A stretch of DNA of 64,000 nucleotides. It comes from Allodiplogaster sudhausi (lineage: Eukaryota > Nematoda > Chromadorea > Rhabditida > Diplogasteridae). Location of the stretch: assembly GCA_945643635.1 (NCBI GenBank), contig CALZFC010000058.1, positions 248,001 to 312,000 on the forward strand, read 5' to 3'. The notes under the pieces are model-generated. The model had not been told where the DNA came from. It saw nothing but the letters and a program-made list of their open reading frames with translations, and searched no databases. A program made the translations under genes and the position numbers. This document shows positions 1 to 64,000 of this stretch, one piece after another (the stretch's first letter is position 1; each line of letters begins with the position of its first letter).

Positions 1-2760
1 TGATTCTATAATTGTGCACCTTTGTTGGAATAAAAACATGTTGAAGAAATTTTCAGTTGGTGAAATCAGAATGAAAACGGAAAGCATATGCAAATTTATG
101 GAGCTATGAGACGAATAGACATCAATTTTAGATCGATAATATGTTTTTTGGCAGTTTACAAAACATTGCAAAAACTTTGCCCCGAGCGGGCTTCGAACCC
201 GGACCTCTTGCAAGGTACTTTTAAAGTTGAGTATATTTGCTTAAGTGCATATTCCAAAAATATGTCCTCCTAGAATTCTTTTAAAGATACATCGCATTGT
301 AGCAAATTTCACGGGCTTTCTTTCTATGAACAGCTTATCCTCCCCGCGGGGGTTACTTGGTCTGAAAAACCAGAAAAACCATATTTTTAAATCTATTTAT
401 ACGATTTTTGCTGCTTAAAAGTTGTTTTCACGAAACGTCACCGCGACCTTTTTTAAAGAGAATACAAAGATCTATAAAACACAAAAAAGAGATTTCAAAA
501 ATCTTAAGAAATAACTGAGATATGGGCATGTGAATTTTAAGCGTAAATCGCTATTATCTCGAAAGAAAATTTTTTTTTCGAAATCACGATTTCACCATTT
601 TAAAGAGCATGTCGAATAGTACAAATGATCAAGTTTTCATCAATTTTAAAAATCAAAAATTTCCCATTGCAGAGGGCAGATCGACCCTTACAGATAGGCT
701 GTCTTAAACCGAAGACGAAAGAGAGCGCGCTATATTTCTGAGTATCAATGCTAGCGCAGCAACCTAGATTTGGACGCATCATACCGGGCCAAAATTTTGA
801 CAAAGACCAAGAAAATGGGGAATCCTGAAGAAAGGCTTGCTAAGTACACACAATCAAAAATGTTGTTAACCTGGCACTTTCTGTTGAAAACTGATTACAT
901 AATTAGATTCAGAATCGTAAGGCGAATGTTTACATCATATGAACATGCGTGATAAGGTCTCATTTATCGATTTCCGTTATCATTGATACAATCTTTAATT
1001 TTATTATTTGGGGATGTGTGTAGAGACAAAATAATGGTACAGGAGAAATTTCGTTTAAAAATATTTGAAATGAAATTTTTTATTAGCAAAAACTGATAAC
1101 TTCTTATCAAATGATAAAAAGTTATCAATTTTTTAATAGTAGCTCCCGCTCTCTATAAGCAACCTTATGTACCGTTTAAAATATTTTAGTTTTTCCTAGA
1201 ACAATAGTTATGAACGAGGATGCATTTGGACGCGTCCGACTCGTCCAACGCGTCCTTGGTACCAAGATCCTGGGTGGGACTGTATTTACATACATACCGA
1301 TTAACCGTATTTTCTCTATTAGTACCAAGGGAAACAATTTTCCAATACCCTTGCGAGGGAGGGTACTATTAGAGGGAGGAGTATTATTTTTCAATATGAT
1401 ACCCGAAAAGTTGAAAAATAAAATTTTATTTTCAAAAAGAAGAATCTATTTTCAATGGAATCATCACTGGAATTTCCATTTTACCGCAGTTTTAGAATGA
1501 ATTTGCACTCAGTTCAGTGGGAAGAGTCTCATCCCATGTCTCCTGGACCCATTCGAGGTTCGTCTCGAGCTGCGGTATTGGACTAGGGGGTCCTATTGGA
1601 GGTGGGTTCCACAAGAGTGAGTACTATTTTTTCAATGACAATATCAAGGGGGAGGTACTATTAGAGCGGGGGGGGGGGTTTTAATAAAGGCGAATAGCAA
1701 AAATACGGTATTTCAAGCTCAATATAAAGTAAAACTAGTACATTAAACGGAACATATTCTCTTCTTTCTGAAGTTCGTTTTTTTCTCATTCACATATTTT
1801 CTTGTCAAAGCCGGTTGCTCCGCAATGAGCTCCATCTCATCTGATATCCCGCAAGTCGGGTGTAGCCGGCATATGCTAAAACTATGCCGAAAAATGAATG
1901 TCGAAAAAATTTTAAAGCGAGTAATTTACATATTGAATAAAAGGCATTTGTAAAACCTAACATAGGGGAATCAATGACTAAAAATTTAAAATTATTTCGA
2001 TAAGCCTGGTGTGGTGTCAGGTTCCTCGTGGTAGGAGTTCTCATATTGACGCCTCCCTTAATTTCTTGTCTCATGAAAATGCCTGATCCGAATTCTATCT
2101 CCCGCTTAGCACAAGGCAGAGAAATTAGCATTTACAGCTTCTAATAAAACTCGAATTAATTCGATTGTTTACAAAACATTCAAGGTACATGCTTAATTGT
2201 CTACCTGTAAGAGACCGTTATCTTTATTTTAACGTATTCACAAGCCATGTTTTTATGGTGCGCAAATAATGTGTTCATTTGCTTGCTTTCTCCTCCTTCT
2301 CCTCTTTCTCGTTCTTTATTATCCTCTCGCATTTTTTCTTATTCTTTTCTTTGCATTTTGTTGTATTATTTTGATAGAGCACGGCGCCAATGGGCTCACT
2401 TATCGCATGCCAGACACCAAATTACGAGTCGCTGATCTTCTTTTCTTTTGAGCACCACACGTGCAAACATGTCGAGCACTTCGTGAGGAATGCACCGAAT
2501 TGTGGATACAAAGTAGAAGAACACTTTTGTGTTGGAACAGCGAGAGAAAGAGAGTCACAGGGATGAGAGATGGAGAAGGAGGGAGAAACTCTTCTTCCAA
2601 AAGTAAGCAAGACGAGAGCGAAGGAGAGAGATGGTGAAAGTGGAGGGAAAATGTAGAGACGCAGGCATCAGGCAAAAGAATAAGCAGCCGAGTAAATAAG
2701 TTGCGGAGAGCAAGTTTTTTACACTTGGCATTACTCAGCAGTAAGTTCGCTGAGAAGGAG
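1..2760. other. Intergenic stretch, no convincing gene
   Basis: I see no gene here. The open frames at 88-273, 600-952, 1210-1500 and 1805-2131 lack neighbouring exons with compatible splice phases and resemble no family I know. A G-rich motif (gagg-tactattagag) appears at about 1355-1385 and again at 1650-1670 next to a poly-G run at 1667-1678. A/T-rich non-coding sequence makes up the rest. Confidence 0.6.
181..212 (-). other. tRNA-like T-arm/B-box fragment
   Basis: On the minus strand the bases GGGTTCGAAGCCC form a perfect tRNA T-arm (B box), followed by a G/C-rich acceptor-like end. Moving upstream on that strand I find no matching 5' acceptor strand, D-arm or anticodon arm within 75 nt. 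This is best read as a tRNA relic or a tRNA-derived repeat head, not a working tRNA. Confidence 0.4.
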
Positions 2761-2768
2761 CAAAATGG

Positions 2769-2775
2769 TATAAAA
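2769..2775 (+). promoter_or_regulatory. TATA box of peptide gene A
   Basis: The motif TATAAAA lies 56 nt before the start codon. About 60 nt from the TATA box to the ATG is almost identical in the three peptide genes (at 2769, 4814-4820 on the minus strand, and 5344), which supports a shared core promoter and 5' UTR. Confidence 0.7.
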
Positions 2776-2830
2776 GCCGGAGAGAACCACCGGGAAGCCA
2801 TCAGCCGAGTTCCTCGTCTAATCCTCGAAG

Positions 2831-3128
2831 ATGTCTTTCCTCCTCTCTCTCCTCCTCGCTCTCGTCGTTGTCCTCTGCGCCTTCGTCGCCACCGGAGACG
2901 CCCAGTACTGGGGAGGATACGGATACGTAAGTACATTTTCAAGACTTTTAATATATTTATTACGAACACATTAACATACGTTCATACTGTTTAAATTACC
3001 TAGCCATTTAATTGCGATAAAATTGATTTGAGGGCTACGGCTACCCGTACTACGGCGGCTACTACGGCTACTACGGCAAGCGAGAGGCTGGCTTCGGCCC
3101 CGGCCCCATGCCCGTCAACCAGGCATAG
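2831..3128 (+). CDS. Gly/Tyr-rich amidated neuropeptide-like/antimicrobial peptide precursor A
   Basis: A small secreted precursor of 63 residues in two exons, 2831-2926 and 3033-3128, joined in phase 0. Residues 1-24 are a strong signal peptide (Leu/Val-rich, ending ATGDA). The mature part begins QYWGGYGYGYGYPYYGG, then GYYGYYGKR: a Gly-Lys-Arg site, the usual signal for dibasic cleavage and C-terminal amidation. After it comes a tail EAGFGPGPMPVNQA. The N-terminal Gln could cyclise to pyroglutamate. The composition is like nematode NLP-29-type YGGYG peptides, which act in epidermal defence, or like neuropeptides; I cannot tell which. A TATA box stands at 2769 and a poly(A) signal AATAAA at 3188. 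Two close paralogues follow at 4452-4758 (-) and 5406-5676 (+). Confidence 0.85.
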
Positions 3129-3187
3129 AATAGGTGATCCCCAAATCGATGTTTCTCAGGGTGCTTTTTCCTCATTCACTTGATGTC

Positions 3188-3193
3188 AATAAA
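3188..3193 (+). terminator. Poly(A) signal of peptide gene A
   Basis: AATAAA lies 60 nt after the stop codon of the first peptide gene. Confidence 0.6.
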
Positions 3194-3675
3194 TGCTTTT
3201 CTTCCTATTTCGAAGTCAATTAAGAATATAAATGGGTTGTGAGAACAAAGGATAAGATGAAGACCGAATACGAATTACCATAATGCAAGCATTAATGATA
3301 GCATTACATTAGGATATTTTTTTTTTAATCTAGTGGATTGCGAAGTCAGACTCTTTTGTAACATCATAGCCACGTAAAACAACTCGAGAACTCAGCAATT
3401 GTTCTTAAATTAAATTCGAACTGGATTTTCAGCTAGCCTATTTTCACGCTTTGTGGGTCTGTGTTCTCTCTCTCATGTCAGTCCATCTCCTATTTAGTTT
3501 AAATTCTTCTCACTGTGTTTGCATATTTCCTTTTTGTATATTATAAACTAAAAATACACCTTACGATGCCTTAGTCGACGTATGATGTTTTTGCACTATT
3601 TTGTGATATTTGTACAGTGTCAGAAAAAATTCAAACATAGTTTTCGTGATGTTTTAGCGAAATATGCAAACAAAA

Positions 3676-4022
3676 TGAGCGGGAGTCGTGAGGTATCGGG
3701 GAGGCTGATCGGCGGGGGCGAACTCGCGTGCGCGACCCGGCCACTGTCAAGGCGCGTAACCTTTTGCCTGCTTCCTTTCGGACCTGAGCCGTCCGGTTCT
3801 CCATGGCCACCCGGCCCCGCCCGTCCTCCGACCGGCGACGCCCCGCTTGGCGCGGACGCCCGGTCTCCGCTGGCCGCACCACCGACAGGACTCCTCCTCT
3901 CACTCACTCCATCCGCTCTGCGGCCTAGACACTGGCTCACAGGCGCCCGCCACGACGCCCCGCAAACAGCAAAAGGACACGGGGAACCGTGTGATAGGGC
4001 AGGAAAGATGAGAGAATGTGAA
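3676..4022 (+). repeat. GC-rich dispersed element, copy 1
   Basis: A GC-rich block of about 347 bp in A/T-rich surroundings. It begins atgagcgggagtcgtgaggt and ends near gagagaatgtga. A second copy lies in the opposite orientation at 37788-38142, nearly identical apart from a 9-bp insertion in copy 2 and scattered substitutions. There are no obvious terminal inverted repeats. The open frames in it (3582-4202 and others) are not conserved as reading frames between the copies. It may be a SINE-like or other non-autonomous element. Confidence 0.75.
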
Positions 4023-4116
4023 AGGAGGAGAGAAGTAGACAAAGATAGTCCCGCAGGGAAAGAGCCTCCACTCTTTCCACCCTCTCACTTATTGATAATA
4101 CTTGTCGACCACACTC

Positions 4117-4117
4117 T

Positions 4118-4142
<25 letters not shown>
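4117..4142 (+). repeat. (CT)n microsatellite
   Basis: A run of CT dinucleotides just beyond the GC-rich element. Confidence 0.9.
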
Positions 4143-4148
<6 letters not shown>

Positions 4149-4385
4149 CTCTTTGCAACCAAGGAATACATATATTTATATTTGTTGCTCTGTGTCATTT
4201 AGATAAATGGTTCGACAATATAAAAAGTAAACTATTTGGTTCTAATTCTTTCATTTCAAAATAGCGAAGGAATCCATGTAAAATTGCTTCTTCGCTCTCC
4301 CTTTCAATGAGTTGTCTTACATTCTATGAGTGCTAAAATGAATATTGTCATAGGTAATGTTGAAACATTTCATGAAATGTACACA

Positions 4386-4391
4386 TTTATT
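4386..4391 (-). terminator. Poly(A) signal of peptide gene B
   Basis: AATAAA on the minus strand, about 60 nt past the stop of peptide gene B, the same spacing as in gene A. Confidence 0.55.
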
Positions 4392-4451
4392 ACAGAGCAT
4401 TCAGATTGATGTCGAACAGGTTGACTTGCTGTTTAATGAACAGCTTCAGCT

Positions 4452-4758
4452 CTACTGCTGAATGGGCATCTGGGCGGGGCCGAAGCCGGCCTCTCGCTTG
4501 CCGTAGTAGCCGTAGTAGCCTCCGTAGGCCGGGTAGCCGTAGCCCTAAAATTTTCATCGAAATTGAAAAGGTTGACTTGAATTATTAATCCAAAATATAC
4601 TTATTTACATTTCATACAAGTAGGAAAAGTTTAAAGGATCGAAATGCACTTACGTATCCGTATCCGCCGTATCCTCCCCAGTACTGGGCGTCTCCGGTGG
4701 CGACGAAGGCGCAGAGGACAACGACGAGAGCGAGGAGCAGAGAGAGGAGGGAAGACAT
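4452..4758 (-). CDS. Gly/Tyr-rich amidated neuropeptide-like/antimicrobial peptide precursor B
   Basis: Paralogue of gene A on the opposite strand, 65 residues. Exons are 4758-4654 and 4544-4452, with the intron in the same place and phase as in A and C. It has the same Leu/Val-rich signal peptide and the same QYWGGYGGYGY start of the mature part. A GYYGKR cleavage and amidation site precedes the tail EAGFGPAQMPIQQ. Here one Tyr of the YPYYGG motif is Ala (YPAYGG), and the tail reads GPAQMP instead of GPGPMP. The TATA box on the minus strand is at 4814-4820. Known families suggest secretion from epidermis or neurons; the role is inferred. Confidence 0.85.
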
Positions 4759-4813
4759 CTTCGAGGATTAGACGAGGAACTCGGCTGATGGCTTCCCGGT
4801 GGTTCTCTCCGGC

Positions 4814-4820
4814 TTTTATA
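4814..4820 (-). promoter_or_regulatory. TATA box of peptide gene B
   Basis: TATAAAA on the minus strand, in the same context as for genes A and C (ggtataaaag), 56 nt before the start codon. Confidence 0.7.
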
Positions 4821-5057
4821 CCATTTTACTCATTCTCAACGAACTTACTGCTGAGTAATGTAAAAAGCTTGCAGTGCGCAACATATTTACACGGCTGCTT
4901 ATTCTCTTGCTTGAACTGTGCGTTTCATACTTTCATGTGTCTCTTCATCTAACTTGTTCTCTTTTCTTCTCTCCAATTGATTTTTCTAGTCTGTTAGTAC
5001 ACTCTCACGATCAGTCTCTCGACGTCTGTCTTTCTTTCTTTTCTATATTTCTTCCTC

Positions 5058-5140
5058 TCTCACTCTCTCCCTCTCTCTCTCTCTCTTCTCTCTCTCTCTT
5101 CTCTCACTCACTCTCTCTCTCTCTCTCTTTCTCTCTCTCT
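5058..5140 (+). repeat. (CT)n-rich low-complexity tract
   Basis: Interrupted CT/CTTT runs lying between the divergent peptide genes B and C, in what should be their shared upstream region. Confidence 0.85.
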
Positions 5141-5343
5141 GCGCTTCAATCGCTTTGCTCTTGCCACACACAGTTTCTCGCTCGGTTCAACCACAAAACG
5201 TCTACCTTGCATCCACAAAGTCGAGGCATTTCTCACGAAGTGCAACATGTTTGCAAACACGAATATCATGTTTGTACGGAATACGTTGTGTCGTGTCAAA
5301 GTGGTTTCTTTGCCAGTTACAGCGATTCAGTGACGAAAAATGG

Positions 5344-5350
5344 TATAAAA
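5344..5350 (+). promoter_or_regulatory. TATA box of peptide gene C
   Basis: TATAAAA, 56 nt before the start codon. The following leader (accaccgggaagccatc) matches genes A and B. Confidence 0.7.
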
Positions 5351-5405
5351 GAGAGGAAGAACCACCGGGAAGCCATCCGTCGAGTTCCTCGTCTAATCCT
5401 CGAAG

Positions 5406-5676
5406 ATGTCTTCCCTCCTCTCTCTCCTCCTCGCTCTCGTCGTTGTCCTTTGCGCCTTCATCGCCACCGGAGATGCCCAGTACTGGGGAGGATATGGCGG
5501 ATACGGATACGTATGTATTTTAGTGTTTTTTTTTACATTAAGATATCTCCATTAGTGCTGAATCACTTCCTCTTTAAATTTGTTTAAAATAGGGCTACGG
5601 CTACCCGTACTACGGCGGCTACTATGGCAAGCGTGAGGCTGGCTTCGGCCCCGGCCCCATGCCCATCCAGCAATAG
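5406..5676 (+). CDS. Gly/Tyr-rich amidated neuropeptide-like/antimicrobial peptide precursor C
   Basis: Third paralogue, 62 residues, exons 5406-5510 and 5593-5676 (phase 0). It has a signal peptide like A and B, the mature start QYWGGYGGYGY, and a shorter Tyr/Gly section that ends GGYYGKR, so one GYY unit is missing relative to A and B. The tail is EAGFGPGPMPIQQ. All three paralogues keep Gly-Lys-Arg, so the amidation site is the constrained part, while the number of GY units drifts. I place it with secreted NLP-like peptides by composition and layout only. Confidence 0.85.
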
Positions 5677-5879
5677 AAAAGCGACCTTGCACGATCTCCA
5701 ATATGAGTATTGTTGATTGCTTCCAATTTAACATTTCATTTGATAAACGTAAAATTCTCTGAAGTTTGATGTTGTGCATGTCATAAAAAGACTCATACCC
5801 TTTACACAAAGTAAAAATATCTGTTAACTTATTGGGCGGAGCATTTTCTGTGTATACACAACATGCACATTAGTTGAAC

Positions 5880-7180
5880 AACATATGTATGTACATCAGC
5901 AACGCTTTTGGACTCAAGAAAATTTTTTTTTAAAGAGACACATCATCTATGAGATGTCACGAGAAACCCGAATATTCGCATGAAGGAAGTGCACTTTCAA
6001 AAAAGTTTTCTCTTCAATCGTATTTTCAAAATTATTTTTCACGTTGAATTCATCGGTACAACTTCTTTTATTATTTGAGCATATAGATATTTATGAATAT
6101 CCGTGTACATATATGATGTATATTCTGAAATAATATTTTGTCGTCTTTCTTTTGATCAAAAAATATTTCGTTTTCTAGTAAGGTAAAAATCTTTCTTTGA
6201 TGCTTCTTCTAAAAATCACTAATATATTTAATCTTCAATGTTTTCTACACTTTTCTTTGTTGATGTTTCTTTCTAACCAGGAGAGCAACGGAGTGAGAGA
6301 GGAGAAGAATTTGCTATTTACTAAGGGTGGGCGAAAGATGTAGAGAGATGACGAATGAGATTGGGAGAGGAGAATGAGAAAGAGCACGAGAACAAGAAGG
6401 AGGTAAGAAGGAAGAAAGAGAGTGGAAGTGAAAATAGAAAAAATAAGATAAAGTAGGGAAAGAAAGATTGAGAGAGTGAGAACTATGGAAGGAGAGAGAA
6501 AGAGAAAGAGATTTCTAGAAAGATATTACGAGTACGAGATAGAGACATGGAGAGAGATGAGAAAGCGGGAAAGTGAGAGCGAGAAAAGATGCGTCCTCAA
6601 GCTACACGCTTGTTGTGACAGGCTGCTCTGGCAGATCTGCTAACTCCATCTCTTGTCGGATCTACACAGTTTTCTGCACGTCTCCGAAAAGAGCTCGCAG
6701 AATGTGCAGAAAAGCAGAAAAGGATGAGAAGTCTTTCCTAAGGAAGTCGGAGATTGAACATCTAACGACACAATGAGAAGATAGAAAAGAGGGAAGCGTT
6801 GTGTGACGATCTTCGCCCAACTGAGCAAGTCATATAAGAAAAAAACGTACCAAATTCTGTCTCTATATCTCTAAATCCTCTCTGTTCTCTGTTCTCTCTG
6901 TCCTCGAAAGGGCGGCTCCTTCCAGTCCTCGGCTGCCGCTGCCCCCTCGTCCTGTGATCGTCGCTTTGACCGCCTTGCCATGACACGTCAGTGATTCTTA
7001 TCCCATGAATATTTTCATCTTTGTTGTGCCATTGGGCGCAAGTGGGCGCTGTGTTATAGCTCGCAGCAATTTGTTGACCATTATATAGATGTTTATTAGT
7101 CTTCAAAATTGACATCGCTGCTCTAAAGGCTAACAATAGTCCTAATATATAGTCATAAGCTGTACCATAGACCATATGTC
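5880..7180. other. Intergenic, purine-rich, no supported gene
   Basis: The stretch 6280-6570 is purine-rich (GA-rich) on the plus strand. The open frames at 6573-6776 (+) and 6762-7175 (-) show no family similarity and no partner exons that I could find. The rest is A/T-rich. Confidence 0.5.
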
Positions 7181-7231
7181 TTCTAAATGTGCAATTTAAA
7201 TGACGGTTTAATCTTTATCTTTTTATGTATG

Positions 7232-7241
7232 CAGCAAGCTA
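7232..7241 (+). promoter_or_regulatory. Possible trans-splice (spliced leader) acceptor
   Basis: The sequence ttttatgtatgcag ends seven bases before the start codon of the next gene. Nematode messages are often capped by a spliced leader at such a site. This is inferred from context. Confidence 0.4.
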
Positions 7242-9557
7242 ATGAAGTACTATGTAGTAACTCTTCCTCCAGCCACAACTTCCACCGAAGGCATGCGCGG
7301 GAAGAAGCCCTCTCCGACAGTCGGAGTTGTTCTCGTTGGCCTGGCCTACATTGCCATTGTTACGCGGCTCTCCATGGTTCGCCCCGCGATATTTATTGTA
7401 TTTTACAAATACTAATAATTTCAAAAGAATATAAATTAAAGAAATATTTATTTAAAGAAAGAAATACAAAAAATATTTCCGGATATAGACACAATAAAAC
7501 CATATGTTTAAAAAGAATAGAATAAGAAATAAAATAGAATATGCTACATACTTCACAAAAATGATGATAATTTAATTAGCCATCGCTGCAAGAGTACTTT
7601 GACCGCTCGCACACTTGCATGGAAAGGAAGACAGGCCATCTAGACGCGGGACTGGTAAGTGGCCTTCCATTCTTCAGCTTCTTCTTCTTCTCATCTCTCT
7701 CTCTCTCCATTTTCATTATTTCTCTCTCCCTCTCCCTCTCTCTTTCTCTCTCTCTCTTTCTAACTCTTTCTTTTTCTCTCCATTTTCTCTCAGCTCCGCC
7801 GTCTCTTCCCCTGGGCAGTCCAAATGTGCTCCATCAGCGACCGTCTCCATATCGAGCCTTTTACAAACTCTGATGAGACCAAGTATTTCATTATGCCAGT
7901 GGTTAATATTTCAACTTTATACCGAAGGCAACGCAATAAAAAATATCAATGAAAAGTATGCAGAAGAAAACAAATGCGCAATTTAGAAACCCGAAGGCCA
8001 AGTGTGTTCGATCGTTTCACTTGGAATTGGCTTTGACGTTGACTCAGAGCTGTTGCTTAAGGTATTAGAAAAGAATCTGTTTTCTGAATGACGAAGGTCA
8101 ACTTCTTACTGAGAGACAAATAATGTCAGCGAATGAGATGCGAACTGGCAATTTGTGAATATCCTTTCAGACCGCAATGCCGCACTGTGATTTCTACGGG
8201 GCCGATCCGATCAACAAGACGAACGCCGATATCTTTCAGAAGGTTTTCGAAACATTTTCTATTTGAAAGTTAAATGCAATCGTGGACTTCTGAGTGCATA
8301 CATATTAATTTTGAAATATTTCAGGTCGGAAAGTTCTACAACATTGCCGTTGGCGGCAAGAACGGAACACTCGAGGCCATGGTACTCGAAGGTACGACCT
8401 TGCTGTATTGTGCATTGGCTGTAAACTCAATTTTGAATTAATTGAGTGAGCAAAAAGCGAGTGTTCATACAGGTTAGAGAAAACGAAAAGGTTCTGAACA
8501 AAATTTACGTCTTTAAAGAAATAGTTGTTCGTATCTAGGCAAGGACGAGCACATGAATGGTCTCTACTACAATCGAAAGGTGCCGTACATGGACCTCGCG
8601 ACCTTCTTCAGAAAGTATCTGCCTGGAAGACGCATCATCGATCTGCTCATCATTGATATCGAGGCATGGCGTATTTTATGACGTCGTAAAATCAACACTT
8701 CTCCTGAATTTGAACATCGTCGGCAGAATAGATTTTTTTTTTTCAAATTTATCGGAGTTTTCTCTTCTATTCATTTGCAAAGAATGTATGGCAGCGGTAT
8801 TGATTCTTTTACTGCAGGTTCGTAGAACGTTTATGTTATTTATTTCAGCATGCAGAATACGAGATGTTGCCATTGCTTCTCAATGACGGACAGCCGGCAT
8901 TGGATGGAATTGCGATATGCCAAGTCAGTTTATTTATCTTTTGCAGAAAACACATACAAACATCACGTACATACATACATATGTATACTACGGTTTCGTT
9001 ATGTGTCCAAAATATATCAGAAAATCGGAGACTTTTAGATCAATATCGAGGTTCATAATCCGTCAGAAGAGGAGATGAAGCTCTTCTGGAACTTTCACCA
9101 AAAAGTCAGTCAATTTAACAATTCCTTCAGAGCAAATTTTCACTATTTATTTTTTTTTTCGTGGGAAGCTTTAATAGCCTATTTCAGATGGAATTTTTAG
9201 AAATATATATTTGCTGGCGTGCATACAGTTAATAAATACATGTTTAATTGTAAGGTACTTGCCGAGCGGCGGTTCTCCATGCTGATCACTAGCACCATCA
9301 TTGGACATACTCGGTACGCATTACGTTCTCGAATTTCTCATTTTTTTTTTAAATATTTATATTTTTTAATCGACAATTTTTCATATATTTCTCACCTACC
9401 TCCTCTCTCTTTTCCTCTTTTGCTCTCTTTCTTTCTCTCTTTCAGTCTTTTCATGATCGATCGCTCTCAACCGGCCTGCCTGGAGCGTTTCTTCGACGGG
9501 CATCGTTACTCGTCCGGGGGAAAGTCAATCGACGAATCAATCAGGACCAAGAACTAG
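7242..9557 (+). CDS. Type II membrane methyltransferase-like protein (Methyltransf_22/FkbM type)
   Basis: Eleven exons in consistent phase: 7242-7376, 7580-7654, 7794-7901, 7987-8061, 8171-8242, 8325-8391, 8539-8663, 8849-8923, 9039-9104, 9255-9313, 9446-9557, giving 322 residues. A short cytosolic N-terminus is followed by one hydrophobic anchor at about residues 27-41 (VGVVLVGLAYIAIV), so a luminal domain is expected. The domain runs FIMPV, then CSIVSLGIGFDV (the glycine-rich SAM-binding strand), HCDFYGADP (acidic residue after strand 2), IDLLIIDIEHAEYEML, GIAICQINIEVHNPS and a C-terminal CLERFF. This order matches the methyltransferase-like family that is expanded in nematodes, usually of unknown substrate. 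The intron after exon 7 begins with GC rather than GT (8664). The start is the first ATG after a likely spliced-leader acceptor. Confidence 0.8.
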
Positions 9558-9836
9558 AAAATCGAATTCTTGTGCGAAACATACATTCGAGTTATTTTTT
9601 TAATGGCTTATGAAGCAATATAAGAATACAAGAATATTTGATACCGTATCTGGATAAGTTCACCTGTTTCGCATGAGCCTAGTTTATAGCTTGAAAGCGG
9701 GTGATATATTTTTATTCCTCAAAATAGCTTGTTATGAACACATGCCTCAGACGAGCAAGAGAACACAAAAATTTATACTAAAAAAGGTCCGCCTGCTCGA
9801 TTCGAGAGGCTTAGATGGACGTATACTTTTAGAAGG

Positions 9837-9890
9837 GGCGTATGTTCAGAAAGTGGGCGTGGCAATGAAGAGTGGGCGTGGCTGCTGGCC
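9837..9890 (+). repeat. Duplicated GTGGGCGTGGC motif
   Basis: The motif gtgggcgtggc occurs twice, about 21 bp apart, just beyond the stop codon of the pseudokinase gene. It is a GC/CACCC-box type sequence. Its meaning is unknown. Confidence 0.5.
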
Positions 9891-9896
9891 CCTCTT

Positions 9897-12800
9897 CTAC
9901 TTCTTCTCACTCTTCTTCTGGCTCTTGAACTTCTCGCCCTTCTCCTGGTCATCCTTCTTTGACTTGTCGATGCCTTCGTTCTAAATTATATTTTTATTAA
10001 TGAAATGGGACTCAAAATCTTTAATAACAAAGCATTGAATCTTGCAAACGCCTAAAATCTGAAATATATTACCAAAAGCGTATTGAGACGCTTGCGTGCA
10101 GTTGACGTGCCCGAATCCGAAGTCTTCTGCGCAATCTGCTGTAATTGAAGACAATTTAATCTTCGCGCGCATTTGTATTTGAATAGACCATTGGAATGTC
10201 GTCGTCGCTCGTCTCGTCGACGATGGTTCCGGCCGTGGACTCCGCTGGCTCGCTCTGCTGGCGAGTGTAGGCGCGGTTGATCTGGCTGAAAAAGGAAATT
10301 TACGTGTTACTTTGCGCTTCCAATTGTGAAATGTTTGTATAATGCAGCATTATTTATGTAACAAATCAACCCAGCCCCAAGAAAGCGACTCTGACTCAGC
10401 GAATCCGAAAATGCTCGAATTGCTCTTGCGCCCCTCGGCCTGGTTCGCGATTGCCTTGCACAGTTCGGAGTACTCGACTGGCTCGGTGCTGAGAAGAGAA
10501 AAGATTGTTCGTTCTACAGAATATTGAACCTTCTCTCAAACATATAGAAGAGAAGCACTGGTCTCGCATTCATAACCGACATTGGATTCCTGTCGATGAA
10601 CAGCATCTCGTTCTTCGGTGCTGTCTTCAGGACGAACTGGCAATTAAAAAAAAATATATTATTGCATTTTAATAAATAGCACTTTTCGCATGATTTATTT
10701 GATGTGAAAGTTGCTGCCAGACCTTGAAGAGATCGCTGTAGCCATTGAAGAGAACTGGCTTTTCCTTGCGCAGGCTGCGCAGCTCCTTCGTGTGCATGAA
10801 CTCATGCTTCTTCTTGAGAATCTACAATAAGAAGGTATAAGAGATTAGACAGTGATCACATTATTCCAATGCATTCAAATGCTGATCAATGCGTACTTCT
10901 TGCTGATTGGCCCGAAGCTGTTGCTTGGTCTGTTTATCCTTCGCCGATCTCAATTAATTTACGCATTATTTTTTAAACAAATTCAACCATCTACTCTCAG
11001 CATTGAGCATAATTTCTACTAGTTTTGGAATTCCCGCTCTCTTGCTTCTTACTCCATGTTATCGTGGCCGACAGGGTTGAGAATGATCCAGGGCAGTCTG
11101 CCAATGGCCATGTCGGCCAGCATGAAGAGGACGGAGATCACGTCATCGCCTGGAGTCTGGCGGCGCATCTCACAATCAGTGGCGACCATCGGGGAGCTGC
11201 AAGCGAAGGATTCGTGCAGAACTTGGTAATTCGAAAAATCATGGCGTGACTCACCAATATTTGCCGTTGTAAACCTTGGCAAAGCGACTGCGCGGCGGCA
11301 CTCCGTCCGTGGTACGGTAGCGGCACGCAAACGGAAGCGAAGTGATTGCGATGCTGGAAGTCAATCAATACCTTTATGAATTATTCTAAATTTTATATTG
11401 TGCACTGCGCTAAACTCGACGATATATTAATTGTATTCTAGTGTATGATTTTAATTTAGTTAATAGAAAAATTAGGTTTTAACCTCTCCATGAGAGAGGC
11501 CTCCGTGGTCTGAAGCAGGCAAGAAGGGTGCATACGAAGGGAGAAGCGGGCCAGCGACACCTCAAAAAGAGTAAGGTAGAATTGTTTTATTGGACTTATT
11601 GTAACACTTATTGTTAGCTAAGTGCTCAACGGACCTCTCGCATAATCCAGCCAATCTCATGAAGAGTGCGAAGCGCCTGAAAAGGAAGATTGCCGCACAT
11701 GTAATCTTATCGAAGCATTCAATTGGTGTTCGTCAACTTTTTTCTATTATTTATAGCCTTTTTGCGTCCACGACGGAAGTCCTTGGTACATCTATCAAGG
11801 AGTTTGGTCCTCGGAGAATAGTTATATATTTTGCTATGAGAGTTTCACTTTGTTTATCATGTTCGCTTTTCCTTCAAAGATTCCTTCGAAGAAGGAATCG
11901 ATAAGATTTTTATTCTTACGCGGATGCAGCCAATGGCGAGGAAGCAGGCGGTAGGCAAGGGAACCATGTCGTAGCGAGGCACGCGCATCACGTAGTCCAG
12001 AGACACCGGGAACCTGTCGAACAAAATTAATCAGATATCGTGGATACTGTAGCCATTGCCTTTATGTACATAAGTTAATACCGTACTTCCAGAAACAAAA
12101 CACAAGAAAATGGACCGGCCTCTCTAAGAGAAAGTAGGGGCGAGGGTTGAGCAAAGGGCGTACGTCGCAGTTGTCGTTCTTGGTCTACAAAGGAATATTT
12201 AGCTGAATTTATGATTCTGTTAAGGAATTACTAAATATTTCATTGATGTTAATTTGATCCAAGAAAAACAGCCAGCAGGACTGACAGTGAAATTGAGAGA
12301 TGTGAAAGAGCCATATCCCAGGATTTCGGCAAAATGTCGGCGTTTCCTGGAAGCGAAAATGATAAAAATAATGAACTTCAGAGAGCTCATAATCTTATAA
12401 TAAAGGAGATGGTGGACGGGTGGGCGGGGCTAATTGAAATGGCGAACAGATAGTCAAGGGCGAAGCTCTCATCGAGAAGGGTGGGCGGGGCTAATTGAAA
12501 TGGCGTACAGATAGTCAAGGGCGAAGCTCTCATCGAGAGGGGTGGGCGGGGCTAATTGAAATGGCGTACAGATAGTCAAGGGCGAAGCTCTCATCGAGAA
12601 GGGTGGGCGGGGCTAATTGAAATGGCGTACAGATAGTCAAGGGCGAAGCTCTCATCGAGAAGGGTGGGCGGGGCTAATTGAAATGGCGTACAGATAGTCA
12701 AGGGCGAAGCTCTCATCGAGAGGGGTGGGCGGGGCTAATTGAAATGGCGTACAGATAGTCAAGGGCGAAGCTCTCATCGAGAGGGGTGGGCGGGGCTAAT

Positions 12801-15800
12801 TGAAATGGCGTACAGATAGTCAAGGGCGAAGCTCTCATCGAGAGGGGTTTGCGGGGCTAATTGAAATGGCGTACAGATAGTCAAGGGCGAAGCTCTCATC
12901 GAGAGGGGTGGGCGGGGCTAATTGAAATGGCGTACAGATAGTCAAGGGCGAAGCTCTCATCGAGAGGGGTGGGCGGGGCTAATTGAAATGGCGTACAGAT
13001 AGTCAAGGGCGAAGCTCTCATCGAGAAGGGTGGGCGGGGCTAATTGAAATGGCGTACAGATAGTCAAGGGCGAAGCTCTCATCGAGAGGGGTTTGCGGGG
13101 CTAATTGAAATGGCGTACAGATAGTCAAGGGCGAAGCTCTCATCGAGAAGGGTGGGCGGGGCTAATTGAAATGGCGTACAGATAGTCAAGGGCGAAGCTC
13201 TCATCGAGAGGGGTGGGCGGGGCTAATTGAAATGGCGTACAGATAGTCAAGGGCGAAGCTCTCATCGAGAAGGGTGGGCGGGGCTAATTGAAATGGCGTA
13301 CAGATAGTCAAGGGCGAAGCTCTCATCGAGAAGGGTTTGCGGGGCTAATTGAAATGGCGTACAGATAGTCAAGGGCGAAGCTCTCATCGAGAGGGGTGGG
13401 CGGGGCTAATTGAAATGGCGTACAGATAGTCAAGGGCGAAGCTCTCATCGAGAGGGGTGGGCGGGGCTAATTGAAATGGCGTACAGATAGTCAAGGGCGA
13501 AGCTCTCATCGAGAAGGGTGGGCGGGGCTAATTGAAATGGCGTACAGATAGTCAAGGGCGAAGCTCTCATCGAGAAGGGTGGGCGGGGCTAATTGAAATG
13601 GCGTACATATAGTCAAGGGCGAAGCTCTCATCGAGAAGGGTGGGCGGGGCTAATTGAAATGACGTACAGATAGTCAAGGGCGAAGCTCTCATCGAGAGGG
13701 GTTTGCGGGGCTAATTGAAATGGCGTACAGATAGTCAAGGGCGAAGCTCTCATCGAGAGGGGTGGGCGGGGCTAATTGAAATGGCGTACAGATAGTCAAG
13801 GGCGAAGCTCTCATCGAGAAGGGTGGGCGGGGCTAATTGAAATGGCGTACAGATAGTCAAGGGCGAAGCTCTCATCGAGAGGGGTTTGCGGGGCTAATTG
13901 AAATGGCGTACAGATAGTCAAGGGCGAAGCTCTCATCGAGAGGGGTGGGCGGGGCTAATTGAAATGGCGTACAGATAGTCAAGGGCGAAGCTCTCATCGA
14001 GAAGGGTGGGCGGGGCTAATTGAAATGGCGTACAGATAGTCAAGGGCGAAGCTCTCATCGAGAGGGGTTTGCGGGGCTAATTGAAATGGCGTACAGATAG
14101 TCAAGGGCGAAGCTCTCATCGAGAAGGGTGGGCGGGGCTAATTGAAATGGCGTACAGATAGTCAAGGGCGAAGCTCTCATCGAGAGGGGTGGGCGGGGCT
14201 AATTGAAATGGCGTACAGATAGTCAAGGGCGAAGCTCTCATCGAGAAGGGTGGGCGGGGCTAATTGAAATGGCGTACAGATAGTCAAGGGCGAAGCTCTC
14301 ATCGAGAAGGGTGGGCGGGGCTAATTGAAATGGCGTACAGATAGTCAAGGGCGAAGCTCTCATCGAGAGGGGTGGGCGGGGCTAATTGAAATGGCGTACA
14401 GATAGTCAAGGGCGAAGCTCTCATCGAGAAGGGTGGGCGGGGCTAATTGAAATGGCGTACAGATAGTCAAGGGCGAAGCTCTCATCGAGAAGGGTTTGCG
14501 GGGCTAATTGAAATGGCGTACAGATAGTCAAGGGCGAAGCTCTCATCGAGAGGGGTGGGCGGGGCTAATTGAAATGGCGTACAGATAGTCAAGGGCGAAG
14601 CTCTCATCGAGAGGGGTGGGCGGGGCTAATTGAAATGGCGTACAGATAGTCAAGGGCGAAGCTCTCATCGAGAAGGGTGGGCGGGGCTAATTGAAATGGC
14701 GTACAGATAGTCAAGGGCGAAGCTCTCATCGAGAAGGGTGGGCGGGGCTAATTGAAATGGCGTACAGATAGTCAAGGGCGAAGCTCTCATCGAGAAGGGT
14801 GGGCGGGGCTAATTGAAATGACGTACAGATAGTCAAGGGCGAAGCTCTCATCGAGAGGGGTTTGCGGGGCTAATTGAAATGGCGTACAGATAGTCAAGGG
14901 CGAAGCTCTCATCGAGAGGGGTGGGCGGGGCTAATTGAAATGGCGTACAGATAGTCAAGGGCGAAGCTCTCATCGAGAAGGGTGGGCGGGGCTAATTGAA
15001 ATGGCGTACAGATAGTCAAGGGCGAAGCTCTCATCGAGAGGGGTTTGCGGGGCTAATTGAAATGGCGTACAGATAGTCAAGGGCGAAGCTCTCATCGAGA
15101 GGGGTGGGCGGGGCTAATTGAAATGGCGTACAGATAGTCAAGGGCGAAGCTCTCATCGAGAAGGGTGGGCGGGGCTAATTGAAATGGCGTACAGATAGTC
15201 AAGGGCGAAGCTCTCATCGAGAGGGGTTTGCGGGGCTAATTGAAATGGCGTACAGATAGTCAAGGGCGAAGCTCTCATCGAGAAGGGTGGGCGGGGCTAA
15301 TTGAAATGGCGTACAGATAGTCAAGGGCGAAGCTCTCATCGAGAAGGGTGGGCGGGGCTAATTGAAATGGCGTACAGATAGTCAAGGGCGAAGCTCTCAT
15401 CGAGAAGGGTGGGCGGGGCTAATTGAAATGGCGTACAGATAGTCAAGGGCGAAGCTCTCATCGAGAAGGGTGGGCGGGGCTAATTGAAATGACGTACAGA
15501 TAGTCAAGGGCGAAGCTCTCATCGAGAGGGGTTTGCGGGGCTAATTGAAATGGCGTACAGATAGTCAAGGGCGAAGCTCTCATCGAGAGGGGTGGGCGGG
15601 GCTAATTGAAATGGCGTACAGATAGTCAAGGGCGAAGCTCTCATCGAGAAGGGTGGGCGGGGCTAATTGAAATGGCGTACAGATAGTCAAGGGCGAAGCT
15701 CTCATCGAGAGGGGTTTGCGGGGCTAATTGAAATGGCGTACAGATAGTCAAGGGCGAAGCTCTCATCGAGAGGGGTGGGCGGGGCTAATTGAAATGGCGT

Positions 15801-18800
15801 ACAGATAGTCAAGGGCGAAGCTCTCATCGAGAAGGGTGGGCGGGGCTAATTGAAATGGCGTACAGATAGTCAAGGGCGAAGCTCTCATCGAGAGGGGTTT
15901 GCGGGGCTAATTGAAATGGCGTACAGATAGTCAAGGGCGAAGCTCTCATCGAGAAGGGTGGGCGGGGCTAATTGAAATGGCGTACAGATAGTCAAGGGCG
16001 AAGCTCTCATCGAGAGGGGTGGGCGGGGCTAATTGAAATGGCGTACAGATAGTCAAGGGCGAAGCTCTCATCGAGAAGGGTGGGCGGGGCTAATTGAAAT
16101 GGCGTACAGATAGTCAAGGGCGAAGCTCTCATCGAGAAGGGTGGGCGGGGCTAATTGAAATGGCGTACAGATAGTCAAGGGCGAAGCTCTCATCGAGAAG
16201 GGTGGGCGGGGCTAATTGAAATGGCGTACAGATAGTCAAGGGCGAAGCTCTCATCGAGAGGGGTTTGCGGGGCTAATTGAAATGGCGTACAGATAGTCAA
16301 GGGCGAAGCTCTCATCGAGAAGGGTGGGCGGGGCTAATTGAAATGGCGTACAGATAGTCAAGGGCGAAGCTCTCATCGAGAGGGGTTTGCGGGGCTAACT
16401 GAAATGGCGTACAGATAGTCAAGGGCGAAGCTCTCATCGAGAGGGGTGGGCGGGGCTAATTAAAATGGCGTACAGATAGTCAAGGGCGAAGCTCTCATCG
16501 AGAGGGGTGGGCGGGGCTAATTGAAATGGCGTACAGATAGTCAAGGGCGAAGCTCTCATCGAGAAGGGTGGGCGGGGCTAATTGAAATGGCGTACAGATA
16601 GTCAAGGGCGAAGCTCTCATCGAGAGGGGTTTGCGGGGCTAATTGAAATGGCGTACAGATAGTCAAGGGCGAAGCTCTCATCGAGAGGGGTGGGCGGGGC
16701 TAATTGAAATGGCGTACAGATAGTCAAGGGCGAAGCTCTCATCGAGAGGGGTTTGCGGGGCTAATTGAAATGGCGTACAGATAGTCAAGGGCGAAGCTCT
16801 CATCGAGAGGGGTGGGCGGGGCTAATTGAAATGGCGTACAGATAGTCAAGGGCGAAGCTCTCATCGAGAGGGGTGGGCGGGGCTAATTGAAATGGCGTAC
16901 AGATAGTCAAGGGCGAAGCTCTCATCGAGAAGGGTGGGCGGGGCTAATTGAAATGGCGTACAGATAGTCAAGGGCGAAGCTCTCATCGAGAAGGGTGGGC
17001 GGGGCTAATTGAAATGGCGTACAGATAGTCAAGGGCGAAGCTCTCATCGAGAGGGGTTTGCGGGGCTAATTGAAATGGCGTACAGATAGTCAAGGGCGAA
17101 GCTCTCATCGAGAGGGGTGGGCGGGGCTAATTGAAATGGCGTACAGATAGTCAAGGGCGAAGCTCTCATCGAGAAGGGTGGGCGGGGCTAATTGAAATGG
17201 CGTACAGATAGTCAAGGGCGAAGCTCTCATCGAGAGGGGTTTGCGGGGCTAATTGAAATGGCGTACAGATAGTCAAGGGCGAAGCTCTCATCGAGAGGGG
17301 TGGGTGGGGCTAATTGAAATGGCGTACAGATAGTCAAGGGCGAAGCTCTCATCGAGAGGGGTGGGCGGGACTAATTGAAATGGCGTACAGATAGTCAAGG
17401 GCGAAGCTCTCATCGAGAGGGGTGGGCGGGGCTAATTGAAATGGCGTACAGATAGTCAAGGGCGAAGCTCTCATCGAGAGGGGTGGGCGGGGCTAATTGA
17501 AATGGCGTACAGATAGTCAAGGGCGAAGCTCTCATCGAGAGGGGTGGGCGGGGCTAATTGAAATGGCGTACAGATAGTCAAGGGCGAAGCTCTCATCGAG
17601 AGGGGTGGGCGGGGCTAATTGAAATGGCGTACAGATAGTCAAGGGCGAAGCTCTCATCGAGAAGGGTGGGCGGGGCTAATTGAAATGGCGTACAGATAGT
17701 CAAGGGCGAAGCTCTCATCGAGAAGGGTGGGCGGGGCTAATTGAAATGGCGTACAGATAGTCAAGGGCGAAGCTCTCATCGAGAGGGGTTTGCGGGGCTA
17801 ATTGAAATGGCGTACAGATAGTCAAGGGCGAAGCTCTCATCGAGAGGGGTTTGCGGGGCTAATTGAAATGGCGTACAGATAGTCAAGGGCGAAGCTCTCA
17901 TCGAGAGGGGTGGGCGGGGCTAATTGAAATGGCGTACAGATAGTCAAGGGCGAAGCTCTCATCGAGAAGGGTGGGCGGGGCTAATTGAAATGGCGTACAG
18001 ATAGTCAAGGGCGAAGCTCTCATCGAGAGGGGTTTGCGGGGCTAATTGAAATGGCGTACAGATTGTCAAGGGCGAAGCTCTCATCGAGAGGGGTGGGCGG
18101 GGCTAATTGAAATGGCGTACAGATAGTCAAGGGCGAAGCTCTCATCGAGAAGGGTTTGCGGGGCTAATTGAAATGGCGTACAGATAGTCAAGGGCGAAGC
18201 TCTCATCGAGAAGGGTGGGCGGGGCTAATTGAAATGGCGTACAGATAGTCAAGGGCGAAGCTCTCATCGAGAGGGGTTTGCGGGGCTAATTGAAATGGCG
18301 TACAGATAGTCAAGGGCGAAGCTCTCATCGAGAGGGGTGGGCGGGGCTAATTGAAATGGCGTACAGATAGTCAAGGGCGAAGCTCTCATCGAGAGGGGTG
18401 GGCGGGGCTAATTGAAATGGCGTACAGATAGTCAAGGGCGAAGCTCTCATCGAGAAGGGTGGGCGGGGCTAATTGAAATGGCGTACAGATAGTCAAGGGC
18501 GAAGCTCTCATCGAGAGGGGTTTGCGGGGCTAATTGAAATGGCGTACAGATTGTCAAGGGCGAAGCTCTCATCGAGAGGGGTGGGCGGGGCTAATTGAAA
18601 TGGCGTACAGATAGTCAAGGGCGAAGCTCTCATCGAGAAGGGTTTGCGGGGCTAATTGAAATGGCGTACAGATAGTCAAGGGCGAAGCTCTCATCGAGAA
18701 GGGTGGGCGGGGCTAATTGAAATGGCGTACAGATAGTCAAGGGCGAAGCTCTCATCGAGAGGGGTTTGCGGGGCTAATTGAAATGGCGTACAGATAGTCA

Positions 18801-21800
18801 AGGGCGAAGCTCTCATCGAGAGGGGTGGGCGGGGCTAATTGAAATGGCGTACAGATAGTCAAGGGCGAAGCTCTCATCGAGAAGGGTGGGCGGGGCTAAT
18901 TGAAATGGCGTACAGATAGTCAAGGGCGAAGCTCTCATCGAGAGGGGTTTGCGGGGCTAATTGAAATGGCGTACAGATAGTCAAGGGCGAAGCTCTCATC
19001 GAGAGGGGTGGGTGGGGCTAATTGAAATGGCGTACAGATAGTCAAGGGCGAAGCTCTCATCGAGAGGGGTGGGCGGGACTAATTGAAATGGCGTACAGAT
19101 AGTCAAGGGCGAAGCTCTCATCGAGAGGGGTGGGCGGGGCTAATTGAAATGGCGTACAGATAGTCAAGGGCGAAGCTCTCATCGAGAGGGGTGGGCGGGG
19201 CTAATTGAAATGGCGTACAGATAGTCAAGGGCGAAGCTCTCATCGAGAGGGGTGGGCGGGGCTAATTGAAATGGCGTACAGATAGTCAAGGGCGAAGCTC
19301 TCATCGAGAGGGGTGGGCGGGGCTAATTGAAATGGCGTACAGATAGTCAAGGGCGAAGCTCTCATCGAGAAGGGTGGGCGGGGCTAATTGAAATGGCGTA
19401 CAGATAGTCAAGGGCGAAGCTCTCATCGAGAGGGGTTTGCGGGGCTAATTGAAATGGCGTACAGATAGTCAAGGGCGAAGCTCTCATCGAGAAGGGTGGG
19501 CGGGGCTAATTGAAATGGCGTACAGATAGTCAAGGGCGAAGCTCTCATCGAGAGGGGTGGGCGGGGCTAATTGAAATGGCGTACAGATAGTCAAGGGCGA
19601 AGCTCTCATCGAGAAGGGTGGGCGGGGCTAATTGAAATGGCGTACAGATAGTCAAGGGCGAAGCTCTCATCGAGAGGGGTTTGCGGGGCTAATTGAAATG
19701 GCGTACAGATAGTCAAGGGCGAAGCTCTCATCGAGAGGAGTGGGCGGGGCTAATTGAAATGGCGTACAGATAGTCAAGGGCGAAGCTCTCATCGAGAGGG
19801 GTGGGCGGGGCTAATTGAAATGGCGTACAGATAGTCAAGGGCGAAGCTCTCATCGAGAGGGGTTTGCGGGGCTAATTGAAATGGCGTACAGATAGTCAAG
19901 GGCGAAGCTCTCATCGAGAGGGGTGGGCGGGGCTAATTGAAATGGCGTACAGATAGTCAAGGGCGAAGCTCTCATCGAGAAGGGTGGGCGGGGCTAATTG
20001 AAATGGCGTACAGATAGTCAAGGGCGAAGCTCTCATCGAGAGGGGTTTGCGGGGCTAATTGAAATGGCGTACAGATAGTCAAGGGCGAAGCTCTCATCGA
20101 GAGGGGTGGGCGGGGCTAATTGAAATGGCGTACAGATAGTCAAGGGCGAAGCTCTCATCGAGAAGGGTGGGCGGGGCTAATTGACATGGCGTACAGATAG
20201 TCAAGGGCGAAGCTCTCATCGAGAGGGGTTTGCGGGGCTAATTGAAATGGCGTACAGATAGTCAAGGGCGAAGCTCTCATCGAGAAGGGTGGGCGGGGCT
20301 AATTGAAATGGCGTACAGATAGTCAAGGGCGAAGCTCTCATCGAGAGGGGTGGGCGGGGCTAATTGAAATGGCGTACAGATAGTCAAGGGCGAAGCTCTC
20401 ATCGAGAAGGGTGGGCGGGGCTAATTGAAATGGCGTACAGATAGTCAAGGGCGAAGCTCTCATCGAGAAGGGTGGGCGGGGCTAATTGAAATGGCGTACA
20501 GATAGTCAAGGGCGAAGCTCTCATCGAGAAGGGTGGGCGGGGCTAATTGAAATGGCGTACAGATAGTCAAGGGCGAAGCTCTCATCGAGAGGGGTTTGCG
20601 GGGCTAATTGAAATGGCGTACAGATAGTCAAGGGCGAAGCTCTCATCGAGAAGGGTGGGCGGGGCTAATTGAAATGGCGTACAGATAGTCAAGGGCGAAG
20701 CTCTCATCGAGAGGGGTTTGCGGGGCTAACTGAAATGGCGTACAGATAGTCAAGGGCGAAGCTCTCATCGAGAGGGGTGGGCGGGGCTAATTAAAATGGC
20801 GTACAGATAGTCAAGGGCGAAGCTCTCATCGAGAGGGGTGGGCGGGGCTAATTGAAATGGCGTACAGATAGTCAAGGGCGAAGCTCTCATCGAGAAGGGT
20901 GGGCGGGGCTAATTGAAATGGCGTACAGATAGTCAAGGGCGAAGCTCTCATCGAGAGGGGTTTGCGGGGCTAATTGAAATGGCGTACAGATAGTCAAGGG
21001 CGAAGCTCTCATCGAGAGGGGTGGGCGGGGCTAATTGAAATGGCGTACAGATAGTCAAGGGCGAAGCTCTCATCGAGAGGGGTTTGCGGGGCTAATTGAA
21101 ATGGCGTACAGATAGTCAAGGGCGAAGCTCTCATCGAGAGGGGTGGGCGGGGCTAATTGAAATGGCGTACAGATAGTCAAGGGCGAAGCTCTCATCGAGA
21201 GGGGTGGGCGGGGCTAATTGAAATGGCGTACAGATAGTCAAGGGCGAAGCTCTCATCGAGAAGGGTGGGCGGGGCTAATTGAAATGGCGTACAGATAGTC
21301 AAGGGCGAAGCTCTCATCGAGAAGGGTGGGCGGGGCTAATTGAAATGGCGTACAGATAGTCAAGGGCGAAGCTCTCATCGAGAGGGGTTTGCGGGGCTAA
21401 TTGAAATGGCGTACAGATAGTCAAGGGCGAAGCTCTCATCGAGAGGGGTGGGCGGGGCTAATTGAAATGGCGTACAGATAGTCAAGGGCGAAGCTCTCAT
21501 CGAGAAGGGTGGGCGGGGCTAATTGAAATGGCGTACAGATAGTCAAGGGCGAAGCTCTCATCGAGAGGGGTTTGCGGGGCTAATTGAAATGGCGTACAGA
21601 TAGTCAAGGGCGAAGCTCTCATCGAGAGGGGTGGGTGGGGCTAATTGAAATGGCGTACAGATAGTCAAGGGCGAAGCTCTCATCGAGAGGGGTGGGCGGG
21701 GCTAATTGAAATGGCGTACAGATAGTCAAGGGCGAAGCTCTCATCGAGAGGGGTGGGCGGGGCTAATTGAAATGGCGTACAGATAGTCAAGGGCGAAGCT

Positions 21801-24800
21801 CTCATCGAGAGGGGTGGGCGGGGCTAATTGAAATGGCGTACAGATAGTCAAGGGCGAAGCTCTCATCGAGAGGGGTGGGCGGGGCTAATTGAAATGGCGT
21901 ACAGATAGTCAAGGGCGAAGCTCTCATCGAGAGGGGTGGGCGGGGCTAATTGAAATGGCGTACAGATAGTCAAGGGCGAAGCTCTCATCGAGAAGGGTGG
22001 GCGGGGCTAATTGAAATGGCGTACAGATAGTCAAGGGCGAAGCTCTCATCGAGAAGGGTGGGCGGGGCTAATTGAAATGGCGTACAGATAGTCAAGGGCG
22101 AAGCTCTCATCGAGAGGGGTTTGCGGGGCTAATTGAAATGGCGTACAGATAGTCAAGGGCGAAGCTCTCATCGAGAGGGGTTTGCGGGGCTAATTGAAAT
22201 GGCGTACAGATAGTCAAGGGCGAAGCTCTCATCGAGAGGGGTGGGCGGGGCTAATTGAAATGGCGTACAGATAGTCAAGGGCGAAGCTCTCATCGAGAAG
22301 GGTGGGCGGGGCTAATTGAAATGGCGTACAGATAGTCAAGGGCGAAGCTCTCATCGAGAGGGGTTTGCGGGGCTAATTGAAATGGCGTACAGATTGTCAA
22401 GGGCGAAGCTCTCATCGAGAGGGGTGGGCGGGGCTAATTGAAATGGCGTACAGATAGTCAAGGGCGAAGCTCTCATCGAGAAGGGTTTGCGGGGCTAATT
22501 GAAATGGCGTACAGATAGTCAAGGGCGAAGCTCTCATCGAGAAGGGTGGGCGGGGCTAATTGAAATGGCGTACAGATAGTCAAGGGCGAAGCTCTCATCG
22601 AGAGGGGTTTGCGGGGCTAATTGAAATGGCGTACAGATAGTCAAGGGCGAAGCTCTCATCGAGAGGGGTGGGCGGGGCTAATTGAAATGGCGTACAGATA
22701 GTCAAGGGCGAAGCTCTCATCGAGAAGGGTGGGCGGGGCTAATTGAAATGGCGTACAGATAGTCAAGGGCGAAGCTCTCATCGAGAGGGGTTTGCGGGGC
22801 TAATTGAAATGGCGTACAGATAGTCAAGGGCGAAGCTCTCATCGAGAGGGGTGGGTGGGGCTAATTGAAATGGCGTACAGATAGTCAAGGGCGAAGCTCT
22901 CATCGAGAGGGGTGGGCGGGACTAATTGAAATGGCGTACAGATAGTCAAGGGCGAAGCTCTCATCGAGAGGGGTGGGCGGGGCTAATTGAAATGGCGTAC
23001 AGATAGTCAAGGGCGAAGCTCTCATCGAGAGGGGTGGGCGGGGCTAATTGAAATGGCGTACAGATAGTCAAGGGCGAAGCTCTCATCGAGAGGGGTGGGC
23101 GGGGCTAATTGAAATGGCGTACAGATAGTCAAGGGCGAAGCTCTCATCGAGAGGGGTGGGCGGGGCTAATTGAAATGGCGTACAGATAGTCAAGGGCGAA
23201 GCTCTCATCGAGAAGGGTGGGCGGGGCTAATTGAAATGGCGTACAGATAGTCAAGGGCGAAGCTCTCATCGAGAGGGGTTTGCGGGGCTAATTGAAATGG
23301 CGTACAGATAGTCAAGGGCGAAGCTCTCATCGAGAAGGGTGGGCGGGGCTAATTGAAATGGCGTACAGATAGTCAAGGGCGAAGCTCTCATCGAGAGGGG
23401 TGGGCGGGGCTAATTGAAATGGCGTACAGATAGTCAAGGGCGAAGCTCTCATCGAGAAGGGTGGGCGGGGCTAATTGAAATGGCGTACAGATAGTCAAGG
23501 GCGAAGCTCTCATCGAGAAGGGTGGGCGGGGCTAATTGAAATGGCGTACAGATAGTCAAGGGCGAAGCTCTCATCGAGAGGGGTTTGCGGGGCTAATTGA
23601 AATGGCGTACAGATAGTCAAGGGCGAAGCTCTCATCGAGAAGGGTGGGCGGGGCTAATTGAAATGGCGTACAGATAGTCAAGGGCGAAGCTCTCATCGAG
23701 AGGGGTTTGCGGGGCTAATTGAAATGGCGTACAGATAGTCAAGGGCGAAGCTCTCATCGAGAAGGGTGGGCGGGGCTAATTGAAATGGCGTACAGATAGT
23801 CAAGGGCGAAGCTCTCATCGAGAGGGGTGGGCGGGGCTAATTGAAATGGCGTACAGATAGTCAAGGGCGAAGCTCTCATCGAGAGGGGTTTGCGGGGCTA
23901 ATTGAAATGGCGTACAGATAGTCAAGGGCGAAGCTCTCATCGAGAGGAGTGGGCGGGGCTAATTGAAATGGCGTACAGATAGTCAAGGGCGAAGCTCTCA
24001 TCGAGAGTGGTGGGCGGGGCTAATTGAAATGGCGTACAGATAGTCAAGGGCGAAGCTCTCATCGAGAGGGGTTTGCGGGGCTAATTGAAATGGCGTACAG
24101 ATAGTCAAGGGCGAAGCTCTCATCGAGAGGGGTGGGCGGGGCTAATTGAAATGGCGTACAGATAGTCAAGGGCGAAGCTCTCATCGAGAGGGGTGGGCGG
24201 GGCTAATTGAAATGGCGTACAGATAGTCAAGGGCGAAGCTCTCATCGAGAAGGGTGGGTGGGGCTAATTGAAATGGCGTACAGATAGTCAAGGGCGAAGC
24301 TCTCATCGAGAAGGGTGGGCGGGGCTAATTTAAATGGCGTACAGATAGTCAAGGGCGAAGCTCTCATCGAGAGGGGTTTGCGGGGCTAATTGAAATGGCG
24401 TACAGATAGTCAAGGGCGAAGCTCTCATCGAGAGGGGTGGGCGGGGCTAATTGAAATGGCGTACAGATAGTCAAGGGCGAAGCTCTCATCGAGAAGGGTG
24501 GGCGGGGCTAATTGAAATGGCGTACAGATAGTCAAGGGCGAAGCTCTCATCGAGAGGGGTTTGCGGGGCTAATTGAAATGGCGTACAGGTAGTCAAGGGC
24601 GAAGCTCTCATCGAGAGGGGTGGGCGGGGCTAATTGAAATGGCGTACAGATAGTCAAGGGCGAAGCTCTCATCGAGAGGGGTGGGCGGGGCTAATTGAAA
24701 TGGCGTACAGATAGTCAAGGGCGAAGCTCTCATCGAGAGGGGTGGGCGGGGCTAATTGAAATGGCGTACAGATAGTCAAGGGCGAAGCTCTCATCGAGAG

Positions 24801-27800
24801 GGGTGGGCGGGGCTAATTGAAATGGCGTACAGATAGTCAAGGGCGAAGCTCTCATCGAGAGGGGTGGGCGGGGCTAATTGAAATGGCGTACAGATAGTCA
24901 AGGGCGAAGCTCTCATCGAGAGGGGTGGGCGGGGCTAATTGAAATGGCGTACAGATAGTCAAGGGCGAAGCTCTCATCGAGAGGGGTGGGCGGGGCTAAT
25001 TGAAATGGCGTACAGATAGTCAAGGGCGAAGCTCTCATCGAGAGGGGTGGGCGGGGCTAATTGAAATGGCGTACAGATAGTCAAGGGCGAAGCTCTCATC
25101 GAGAGGGGTGGGCGGGGCTAATTGAAATGGCGTACAGATAGTCAAGGGCGAAGCTCTCATCGAGAGGGGTGGGCGGGGCTAATTGAAATGGCGTACAGAT
25201 AGTCAAGGGCGAAGCTCTCATCGAGAGGGGTGGGCGGGGCTAATTGAAATGGCGTACAGATAGTCAAGGGCGAAGCTCTCATCGAGAGGGGTGGGCGGGG
25301 CTAATTGAAATGGCGTACAGATAGTCAAGGGCGAAGCTCTCATCGAGAGGGGTGGGCGGGGCTAATTGAAATGGCGTACAGATAGTCAAGGGCGAAGCTC
25401 TCATCGAGAGGGGTGGGCGGGGCTAATTTAAATGGCGTACAGATAGTCAAGGGCGAAGCTCTCATCGAGAAGGGTGGGCGGGGCTAATTGAAATGGCGTA
25501 CAGATAGTCAAGGGCGAAGCTCTCATCGAGAAGGGTGGGCGGGGCTAATTGAAATGACGTACAGATAGTCAAGGGCGAAGCTCTCATCGAGAGGGGTTTG
25601 CGGGGCTAATTGAAATGGCGTACAGATAGTCAAGGGCGAAGCTCTCATCGAGAGGGGTGGGCGGGGCTAATTGAAATGGCGTACAGATAGTCAAGGGCGA
25701 AGCTCTCATCGAGAAGGGTGGGCGGGGCTAATTGAAATGGCGTACAGATAGTCAAGGGCGAAGCTCTCATCGAGAGGGGTGGGTGGGGCTAATTGAAATG
25801 GCGTACAGATAGTCAAGGGCGAAGCTCTCATCGAGAGGGGTGGGCGGGGATAATTGAAATGGCGTACAGATAGTCAAGGGCGAAGCTCTCATCGAGAGGG
25901 GTGGGCGGGGCTAATTGAAATGGCGTACAGATAGTCAAGGGCGAAGCTCTCATCGAGAGGGGTGGGCGGGGCTAATTGAAATGGCGTACAGATAGTCAAG
26001 GGCGAAGCTCTCATCGAGAGGGGTGGGCGGGGCTAATTGAAATGGCGTACAGATAGTCAAGGGCGAAGCTCTCATCGAGAGGGGTTTGCGGGGCTAATTG
26101 AAATGGCGTACAGATAGTCAAGGGCGAAGCTCTCATCGAGAGGGGTGGGCGGGGCTAATTGAAATGGCGTACAGATAGTCAAGGGCGAAGCTCTCATCGA
26201 GAGGGGTGGGCGGGGCTAATTGAAATGGCGTACAGATAGTCAAGGGCGAAGCTCTCATCGAGAAGGGTGGGCGGGGCTAATTGAAATGGCGTACAGATAG
26301 TCAAGGGCGAAGCTCTCATCGAGAGGGGTTGCGGGGCTAATTGAAATGGCGTACAGATAGTCAAGGGCGAAGCTCTCATCGAGAAGGGTGGGCGGGGCTA
26401 ATTGAAATGGCGTACAGATAGTCAAGGGCGAAGCTCTCATCGAGAGGGGTGGGCGGGGCTAATTGAAATGGCGTACAGATAGTCAAGGGCGAAGCTCTCA
26501 TCGAGAGGGGTGGGCGGGGCTAATTGAAATGGCGTACAGATAGTCAAGGGCGAAGCTCTCATCGAGAAGGGTGGGCGGGGCTAATTGAAATGGCGTACAG
26601 ATAGTCAAGGGCGAAGCTCTCATCGAGAGGGGTTTGCGGGGCTAATTGAAATGGCGTACAGATAGTCAAGGGCGAAGCTCTCATCGAGAAGGGTGGGCGG
26701 GGCTAATTGAAATGGCGTACAGATAGTCAAGGGCGAAGCTCTCATCGAGAAGGGTGGGCGGGGCTAATTTAAATGACGTACAGATAGTCAAGGGCGAAGC
26801 TCTCATCGAGAGGGGTTTGCGGGGCTAATTGAAATGGCGTACAGATAGTCAAGGGCGAAGCTCTCATCGAGAGGGGTGGGCGGGGCTAATTGAAATGGCG
26901 TACAGATAGTCAAGGGCGAAGCTCTCATCGAGAAGGGTGGGCGGGGCTAATTGAAATGGCGTACAGATAGTCAAGGGCGAAGCTCTCATCGAGAGGGGTT
27001 TGCGGGGCTAATTGAAATGGCGTACAGATAGTCAAGGGCGAAGCTCTCATCGAGAGGGGTGGGTGGGGCTAATTGAAATGGCGTACAGATAGTCAAGGGC
27101 GAAGCTCTCATCGAGAGGGGTGGGCGGGGCTAATTGAAATGGCGTACAGATAGTCAAGGGCGAAGCTCTCATCGAGAGGGGTGGGCGGGGCTAATTGAAA
27201 TGGCGTACAGATAGTCAAGGGCGAAGCTCTCATCGAGAAGGGTGGGCGGGGCTAATTGAAATGGCGTACAGATAGTCAAGGGCGAAGCTCTCATCGAGAG
27301 GGGTTTGCGGGGCTAATTGAAATGGCGTACAGATAGTCAAGGGCGAAGCTCTCATCGAGAGGGGTGGGCGGGGCTAATTGAAATGGCGTACAGATAGTCA
27401 AGGGCGAAGCTCTCATCGAGAGGGGTTTGCGGGGCTAATTGAAATGGCGTACAGATAGTCAAGGGCGAAGCTCTCATCGAGAGGGGTGGGCGGGGCTAAT
27501 TGAAATGGCGTACAGATAGTCAAGGGCGAAGCTCTCATCGAGAGGGGTGGGCGGGGCTAATTGAAATGGCGTACAGATAGTCAAGGGCGAAGCTCTCATC
27601 GAGAAGGGTGGGCGGGGCTAATTGAAATGGCGTACAGATAGTCAAGGGCGAAGCACTCATCGAGAAGGGTGGGCGGGGCTAATTGAAATGGCGTACAGAT
27701 AGTCAAGGGCGAAGCTCTCATCGAGAGGGGTTTGCGGGGCTAATTGAAATGGCGTACAGATAGTCAAGGGCGAAGCTCTCATCGAGAGGGGTTTGCGGGG

Positions 27801-30800
27801 CTAATTGAAATGGCGTACAGATAGTCAAGGGCGAAGCTCTCATCGAGAAGGGTGGGCGGGGCTAATTGAAATGGCGTACAGATAGTCAAGGGCGAAGCTC
27901 TCATCGAGAGGAGTGGGCGGGGCTAATTGAAATGGCGTACAGATAGTCAAGGGCGAAGCTCTCATCGAGAAGGGTGGGCGGGGCTAATTGAAATGGCGTA
28001 CAGATAGTCAAGGGCGAAGCTCTCATCGAGAGGGGTTTGCGGGGCTAATTGAAATGGCGTACAGATAGTCAAGGGCGAAGCTCTCATCGAGAAGGGTGGG
28101 CGGGGCTAATTGAAATGGCGTACAGATAGTCAAGGGCGAAGCTCTCATCGAGAGGAGTGGGCGGGGCTAATTGAAATGGCGTACAGATAGTCAAGGGCGA
28201 AGCTCTCATCGAGAAGGGTGGGCGGGGCTAATTGAAATGGCGTACAGATAGTCAAGGGCGAAGCTCTCATCGAGAGGGGTTTGCGGGGCTAATTGAAATG
28301 GCGTACAGATAGTCAAGGGCGAAGCTCTCATCGAGAAGGGTGGGCGGGGCTAATTGAAATGGCGTACAGATAGTCAAGGGCGAAGCTCTCATCGAGAGGG
28401 GTTTGCGGGGCTAATTGAAATGGCGTACAGATAGTCAAGGGCGAAGCTCTCATCGAGAAGGGTGGGCGGGGCTAATTGAAATGGCGTACAGATAGTCAAG
28501 GGCGAAGCTCTCATCGAGAAGGGTGGGCGGGGCTAATTGAAATGGCGTACAGATAGTCAAGGGCGAAGCTCTCATCGAGAGGGGTTTGCGGGGCTAATTG
28601 AAATGGCGTACAGATAGTCAAGGGCGAAGCTCTCATCGAGAGGGGTGGGCGGGGCTAATTGAAATGGCGTACAGATAGTCAAGGGCGAAGCTCTCATCGA
28701 GAAGGGTGGGCGGGGCTAATTGAAATGGCGTACAGATAGTCAAGGGCGAAGCTCTCATCGAGAGGGGTTTGCGGGGCTAATTGAAATGGCGTACAGATAG
28801 TCAAGGGCGAAGCTCTCATCGAGAGGGGTGGGTGGGGCTAATTGAAATGGCGTACAGATAGTCAAGGGCGAAGCTCTCATCGAGAGGGGTGGGCGGGGCT
28901 AATTGAAATGGCGTACAGATAGTCAAAGGCGAAGCTCTCATCGAGAGGGGTGGGCGGGGCTAATTGAAATGGCGTACAGATAGTCAAGGGCGAAGCTCTC
29001 ATCGAGAAGGGTGGGCGGGGCTAATTGAAATGGCGTACAGATAGTCAAGGGCGAAGCTCTCATCGAGAAGGGTGGGCGGGGCTAATTGAAATGGCGTACA
29101 GATAGTCAAGGGCGAAGCTCTCATCGAGAGGGGTGGGCGGAGCTAATTGAAATGGCGTACAGATAGTCAAGGGCGAAGCTCTCATCGAGAAGGGTGGGCG
29201 GGGCTAATTGAAATGGCGTACAGATAGTCAAGGGCGAAGCTCTCATCGAGAGGGGTTTGCGGGGCTAATTGAAATGGCGTACAGATAGTCAAGGGCGAAG
29301 CTCTCATCGAGAGGAGTGGGCGGGGCTAATTGAAATGGCGTACAGATAGTCAAGGGCGAAGCTCTCATCGAGAGGGGTGGGCGGGGCTAATTGAAATGGC
29401 GTACAGATAGTCAAGGGCGAAGCTCTCATCGAGAGGGGTTTGCGGGGCTAATTGAAATGGCGTACAGATAGTCAAGGGCGAAGCTCTCATCGAGAGGGGT
29501 GGGCGGGGCTAATTGAAATGGCGTACAGATAGTCAAGGGCGAAGCTCTCATCGAGAGGGGTGGGCGGGGCTAATTGAAATGGCGTACAGATAGTCAAGGG
29601 CGAAGCTCTCATCGAGAAGGGTGGGCGGGGCTAATTGAAATGGCGTACAGATAGTCAAGGGCGAAGCTCTCATCGAGAAGGGTGGGCGGGGCTAATTTAA
29701 ATGGCGTACAGATAGTCAAGGGCGAAGCTCTCATCGAGAGGGGTTTGCGGGGCTAATTGAAATAGCGTACAGATAGTCAAGGGCGAAGCTCTCATCGAGA
29801 GGGGTGGGCGGGGCTAATTAAAATGGCGTACAGATAGTCAAGGGCGAAGCTCTCATCGAGAAGGGTGGGCGGGGCTAATTGAAATGGCGTACAGATAGTC
29901 AAGGGCGAAGCTCTCATCGAGAGGGGTTTGCGGGGCTAATTGAAATGGCGTACAGATAGTCAAGGGCGAAGCTCTCATCGAGAAGGGTGGGCGGGGCTAA
30001 TTGAAATGGCGTACAGATAGTCAAGGGCGAAGCTCTCATCGAGAAGGGTGGGCGGGGCTAATTGAAATGGCGTACAGATAGTCAAGGGCGAAGCTCTCAT
30101 CGAGAGGGGTTTGCGGGGCTAATTGAAATGGCGTACAGATAGTCAAGGGCGAAGCTCTCATCGAGAGGGGTGGGCGGGGCTAATTGAAATGGCGTACAGA
30201 TAGTCAAGGGCGAAGCTCTCATCGAGAAGGGTGGGCGGGGCTAATTGAAATGGCGTACAGATAGTCAAGGGCGAAGCTCTCATCGAGAGGGGTTTGCGGG
30301 GCTAATTGAAATGGCGTACAGATAGTCAAGGGCGAAGCTCTCATCGAGAGGGGTGGGTGGGGCTAATTGAAATGGCGTACAGATAGTCAAGGGCGAAGCT
30401 CTCATCGAGAGGGGTGGGCGGGACTAATTGAAATGGCGTACAGATAGTCAAGGGCGAAGCTCTCATCGAGAGGGGTGGGCGGGGCTAATTGAAATGGCGT
30501 ACAGATAGTCAAGGGCGAAGCTCTCATCGAGAGGGGTGGGCGGGGCTAATTGAAATGGCGTACAGATAGTCAAGGGCGAAGCTCTCATCGAGAGGGGTGG
30601 GCGGGGCTAATTGAAATGGCGTACAGATAGTCAAGGGCGAAGCTCTCATCGAGAGGGGTGGGCGGGGCTAATTGAAATGGCGTACAGATAGTCAAGGGCG
30701 AAGCTCTCATCGAGAAGGGTGGGCGGGGCTAATTGAAATGGCGTACAGATAGTCAAGGGCGAAGCTCTCATCGAGAGGGGTTTGCGGGGCTAATTGAAAT

Positions 30801-33800
30801 GGCGTACAGATAGTCAAGGGCGAAGCTCTCATCGAGAAGGGTGGGCGGGGCTAATTGAAATGGCGTACAGATAGTCAAGGGCGAAGCTCTCATCGAGAGG
30901 GGTGGGCGGGGCTAATTGAAATGGCGTACAGATAGTCAAGGGCGAAGCTCTCATCGAGAAGGGTGGGCGGGGCTAATTGAAATGGCGTACAGATAGTCAA
31001 GGGCGAAGCTCTCATCGAGAGGGGTTTGCGGGGCTAATTGAAATGGCGTACAGATAGTCAAGGGCGAAGCTCTCATCGAGAGGAGTGGGCGGGGCTAATT
31101 GAAATGGCGTACAGATAGTCAAGGGCGAAGCTCTCATCGAGAGGGGTGGGCGGGGCTAATTGAAATGGCGTACAGATAGTCAAGGGCGAAGCTCTCATCG
31201 AGAGGGGTTTGCGGGGCTAATTGAAATGGCGTACAGATAGTCAAGGGCGAAGCTCTCATCGAGAGGGGTGGGCGGGGCTAATTGAAATGGCGTACAGATA
31301 GTCAAGGGCGAAGCTCTCATCGAGAGGGGTGGGCGGGGCTAATTGAAATGGCGTACAGATAGTCAAGGGCGAAGCTCTCATCGAGAAGGGTGGGCGGGGC
31401 TAATTGAAATGGCGTACAGATAGTCAAAGGCGAAGCTCTCATCGAGAGGGGTGGGCGGGGCTAATTGAAATGGCGTACAGATAGTCAAGGGCGAAGCTCT
31501 CATCGAGAAGGGTGGGCGGGGCTAATTGAAATGGCGTACAGATAGTCAAGGGCGAAGCTCTCATCGAGAGGGGTTTGCGGGGCTAATTGAAATGGCGTAC
31601 AGATAGTCAAGGGCGAAGCTCTCATCGAGAGGGGTGGGTGGGGCTAATTGAAATGGCGTACAGATAGTCAAGGGCGAAGCTCTCATCGAGAGGGGTGGGC
31701 GGGGCTAATTGAAATGGCGTACAGATAGTCAAGGGCGAAGCTCTCATCGAGAGGGGTGGGCGGGGCTAATTGAAATGGCGTACAGATAGTCAAGGGCGAA
31801 GCTCTCATCGAGAGGGGTGGGCGGGGCTAATTGAAATGGCGTACAGATAGTCAAGGGCGAAGCTCTCATCGAGAGGGGTTTGCGGGGCTAATTGAAATGG
31901 CGTACAGATAGTCAAGGGCGAAGCTCTCATCGAGAGGGGTGGGCGGGGCTAATTAAAATGGCGTACAGATAGTCAAGGGCGAAGCTCTCATCGAGAAGGG
32001 TGGGCGGGGCTAATTGAAATGGCGTACAGATAGTCAAGGGCGAAGCTCTCATCGAGAGGGGTTTGCGGGGCTAATTGAAATGGCGTACAGATAGTCAAGG
32101 GCGAAGCTCTCATCGAGAAGGGTGGGCGGGGCTAATTGAAATGGCGTACAGATAGTCAAGGGCGAAGCTCTCATCGAGAAGGGTGGGCGGGGCTAATTGA
32201 AATGGCGTACAGATAGTCAAGGGCGAAGCTCTCATCGAGAGGGGTTTGCGGGGCTAATTGAAATGGCGTACAGATAGTCAAGGGCGAAGCTCTCATCGAG
32301 AGGGGTGGGCGGGGCTAATTGAAATGGCGTACAGATAGTCAAGGGCGAAGCTCTCATCGAGAAGGGTGGGCGGGGCTAATTGAAATGGCGTACAGATAGT
32401 CAAGGGCGAAGCTCTCATCGAGAGGGGTTTGCGGGGCTAATTGAAATGGCGTACAGATAGTCAAGGGCGAAGCTCTCATCGAGAGGGGTGGGTGGGGCTA
32501 ATTGAAATGGCGTACAGATAGTCAAGGGCGAAGCTCTCATCGAGAGGGGTGGGCGGGACTAATTGAAATGGCGTACAGATAGTCAAGGGCGAAGCTCTCA
32601 TCGAGAGGGGTGGGCGGGGCTAATTGAAATGGCGTACAGATAGTCAAGGGCGAAGCTCTCATCGAGAGGGGTGGGCGGGGCTAATTGAAATGGCGTACAG
32701 ATAGTCAAGGGCGAAGCTCTCATCGAGAGGGGTGGGCGGGGCTAATTGAAATGGCGTACAGATAGTCAAGGGCGAAGCTCTCATCGAGAGGGGTGGGCGG
32801 GGCTAATTGAAATGGCGTACAGATAGTCAAGGGCGAAGCTCTCATCGAGAAGGGTGGGCGGGGCTAATTGAAATGGCGTACAGATAGTCAAGGGCGAAGC
32901 TCTCATCGAGAGGGGTTTGCGGGGCTAATTGAAATGGCGTACAGATAGTCAAGGGCGAAGCTCTCATCGAGAAGGGTGGGCGGGGCTAATTGAAATGGCG
33001 TACAGATAGTCAAGGGCGAAGCTCTCATCGAGAGGGGTGGGCGGGGCTAATTGAAATGGCGTACAGATAGTCAAGGGCGAAGCTCTCATCGAGAAGGGTG
33101 GGCGGGGCTAATTGAAATGGCGTACAGATAGTCAAGGGCGAAGCTCTCATCGAGAGGGGTTTGCGGGGCTAATTGAAATGGCGTACAGATAGTCAAGGGC
33201 GAAGCTCTCATCGAGAGGAGTGGGCGGGGCTAATTGAAATGGCGTACAGATAGTCAAGGGCGAAGCTCTCATCGAGAGGGGTGGGCGGGGCTAATTGAAA
33301 TGGCGTACAGATAGTCAAGGGCGAAGCTCTCATCGAGAGGGGTTTGCGGGGCTAATTGAAATGGCGTACAGATAGTCAAGGGCGAAGCTCTCATCGAGAG
33401 GGGTGGGCGGGGCTAATTGAAATGGCGTACAGATAGTCAAGGGCGAAGCTCTCATCGAGAGGGGTGGGCGGGGCTAATTGAAATGGCGTACAGATAGTCA
33501 AGGGCGAAGCTCTCATCGAGAAGGGTGGGCGGGGCTAATTGAAATGGCGTACAGATAGTCAAAGGCGAAGCTCTCATCGAGAGGGGTGGGCGGGGCTAAT
33601 TGAAATGGCGTACAGATAGTCAAGGGCGAAGCTCTCATCGAGAAGGGTGGGCGGGGCTAATTGAAATGGCGTACAGATAGTCAAGGGCGAAGCTCTCATC
33701 GAGAGGGGTTTGCGGGGCTAATTGAAATGGCGTACAGATAGTCAAGGGCGAAGCTCTCATCGAGAGGGGTGGGTGGGGCTAATTGAAATGGCGTACAGAT

Positions 33801-35540
33801 AGTCAAGGGCGAAGCTCTTATCGAGAGGGGTGGGCGGGGCTAATTGAAATGGCGTACAGATAGTCAAGGGCGAAGCTCTCATCGAGAGGGGTGGGCGGGG
33901 CTAATTGAAATGGCGTACAGATAGTCAAGGGCGAAGCTCTCATCGAGAGGGGTGGGCGGGGCTAATTGAAATGGCGTACAGATAGTCAAGGGCGAAGCTC
34001 TCATCGAGAGGGGTGGGCGGGGCTAATTGAAATGGCGTACAGATAGTCAAGGGCGAAGCTCTCATCGAGAGGGGTGGGCGGGGCTAATTGAAATGGCGTA
34101 CAGATAGTCAAGGGCGAAGCTCTCATCGAGAGGGGTGAGCGGGGCTAATTGAAATCGCGTACAGATAGTCAAGGGCGAAGCTCTCATCGAGAGGGGTGGG
34201 CGGGGCTAATTGAAATGGCGTACAGATAGTCAAGGGCGAAGCTCTCATCGAGAGGGGTGGGCGGGGCTAATTGAAATGGCGTACAGATAGTCAAGGGCGA
34301 AGCTCTCATCGAGAGGGGTGGGCGGGGCTAATTGAAATGGCGTACAGATAGTCAAGGGCGAAGCTCTCATCGAGAGGGGTGGGCGGGGCTAATTGAAATG
34401 GCGTACAGATAGTCAAGGGCGAAGCTCTCATCGAGAGGGGTGGGCGGGGCTAATTGAAATGGCGTACAGATAGTCAAGGGCGAAGCTCTCATCGAGAGGG
34501 GTGGGCGGGGCTAATTGAAATGGCGTACAGATAGTCAAGGGCGAAGCTCTCATCGAGAGGGGTGGGCGGGGCTAATTGAAATGGCGTACAGATAGTCAAG
34601 GGCGAAGCTCTCATCGAGAGGGGTGGGCGGGGCTAATTGAAATGGCGTACAGATAGTCAAGGGCGAAGCTCTCATCGAGAGCGCGGAACGCGGCCGCCTC
34701 AATTAGAAGCTGCCATTCGTCCACCTTCGTCGAGTGCCAGGTCATCTTCAGCGCTGCGAGCTGGCCTTGGTCGAAGTAGAACTGGAAGAGGAAGAGGAGA
34801 GAGAATCAGTGAGGACGAATAGAGATAAGAGAGGGTTAGAGAAGGACCTTTTCCTCAATCGGATGAGGAATCCGTTGGACGTCGAATTCGAGGAGGTGCT
34901 TGTCCACGCGAACCTGCCGCATCCCAAGCAGGCGATATCTGTAAATTGAAAATTTTTGTAGACAAATTTGAAATTAATCTTCATTACTTCTTCAACAAAA
35001 AATTGAATACTCTCTTAAAATGATTGAAATAATAAACATCATTTCCGCATTCATCAACTTTTTATAGCGGCAGTGTTGAACCAAACAAGCAAATGTTTGC
35101 CCTTCCCTTCCTCTGACCTGACTGGCAAGCCCTCAGGCATGATGTGGTCGAAATCGCCGCACATCTTGAAGGCCGCGGGCAGTGGATTCTAGAGAAAAAA
35201 AACTTGTTTTTAGTTAATTTTTATTAACTACATCTTTTATATAGACATAAATTCTACTTTTTATTCACTTTCATGCATAGAAACGGTTTTTTTTTCTAGT
35301 AAGCAATGAAAAAATTCGTACATTGCTCTTGTCCGTGCCAAGGACGTCACGGATGAACATGTCCTTCAGCTGTAAATAAACACATCAATCATTTTATTTA
35401 CTTCTTTTTTCCTCTATTTATTTTCTCTCGTTTTCTCTTTGCTCCCTGGTCACACTAAACGTCTGCATGAACTCCGGCATGGCCTTCTCCAGTTCGCCTG
35501 CCTGGGTGTTGCACTTCGTCCGGTCGTCGTCTTCCGCCAT
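9897..35540 (-). CDS. CK1/TTBK-like protein, predicted pseudokinase, with a 22-kb satellite intron
   Basis: Nineteen exons on the minus strand keep one frame (529 residues): 35540-35454, 35369-35322, 35188-35118, 34938-34848, 34781-34651, 12346-12286, 12184-12087, 12013-11920, 11676-11635, 11560-11484, 11353-11255, 11196-11053, 10948-10897, 10821-10723, 10636-10581, 10488-10396, 10285-10189, 10138-10073, 9980-9897. The kinase fold shows as AALKM (the VAIK-type lysine), helix C (LLIEAAAFRALDES), HFAEILGYGSF, ALRTLHEIGW and GDDVISVLFMLADMAIGRLPW, which match the CK1/TTBK pattern. The catalytic HRD is replaced by MRE, the IKPSN loop is lost, and DFG reads SLP (IAITSLPFACRYR), so it is probably a pseudokinase. 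The C-terminal tail is Lys/Glu-rich. The first donor (AGT|GTGACC) is weak, so exon 1 is the least certain. Intron 5 is the satellite array. Confidence 0.8.
12418..34680 (-). repeat. 61-bp satellite array (about 365 copies) inside an intron
   Basis: One unbroken head-to-tail array, about 22.3 kb, with a 61-bp period (one 60-bp copy at about 26331). On the gene strand each unit reads about 31 nt of exon 5 (coding LDESFALDYL), then the donor CT|GTACGCC, then ATTTCAATTAG, then CCCCGCCCACCC. The outermost copy at 34621-34680 is the actual 3' end of exon 5. The innermost copy at about 12420 has GTTCGC in place of GTACGC. Common variants are gagAaggg/gagGgggg and gTTTGcgg/gTGGGcgg. Rarer ones (aaCtgaaa, aattAaaat, gatTgtc, gAcgtac, ggcgggActa) mark duplicated blocks. 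A short hairpin CTCTC-atc-GAGAG is present in many units. The array is inside a transcribed gene rather than in an intergenic region. Confidence 0.97.
34644..34656 (-). other. 5' splice site of the satellite intron
   Basis: On the minus strand CTATCT|GTACGC lies inside the outermost satellite unit. Using it leaves phase 2, and the acceptor at 12347 (ttccag|GAAACG) restores the frame to read DYLKRRHFAEIL, which fits the kinase fold between helix C and strand 4. Confidence 0.7.
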
Positions 35541-36593
35541 TCTTATCTTTAATATATTTTTGAAACGTAAAGAGTTGGTTACAGAAAATTATTTTAATTA
35601 AAAAACTTGCTAAAACAATCATTTATATTTTATATTTTGATTGTATAATTCTTTTAAGATTTGACAATAAAATCATCACACCAAGAGAGTTGTATGTAGA
35701 GAAGCAACCGAAGATGGCGGAGGATGGAGAGCGAAGTGAAGATGAAGTGGAGATATTTCCGATAGCAACGCGAAGATTCTGACTATTAGCATACTATAAA
35801 ATGATCGAGAATATGTATATATGTACTTTTCACTTTGTGCATCCTGCGCTCTTTGAGGGCGAAATTGCTTGAGCAAAATCTCTATCTGTGTTTTGATTAT
35901 CGTATTTATATTACCGATATTTTCAGATTTTATTTTATTTTTTGGATAGGCTTTCAGGATATCTGGGAATTTTGCTGTCTATTTGCGTTACAAGCGAGAT
36001 TCTTCTGTTGCCGAAATCGTGAGCAATGTTCTGTCCATTGCTGCTCTGCTGAGATCTGTACATGAGATGGTAGAAGAGATCGGATCTAGCCTAGCAAACA
36101 AGGTTGGAAACGAAAAGAAAATGAAATAGCGAGGGATATGCACGAGAAAAAGGACTGAAATACAGAGGTGATCGATGAAGAAGCACAATAGAGCCATGAA
36201 TGCACGCACAATCTGAGTGCGCGACATTAGGCTGATGACGGCAGGAGATAGAGAAGGGTGCAGAAGAGAGAGAGAGAGAGAGACTGTCATAGAGAAAAAG
36301 AGAGGAAATATATGGAAGATAGTCTAGGAGAGCACAGACAGAGAAGGAATAAACACAAAGCAGGAAATAAAGTCTCATTGAGGATGGACATCGAGAGGAC
36401 ACTAGAGACAAAGAACAAGAGATGGAGAAACTCATGAAGGCGCAAGCTGGATAGGATGTGGGAGAGAAAAGCAACTACTGTGAACGTTCGCTTTCCTATG
36501 AGCTGGAGAGAGTTAAAGAGGGAAGAGCTTTATTGATGTTTACATGTAGATTCTTCTTAAATGTTAATTATTTTTATATTTAAAAGGTTCGTC
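35541..36593. other. Intergenic between divergent genes
   Basis: This lies between the pseudokinase start (minus) and the glycosyltransferase start (plus). It holds GA-rich sequence on the plus strand at 36255-36290 and elsewhere. I see no supported gene; the open frames at 35676-36474 are pyrimidine/purine-biased and lack partner exons. Confidence 0.5.
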
Positions 36594-39500
36594 ATGATCC
36601 GTGAGCTAAGAAAGCGCCGTCATGAACTGACTCGGCAGACTGCCATCTGTCTGCTACGAGTCGGTTCTTTTATTATATGTTATTCATATTTTTTAATATT
36701 TCAATGCTATGAGTTGTAAAATGGCTTAGGTATACATATTCTTAATTGTTTTTTTTTCCTTTTGCATTATCTCGTTCAAGTTTCTATTCCGACGAATATG
36801 CTATTTGGTGAATTGGCTGCCTCTTCTGTGGATCGGCACAACCGTCGCTCTTCTCTACGTCATTCATCTCACCCTCTAGTCAGCCATCGCCTTTACCATA
36901 TAATTTTTTAGTTTCGTGTTTACTCTAGCTTTATTGCCATTTTTGTTTTGTTGATAACTCTAAAGGTAGGAACAAGCTATTCATATTCTAGCCATCCTCG
37001 ATTCAAGATGGCTGCCTCCTTTCACTATCACACTTTTGATGTCTTTATGTTCTCGGCGTGGTACTTCAATACATCGAGAAGGTGTGTCTCAGCAAGTGGC
37101 TCAATTCTAACCGCCGTTGATAAAGACTTTAAAAACTAATTTCTAAGAGCTTAGAATAAACCGCTGTAGCATAAACCTACTGTATGTATGTTTGTATGTA
37201 TGTATGTATGTACTGTTAATTTTTTATTACATTAAAAAAACTTCAGTCTGGGCGAGAACGCAGTGGCGATTGTGTTCGCGGGCGACCGGAGCATCTTCGA
37301 CACGATCGGCCGAGTCACGATCTTCGGATGGAATGACGCGGGCGAGAACGCCATGACTACCGTACCCGTCGAACGGTGAGGGCGTACTGGAATGGTGGAA
37401 GCTTTTCGGCGTGGGGTGAAAACTTTGTCTTCTGTTCATTCTGTGCATGCATCTTAGTTAGTGATATCGTCAAAAGAATATATGCTTTGAGAGATATTGT
37501 GAGGGAGCTACTCATATTCTGCCCTTGATAATTCATTGAATCTTCAGCAAAAGACGAAAACACAGCTCGACACTTGCTTTAGACCTCTCTATTTAGACTA
37601 CGAAAAAGCATGACGTATGTAGTATGTACGTACGTAATGGTTTATATCATCGTTGACCTGCTTACTGGAAAAATAGAAGTAAAGAATGCAAGAGAAAACG
37701 GGCGAAAGAGAGAATAGAACTATTAAATAAAAAATGCTCATGTAATTCCTAAGCATTCTTTGTTGCACTCGCATTTCTTATCTGTTCACATTCTCTCACC
37801 TTTCCTCCCCTATCACATGGTTCCCCGTTTCCTTTTGCTGATTGCGGGGCGTCGTGGCGGGCGCCTGTGAGCCAGTGTCTAGGCCGCAGAGCGGATGGAG
37901 CGAGTGAGAGGAGGAGTCCTGTCGGTGGTGCGGCCAGCGGAGACCGGGCGTCCGCGCCAAGCGGGGCGTCACTAGGCGCCGCCGGTCGGAGGACGGGCGG
38001 GGCCGGGTGGCCAAGGAGAACCGGACGGCTCAGGTCCGAAAGGAAGCAGGCAAAAGGTTACGCGCCTTGACAGTGGCCGGGTCGCGCACGCGAGTTCGCC
38101 CCCGCCGATCAGCCTCCTCGATACCTCACGACTCCCGCTCATTTTTTTTAAATATTTTTATTTAAATAAAAGTAATCTTTGATATAAATATGATAACAAA
38201 TGCATCCAAGACATCTCTGCATTCCCGGGTTCTCAGTCTCCTTTCTCCCTTCAGCATCATCCCTCATGTCGTCTGCTTCTGGTCGGCATTCGTTGCTATC
38301 GGAAATCTCGTCCCCAACATGACTCGTCTGGCTGTCGGTCTCGGCAACAAGTACAAGGAGGTTAAGAAAGGAAAGAGAAGAGAGGGAGAGAGAGTGCCAG
38401 ATAGCGACAGAAAGTTAGAGAAAGACTGCGGCAGGTGCCCTTCCGTCCTGTCCGCCGCCAGCGCCGCGAAGTCGTCTCTTGCGTGGCGCCCCTCTTCGCC
38501 TCCGAGCAGTGGCAGCCTTTCATCGTCGGCGCGCACGTCAACAGAAGGTCTCTGACGCAGTTTCACTATTCTTACCGTACCAAATGTTCGTTAGCTGAGA
38601 CGGCAGATGTTCAAAATGTTATCTTTGAGGTTTGGCTCTCACATTCATCTTTACGTTCGAAGCGCCGTAGAATCTGTGTTTGATCTCCTTCGTGAGTACG
38701 AGAAGGAAGGATACATCACAATTCAAGTGCTATACAATCTAGTATTTTGCTTTTTGGCAATATGCGCGAATAGTAATTTTAGTTTATGCTTTCGTATCTA
38801 TTAAAGGAAGTATCCGGCGAATCATTATACAGTAGCGCTAGAGAACAAGTTTGAATGCGCGCGCTCATAAAGTTGCCTGTCGCTCGATCGAGAGAGCATG
38901 TGAAATAGGAGGGCGGCTACCTACCGTAACTAATTCTCTACCCGCGATTTTTCACGTTACTATTGCTCAGAGTGTAATGGAAGAAAATCGCTCAAACTTT
39001 CTGGATGTATATTTTACGCCAAGATGAAGTCATCATCTAGAGAAAACCCTAGGTTGATTATTCCTCGGATACCTCCTTTAAAATTGAAACAAATATATAT
39101 ATTTATATCTTAATGATTCATTTGCAGCCCTGGCTGAAAATCCACTTGCCCGAAGTGCCAACGGCCGGATTCAATCCAAATGTCAACGTCGAATTCCGTA
39201 ACCAGGCTGCCGCGCAGACGGATTGTCTTTTGCAGTACAAGGTGTAATTGACAAATTAGCGATTTATCTTTTGCAACGAACGGCTCGTTTTGCTAGGAAT
39301 CCGCGCGATTCATCGCATTCATGGATTTGGACGAATTGATCATCCCAAGACTGGCGCCGCGACAACCTGGACTGGCCATTTCATATGCAGCGGAATACGG
39401 TTGGGAACTATCTTTCATGGTTTTTCTTATTATAAGTGAGCTCTTGAACTGTTAATTGTTTGACTACAAAATATTTTTTCTTTCACTACAAAAAAAATTG

Positions 39501-40675
39501 CAGAGTTTCTCTACGAAGAGAATCCTCTCGTCGCAACCTTGCATTACATCAAAGAAAACACCAAAGTTTTCGCCCGTTAGTTTATTCTATCTTTTAATCA
39601 TAATTGTTGCATTAAAAAATCCATCTGCAGACGAATCTCCCGAGTATTTCTCGCCGGTGCATCTCTTCTCTTCAGTCGAGTTCCTAAAACGAAAGGAGAC
39701 AGGCAAATTCGTGACAAGACCCGGTATGACGTGTTTTAGAAGCTTGTGTTTGTTATTGTTGTATGTAATTCAAAATAAGAAGAATTATAATGAATAATTG
39801 TGATGTAGACTACATCAACCACACTTGGATGCACTTCCCCACGGTTTGGCCATACGGCTTCGACCGCAAATATACCGTTCCCACCGACAGGAATTGCATC
39901 GTACATCTCAAGACTGTCATCAATGTTAGCCATGATTGCGATTAGGCATATGTACAGCGTTAGAAATAGATTCAGAAGAAGATAGAGAGAGTGTATACAA
40001 TGTATTATTTTAACCTTCTAATGCACCCTTTTCTTTCGTAGGACAACACAACCGATCCGGAGCCGACCGAGTTGAAGGAGTCTCCCTACAATCCAACGGC
40101 CGTGAAGAACCCGAAGCAGCCGGTCATCTCCATCCGAGACTTGGAAGCCATTCAGATGGTCTGAAGAGGCCCTCCCTAACATTTATTATATTCTCGCTCT
40201 GAATTACGTGAACTCTCAATTAAGTTTGATATATACTATATGTTTTTAAGTTTTAATCATTGTACTATGTATATCCTTGAGGACTACGAGCGTATGCATA
40301 CAAAGCTGATCGAAGCAGGAATCATTACCCGTCTTCCACTCAAGTACCCCTACATGGAGCTGATTGGCAAGTGTTACTACGAGACATACTATCGCTTCCA
40401 CTATGGCGGAGGAATTGTCACGTGTCCAGGGCCAGATAGATGCAAGGTTACATGTCATCTTGTTTACTTTAACCTTGTTAGCATCTTAATAGTTTTACTT
40501 TTCTCAAAATATTGTGAAAGGAAGGTGAAGAAAAGTCCCTCACCTTCAGCTCCCCGTAAAGCCCGGTATCAACTGTACAAACGCCGTCAACACTGTGGTG
40601 CGTGCAGGAGGCAGCGTGTACAATTGGCACTACCCAGAGAATATCGAATTCATTGTCGAAGATGGATGTAGATAG
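36594..40675 (+). CDS. GT92 family (DUF23) glycosyltransferase, type II membrane protein
   Basis: Fourteen exons in one consistent frame, 516 residues: 36594-36659, 36781-36878, 37247-37375, 38255-38360, 38435-38547, 38630-38726, 39128-39241, 39297-39435, 39504-39575, 39631-39723, 39809-39924, 40042-40158, 40282-40446, 40550-40675. A basic N-terminus (MIRELRKRRHE) precedes one anchor helix at about residues 32-52 (LPLLWIGTTVALLYVIHL). The GT92 core follows: VVSCVAPLFASEQWQPFI, FGSHIHLYVRS, YITIQPW, the AAAQTDCLLQYK segment, and FIAFMDLDELIIP with the DLD metal-binding motif. Towards the C-terminus come HFPTVW and NWHYPENIEFI. Known family members add galactose to glycans in the Golgi. Intron 3 holds the GC-rich element. 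The first two exons are the least certain. A poly(A) signal follows at 40834. Confidence 0.85.
37187..37212 (+). repeat. (TATG)n microsatellite
   Basis: Tandem tatg/gtat units in intron 2 of the glycosyltransferase gene. Similar tatg/catac runs recur at 40908-40940, 41694-41715 and 57360-57405. Confidence 0.85.
37788..38142 (-). repeat. GC-rich dispersed element, copy 2
   Basis: Reverse-oriented second copy of the element at 3676-4022, inside intron 3 of the glycosyltransferase gene. Relative to copy 1 it has an extra 9 bp (cctagtgac region near 37970) and scattered substitutions. A T-rich run follows it at 38142-38155. Confidence 0.75.
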
Positions 40676-40833
40676 CCAGTGGAAGAATGGAGACAAAATT
40701 AAGCGACAGTCAGATGAGCACTCTTTAAGAAATAAAAACACTGTGGAAGAACCGTCATCACTATACATATGCATGTACGTTGAATCTGTCGAGTTAAATG
40801 TCAACGGGTATCTATTTAAACAAGTAATAGATC

Positions 40834-40839
40834 AATAAA
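40834..40839 (+). terminator. Poly(A) signal of the GT92 gene
   Basis: AATAAA about 160 nt past the stop codon. Another AATAAA lies closer, at about 40731. Confidence 0.5.
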
Positions 40840-40859
40840 CGTTTGAAATTTAATTAGTT

Positions 40860-41800
40860 TTATATTTACATACAATAGTGAATGAATATACATAAGCATG
40901 AAATATATATGTATGTACATACATACATATGTATGTGCATAGATTTTATATTTAAAACCCTTTTTGTCTTTAGCACGTTCAAATGGTATTAATGATTAAT
41001 ATCACACATTGTAGAGATACATATGTATATACAAATGTAGTATGCAATTAACGGAATAAAACTTTTAATATATGCAAGAAGAAGCTTGACATGATCGAAC
41101 AGCTGGAGCTCGATCGATAAGCACATCGGGCATTGCATCCTCGTGACACACCGGAGCGCTATTTACCATCAGCAATTTTGCAAAAAATTAAATAAATAAA
41201 TATTTATATATGAAGAACAAGTTCTAATAAAGACTTTGGTAGGCATTCATAAATTCTCATTTTTAGCATATTTCGAAAACGATAAGGGATTGAACTGATC
41301 GTGATTAATTGAAGGAAAAGTAAGAAAAGGTTGATAACTGAAATGAATGAAAGCCACGAGATGTCTCAGAAATTTGCGTACGATTTTCCATCGCTTCCAT
41401 AGTAATTCTTGTAATTTTCACAATGGGATAGCATAAGAACTGCCTGGGCATTTTCTGACATCACTTTAAGTAATGAAAAGTACACATTTTCTTCACATTT
41501 CAAGTACTGAAAAAGGTAAATTTCTCCTTTCACAGATCGCAGGGGAATTTTTTTTACGACCATTGGTAGGCGGTGAGGGATGGGAACACATTTGAGGAAA
41601 GCAGAACATTTTGGTAGATAATAAACGATTCTGCAAACAGAAAGTTCACGGAGGCCGATTAGAGGATACCACTTGTAATAATGTCAATAACCTACATATG
41701 TATATATGTACATATTGATATGCAAGCGCATTTGTTCAAACGAATGCATTTATCGTGTGCTGAGAAGGGGGAGGAAGGGTGGAGATGGCAGTGAAGAGAA
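40860..41800. other. Intergenic, A/T-rich
   Basis: Tetranucleotide tatg/tacat runs occur at 40908-40940 and 41694-41715. I see no supported gene. Confidence 0.6.
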
Positions 41801-41802
41801 GT

Positions 41803-42951
41803 CTAGCGACCGAGGTAGACCGAGGGGACGACGCGGCGGATCTCCTCGAGCTTGCCCTGAGAAAATAGTGATTAATAATTGAATTACAGAGCCTGCCACT
41901 TTCTATACAAAGTCTTGAAAATGACAGCACCTCAGTGAGGTTGCCGACACGGAGAACGGCGATCGCACTGGGTTCGATGCCAGTGGCGACGTTGGAGGCG
42001 GAAGGAGAGCGGTGGAGGGCATGGCCTTCGCGCGGCTTGTAGTAGTAGGCGCGCTTGCCGTCGTAGTAGAGCCCTGAAAAATTCAATTCTATCTTTTATT
42101 CTTAGTATTTCAATCGCTATTTGTATGTATATAATTTATGGCTAACCGCGCTCCGCGCCTCGTAACGGGAGCCGTAGCCCTCTCCGAGGTACTCCTGGCG
42201 CTGGGGCTGAGCAGGGAGTCCCTGCTGGTACCCCTGGCCCTGCTGGTACCCCTGGCCCAGCTGGTAACCCTGGCCCATCTGGTAGCCCTGGCCCTGCTGG
42301 TAACCCTGGCCCTGCTGGTAGCCCTGGCCCTGCTGGTAACCCTGGCCCTGCTGGTAACCCTGGCCCTGCTGGTAACCCTGGCCCTGCTGGTAACCCTGGC
42401 CCTGCTGGTAACCCTGGCCCTGCTGGTAGCCCTGGCCCTGCTGGAGGTTGTAGCCGGCGGCTGGGTACTGGTAGCCCTGGGCCTGCTGGAGGTTATAGGC
42501 GGGAGACTGGTACTGGTACCCTTGACCCTGCTGGAGCTGATAAGCGGGAGCATGGCGCTGGTATTCCTGACCCAGCTGGGAATGAGCAGGGACTCCTGGC
42601 TGATAACCCTGGCCCTGCTGGAGCTGGTGGGCGGGTGCCTGGTACTGCTGAGGGTCTTCGTAGTAGTATGCGCGCTTGCCATCGAAGTAAAGGCCTGAAA
42701 ATGAAAATTTTAATTCAAGCTGATTTCTGTAAATATTATGCTTGTTTAATCACATTAACTATTGTAAAAATTTTTATGAGCGTAGAATCTAAAACACATC
42801 CTTACCGGTCTGGGAGTCATAGAAGGCGGGGCGGTTGCCGTATTGGCGCGAGATTTCCTCGGGCGCCTCGCGGCGATAACCGGCGGGAAGCTGGAAAAAA
42901 CAAGAGTCATTGCGGAAATCATTGGGCAATTCAATCAGTATTTGGAACCAT
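41803..42951 (-). CDS. Gln/Gly/Tyr hexapeptide-repeat protein, 5' end uncertain
   Basis: Four exons are clear and in phase: 42890-42806, 42694-42167, 42073-41931 and 41856-41803 (269 residues). Order: YRREAPEEISRQYGNRPAFYDSQTG, then GLYFDGKRAYYYEDPQQY, a Gln-rich section with LQQGQGYQ units, about 12 pure GQGYQQ hexapeptides, then a second LYYDGKRAYYY motif and the C-terminal end VPSVYLGR. The paired LY(F/Y)DGKRAYYY motifs frame the repeat and sit at exon starts, which suggests an exon duplication. The composition suggests an extracellular or cuticle-type structural protein, but I recognise no family. I could not find a signal-peptide exon; the only in-frame ATG upstream is at 42951, right at an intron start. 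The junction between exons 2 and 3 uses a C|GTTACG donor and is less certain. A TATA box lies at 43121-43128. Confidence 0.7.
42220..42442 (-). repeat. 18-bp minisatellite coding GQGYQQ
   Basis: About 12 copies of an 18-bp unit (on the plus strand ctgctggtaaccctggcc). Because 18 is divisible by three, copy number can change without breaking the frame. Confidence 0.9.
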
Positions 42952-43120
42952 GTGAAATAAAAAGTCTATGAGGTATTTTTGGAAGGGCCAAAAAATTTAA
43001 CCAACGACGGTTTGGTTTAAAAAAAGGTGAGGGTTTGGGAAAGGGAAAACAGCGGATGCTGACTGCGGAAACGTAGGAGAGCGAAGTCGAGACTGTAATG
43101 ATTACCAGTTCCTACTGGCT

Positions 43121-43128
43121 CTTTTATA
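43121..43128 (-). promoter_or_regulatory. TATA box upstream of the hexapeptide-repeat gene
   Basis: TATAAAAG on the minus strand, about 230 nt before the first clear exon of the repeat-protein gene. Confidence 0.5.
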
Positions 43129-43129
43129 C

Positions 43130-43915
43130 TGCCTAGGATGCCCTTACCATGCACTTTTCATACCATTATTATACAGATTTTCGTAATTTTGCCAAGTACT
43201 CCCGTCCTCCAGTTTCAGCTTTCAAGATAATGGTCTTAAAGTTCGTATGGTCTTTCATATTTGCTTAAATTCTTTACCCTTTATATTCGTTTTTGCTGGA
43301 AATGCACGATTTCTTCAAGTTCTTACCGAAACAGTTTTCTCATAAGCTGTTTAATTGGATATCAAAAATAATCCAAATTTTCGCATATATCCTCATATTG
43401 CCAAATTTTTGATTCCCAATCGAGTTCATGAACAGCTTATAAGATTTAAAAGTGCTTTCCTAATCCATTTAATTTCGCTTATTTCACACTGTTGAACTCA
43501 GCCTTTTTTTGCAGAAATTCAAATTTTAAGATTTCGTGCTTTGTTTATTTACAGAAAATATCTACAATTTACTGCGCAGTTTCACATTTACAGCTTCTGC
43601 CTTCTTTGTTGATACCAAACACTGGCTTAAAATTTCTGCACAGATTTATTTACAAATGGAGAACAAAAACCAGTTGAAGATGATTTAGTCCAGTTCTCAC
43701 GCATTTGTTTCTGATTTAAAGTTCAGGTTGAAGCCATTTGTTTTCAGTAATTTCATGACCTTGAAGAAATAATCAAATTTGTGCAAAACGAGATTAAACA
43801 CAACAGGGAATGTGCAAATTAGGAGGAAGAATTGCAATTCTCAGATTATCACGGTATTGTGATTAGAATAGAATTAGTTTGATTAGAGGACGCTGGCGGT
43901 GAGTTGTCACTGAAG
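43130..43915. other. Intergenic, A/T-rich
   Basis: I see no supported gene. The open frame at 43492-43677 lacks partner exons or any family signature. Confidence 0.6.
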
Positions 43916-44385
43916 GGTATGTTCTGCCAATATTAGATTCTTGTTCAGAAGTTTGGAACCCCTCCTCTTCATTTTCTATTACCTCGCTTGAGAAAGTTCA
44001 ACGCAGTTATACCCGCTCGATTTTTAAGCGCATAGGCCGTCCAATGCCTTATAACGAACGTTTGGTTTCCCTTGGCTTAATTCCCTTAGAATGTCGTAGG
44101 AGAGTCACGGATTTAGTCACTACATTTAAGATCGTTAGAAAACTTACGCCTATTGATCATACTCGCTTTTTCTCTCTCCCCTCCCAATACTCTTCCACTC
44201 TTCGTGGTCATCCTTATAAGCTAGGACTTCCCCCTCTCCGCTCCCTCCGATCAAGGCGTTCATGCCTCTCTTATCGTGTTGTCCGTCTCTGGAACTCTTT
44301 ACAAGAAAAGTATGTATCCTCGAATTCTCTTTCATTATTCCGTAAATATTGTACCCACGTTGTAACACAACAAAATGTCTCTTAA
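43916..44385 (+). pseudogene. 3' fragment of a LINE (non-LTR retrotransposon) reverse-transcriptase ORF
   Basis: An open frame of about 155 codons reads PILDSCSEVWNPSS, then LEKVQRSYTRSIFKRIG, ERLVSLGLIPLECRRRVTDL, TFKIV, TRGH-like STLRGHPYKL and a closing RVVRLWNSLQ. This is the typical C-terminal, post-polymerase part of Jockey/CR1/RTE-type elements. The polymerase motifs (e.g. YADD) are absent, so the copy is 5'-truncated, the usual result of target-primed reverse transcription. The frame ends at a TAA and an A/T-rich stretch follows. Confidence 0.8.
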
Positions 44386-44536
44386 TCGTTACATCTCATG
44401 CCCAAATTTTGTTTTGTCATCTTTTTCTCTCTTGTATTATTATTTTTTCTTTTTAATAATTTCTAATTTATATTGCTTGGCCCAGACTATATTTCCTCAA
44501 GTATTATGATGTTACTACATACTTTGCCCACATCGG

Positions 44537-47212
44537 TCAATGCGATAAAGAAATTAAGAAAGAAATTGAAATTGAGAAGAACATGAGCCAGCCAACATTT
44601 CCCGTGTGGAGAGCGAAGAAGATAACAAAGAAGATGATACGAGGAGAGACGCGACGGAGACAGCCGCTCAGGCAGACGCAAGAGGAGTCAACTGATTTCA
44701 AACCAATACTTCAAGTTCATTTCTCCTAATGAGCTTCAATCCTAAATGATAGAGAGGCCAGCCAAATATCACCTCGTTTACGAGTGGCAGAAGAGACATT
44801 CGACTTGATTGCAGTGTTTGATCTGAAACTGTGTGATATAAAAAAATGGTTAAAAAGGACAGCTCTAAATTTTAGAACCTTTGAAGAAAAAATATTCATT
44901 TAAAGAATTTCCCTTTAAAAATAACACCAACTCTTCTTGTTTCTTTCGCAGGCAACAAGAAGGGAGTCGTGGACAGCGGCCAGAGATCGACAAGACAATC
45001 ACTGCCAGAGTATTCAGCACTATTTCAAGCAGTATATACCAGCCTGGAAGACTCTCGTATTCATTCATTCTATGTATTCCAGTATTAATCGGAAAAGCGA
45101 TAAAACACCCAGAATTGGGAGGCCATCTGATTTGGGCAGCCCGGTCGCGAGAATACTCACGATGACTGCCATGGACATCATCGTGCTCAGACCATGATTC
45201 ACCTGGAGAGGGAGAGAGGGAGAGTGAAGCGAGAAAAAGAAAGAGCAGGAGCAAGAGAAAAGAGAAGTTAGACAAAAGGGAAAGAGATCAATAAAGTGAA
45301 AGCGATGGACGCGCAGGAACACATGATATTTGTGTGTGAAAGAGCAAGAAATGCACTGAAAGTATGATTGGCAAAGATAAAAGATAATTGCAAGGTGAAA
45401 GCGAACGGCAAACCTTTGTGAAACTAATTTGGAAAAAAGTCAACCATGACAATATGGTCAAGATGTAAAATTTGTGTTTATGACGATAAGAGAGATTTCC
45501 AATACAAACCGCATTGACAACAACGCTGTCATCGCCTGCGAGGAAAAGCCCGATCAGGATGAGGATGCCGAGGAGATAGGAAGGCGCAATAATTAGGGCG
45601 ACCTGATGAACCTTTTTTAATATTATAGCATTCATCAGGAGGAACTAAATTTTGAGAACTACCCAGAATATCGGTTGACGTGTCATGGTAACGTTATATA
45701 AGACCTGTAATTGGCTGGCTAACTCTTCCACTAAACGTATCTAGTACAAGAAATGTCCAAAAAAAGTGGCACGAACCATTGTCGAGGTATAGAACTCTTA
45801 GAGTGGAGGCATATAAGTACGTCCACTAAGCTCAACGTTCCACTCAGTGCTTCCCTCAATATTGGGACGATATTTATAGCCCTACACTTTTTCTATGAAT
45901 ATAAATTTTTCCCATCTAAAAGTAGTACTTGTACGATGACGGTCGGTAGATAGTCGTGGTCCAGCCGAAGCACGTCTTTATTGTAGTTGTAGAGAATAAA
46001 GCAATAGAAGCAGCTTTGGACATCAAAGGGGAACAGCTCCATCTAATGATAGTGACAATATTTCGATGCTTTTGAAACATTAGCACCATACAAATCAGTT
46101 AGATGTTTAATATTTCAAACGGATTGCCAATAAGTATGTATTATATGGTAATTTTCTTGATAAATTTAAGACATTGCCAACTCAGCATAGGGGGAGTAAA
46201 ACTTTTTTTCCATAATCTCTGACCTCGTAAGGACAGCTGTAGCCTACGTCGAACATCGAGAAAGTAGAAACGTGCCCAGTGTAGTTCACCTCAATTGTCA
46301 GGAAGCTTTATCGAATGCAAAAACGGTCGAAAAGCAGAAGAATTTATGCATAAAAGTTAAAATGTACATAACATCCAATTTAAAACTCGGTGACTAACCG
46401 TGGCGGATTGCGCAAACGGCTGTTGAATTATTGCTGTCGTTGTGCTAAAACTCTCATTTAATTTCAACTAATTTATACGGTTCACAATGCCAATATAATC
46501 ATATATATAATATGATTTAAATTTAAATTTTGGCCATTTTATTCATCATAAACTTAGCATTAACAAACCACTCGCAAGTCGAAATCTCAGTCATCCAAAT
46601 GAGTCCAAGGTTGAGAATAAGCTCAGCGATGCCACTGTGTTCAGCTGCATCCCACACCAGGCGAGGATCGCGCCAATTCTTAAATACCAAATGTAATTCA
46701 CAACAATTTGTAATTCCAACCACAACCTACCAGACGGACTCCAAGGACATTGTAGTGCTGCGATTTCGGTTAGTCCTAAATTATTTTTGATTAACCAAAA
46801 GGTATGTGTCAGAAACGTGATTTACTGCTAATATAACGCACAACTGCAATAAAATGTGTTTTTGAAATCTTGCCACATAAGTGAGGCGGGAGTAGTCGAG
46901 AATCATTTGAACGACGCCACCCTTGGCCAGGCTGCCGGATCGTCCATAAGGACTCACATCCCGGTTGTAGTGAGCGAGAAGAGATTCAGTCAGACGAGAG
47001 AGCGCAAAAGCGGAGAAGGCTGAGCGATATTTCTACATTCTTCCAAGATAAAGAAATAAAGTTGTACTAAAAGTACAGCAGTTGAAATGAAATAATTCAG
47101 TTTAAAATATATGGAAAGATCTTACTTCCATTAGTTACCGATGACTCTGGATAATGATGAGAAGTCCAATGAACGTAAAGGAAGTCGATGAGAGGTGTCC
47201 GTAATTGAACAT
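44537..47212 (-). pseudogene. Cys-loop ligand-gated ion channel, probable pseudogene (copy 1)
   Basis: All expected exons of the receptor are present in order. They run from a signal peptide at 47212 through ALSRLTESLL, NWRDPRLVW, a Cys loop CPYEMELFPFDVQSC (13 residues between the cysteines), the M1-M3 segments and M4 (RIIFFVIFFALHTGNVGW). Two TAA stops break it: at 46770-46772, where the paralogues have GAG or GAA in a DEP motif, and at 45798-45800, where the neighbour has CAG. Each is consistent with one base change from a Glu or Gln codon. The conserved WVPEI is WMTEI here. A downstream acceptor could skip the first stop, but not the second. It is best read as a recently inactivated member of the array. 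Confidence 0.8.
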
Positions 47213-47611
47213 TGAAATGGAGCTTGCTTCAGCTAAAGAGATACGGAGGTTTGACCTTGGAGACTCGCAACTCTCCGTAATCCATGCATAAAATACAGAC
47301 TAGCAACGAAAACAAAATCGTAGTAAATAAGTCACCATCCGGTGCGTTTCGCCCTCGCCCGCTGTTTGTTCTCATTCTCCAACATTCCTCCTCTTGGAAG
47401 CCCGCATGAAATGATATCAAATTTCGCTGGCTGACCTTTTTCACCCAGACGTTTGGCGTGATGCGTTAACAGTTTCTTCTTTTTTTAATGTACATGCTCA
47501 TTCGAAAATTTATTTAAAAAAAGTTTCCGACAATACTGTGCACACATATGTAATAGCGGCAAATCAAAAAAAATCAACCATGACAAAAAGATGAAGATGT
47601 GAAATTAATGT

Positions 47612-50058
47612 TTATGACAATGGCTTGAGCAGGACGGAGTTGGTTTCATTTGAGTGAACGGCGTTAGCTTCTTGAGAGAAAGACATGAGAAAGGCGACAC
47701 TCCCAGTATGGAGAACGAAAAAGATACCGAAGAATGTGTGGCGAAGAGATAAACGGCGAGTGCAGCCACTCACGAAGACAGAAAAGCGGTCAACTGAGTT
47801 GAAGGAAACATATTATACACATTTCTTATGGAGAATTGTTTTATCTTTTTCCATCTAGAAAATTGTTTGTTTATTTATTTATGAATTGATCAAATAATGA
47901 TGCTATATTGCTGATATACACATAATACCTTGTAAACGGAGGGTAGAAGCGAAATCATTCGTAAAGGCGACTGATCTGAAAGCGAGTCATATGAAATATA
48001 TAAAAAATGAAAAATGTTACTGCATATAGGATTCATCTAAAAAGTATTAAAGTTCTTCCAACCTCAATTTTATCAAATAAAAAATAGTAAACCACAAACT
48101 CCTGTTCCTGTTTCCTCTGACGGCACGCGGAGGGACGCGGACAGCGACTCATCAGCGAAACGACGACGACAGCTGCCGTATTCAGGAGAATTTCAATGAG
48201 AAGGTACCAGCCTTAAATGAAATTCGTTCTTATTTTTATTAATTTGTTTACTCACAATCAGCTAAAATGATAGAATGACCAAGAATGGGAAGGCGGTCCG
48301 ATTTCGGCTGCCCGGTCGCGAGAATACTCACGATGACTGCCATGGACATCATGGTAGTCAGGCCCAGATTCACCTGGAGATTTGAAGTGGAATAAATGGC
48401 TGAGAGTTAAGAAAATCAAATACGAAACAAACTAGTCCAATTTTAAAGAGACTCGTTGGCTTACCGCATTTCCAATGATGCTGTCATCCCCTGCGAGAAA
48501 GAGTCCGATGAGGATGAGAATGCCGAGGAGGTAAGACGGGGCGATGATCAGGGCAACCTAGTTATCCATTCATGCTTTTTCATTCTTTGCAATAATGAAA
48601 GAAGGCCTACCCAAAATATTTACTGACGAATCAGTTATACATGCCCTGAAAATATAACGGTAAAACTACCTATAAATTAATAAAGAATATGGACAAAAGA
48701 TTCCTAAACGAACCATTCCTGACGTGTAGAAGCCCTGAAGCGGAGGCAAATACGTCCGTCCACTAAAGCGGACTTTCCACTCGGGGTTGTCCTCAAAGGG
48801 TTATGTAAGATAGAAGAGGATATGTAAGTGTACACCAATTCACGTCTATTCACATAACAAATCAAGATACAAAGATAAACGCGGATTCATGAAAGATGTG
48901 CTCGAATCGAAGAACATCTTCAGCGTAGTTGAAGAGCAGAAAGCAGTAGAAGCAGTTTTGGACGTCGAACGGGAAGCGTTCCATCTAGCCAGAAAGTACA
49001 TTCTTTTTCTATTTTTTTCCAATTCACAAATCTTCGCTGAAAATGATTGGGTAGAATAAACGAAACTCCTAATAAACGACCTCGTAAGGGCAGCTGAAAC
49101 CAACGTCAAACATGAAGAAAGTGGAAACGTGCCCTGTGCTGTTCACCTCAAAAGAAATCTCTCTTCAAGCATAACTCTTTTCTGTAACTAAAATTAAAAT
49201 GTATGCTCATAATCTGAGCAGATTGCTAACCGAGGCGGATTGAGCAAATGGTGGCTGAATTATTGTTGACAATGTACTGCAATTGTTATTATCTACGCTG
49301 TTTTAAAAATAAATATGTCACTAGAATTACATTATTCCCCGTTCAGTCTGCTCACCTTTCGCAAGTCGAGATCTCGGGCACCCAGAGTGATCCAATGTTT
49401 AAAAAAATCTCTTCGATTCCATTGTGATTCTCCACCTTCCACGTGAGACGAGGGTCTCGCCAATTCTACAGTAAATAAAGCTTATAAAATATCGTTTTAG
49501 CAAAAAAAAGAATATTCATAACTAAAGAACACTCGACCCCTTCCTTCTTTTTTGCGTACCAGAATGACTCCAAGAACGCTGTAATGCTGCGTTTGAGGTT
49601 CGTTCTGAATTATGCAGAATTTGTTGGTTCTGAACTGGCCTTGAAATGTCGTATGTTTATATTTAAGATAGTCGCTTAATCTATTTAAAAAATCAAATCT
49701 TGAGGTCTCGCCACGTAAGTGAGTGCAGAACCATGCGAACCACACCGTCCTTTGCCAGGCCTGCACGTCCATACGGACTGGCTTCACGGTTGTAGTGAGA
49801 GAGGAGAGTTTCTGTCAGATGAGAGAGCGAAACAGCAGAAAAGGCGGCTGCAAAGTGTTCGGTTTATAAGTATCCAATTTTATTACTTCAAGATAACTAT
49901 TAATAAAAAATTATACTTGAACCACAAAAGATCTTTAATTCAATTGTACATTCGTTTGTTGCGGATGATACGGGACGAATCAGGAGCAACCCAAGAAAAG
50001 CGATGAGGATGTTCGATTGAAAGCCACCGGGAAGCACTCGCGAAGTGCTTGAGCTCAT
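47612..50058 (-). pseudogene. Cys-loop ligand-gated ion channel, probable pseudogene (copy 2)
   Basis: The signal-peptide exon starts at 50058 (MSSSTSRVLP). Ligand-domain exons include NWRDPRLTW, LWVPEIST and the loop CPYEMERFPFDVQNC. M1 (APSYLLGILILIGLFLA), M2 (VNLGLTTMMSMAVIVSIL), M3 and M4 are recognisable. Relative to the neighbours, exon 2 lacks about 10 nt near 49730 (after VVRMVL), which shifts the frame. The short exon before M1 (48611-48645) lacks about 7 nt and has an in-frame TGA after MYN. Neither change is a multiple of three and together they do not compensate. A donor at ATG|GTTCTG could bypass the first but not the second. Confidence 0.8.
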
Positions 50059-50868
50059 GATTTCTCTGGTGGTGACAAACATCCCGGAATACTTAAAAAA
50101 GAAACACTTACCTCGCCATCTTGCACACATCTATTCTAAATGGGGTTTTTCTCTGCATTTCTCTCTTTCTCTTTCTCGCTCTATCTCTCTCTATCTCTAA
50201 ATCTCTCCCTCACACTGTCTCTTTCTCGTTTTCTGTTGTGCTTCACAGACGCATGTTCATACATGCAGAGCACTTTTCATTCGCAGCACATTTTATCCGT
50301 TTGCTGTTTGCCCCCCTCTCCCATCTCTTCTCATCATCAGAAATGAAGTGCCAAAAAATGGCCACATTCACGATCGTCTCTTGTTTCCTGCTGGCTTGAC
50401 CTTTTTCCACGTAAGCCGAGTGAGTATTTCCGAAGAGTAATCGCTTGAAGAATTGCTTTATTTCGTATAAACTCAGAGAAATGATGACAATGCAGCAGGC
50501 ATCATGGTTCGCAGTTCTTTCCCCTCTTTGTCTTTCTCATTTAGACTTTTTTCTTTCTCTCCTTTTCTCTATCATTTTCAAATTCTTCACATAATTTCTA
50601 TCGTGCTCAGGTTGGCAAAGAAATGACAAATACCGGCTTTACTCCCAACAATCGGTGGATTGTCATCGCTCCATCCGTACAACCCAAAGTAGCATTTTGC
50701 AGGTGTATGTATGTCTTTCTATTGTATATTTGAATTTGTTATGTGCACTCAATGGGTAGACAATCGTAGTAAAAAAAGGTTAATCACTTGAAGCGGCACT
50801 CGAATAAAAAAGCGAGCTAAAAAAAAGTATACCAGTTAAAAGTGAAATGGTAGTCGCTCGAAAAGTTA

Positions 50869-53597
50869 TTATAAAAGACTAAATAGAATGGCCACTGGAT
50901 TGAAGGGCAGACTGTGGTCGTTCTTCATGAGAAGGGCGAGATTCCAGGTGTGGAGAGCGAGGAAGACAGCGAAGCAAGCGAAGCGGGGAGAGAAACGACG
51001 GAGACGCGCATCGCACACTCCGAGCGTAGAATAGTTGGCCATGTAGCACACTCACATCAAAGTACAAGATAGGCTTTTTTCTGTTTGCATAATTACATAT
51101 CCAATTAAATAAAGTTGAATCATACATGTTTAAGAGAACCCATATTAGAATTAGCACCTACATAGAGAACGGCAGGCTAAAGCGGATCGTTTCGCACAGT
51201 TGAATCCCCTGCAAAGGTACACAAGAATATGTTAAAGATGGAGAGCACAAGTAGGTTTGAGAACTTATTTTTTTTAAACAATTATTTAAACAAAATGACC
51301 CTTCATTCCGCTTGCGCTTGCAGCACGCGGATACCAACGGACTTCCACTCATCACAGAGACCACGATCACGGCCGTGGTAATCAATAGAATTTCCAGCAC
51401 AATATACCATCCTCAATTAGGGATATCCATTCATTTTTTCTTATTTAACCATAAGATTAAGTATAATTAAGAATGCGAAAAAGACACCTAGAATGGGAAG
51501 CGAGTCTGATTTGGGCTGCCCGGTCGCGAGAATACTCACGATGACTGACATGGACATCATCGTGGTCAAGCCGAGATTGACCTTGAGGGGGAGAGAGAAG
51601 GATTTAGAGAACGAAAGAGAGAGAGAGAGAAAGCGAGAATGACTGAAAGCAATATAATTTATTGTAAACAAGTATGACAAAACTACACCAAACCGCATTC
51701 CCAATCACATTCTCACTGTCAGCGAGAAAGAGGCCGATGAGAATGAGGATTCCGAGGAAGTACGAAGGCGCAATTACCAGCGCCACCTGTCAATTATTTT
51801 TTTCTTTATTTCGTTTGCAAGCTAATCTTCTAGACAAACCCAAAATGTCGGTTTCCTTATCATTGTGATATTATACATGGCCTGAAATTGAAAGCTACCT
51901 CGAGCTCAGTGATGTATTTTGAAGAACAAAGGAAAGTATTTACGTTTGATCAATCTTACCTCTGTTTCAAATGTTTTTTTACTATATAAAAGGAATTGTA
52001 CAAACCTTAGCGACGGTGTAGCGTTTGGCCTCTGGAGCATAATAGGTCTTGTCGATTAAGAGAAGTTCCCACTCTGTGTTGTGCTTGAAAAAAGCAAAGT
52101 AGTTTGTGAGAGTACAAATGTTTCCCTCTAAAGTGGCTAGTATAGTGAACACTTATATTCCCGGCCGACTTCATGGTCAGTAACTATGTATAAGAGATTT
52201 TCAACTCACATAGATGAATGTCCTGTTATGATAGGCGTGTTCAAGTCGCAGAACGTCTTCTTCGTAATTGAAGAGAAGAAAGCAATAGAAGCAGTTTTGA
52301 ATGTCAAATGGGAACATCTCCATCTCAACAAATGCATTAATTTTATGCCATTCACAGATCTTTACTATAAGTCAAATAGAAAACTAATAACGATTTTTTT
52401 CTTTCCCAAAGAGAGAAAACAATTGTTCGCCATTCATTGCATATACATATTTCAATAGCAAAACCTTTTAAAAAGTGTGGACCGTGTCTATCAACTAAAG
52501 TTGAGGGATCTCAGGAATGTCTAGATATGGAGTGAAATAGAGGTTAGTCAGTGAACTCGATTGCATGTGATACTCCCTCTAACGATTAAATAGCTACTCT
52601 GATAACATATTCAGAACAGATCGGGAGCCACCTTGAACGGGCAGCTGAAGTCGACGTCGAACATGAAGAAAACGGAAACATCTCCCGTGCTGTTCACCTC
52701 AAGCGAATAAATACAGAACCTTGTATCGTGATTTACAAGGATTTTTTCTAGTATTAGTTTAAGCATATGTACATCCGAATGTACGTATGTACGTATGTAT
52801 TTGTAATGCTGTAATCAGAAATATCAAGCGAGAAATGTAAACCGTTGCCGACTGAGCCTGTGCTGGCTGAATGATTGCTGACATGGTGCTGCAATCTTAC
52901 AACATTTATACAGCATTTTCATTGTATCATTATTGCGCAAACAAATGTGCATGAATAAACCTCTCGCAAGTCGCAATCTCAGGCACCCAGATGGCTCCAA
53001 GCTTCAGAAAGAGCTCCTCTATGCCGTCGTGTTCCGTTTCATTCCAAACTAGACGAGGGTCATGCCAGTTCTGGAGAAGTATTCGTGTGGTTTCGAATGA
53101 ATATTAGAATGAAAACTGCGAAGGCATCGTCAGGGATATCTTTTTTTATTTCATACGTTGTTAATAATTTTATAATTATCGCAAACCAGCATTATCCCAA
53201 GAACGCTGGAGTGCTGCGTCTTTGGCTCATCCTAAACGATTATTCGTCGCATCACTAGCTTCTTTTCAAAACCATACTACTATCTCAAACATTAAAAGTG
53301 TTTTGAGGTCATACCACGAAATTGAGCCGGGCATACTGTAGCGTCATTCTGACCACGCCACCATTGGCCAGGCCGCCGGCTCTTCCATAGGGACTGGCCG
53401 CCCTGTTGTAGTGAGCGAGGAGTGATTCAGTGAGGTGAGAGAGGGCGGATGCAGAGAAGGCTAATAAGATTTATGTAATGGAAAACAATTCAGGTGTAAA
53501 TGATGTTTACATGTTCTAGCAGTGAATTTCATCATAGCGACAAAAGAGAACCAGCTAGTGTCATAGGAATATCATAGGAAAGGAAACCTATGCACAT
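50869..53597 (-). CDS. Cys-loop ligand-gated ion channel subunit (copy 3)
   Basis: An apparently intact pentameric receptor subunit of about 400 residues, minus strand. Exons read ALSHLTESLLAHYNRAASPYG, DEPKTQHSSVLGIML, NWHDPRLVW, IWVPEIATC, VNSTGDVSVFFMFDV, then the Cys loop CPFKMEMFPFDIQNC (13 between cysteines). M1 is LVIAPSYFLGILILIGLFLA, M2 VNLGLTTMMSMSVIVSILAT, M3 WYIVLEILLITTAVIVVSVM, and M4 FACFAVFLALHTWNLALLM. The intron before the Cys-loop exon is unusually long for this array (about 300 nt). The first exon is uncertain: an ATG at 53597 gives a compatible 15-codon exon but a weak signal peptide. The ligand is unknown. No anion-type PAR motif precedes M2. Confidence 0.75.
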
Positions 53598-54267
53598 ATT
53601 GAAATGGTACCTCTATCAATCGCTGTGCTTTCATTGGTTGAAACCGCTGATAATAGCCGTTGGACCGTCAATATTCCAAAAAGAGAGAGGTGGATCATTG
53701 GCGAGCATAGAAGCATTGACAGGCTATGATCTCAAAATAGGAATATATCGCTCAAATTTGGAGTTGTCCTTAGGCTCACGCTTCAAGAACCATCATCTAA
53801 CGATAAGCTGTGCACCTCTCTCTTTCTCTTTCTATATCTTTCAAATTCCTCTCTCTTTCTCTTTCTCTCTCTCGCTCTCTTTCTCTCTTCTATATTTTTG
53901 CTCACTTCCTCCCTTCCCTACACTCAAGCGCTCAAGAGTGAAACCTTCCTTCAACTCTCTGGTTCCCTTTCATCTCTACTACCAACGAGAATGAAATGTC
54001 CACATTTCAATTCGTCTCCAGTTTCCCGAGCATGACTGGAATGTTTTTTTCTCTAGATACTATTTACCTCTTTTTTTGGACATGGAAGTGCCGCGTATGA
54101 AGTCCGTATCAAAAGGCGTAGTTGAAAAATGTCTAGGAGTCGGTTGAATGAAAAGAGTTGAATAAAAGGCAAAAATGTCATCTGTTCATGCCATCTTAAG
54201 CCGAAAGAAGAAGAATAACATCCACTGCGCAACAAATGTAAATTCATTAAATGTTTATGCCAAACAA

Positions 54268-57135
54268 TTAATCGTACAGTGCATAATCATAGTCAAAGTG
54301 TCGGTTGATGGAGTAGGAGAGGAACCAGCAGAGGTTCACAATGTGGAGGCCAATGAAGATGAGGAAGGAACAGTTGCGGAGAGAGAGGAAGCGAGGGATG
54401 CGGAGGGAGGAGCAGGAGAGAACGAATGAGAAGACTGAGAGGGCTGGCACTGAAGGAGCGAAAGAATCTGACCGTCTAGGCTGTGGAATTTATTTTCAAA
54501 ATCAATCTAAAAAATGTTTTGAGTTGCACAATTTGTCAAGAGTACCTTTTTCAAGAATCTTGCAGAAGTTGGGTGCTGAGGTGGAGTTTAATCTGAACGT
54601 TTTCAATTAGCAATATTTTTTCACTGTTTATAATTATAGCGCGTGGTGGTTTCTTTCAGATCATATAAACAAAATTAATGATCGCGATCGATGAACTAAT
54701 GACAACATTCCGCTTGGACCCGAAATAATAAATGTCGAACAAAAAGGTGGCATAAACTGACAGATTTCGCGTTCGACTAATGCAGCCTTCGCTCTTCTTG
54801 CTTTTTCGAAACACCACAGAAACGATAATCACGACCACAGTCACCAGCAGAATCTCGTTCAGGATGAACCAACCTCAACGAATTCGGCTACTATGGCTTT
54901 TATAATAAAGGAGCAAAGCATTAGCAATAGGGAAAATGATTTCGAAAGATCACTTTTTTAACAATAAGAGATTTTCATCCAACCAAGAACTGGGAGCCCA
55001 TCCGCTTTTGGCAAAGAAGTTGCGAGGAAGCTCACAATTACGGCCATCGACATCATTGCAGTCAGGCCGAGATCGACCTGAATGAGAGAGAGGCCAAGAT
55101 AAAAGAGAGAAGAGAGAGAGGGAGAGAAAAAGAGGGTTAGCAAGCGAGATGGAGCTGACAGGAATATGTGCATGCACATTTTTCAGAGGAGAAATGAGGA
55201 CATCGTGAAGGAAGATCAGTTTAAACTTAGAAAATGAGTAAGTTGAAGGTGAGATAGAGGAAACATCTATGAAGCATCCAGTCATTTCTGGAATTAAAAC
55301 CCTCTAACCGCGTTGCCGACCGAGCGGTTTTCTTCGGAGAGAAAGAGTGCGAGAAGGATGAGAGTCCCGAGGAGAAAGGAAGGCACGATGACCAGGGAGA
55401 TCTTTCAATGTAACTATTAGCTCTGATAATTAGCATTAATTATCAGCTTGCTTTATTATTTTTTATTATTTTTTTATTGGTTATAATCGTAAGTTATTAT
55501 CTGAAGTATTTTACAGATTGTTTTCCAGCTTTGACCTCAAAATCACATCTTTGTGGCTGACCCAGAAATGTGGCCGTCGTGTCAAGATGACGTGATAAAC
55601 TCCCTGAATTGAATAATATCATTTGGTCTTATAGGTAAGCTCCGAATTTCTCATAAATAAATATGTTCATACATAATAGATATGCACTCAATATACAAGT
55701 TTTGCATTCAAATTCGAGAATAGAAGAATGAGTTGAAGTTGATGAACAAGAAAAACCAACCATCGCCGACAAAGCGTGCTTCTCTTGGGGCGGCCAGTAG
55801 TACGTTCCATTTAATGCCATTTCCCACTCTGGAGTGCCCTGAAGAAATAACATTACTTGAAAAGTACATTTGTAGTCTCTACTGACTTGAACACTGTATG
55901 TCCACATTCCATCCCCATTTATGTTTTTGTTTTCAAACCTGCAAATAGCAATCTTTGTGAACTGAGAGGGCGAGCCGAAGGACTTCGTTCGGATAGTTGG
56001 TAAGAAGGAAACAGTACGTGCAGATCTGCACGTCGAATGGGAAACTTGCGACCTGAGCAGCCAAGGGCTGGAGTGTAGAAATCGAACCTTTTTTTTTATG
56101 AAATTACAAAATACAGAAGAAAGCGAGCTCTTACAGTTAGCAGACAATTGTATGCAGCCTCTATTGTGAAGAGCATGCTCACTTCACCCGTGTGGTAGAC
56201 CTCAATTTTCTTCATCTCAAGGAATTTGATTTTGAAAACTATAAAGTTAATTACAGTTAGAAAGTTGGAACCATGAATCTGAAACTGACTCGTGCTGATT
56301 GTGCAAAGTGTCCTTGTGCGATACTAGCGGATGCGCTAAAAAATCTAATTTCATTGAATATTTTTTAACACAATGAATTACGAAATGTTAGGAAACGGAA
56401 ACCAATCGCAAGCGGTGAACTCGGGAACCCAGAGTCGTTTAGCATTCAGAACGACGACCTCCACCCCGCCGTGCAAGGAAGAGTTCCAGACGAGCCGAGG
56501 GTCTCGCCACTCCTGCCAAATTTTACAAGATTATTCTCTATTTTAATTCATGAATCTAAAATTTGAGAGTTGGAAGGAATGTCTCTTGGGAGATCTGTAT
56601 TTTCACAAGAATAACTTGTAAATGTCCATATGCCTAAGACAATGAGGGATGGGTTTAAATAATGAAGATAAAAACCATACCACGAACACGCTGAGCGTAT
56701 TGAAATGAAGTGCACGCGGCTCGTCCTGAAATCATAGAGGTGCATTACAAACACAACTAAATTAAATGAACAAAGCTAAGACAGTTCCAAGACTTTGAAA
56801 GAATCAGCGACTAACAAGGAAGGTGAGCGTTGCTGCCTCAAGGTTCATCTTCACAACGCCGCCCTTTGACTGCCATTCTGCCTCCCCGTACGGGCTGATG
56901 TCCTTCTCGTAGTTGGCCAGCAGAGATGAGAGGAAGGAACTGGAGTCCGCTAGAAAAAAGAAGAGACAAACATAAGGCACGATGAAAAGAACTTCACCGA
57001 TTTTGTCACTGAACTAGGTTTATATTCAATTTGGAAACAATTTGACCCACATAAATCTGAAGATGTATTTCCACTGATTTCGAGGGCGATGAAGGAAACA
57101 AGAAAAGATATTGATATTGCGTTGCAAGCGGCCAT
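54268..57135 (-). CDS. Cys-loop ligand-gated ion channel subunit (copy 4)
   Basis: An intact-looking subunit of about 400 residues. The signal peptide starts at 57135 (MAACNAISISFLVSF). Next come SSLLANYEKDISPYGEAEW, DEPRALHFN, EWRDPRLVW and LWVPEFTAC. The Cys loop is CLLTVASFPFDVQIC: the standard 13-residue spacing holds only if the acceptor gctgctcag at 56053-56061 is used rather than the nearer one upstream. M1 (LVIVPSFLLGTLILLALFLS), M2 (GLTAMMSMAVIVSFLAT), M3 (ILNEILLVTVVVIIVSVVF) and M4 (LRNCSFLIFIGLHIVNLCW) follow. The M3-M4 loop is short, with SRTRN. The tail ends HFDYDYALYD. It belongs with the same divergent nematode receptor group as its neighbours. Confidence 0.8.
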
Positions 57136-57938
57136 TCCGACTGCTGGCTGAGTTTCTTTCTCCCGTCTTTCAGCAGTTTTCCTATGAAGCGGTTTGAAAA
57201 TGAGTTTGCTAAGTAAATACAGAACACTAATAGGACTGGCAAATTCGACGGCTATGAGGGAAAAATATGAATGCATACATGTACACATTTATTTCTGAGA
57301 ACGACAGCAATATCATTGTATAATACCAAGCAACATCATACTATAGAATGAAGATATGTATCTTTATACACATATGTATGTACGTTCATATATCTACATA
57401 CATATTCACAACAGGAAAGCGACAAAGAGTTAACAAATTGCGCACTCTAGGAATGCTACATTTGACAGGGTCATATTTTCTTTCTCTTCCTTGTCTCTCT
57501 TCATCTTCTATGTACTTTTTCTTCACTCTGACGACCATTGTTTGTCCCGAATTTCCTTCCTATTACTCACGATCTGCCAGTTGACATTTTCGATCTTTTC
57601 CGGCACCCTTGGTCCCTGAGCAGTTTCCAAATTCGGTCTCATATTTCATTATTCCAAGATATACACACATCTCCGTATGTGCATGCGAAAAATATATTTG
57701 GACTTCACCTGCCTCTTGTGCTGATAAACGATCATAGTCTGCCACCACGAGTTAGAGAGAGAACGAGAAACAAATCCCACATTTTATCAAGTTCACACAT
57801 CATTATGAGTTCTTTATCTCTCTGCCAGGCTGCAACAAATCGCATAAACCTTCCACAGCATCTGCATTACTATTCCATGGAGCTGTAATTCTGGGACATC
57901 TAGTGAAATATAGTAGCTATTCAGCTGATTTAAACATG

Positions 57939-58546
57939 CTAATAACGATTTGTCGAATAAGACATGAACCAGGCCATGTTTGCAATGTGAAGGACAAAGA
58001 ACACGAAGAAGAACGCGTTGCGAAGAGAGAGAAAACGATGAGAAATGAGACAAGAAGTGAGAGCTGAAGTCGGTGCTGAGCTCGATTTGTTCACGTCCGG
58101 AACTCTGTATATGTATATCAATTTAATTTGTTTATAAATTAAGTCCTCGTTTGAAAGAGAGGAAAGAAAGCAAAACCTCTGTGGAAGTTCACAAAATTCT
58201 GTTGAACTGACTTGCGTCGTATGCAGTTTGAAAGCTTCTTGTTGCGCCCAATCAGCGAAACAACGATGACGGCGATCGTAATCAGAACAATCTCCAGCAG
58301 GGTATACCAGCCTGAATCTCATATTCATTTCATCACTCGGACACTCAAAACTGATAGCTATTCGTTTCATGTGCCACTTGCTCCTCACTTACCGAGAACG
58401 GGTAGCACTTCCCCTTTCGGAAGTGAGGTCGCCAGAATGCTCACAATGACTGCCATCGACATCATGGTGATCAGGCCGAGGTTCACCTCAATTGAACAAC
58501 AAAAAAATAGGGGGTAAAAAATTCAAAAAAAAAAGTGAGGAGTGTG

Positions 58547-58580
<34 letters not shown>

Positions 58581-59623
58581 CAATTAAAAATCACTTGTTC
58601 ATATATGCTTATTAGAAATGCTTGCCTACCGCATTGCCAACAAGAGCCTCTTCCTCGGATAAGAAAAGGCCAAGAAAAATGAGCAGTCCGAGAAGGAAGG
58701 AAGGAACGATGACAAGGTAGACCTCAAGGTGAAGACTGTTGAAATGGACGAATTGTGAGATTGAACATGAATTCTAACCCAAAACTCAGGCCGACGTGTC
58801 ATCTGGATATAGATGAAACCCTGAAGAAATACGATTCTTTTTAAATTGCAATCGCGAAATTAATAATATATTTGATAACTTTATTTCTTCTAATAGAGTG
58901 AATATTCTTCTGAAATGAAAATGAAAGGCATGCCATTGTAGCGATGGCATGAGAATTGATTGGCGGCTCTTCCTCAATGCGACCGAGAGTGAGATTCCAC
59001 TCCGAAGTGTCCTCAACAAAGCGCGTTTTGCAGCTAATACTATGTTTTTCAAACACTCATTTTGCGTACTAATGTAAATGTCGATCAAATAATAGTATAA
59101 GGATTTTGTAGGTCTTGGAATTGCAAACAAACATGGACGTTGACATCGTCGTGAATCAAAAGCTCCATTTTCAACACATCGCTCTCATAATTATAGAGGA
59201 TGAAGCAGTAGTAGCAGTTTTGAACATCGAACGGGAAATCATCGACCTTCAGATAAAATATCCTTCTTCCAAATAAACTTTAAAAGCATTGAAATATTCA
59301 CATACATTTAATAGACAAGGAAAAATTATTTTCAGTGAATTTATGAAAATTTCTGATTTCTGATCATTAGAAGAAATAGTGAAAATAACCTCAAGTTGGC
59401 AAGTGAAAGCAACGTCAAACATAAAGAACATCGTAACGTTCCCTGATGCTCCGACCTGCAGGGCGAAATGAAAATGACATTACATTTAATCTAGATAAAG
59501 AAGATGAAACCCACTCTGGCAGCCTGTGTGAATGGAGCTTCAGGGACTGTGGCTGATGTGCTGAAAGGCAGCGAAAATTAGACAGACGAGAGAGAACGAG
59601 GAAACGAGAGAGATCAAGAGAGC

Positions 59624-59668
<45 letters not shown>

Positions 59669-60301
59669 ACAGAAGCGGGATGAGATATGCAAAGAATGAC
59701 AAAGTGATCAACCTCTCGCAAGTCGAGAACTCTGGCACCCATAGCTGCTGGATGCTCAGGACAAATTCGCTTGCACCGCCAAACTCCGAGGAGTTCCATC
59801 GGAGGCGAGGATCGTGCCATTCCTGGAGAATGTAATTGAAATGAATAAACAAAAAAATAAATCAGTTAAAAATGCACCGACCACGCGAATTCCAAGCGAG
59901 TTGAAATGCTGGCCACGTGGTTCGTCCTGTGTTAGAAGTTCATTCAGAATTCCATTATTACAAAATGAATGACAATTTCTTCACTGTCGTTACTAATAAA
60001 GGGAAGATGAATCCTCTCGGAGTGTCTAACCACGTAGGTAAGCGACGCGTACTCGAGAGTGATGCGCACCACTCCGCCCTTCTCCTGCCAGTCCGCTCTT
60101 CCATACGGACTCATAGCCTTGTGGTATCGCGAAAGGAGAGAGGTCAGCAGTCGATTATTCGCTGCCTTCGCATCCATTGACACTGACAGAAACATAGCAA
60201 TGACATTTATCAATGATTGGTTCCTAACCATTTTCACTGTGAGCTTCGAGAGCCGTGGAAGTAGGAAGGCGAAAGAATGCCAGAATGATGAATTGAAGCA
60301 T
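57939..60301 (-). CDS. Cys-loop ligand-gated ion channel subunit (copy 5)
   Basis: Thirteen exons give 399 residues: 60301-60238, 60182-60034, 59926-59882, 59822-59713, 59560-59515, 59455-59390, 59246-59133, 59011-58934, 58820-58779, 58722-58630, 58486-58393, 58311-58177, 58102-57939. A signal peptide (MLQFIILAFFRLP) is followed by EWHDPRLRW (loop D region), WVPEFSTC, and the Cys loop CQLEVDDFPFDVQNC with exactly 13 residues between cysteines. M1 is LVIVPSFLLGLLIFLGLFLS, M2 VNLGLITMMSMAVIVSILAT, M3 WYTLLEIVLITIAVIVVSLI, and M4 NAFFFVFFVLHIANMAWFM. The intron after 58934 starts with GC. The full, intact frame makes this the reference copy for the array. Its agonist cannot be told from sequence. 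Confidence 0.88.
58554..58582 (+). repeat. (AG)n microsatellite
   Basis: A pure AG run inside an intron of receptor copy 5. A similar (AG)n run lies at 59632-59666 in another intron of the same gene. Confidence 0.9.
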
Positions 60302-60302
60302 G

Positions 60303-60360
60303 TTCTGCTTTAGATCGGCCGCTGCTTGCAGTTCTGCTTTAGATCGGCCGCTGCTTGCAG
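60303..60360 (+). repeat. 29-bp tandem duplication just upstream of receptor copy 5
   Basis: The 29-bp unit beginning ttctgctttagatcggccgc occurs twice back to back. It ends one base before the ATG of receptor copy 5 (read on the minus strand), so the duplication is in its 5' UTR or promoter. Confidence 0.85.
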
Positions 60361-61086
60361 GCTGAATTTATCACAATTTGTTAGATAAATAAGAATAAAA
60401 TAAATTAATATATAAACGTTAACATCGATAAATTAAACTACTGTAATGAAAGAATACTAAAAAGTAATTTTAAAATAGACTGATGGGTGGCATGACAAAG
60501 CTCACGAAGCGATCGGAAAGTGTTAATACATTTTAACCCTTAAGGTTTTTTTTAAACAATAAGTGTGTATGTGCAAAAGTTTAGTGGCGTAGACAACCTT
60601 CCATCAGCTCGCTCGAATTTCACCTGGCACCTGACTTGAGGTTGGTAAACAGAAGGCCAGAAGGTCCTTCCTCATCATGCTTCACGCAATTTAACAGCAA
60701 AGGTTCCATAAGCTGATGGAAGTCGGTAATCAAGAGAAGAAAATAGGTACGCGACAATAGATAAGATAAATAGGCCCTCCATCACAAGTAAAAAAAAATA
60801 TGAAATGTGCTTATTAAAACAGCATATGGAGCATAGACAGAGCAGCTGTGCAACTTTTCGGCATATAATTTTAATTAAGATAAAAAAGAAGCAAAAGAAA
60901 GCTCTTTTCCTTCCTGGCAGACTGATCTGTATTCTGTAGAGTCACTCAATTGCACTGATCCATTCCGTCGTGTATGAATAGATTTGTGTCCAAACGAAGG
61001 TTTCTTTCAAAGCGAATAAAATTTGTTCAAACAAATATATTTGGAAAAAAGAACAACAGGGAATGGGCATGCGAAAGGGAAGTTGT
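60361..61086. other. Intergenic
   Basis: A/T-rich sequence between receptor copy 5 and the ET-module-like gene. I see no supported gene. Confidence 0.6.
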
Positions 61087-62301
61087 CTACGGAGTCTGTG
61101 TCTCTTCCTTTTCTCGCTTCCTCGGCTCTCTCTCGAAGTCGCCTTTCGTCTCTTTTCCTTCCTCCTCCCACTCGTTCTGCTCAGAATCGCCGAAGAATTG
61201 CGCGTAACGCCGAATGCCGTGGGCCATCTCGAAAACGTCGTATGGAAAGTCCTTCTGAAAGAATCAATCAAGTCAGGCTTCCTCTGTTAACTTGCCAACG
61301 TAAAAAAAACCATGAAAAATGTGTTAAAAAATTTGAAGTTTACTGAAAACTAATTAGGACTAATATTGAAATTAGTTCCCGAATGTCCTTTAATATCATC
61401 CATTCGGTCCCATTCTAACATAGTGCCGAGTCTCGCCTTCCGCATCGTAGTCGTCCATTTCTCCACCGTAGAATCGGTGCTGCCTCTCCGACTCGGGAAT
61501 TTCCCCCGGCTTCGCATCAATCTTCAATGAAGAATGCACTTTAAAGATAAAATTAACAACCCAATTACACATTCTGCTCATCCACTATACAATTTAAGCA
61601 TGCTGCCTTTAAAAGTAAAATTAACGCCTTCCAGGATGTTAACTAACGTTACAGAGCGACCACCCGCACAGTTGGAGCGTTGTAAAGACTGACATCGAGT
61701 CAATCTTCTTGATGAGAATCTTTGTTCTAGAAATCGGTTTTCATTAATCGTTATGAAATTCCTCAAATTAAGTTGGTGCAACTGCATGAGTCTTACATTT
61801 AGCGCACAAGAATAAAAAAATAGAGACCTGTCAATCGACACGTTATAACTTGCGCTAGGGTCCTTCAATTCCTTGAAGATCGCTGCTTGAAGTGATGTAC
61901 ATCCATATCTGTAAACGAAAGTTCAACTCGTTCGGAATTAGATACAAAGGAGTAAGTAAATAAGGTCAAAATCAGTCACTCTATCGTTCCTATGTGATTC
62001 TGGCGAAAGCAGAAGTCATCTCGGCACTCAACGCGACGGGGCACGGACTGATGAGGCTTTAACAAAAAAAAAATCAACGAATGAAATTATACAAATTACT
62101 ACGAATGTAGACGAATTATAATTTTAAATGAGTTTAAAACAATAGCCAGACCACGACGACTCCATCGTTGCAGACGATGGGCTTAGCGAAAGCAGCAAAG
62201 GCCGATGGAAGAAGCAGAGGGAAGAGAGGCGAGACCAGCATCAAGAGACGACCACTAGCCAATGAAGCGAGGCCAGGAAGTGACAGGAAAAACAAACACA
62301 T
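61087..62301 (-). CDS. Secreted ET-module-like cysteine protein with charged tail
   Basis: Six exons in one frame, 218 residues: 62301-62152, 62056-61980, 61908-61828, 61726-61648, 61521-61420, 61254-61087. A long hydrophobic N-terminus (about residues 1-38) acts as signal peptide or anchor. The cysteine part reads IVCNDGV, then PRRVECRDDFCFRQ, GTIEYGCTS and LQLCGWSLCN. That order (C..VxCxxxFCF, G-YGC, C-x(4)-CN) matches the nematode ET module, a small secreted domain of unknown function with a three-finger look. A C-terminal extension is unusual: RFYGGEMDDYDAEGETRHY, then a Lys/Arg/Glu-rich tail. It lies between receptor genes, but a partnership is only a guess. Confidence 0.72.
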
Positions 62302-62524
62302 TTCAGGTTAATCACGTTCATATTCACTTTTAAAACTACATAATACGTGTAATAATCACATTCTCATTTTATTGGCCAGTTTTCAAATTTTCTGTGGAAT
62401 CTACGTACATTGTTGGGTCCGGAATTAATAGGATTAATTATATTAATTTAAATAATTCAAACTCGAATTGCAATTTCTTCCTTGACAATTTAATTTTCCA
62501 AGATTATATCTAACAGTTACTCAT

Positions 62525-62525
<1 letters not shown>

Positions 62526-62570
<45 letters not shown>

Positions 62571-62803
62571 TCTCTCTCTTCAGCTCTCTCTTGCGCTCTC
62601 TCGTTCCCCGTTTTTTTTTCTCTCTCTCTCTTTCTTCATCTGTCTCTCTTCTTTTCTCCTCTTTTTCTATCTCTCTCGCTCTATCTTTCTTCTTCTTCTT
62701 CTTCTTCTTCTTCTTCTTCTTCTCTCTCTCTCTCTCGCTCTCTCTCTCTCTCCCTTCTTCTCTCTCTTTCTCTTCATTTCTATTTTCTTCTCTCTCTTTC
62801 TCT

Positions 62804-62862
<59 letters not shown>
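62526..62862 (+). repeat. Compound (CT)n/(CTT)n microsatellite
   Basis: About 340 bp of CT, CTTT and CTT runs, including about 12 CTT triplets at 62686-62721 and long CT runs at 62811-62860. The long open frames through it on both strands are repeat artefacts. Confidence 0.95.
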
Positions 62863-62863
<1 letters not shown>

Positions 62864-63166
62864 CTCCTTTCCTCGTTCATCATTCGTCAACACGTTCGAG
62901 TTCATACGATACAAATTTAAATTATCTAAATTAGTTTAGTTTGCACAGAGTGCTCGAACTTGTTGAGTATCGACTTTTCTTTGGTGAGGCTATTGGCACT
63001 GTGATGAGAAAAACACATTCTAAACCAATGTCTCTCTGGTTTATTTACGAAAACTTGTAAATAAATAAATGTAAAAATATATAAGCACATGCCGTATAAA
63101 ACAAAACTATTTAACAGAAAAAAAATTTAATGGCACATGTCAAGTGAGCAAAAATTGACAGAACCA
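62863..63166. other. Intergenic
   Basis: Non-coding A/T-rich sequence; nothing supported. Confidence 0.6.
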
Positions 63167-64000
63167 TTAATTGTACAAATCATAATTAACATCTCGTGTG
63201 GCGGAGTAGGAAAGTAGCCAGGCCAGATTCCCAATGTGTAGGCAACTGAAGAGGAGGAAGGAACAGTTGCGGAGAGAGAGGAAGCCAGGGATGCGGAGAG
63301 ATGAGGAGAAGAGAACGAAGGAGAAGGCAGAGAGGGCTGGAACTGAAAAAAAGACAACTTATTAACTTTTCTACTGAATAAAATGATAAAGTATAATTAC
63401 AATTATCAATATCACCTTTCTCAACACGTTCGTTGTCATTTAGCGCCGTCGTCGACTTGTAACTGAAAATAAGGACTCTTGCCTTTGATTGTGCATTTAA
63501 AAGGGCCATCTCTGAAGGGCACTGGAGATTGCAACAATTCAGCATCGAGCAAGTAATACAATAAATGAGTGGAATAAAAGAATGCTAACCGTGTCTTTCT
63601 CTGGCAGTGGAATCGTGGAATGTTCTTGATGCGAAACACCACGGAGACGACGACAACGGCGATTGTCACGAGGAGGATCTCCATGAGGATGTACCAGCCT
63701 GCAAGGGCCTGTGCATTTGTATCTTTTCCTCGTTCTTATATTAGACATTAAATTCATTAGAAAAGATTTATTGAATAATGATTAGTAATTAATCGAATAA
63801 GAAAAAAAAAGACCCAAAATAGGCAGCTCGTTCGCTTTCGGCACAGAACTCGCGAGGATGCTCACAATGACCGCCATGGACATCATCGCAGAGAGACCAA
63901 GGTTGACCTGGAAGAGAGAGAGAAGGAAATTGAGAGAGAAAGACAAAAAGAAAGTAAGACCGCATTGCCGATCGTGCGAGCTTCTTCGGAGAGAAAGAGT
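63167..64000 (-). CDS. Cys-loop ligand-gated ion channel subunit, C-terminal half (copy 6, cut by window end)
   Basis: The window ends inside M1. Visible exons, read on the minus strand, are: LFLSEEARTIGNA; then M2 VNLGLSAMMSMAVIVSILAS with SVPKANELPILG; then M3 WYILMEILLVTIAVVVVSVVF; a short loop YKSTTALNDNERVEK; and M4 in the last exon, SLRNCSFLLFSCLHIGNLAW, ending with a stop at 63167. The tail is closest to receptor copy 4 (same FLSLRNCSFL and a loop ending VPALS-type). All visible frames are open. The ligand-binding half lies beyond the window. Confidence 0.8.

What the first reader, a model, noticed from the sequence alone, without database searches (positions are those of the whole stretch)
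12418..34680. A satellite made from the exon-intron boundary of the gene that contains it
The 61-bp unit is about 31 nt of the 3' end of exon 5 of the pseudokinase gene (coding LDESFALDYL) plus about 30 nt of its intron, including the 5' splice site. The real exon end is the outermost unit. So about 365 copies of a coding segment and its splice donor sit inside the intron. I do not know of a described satellite with this origin. The period is not a multiple of three, so it is not an in-frame protein repeat.
Basis: partly seen in the sequence, partly recalled or inferred. Interest (0 to 1): 0.95.

Follow-up and report, generated by a model that had tools for sequence, protein, structure and literature searches.

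The report
Splice-donor boundary amplified into intron satellite
In what is most likely a nematode genome, a 61-letter piece straddling the end of a predicted exon and its splice signal stands in 365 head-to-tail copies, making a 22,304-letter intron that was likely about 107 letters before, and only the outermost of the 365 splice signals is predicted to give an intact protein.

Summary
TRF finds one array at 12418-34681: 365 units of 61 bp, 97% matches. Each unit is the last 31 nt of predicted exon 5 (minus strand) plus the first 30 nt of intron 5 with its GT donor; all 365 GTs are intact, and the real exon end is the outermost unit. Decisive evidence comes from the same assembly (351.8 Mb, most likely nematode): two near-full-length paralogs each have one unit at this place and a 107-nt intron 5, against 22,304 nt here. 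All 363 genome-wide matches to the unit-unit junction lie in this array, so the satellite most likely grew in place from its host gene. Blocks of up to 30 units recur, which points to multi-unit exchange. The window copy keeps an open frame (dN/dS about 0.4 against the paralogs); in the model, 364 of 365 donors give a stop at codon 156. Precedents are the human IFI6 splice-donor minisatellite and single duplications across intron-exon borders, so I call it a new variant of a known kind. No transcripts, reads or related species were available, and no function was shown. A G-rich motif at the unit's intronic edge, modestly enriched in short minisatellites, is a possible trigger.

The parts
12418..34681 (.). 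Tandem array, 365 units of 61 bp (one of 60 bp); each unit is exon 5 end (31 nt) plus intron 5 start (30 nt), the gene reading on the minus strand
   Evidence: TRF; unit parsing
9897..35540 (-). Host gene model: 19 exons, 532 aa, open frame; distant TTBK-like (pseudo)kinase. The exon 1 donor of the model is uncertain (not conserved in the paralogs)
   Evidence: Hand-built model with splice sites; aligned over all 19 exons with two paralogs; PDB profile match to tau-tubulin kinase 1, E 1.7e-4
34651..34781 (-). Exon 5, 131 nt; its last 31 nt (34651-34681) are the exonic half of the unit
   Evidence: conserved in paralogs
34621..34681 (-). Outermost unit, holding the real exon 5 end and the only donor that gives a full frame in the model
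   Evidence: Donor scan: 1 of 365 donors gives the full frame
12347..34650 (-). Intron 5, 22,304 nt; 107 nt in both near-full-length paralogs
12347..12417 (-). Unique 3' part of intron 5 (71 nt), ending in the acceptor TTCCAG
12282..12346 (-). Exon 6
12418..12478 (-). Innermost unit; the only one whose donor reads GTTCG instead of GTACG
26265..26324 (.). The only unit of 60 bp (one-base deletion)
34668..34682 (.). GCTCTC-ATC-GAGAGC, a 6-bp inverted repeat at the exon-side breakpoint of the unit; proposed only as a possible trigger
   Evidence: Sequence; DNA fold of 31 nt, 18 of 200 shuffles fold as well, so weak
34623..34633 (+). GTGGGCGGGGC at the intronic edge of the outermost unit (260 exact copies in the array), a dispersed genomic motif; possible trigger

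Best explanation
A 22.3-kb array of 365 head-to-tail 61-bp units fills intron 5 of a predicted TTBK-like gene of a probable nematode, each unit being the last 31 nt of predicted exon 5 plus the first 30 nt of the intron with its 5' splice site, and it likely arose in place by tandem duplication of that boundary followed by repeated multi-unit unequal exchange. Shown: the array, its register on the exon boundary, no junction match elsewhere in the assembly, the single-unit paralogs with a 107-nt intron, and repeated blocks of up to 30 units. Inferred: the single-unit state is ancestral. Inferred: the first duplication was blunt, since there is no microhomology at the unit ends. Inferred: growth was by unequal exchange or break-induced copying of blocks. 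Predicted: the array is removed as intron, using the outermost donor (34651/34650) and the acceptor before 12346. The gene would tolerate the array because the extra copies lie on the intron side; use of any inner donor would give a stop at codon 156 and probably nonsense-mediated decay. No function of the array itself is needed by the evidence.
For: Array and register. Two near-full-length paralogs, each with one unit at the homologous place and intron 5 of 107 nt. Unit-junction pattern: 363 matches in the whole genome, 0 on the other strand, 0 for the reversed-pattern control; 363 in the window, 363 of 363 inside the array. All 364 full-length units carry the window gene's own base (C, column 44) where both paralogs have A. 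Block repeats: longest 30 units, against at most 10 in 100 shuffles of unit order. Donor scan: 1 of 365 donors gives the full frame and 364 of 365 a stop at codon 156. Host gene under constraint: dN/dS 0.39 and 0.41 against the paralogs, Fisher p about 1e-5.
Against: No transcript data, so the exon 5-6 join is inferred from conserved sites and frame. No raw reads, so the copy number could be wrong. The gene model has a weak spot: the donor I chose for exon 1 is not a GT at the aligned place in either paralog. The two paralogs are sisters and count as one comparison, so contraction of an older array to one unit on that side is not strictly excluded. Paralog counts from the DNA and protein searches are lower bounds by the tool's own statement. 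dN/dS is pairwise and not specific to the window copy after the array arose; on the window branch in exons 11-19 there are 6 nonsynonymous, 4 synonymous and 1 multiple change, too few for a test. Hairpin support at the breakpoint is weak.
Confidence: 0.83

Rival explanations
1. The array acts as a decoy-donor switch: the 364 copies compete for U1 and produce unproductive transcripts, so that copy number tunes the output of the gene.
For: GT intact in 365 of 365 units; only the outermost donor is productive in the model; an acceptor-like TTTCAATTAG is kept in 353 of 365 units, so most units could also form a 43-nt pseudo-exon.
Against: GT conservation is not more than chance: with 25 variant events, two given columns are missed with probability 0.43. 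No expression data. Both paralogs do without the array.
Confidence: 0.12
2. The exon was captured from a pre-existing satellite.
For: None found. A short G-rich motif in the intron half (GTGGGCGGGGC) is dispersed in the genome, but a search with two joined units hit only the two paralogs (the tool skips very common words).
Against: All 363 genome-wide matches to the junction lie in this array; both paralogs code LDESFSLDYL in frame with a single unit where the window codes LDESFALDYL.
Confidence: 0.03
3. The paralogs descend from an array-bearing gene and lost all but one unit.
For: Contraction to one unit would leave the same sequence; the two paralogs are sisters.
Against: The 107-nt intron is of ordinary size for this gene: the other introns are 50-276 nt across three copies. 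Mean difference among units is 2.4%, well under the 12.8-12.9% intron divergence from the paralogs, although homogenisation could also cause this.
Confidence: 0.07
4. Assembly artefact: the array is much shorter in the animal.
For: No reads could be checked.
Against: 31 unit types, ordered in repeated blocks at several lags and with one indel, and unique flanks on both sides. An assembler loop would be expected to repeat one pattern (inference).
Confidence: 0.05

Closest known systems
Human IFI6 (6-16/G1P3) minisatellite, Turri et al. 1995 (not held; seen as a citation and one describing passage in PMC4526556, and as a citation in PMC3618361 and PMC2915984)
   Same: A minisatellite whose repeat units serve as splice donor sites.
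   Different: IFI6 extra donors are used and give isoforms (passage). Here an inner donor would give a stop in 364 of 365 cases in the model. The unit is 61 bp and the array 22 kb; the much shorter IFI6 unit (12 bp) is recalled.
[quoted passage not shown]
   Same: A tandem duplication that crosses an intron-exon boundary and copies splice signals.
   Different: That is one duplication, at the border of intron 1 and exon 2 (acceptor side), and it makes a new intron. Here there are 364 extra copies, at the donor side, and an existing intron is lengthened.
Intronic minisatellites of C. elegans linked to alternative splicing, e.g. CeRep25B (PMC4039745, start of abstract and passages seen)
   Same: Tandem repeats inside nematode introns, with a proposed effect on splicing.
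   Different: CeRep25B lies in clusters on two chromosomes and is not described in the passages seen as derived from a host exon. This array is at one locus and derives from its host.

Membership tests
Minisatellite / satellite array | Head-to-tail units, near-identical, long array | tested here: met
   365 units of 61 bp, 97% matches
Minisatellite / satellite array | Satellite family present at several loci (typical, not obligatory) | tested here: not met
   363 of 363 genome-wide junction matches lie in this array
IFI6-type splice-donor minisatellite | Unit carries a 5' splice site at an exon end | tested here: met
   GT on the minus strand at unit columns 30-29 in 365 of 365
IFI6-type splice-donor minisatellite | Inner donors give coding isoforms | tested here: not met
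   In the gene model 364 of 365 give a stop at codon 156; actual use not testable
Intron gain by tandem duplication | Duplication includes splice signals at an exon-intron border | tested here: met
Intron gain by tandem duplication | A new intron is created | tested here: not met
   Intron 5 exists in both paralogs at the same place
TTBK/CK1-like kinase fold | Sequence similarity to solved TTBK kinases | tested here: met
   Tau-tubulin kinase 1, E 1.7e-4, residues 219-343, profile of two sequences; no Pfam match for the whole protein, and for two middle pieces only one sub-cut-off match, DUF6878 at E 0.088
TTBK/CK1-like kinase fold | Catalytic residues present (active kinase) | tested here: inconclusive
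   No HRD or DFG string in residues 1-401 of the model; no residue alignment to a kinase was made
Nematode host | Spliced-leader SL1 genes | tested here: met
   GGTTTAATTACCCAAGTTTGAG in tandem genes of the three loci read; all 26 covariance-model matches are below Rfam's cut-off; the SL1 sequence is recalled

The most novel reading that the evidence does not exclude
A gene has turned its own 5' splice site into a 365-copy array of competing donors with acceptor-like sites between them (about 350 potential 43-nt pseudo-exons), so that copy number sets a splicing toll and proximity to the upstream exon alone decides donor choice. This would be a natural splice-site competition experiment, and a route by which a gene can make its own satellite.
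Probability: 0.13. Interest if true: 0.85.

Novelty: new variant of a known kind. Interest (0 to 1): 0.62.

Why it matters
The origin of satellites is usually lost. Here the probable seed (one unit in each of two near-full-length paralogs), the host exon and the finished array are all in one assembly, with sharp breakpoints. It shows that a coding boundary can be amplified several hundred-fold while the host gene keeps an open frame, because new copies fall on the intron side. With 365 near-identical donors in one transcript, it would also give a natural test of how the spliceosome picks among equal 5' splice sites.

Tried and rejected
1) Satellite-first origin: disfavoured, no unit junction outside the array. 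2) Selection on the decoy donors: GT is invariant, but the chance probability is 0.43. 3) Lower variation in the exonic half of the unit (7 against 18 variant events; p 0.027): kept as a weak observation, since the G-rich intron half may simply mutate more. 4) Unit frozen by homogenisation: the outermost unit differs from the paralogs at 1 and 2 of 61 sites, less than the neighbouring sites (p 0.011 and 0.047). However, 5.7% and 10.8% of all 61-bp windows in the gene are as similar, so not claimed. 5) G-quadruplex cause: 0 canonical G4 matches on either strand of the array. 6) A minisatellite 'core' motif: GTGGGCGGGGC, at the intronic edge of the unit, occurs 1355 times in the genome (260 in this array) against 39 for the reversed control. 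A first sample of 40 sites (C4, C5) gave 4 in a tandem array and I had set the idea aside. Completing it to all 86 merged sites of the 100 listed rows gives 17 of 86 (C1 12 of 39, C4 and C5 4 of 40, C6 1 of 7), against 653 of 7740 flanking 11-bp stretches (8.4%), p 0.0008; 14 of the 17 arrays have periods of 18-23 bp. So it is a lead, not rejected. The sample covers four contigs only, is uneven, and sites of the reversed motif could not be listed, so a control matched for G-richness is missing. 7) Protein database search with the 531-aa draft: none at E <= 0.001 among the 7994 candidates scored. 8) Literature: searches, judged from the listed rows only (15 of 102, 8 of 9, 10 of 33, 12 of 30, 1 of 1, 2 of 2, 2 of 2, 12 of 155), showed no satellite of this origin and size; Turri 1995 itself is not held.
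Full report
WHAT IS THERE. Tandem Repeats Finder gives one array at 12418-34681, period 61, 365 copies, 97% matches. Parsing by unit gives 365 units, 363 spacings of 61 bp, one of 60 bp (unit at 26265), and 31 distinct sequences; the commonest accounts for 148 units. The longest stop-to-stop frame wholly inside the array is 67 aa, so this is not a protein repeat.

THE GENE. I built a 19-exon model on the minus strand from splice sites and frame: 35540-9897, 532 aa, one open frame. Exon 5 is 34781-34651. Its last 31 nt and the following 30 nt of intron form the outermost unit (34681-34621). Exon 6 begins at 12346. The donor and acceptor of intron 5 are conserved in both paralogs, but the donor I chose for exon 1 is not, so that end of the model is uncertain. 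Pfam gives no match for the whole protein and only one sub-cut-off match for a middle piece (DUF6878, E 0.088). A profile of the window protein and one paralog matches tau-tubulin kinases in the PDB (best E 1.7e-4), so 'TTBK-like' is supported, but weakly. No HRD or DFG string occurs in residues 1-401; that it is a pseudokinase is otherwise by eye.

THE PRE-EXPANSION STATE. The window lies on contig C58 of a 351.8-Mb assembly. A DNA search with the stretch from exon 1 to the part of exon 5 outside the unit finds the window gene and two paralogs, both on C42 (counts are lower bounds). A protein search also finds truncated 3' copies on C58 that begin inside intron 10, downstream of intron 5. In both C42 paralogs the exon 5/intron 5 border holds exactly one unit, 60 and 59 of 61 bases identical to the outermost unit. 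Intron 5 is 107 nt in both, against 22,304 nt in the window. The other 17 introns are 50-276 nt across the three copies (introns 15 and 16 were measured with draft boundaries later shifted by up to 10 bases). Collapsing the array to one unit makes the window gene and paralog L009 align in one stretch of 2937 columns at 86% identity.

NOT A DISPERSED SATELLITE. A 35-base pattern across the unit-unit junction, with up to 3 mismatches, has 363 matches on one strand of the whole genome, 0 on the other and 0 for the reversed control. The window alone has 363, 363 of them inside the array. All 364 full-length units carry the window gene's own base at column 44, where both paralogs differ.

HOW IT GREW. 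The order of unit variants is not random. The longest repeated block is 30 units (at units 286 and 321), against at most 10 in 100 shuffles, and blocks of 11-24 units recur at lags such as 63, 71, 186 and 221. This fits unequal exchange or block copying (inference). The unit ends share no microhomology with the flanks (sequences printed, compared by eye), which suggests a blunt first duplication (inference). A 6-bp inverted repeat sits at the exon-side end, but its fold is not exceptional. At the intron-side end sits GTGGGCGGGGC, a dispersed motif of this genome (1355 sites, 39 for the reversed control). Of 86 merged sites read, 17 lie in short tandem arrays, against 8.4% of flanking stretches (p 0.0008), and one paralog has a 19-bp minisatellite with the related GGGCGTGGC just past its stop codon. 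The motif may therefore have seeded the first duplication; a control matched for G-richness is missing.

WHAT IT SHOULD DO TO SPLICING. All 365 units keep the GT, and the immediate donor context is identical in 355 of 365. In the model only the outermost donor gives the full frame; each of the other 364 gives a stop at codon 156. The most likely mechanism is therefore that the whole array is removed as intron from the outermost donor, and stray use of inner donors is unproductive (prediction; no RNA data). An acceptor-like TTTCAATTAG is intact in 353 of 365 units, so 43-nt pseudo-exons are conceivable.

IS THE HOST GENE ALIVE? Against the paralogs, dN/dS is 0.39 and 0.41 (Fisher p about 1e-5). 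One single-unit paralog (L008) is broken by an in-frame stop in exon 9 and a 16-nt deletion in exon 18, whereas the array-bearing copy is open. The window branch alone has too few changes to test (6 N, 4 S, 1 multiple; exons 11-19).

COMPARISON AND NOVELTY. Repeat units of the human IFI6 minisatellite serve as splice donors (passage), and tandem duplication across an intron-exon border is known in potato RdRp (abstract). What differs here is the scale, the unit that does not keep the reading frame, the single locus, and the un-expanded paralogs in the same genome. I rate it a new variant of a known kind. The organism is most likely a nematode, by tandem SL1 genes (SL1 sequence recalled, covariance scores below Rfam's cut-off); the species was not determined.

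CHANGED ON RE-CHECK. The motif test was completed from 40 to 86 sites and turned from 'not enriched' to 'modestly enriched'; the odds of the main reading are unchanged, since it does not depend on the trigger.

Noticed in passing
L008:2946-3086 (C42); window 9853-9882: A 19-bp minisatellite, 7.4 copies, just past the stop codon of one paralog; the window gene has two copies of its GTGGGCGTGGC core at 9853 and 9872. A second local expansion in the same gene family.
   Followed up: partly
genome-wide; window unit columns 3-13: GTGGGCGTGGC (1664 sites against 85 for the reversed control) and GTGGGCGGGGC (1355 against 39) are strongly over-represented. Part of the first recurs about every 1.2 kb on C1:7.34-7.56 Mb; the second lies in short tandem arrays, mostly of 18-23 bp period, at 17 of 86 sites read. 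Possibly a minisatellite-seeding motif.
   Followed up: partly
C58:757451-764997 (L022, L023): Three truncated 3' copies of the gene, beginning within intron 10; 0 differences among them in the compared stretches, one in opposite orientation.
   Followed up: partly
L008 (C42:1005000-1014500): This paralog has an in-frame stop in exon 9 and a 16-nt deletion in exon 18, so it is probably a pseudogene.
   Followed up: yes
window 3675-3963 (-) and 37844-38142 (+): Two metazoan SRP RNA genes above Rfam's cut-off.
   Followed up: no
window 42220-42579: Tandem 18-bp and 45-bp repeats that look Gly/Pro-coding, collagen-like by eye.
   Followed up: no
L009:7060-7742: A 341-bp unit in two copies, 97% matches, upstream of the other paralog.
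   Followed up: no
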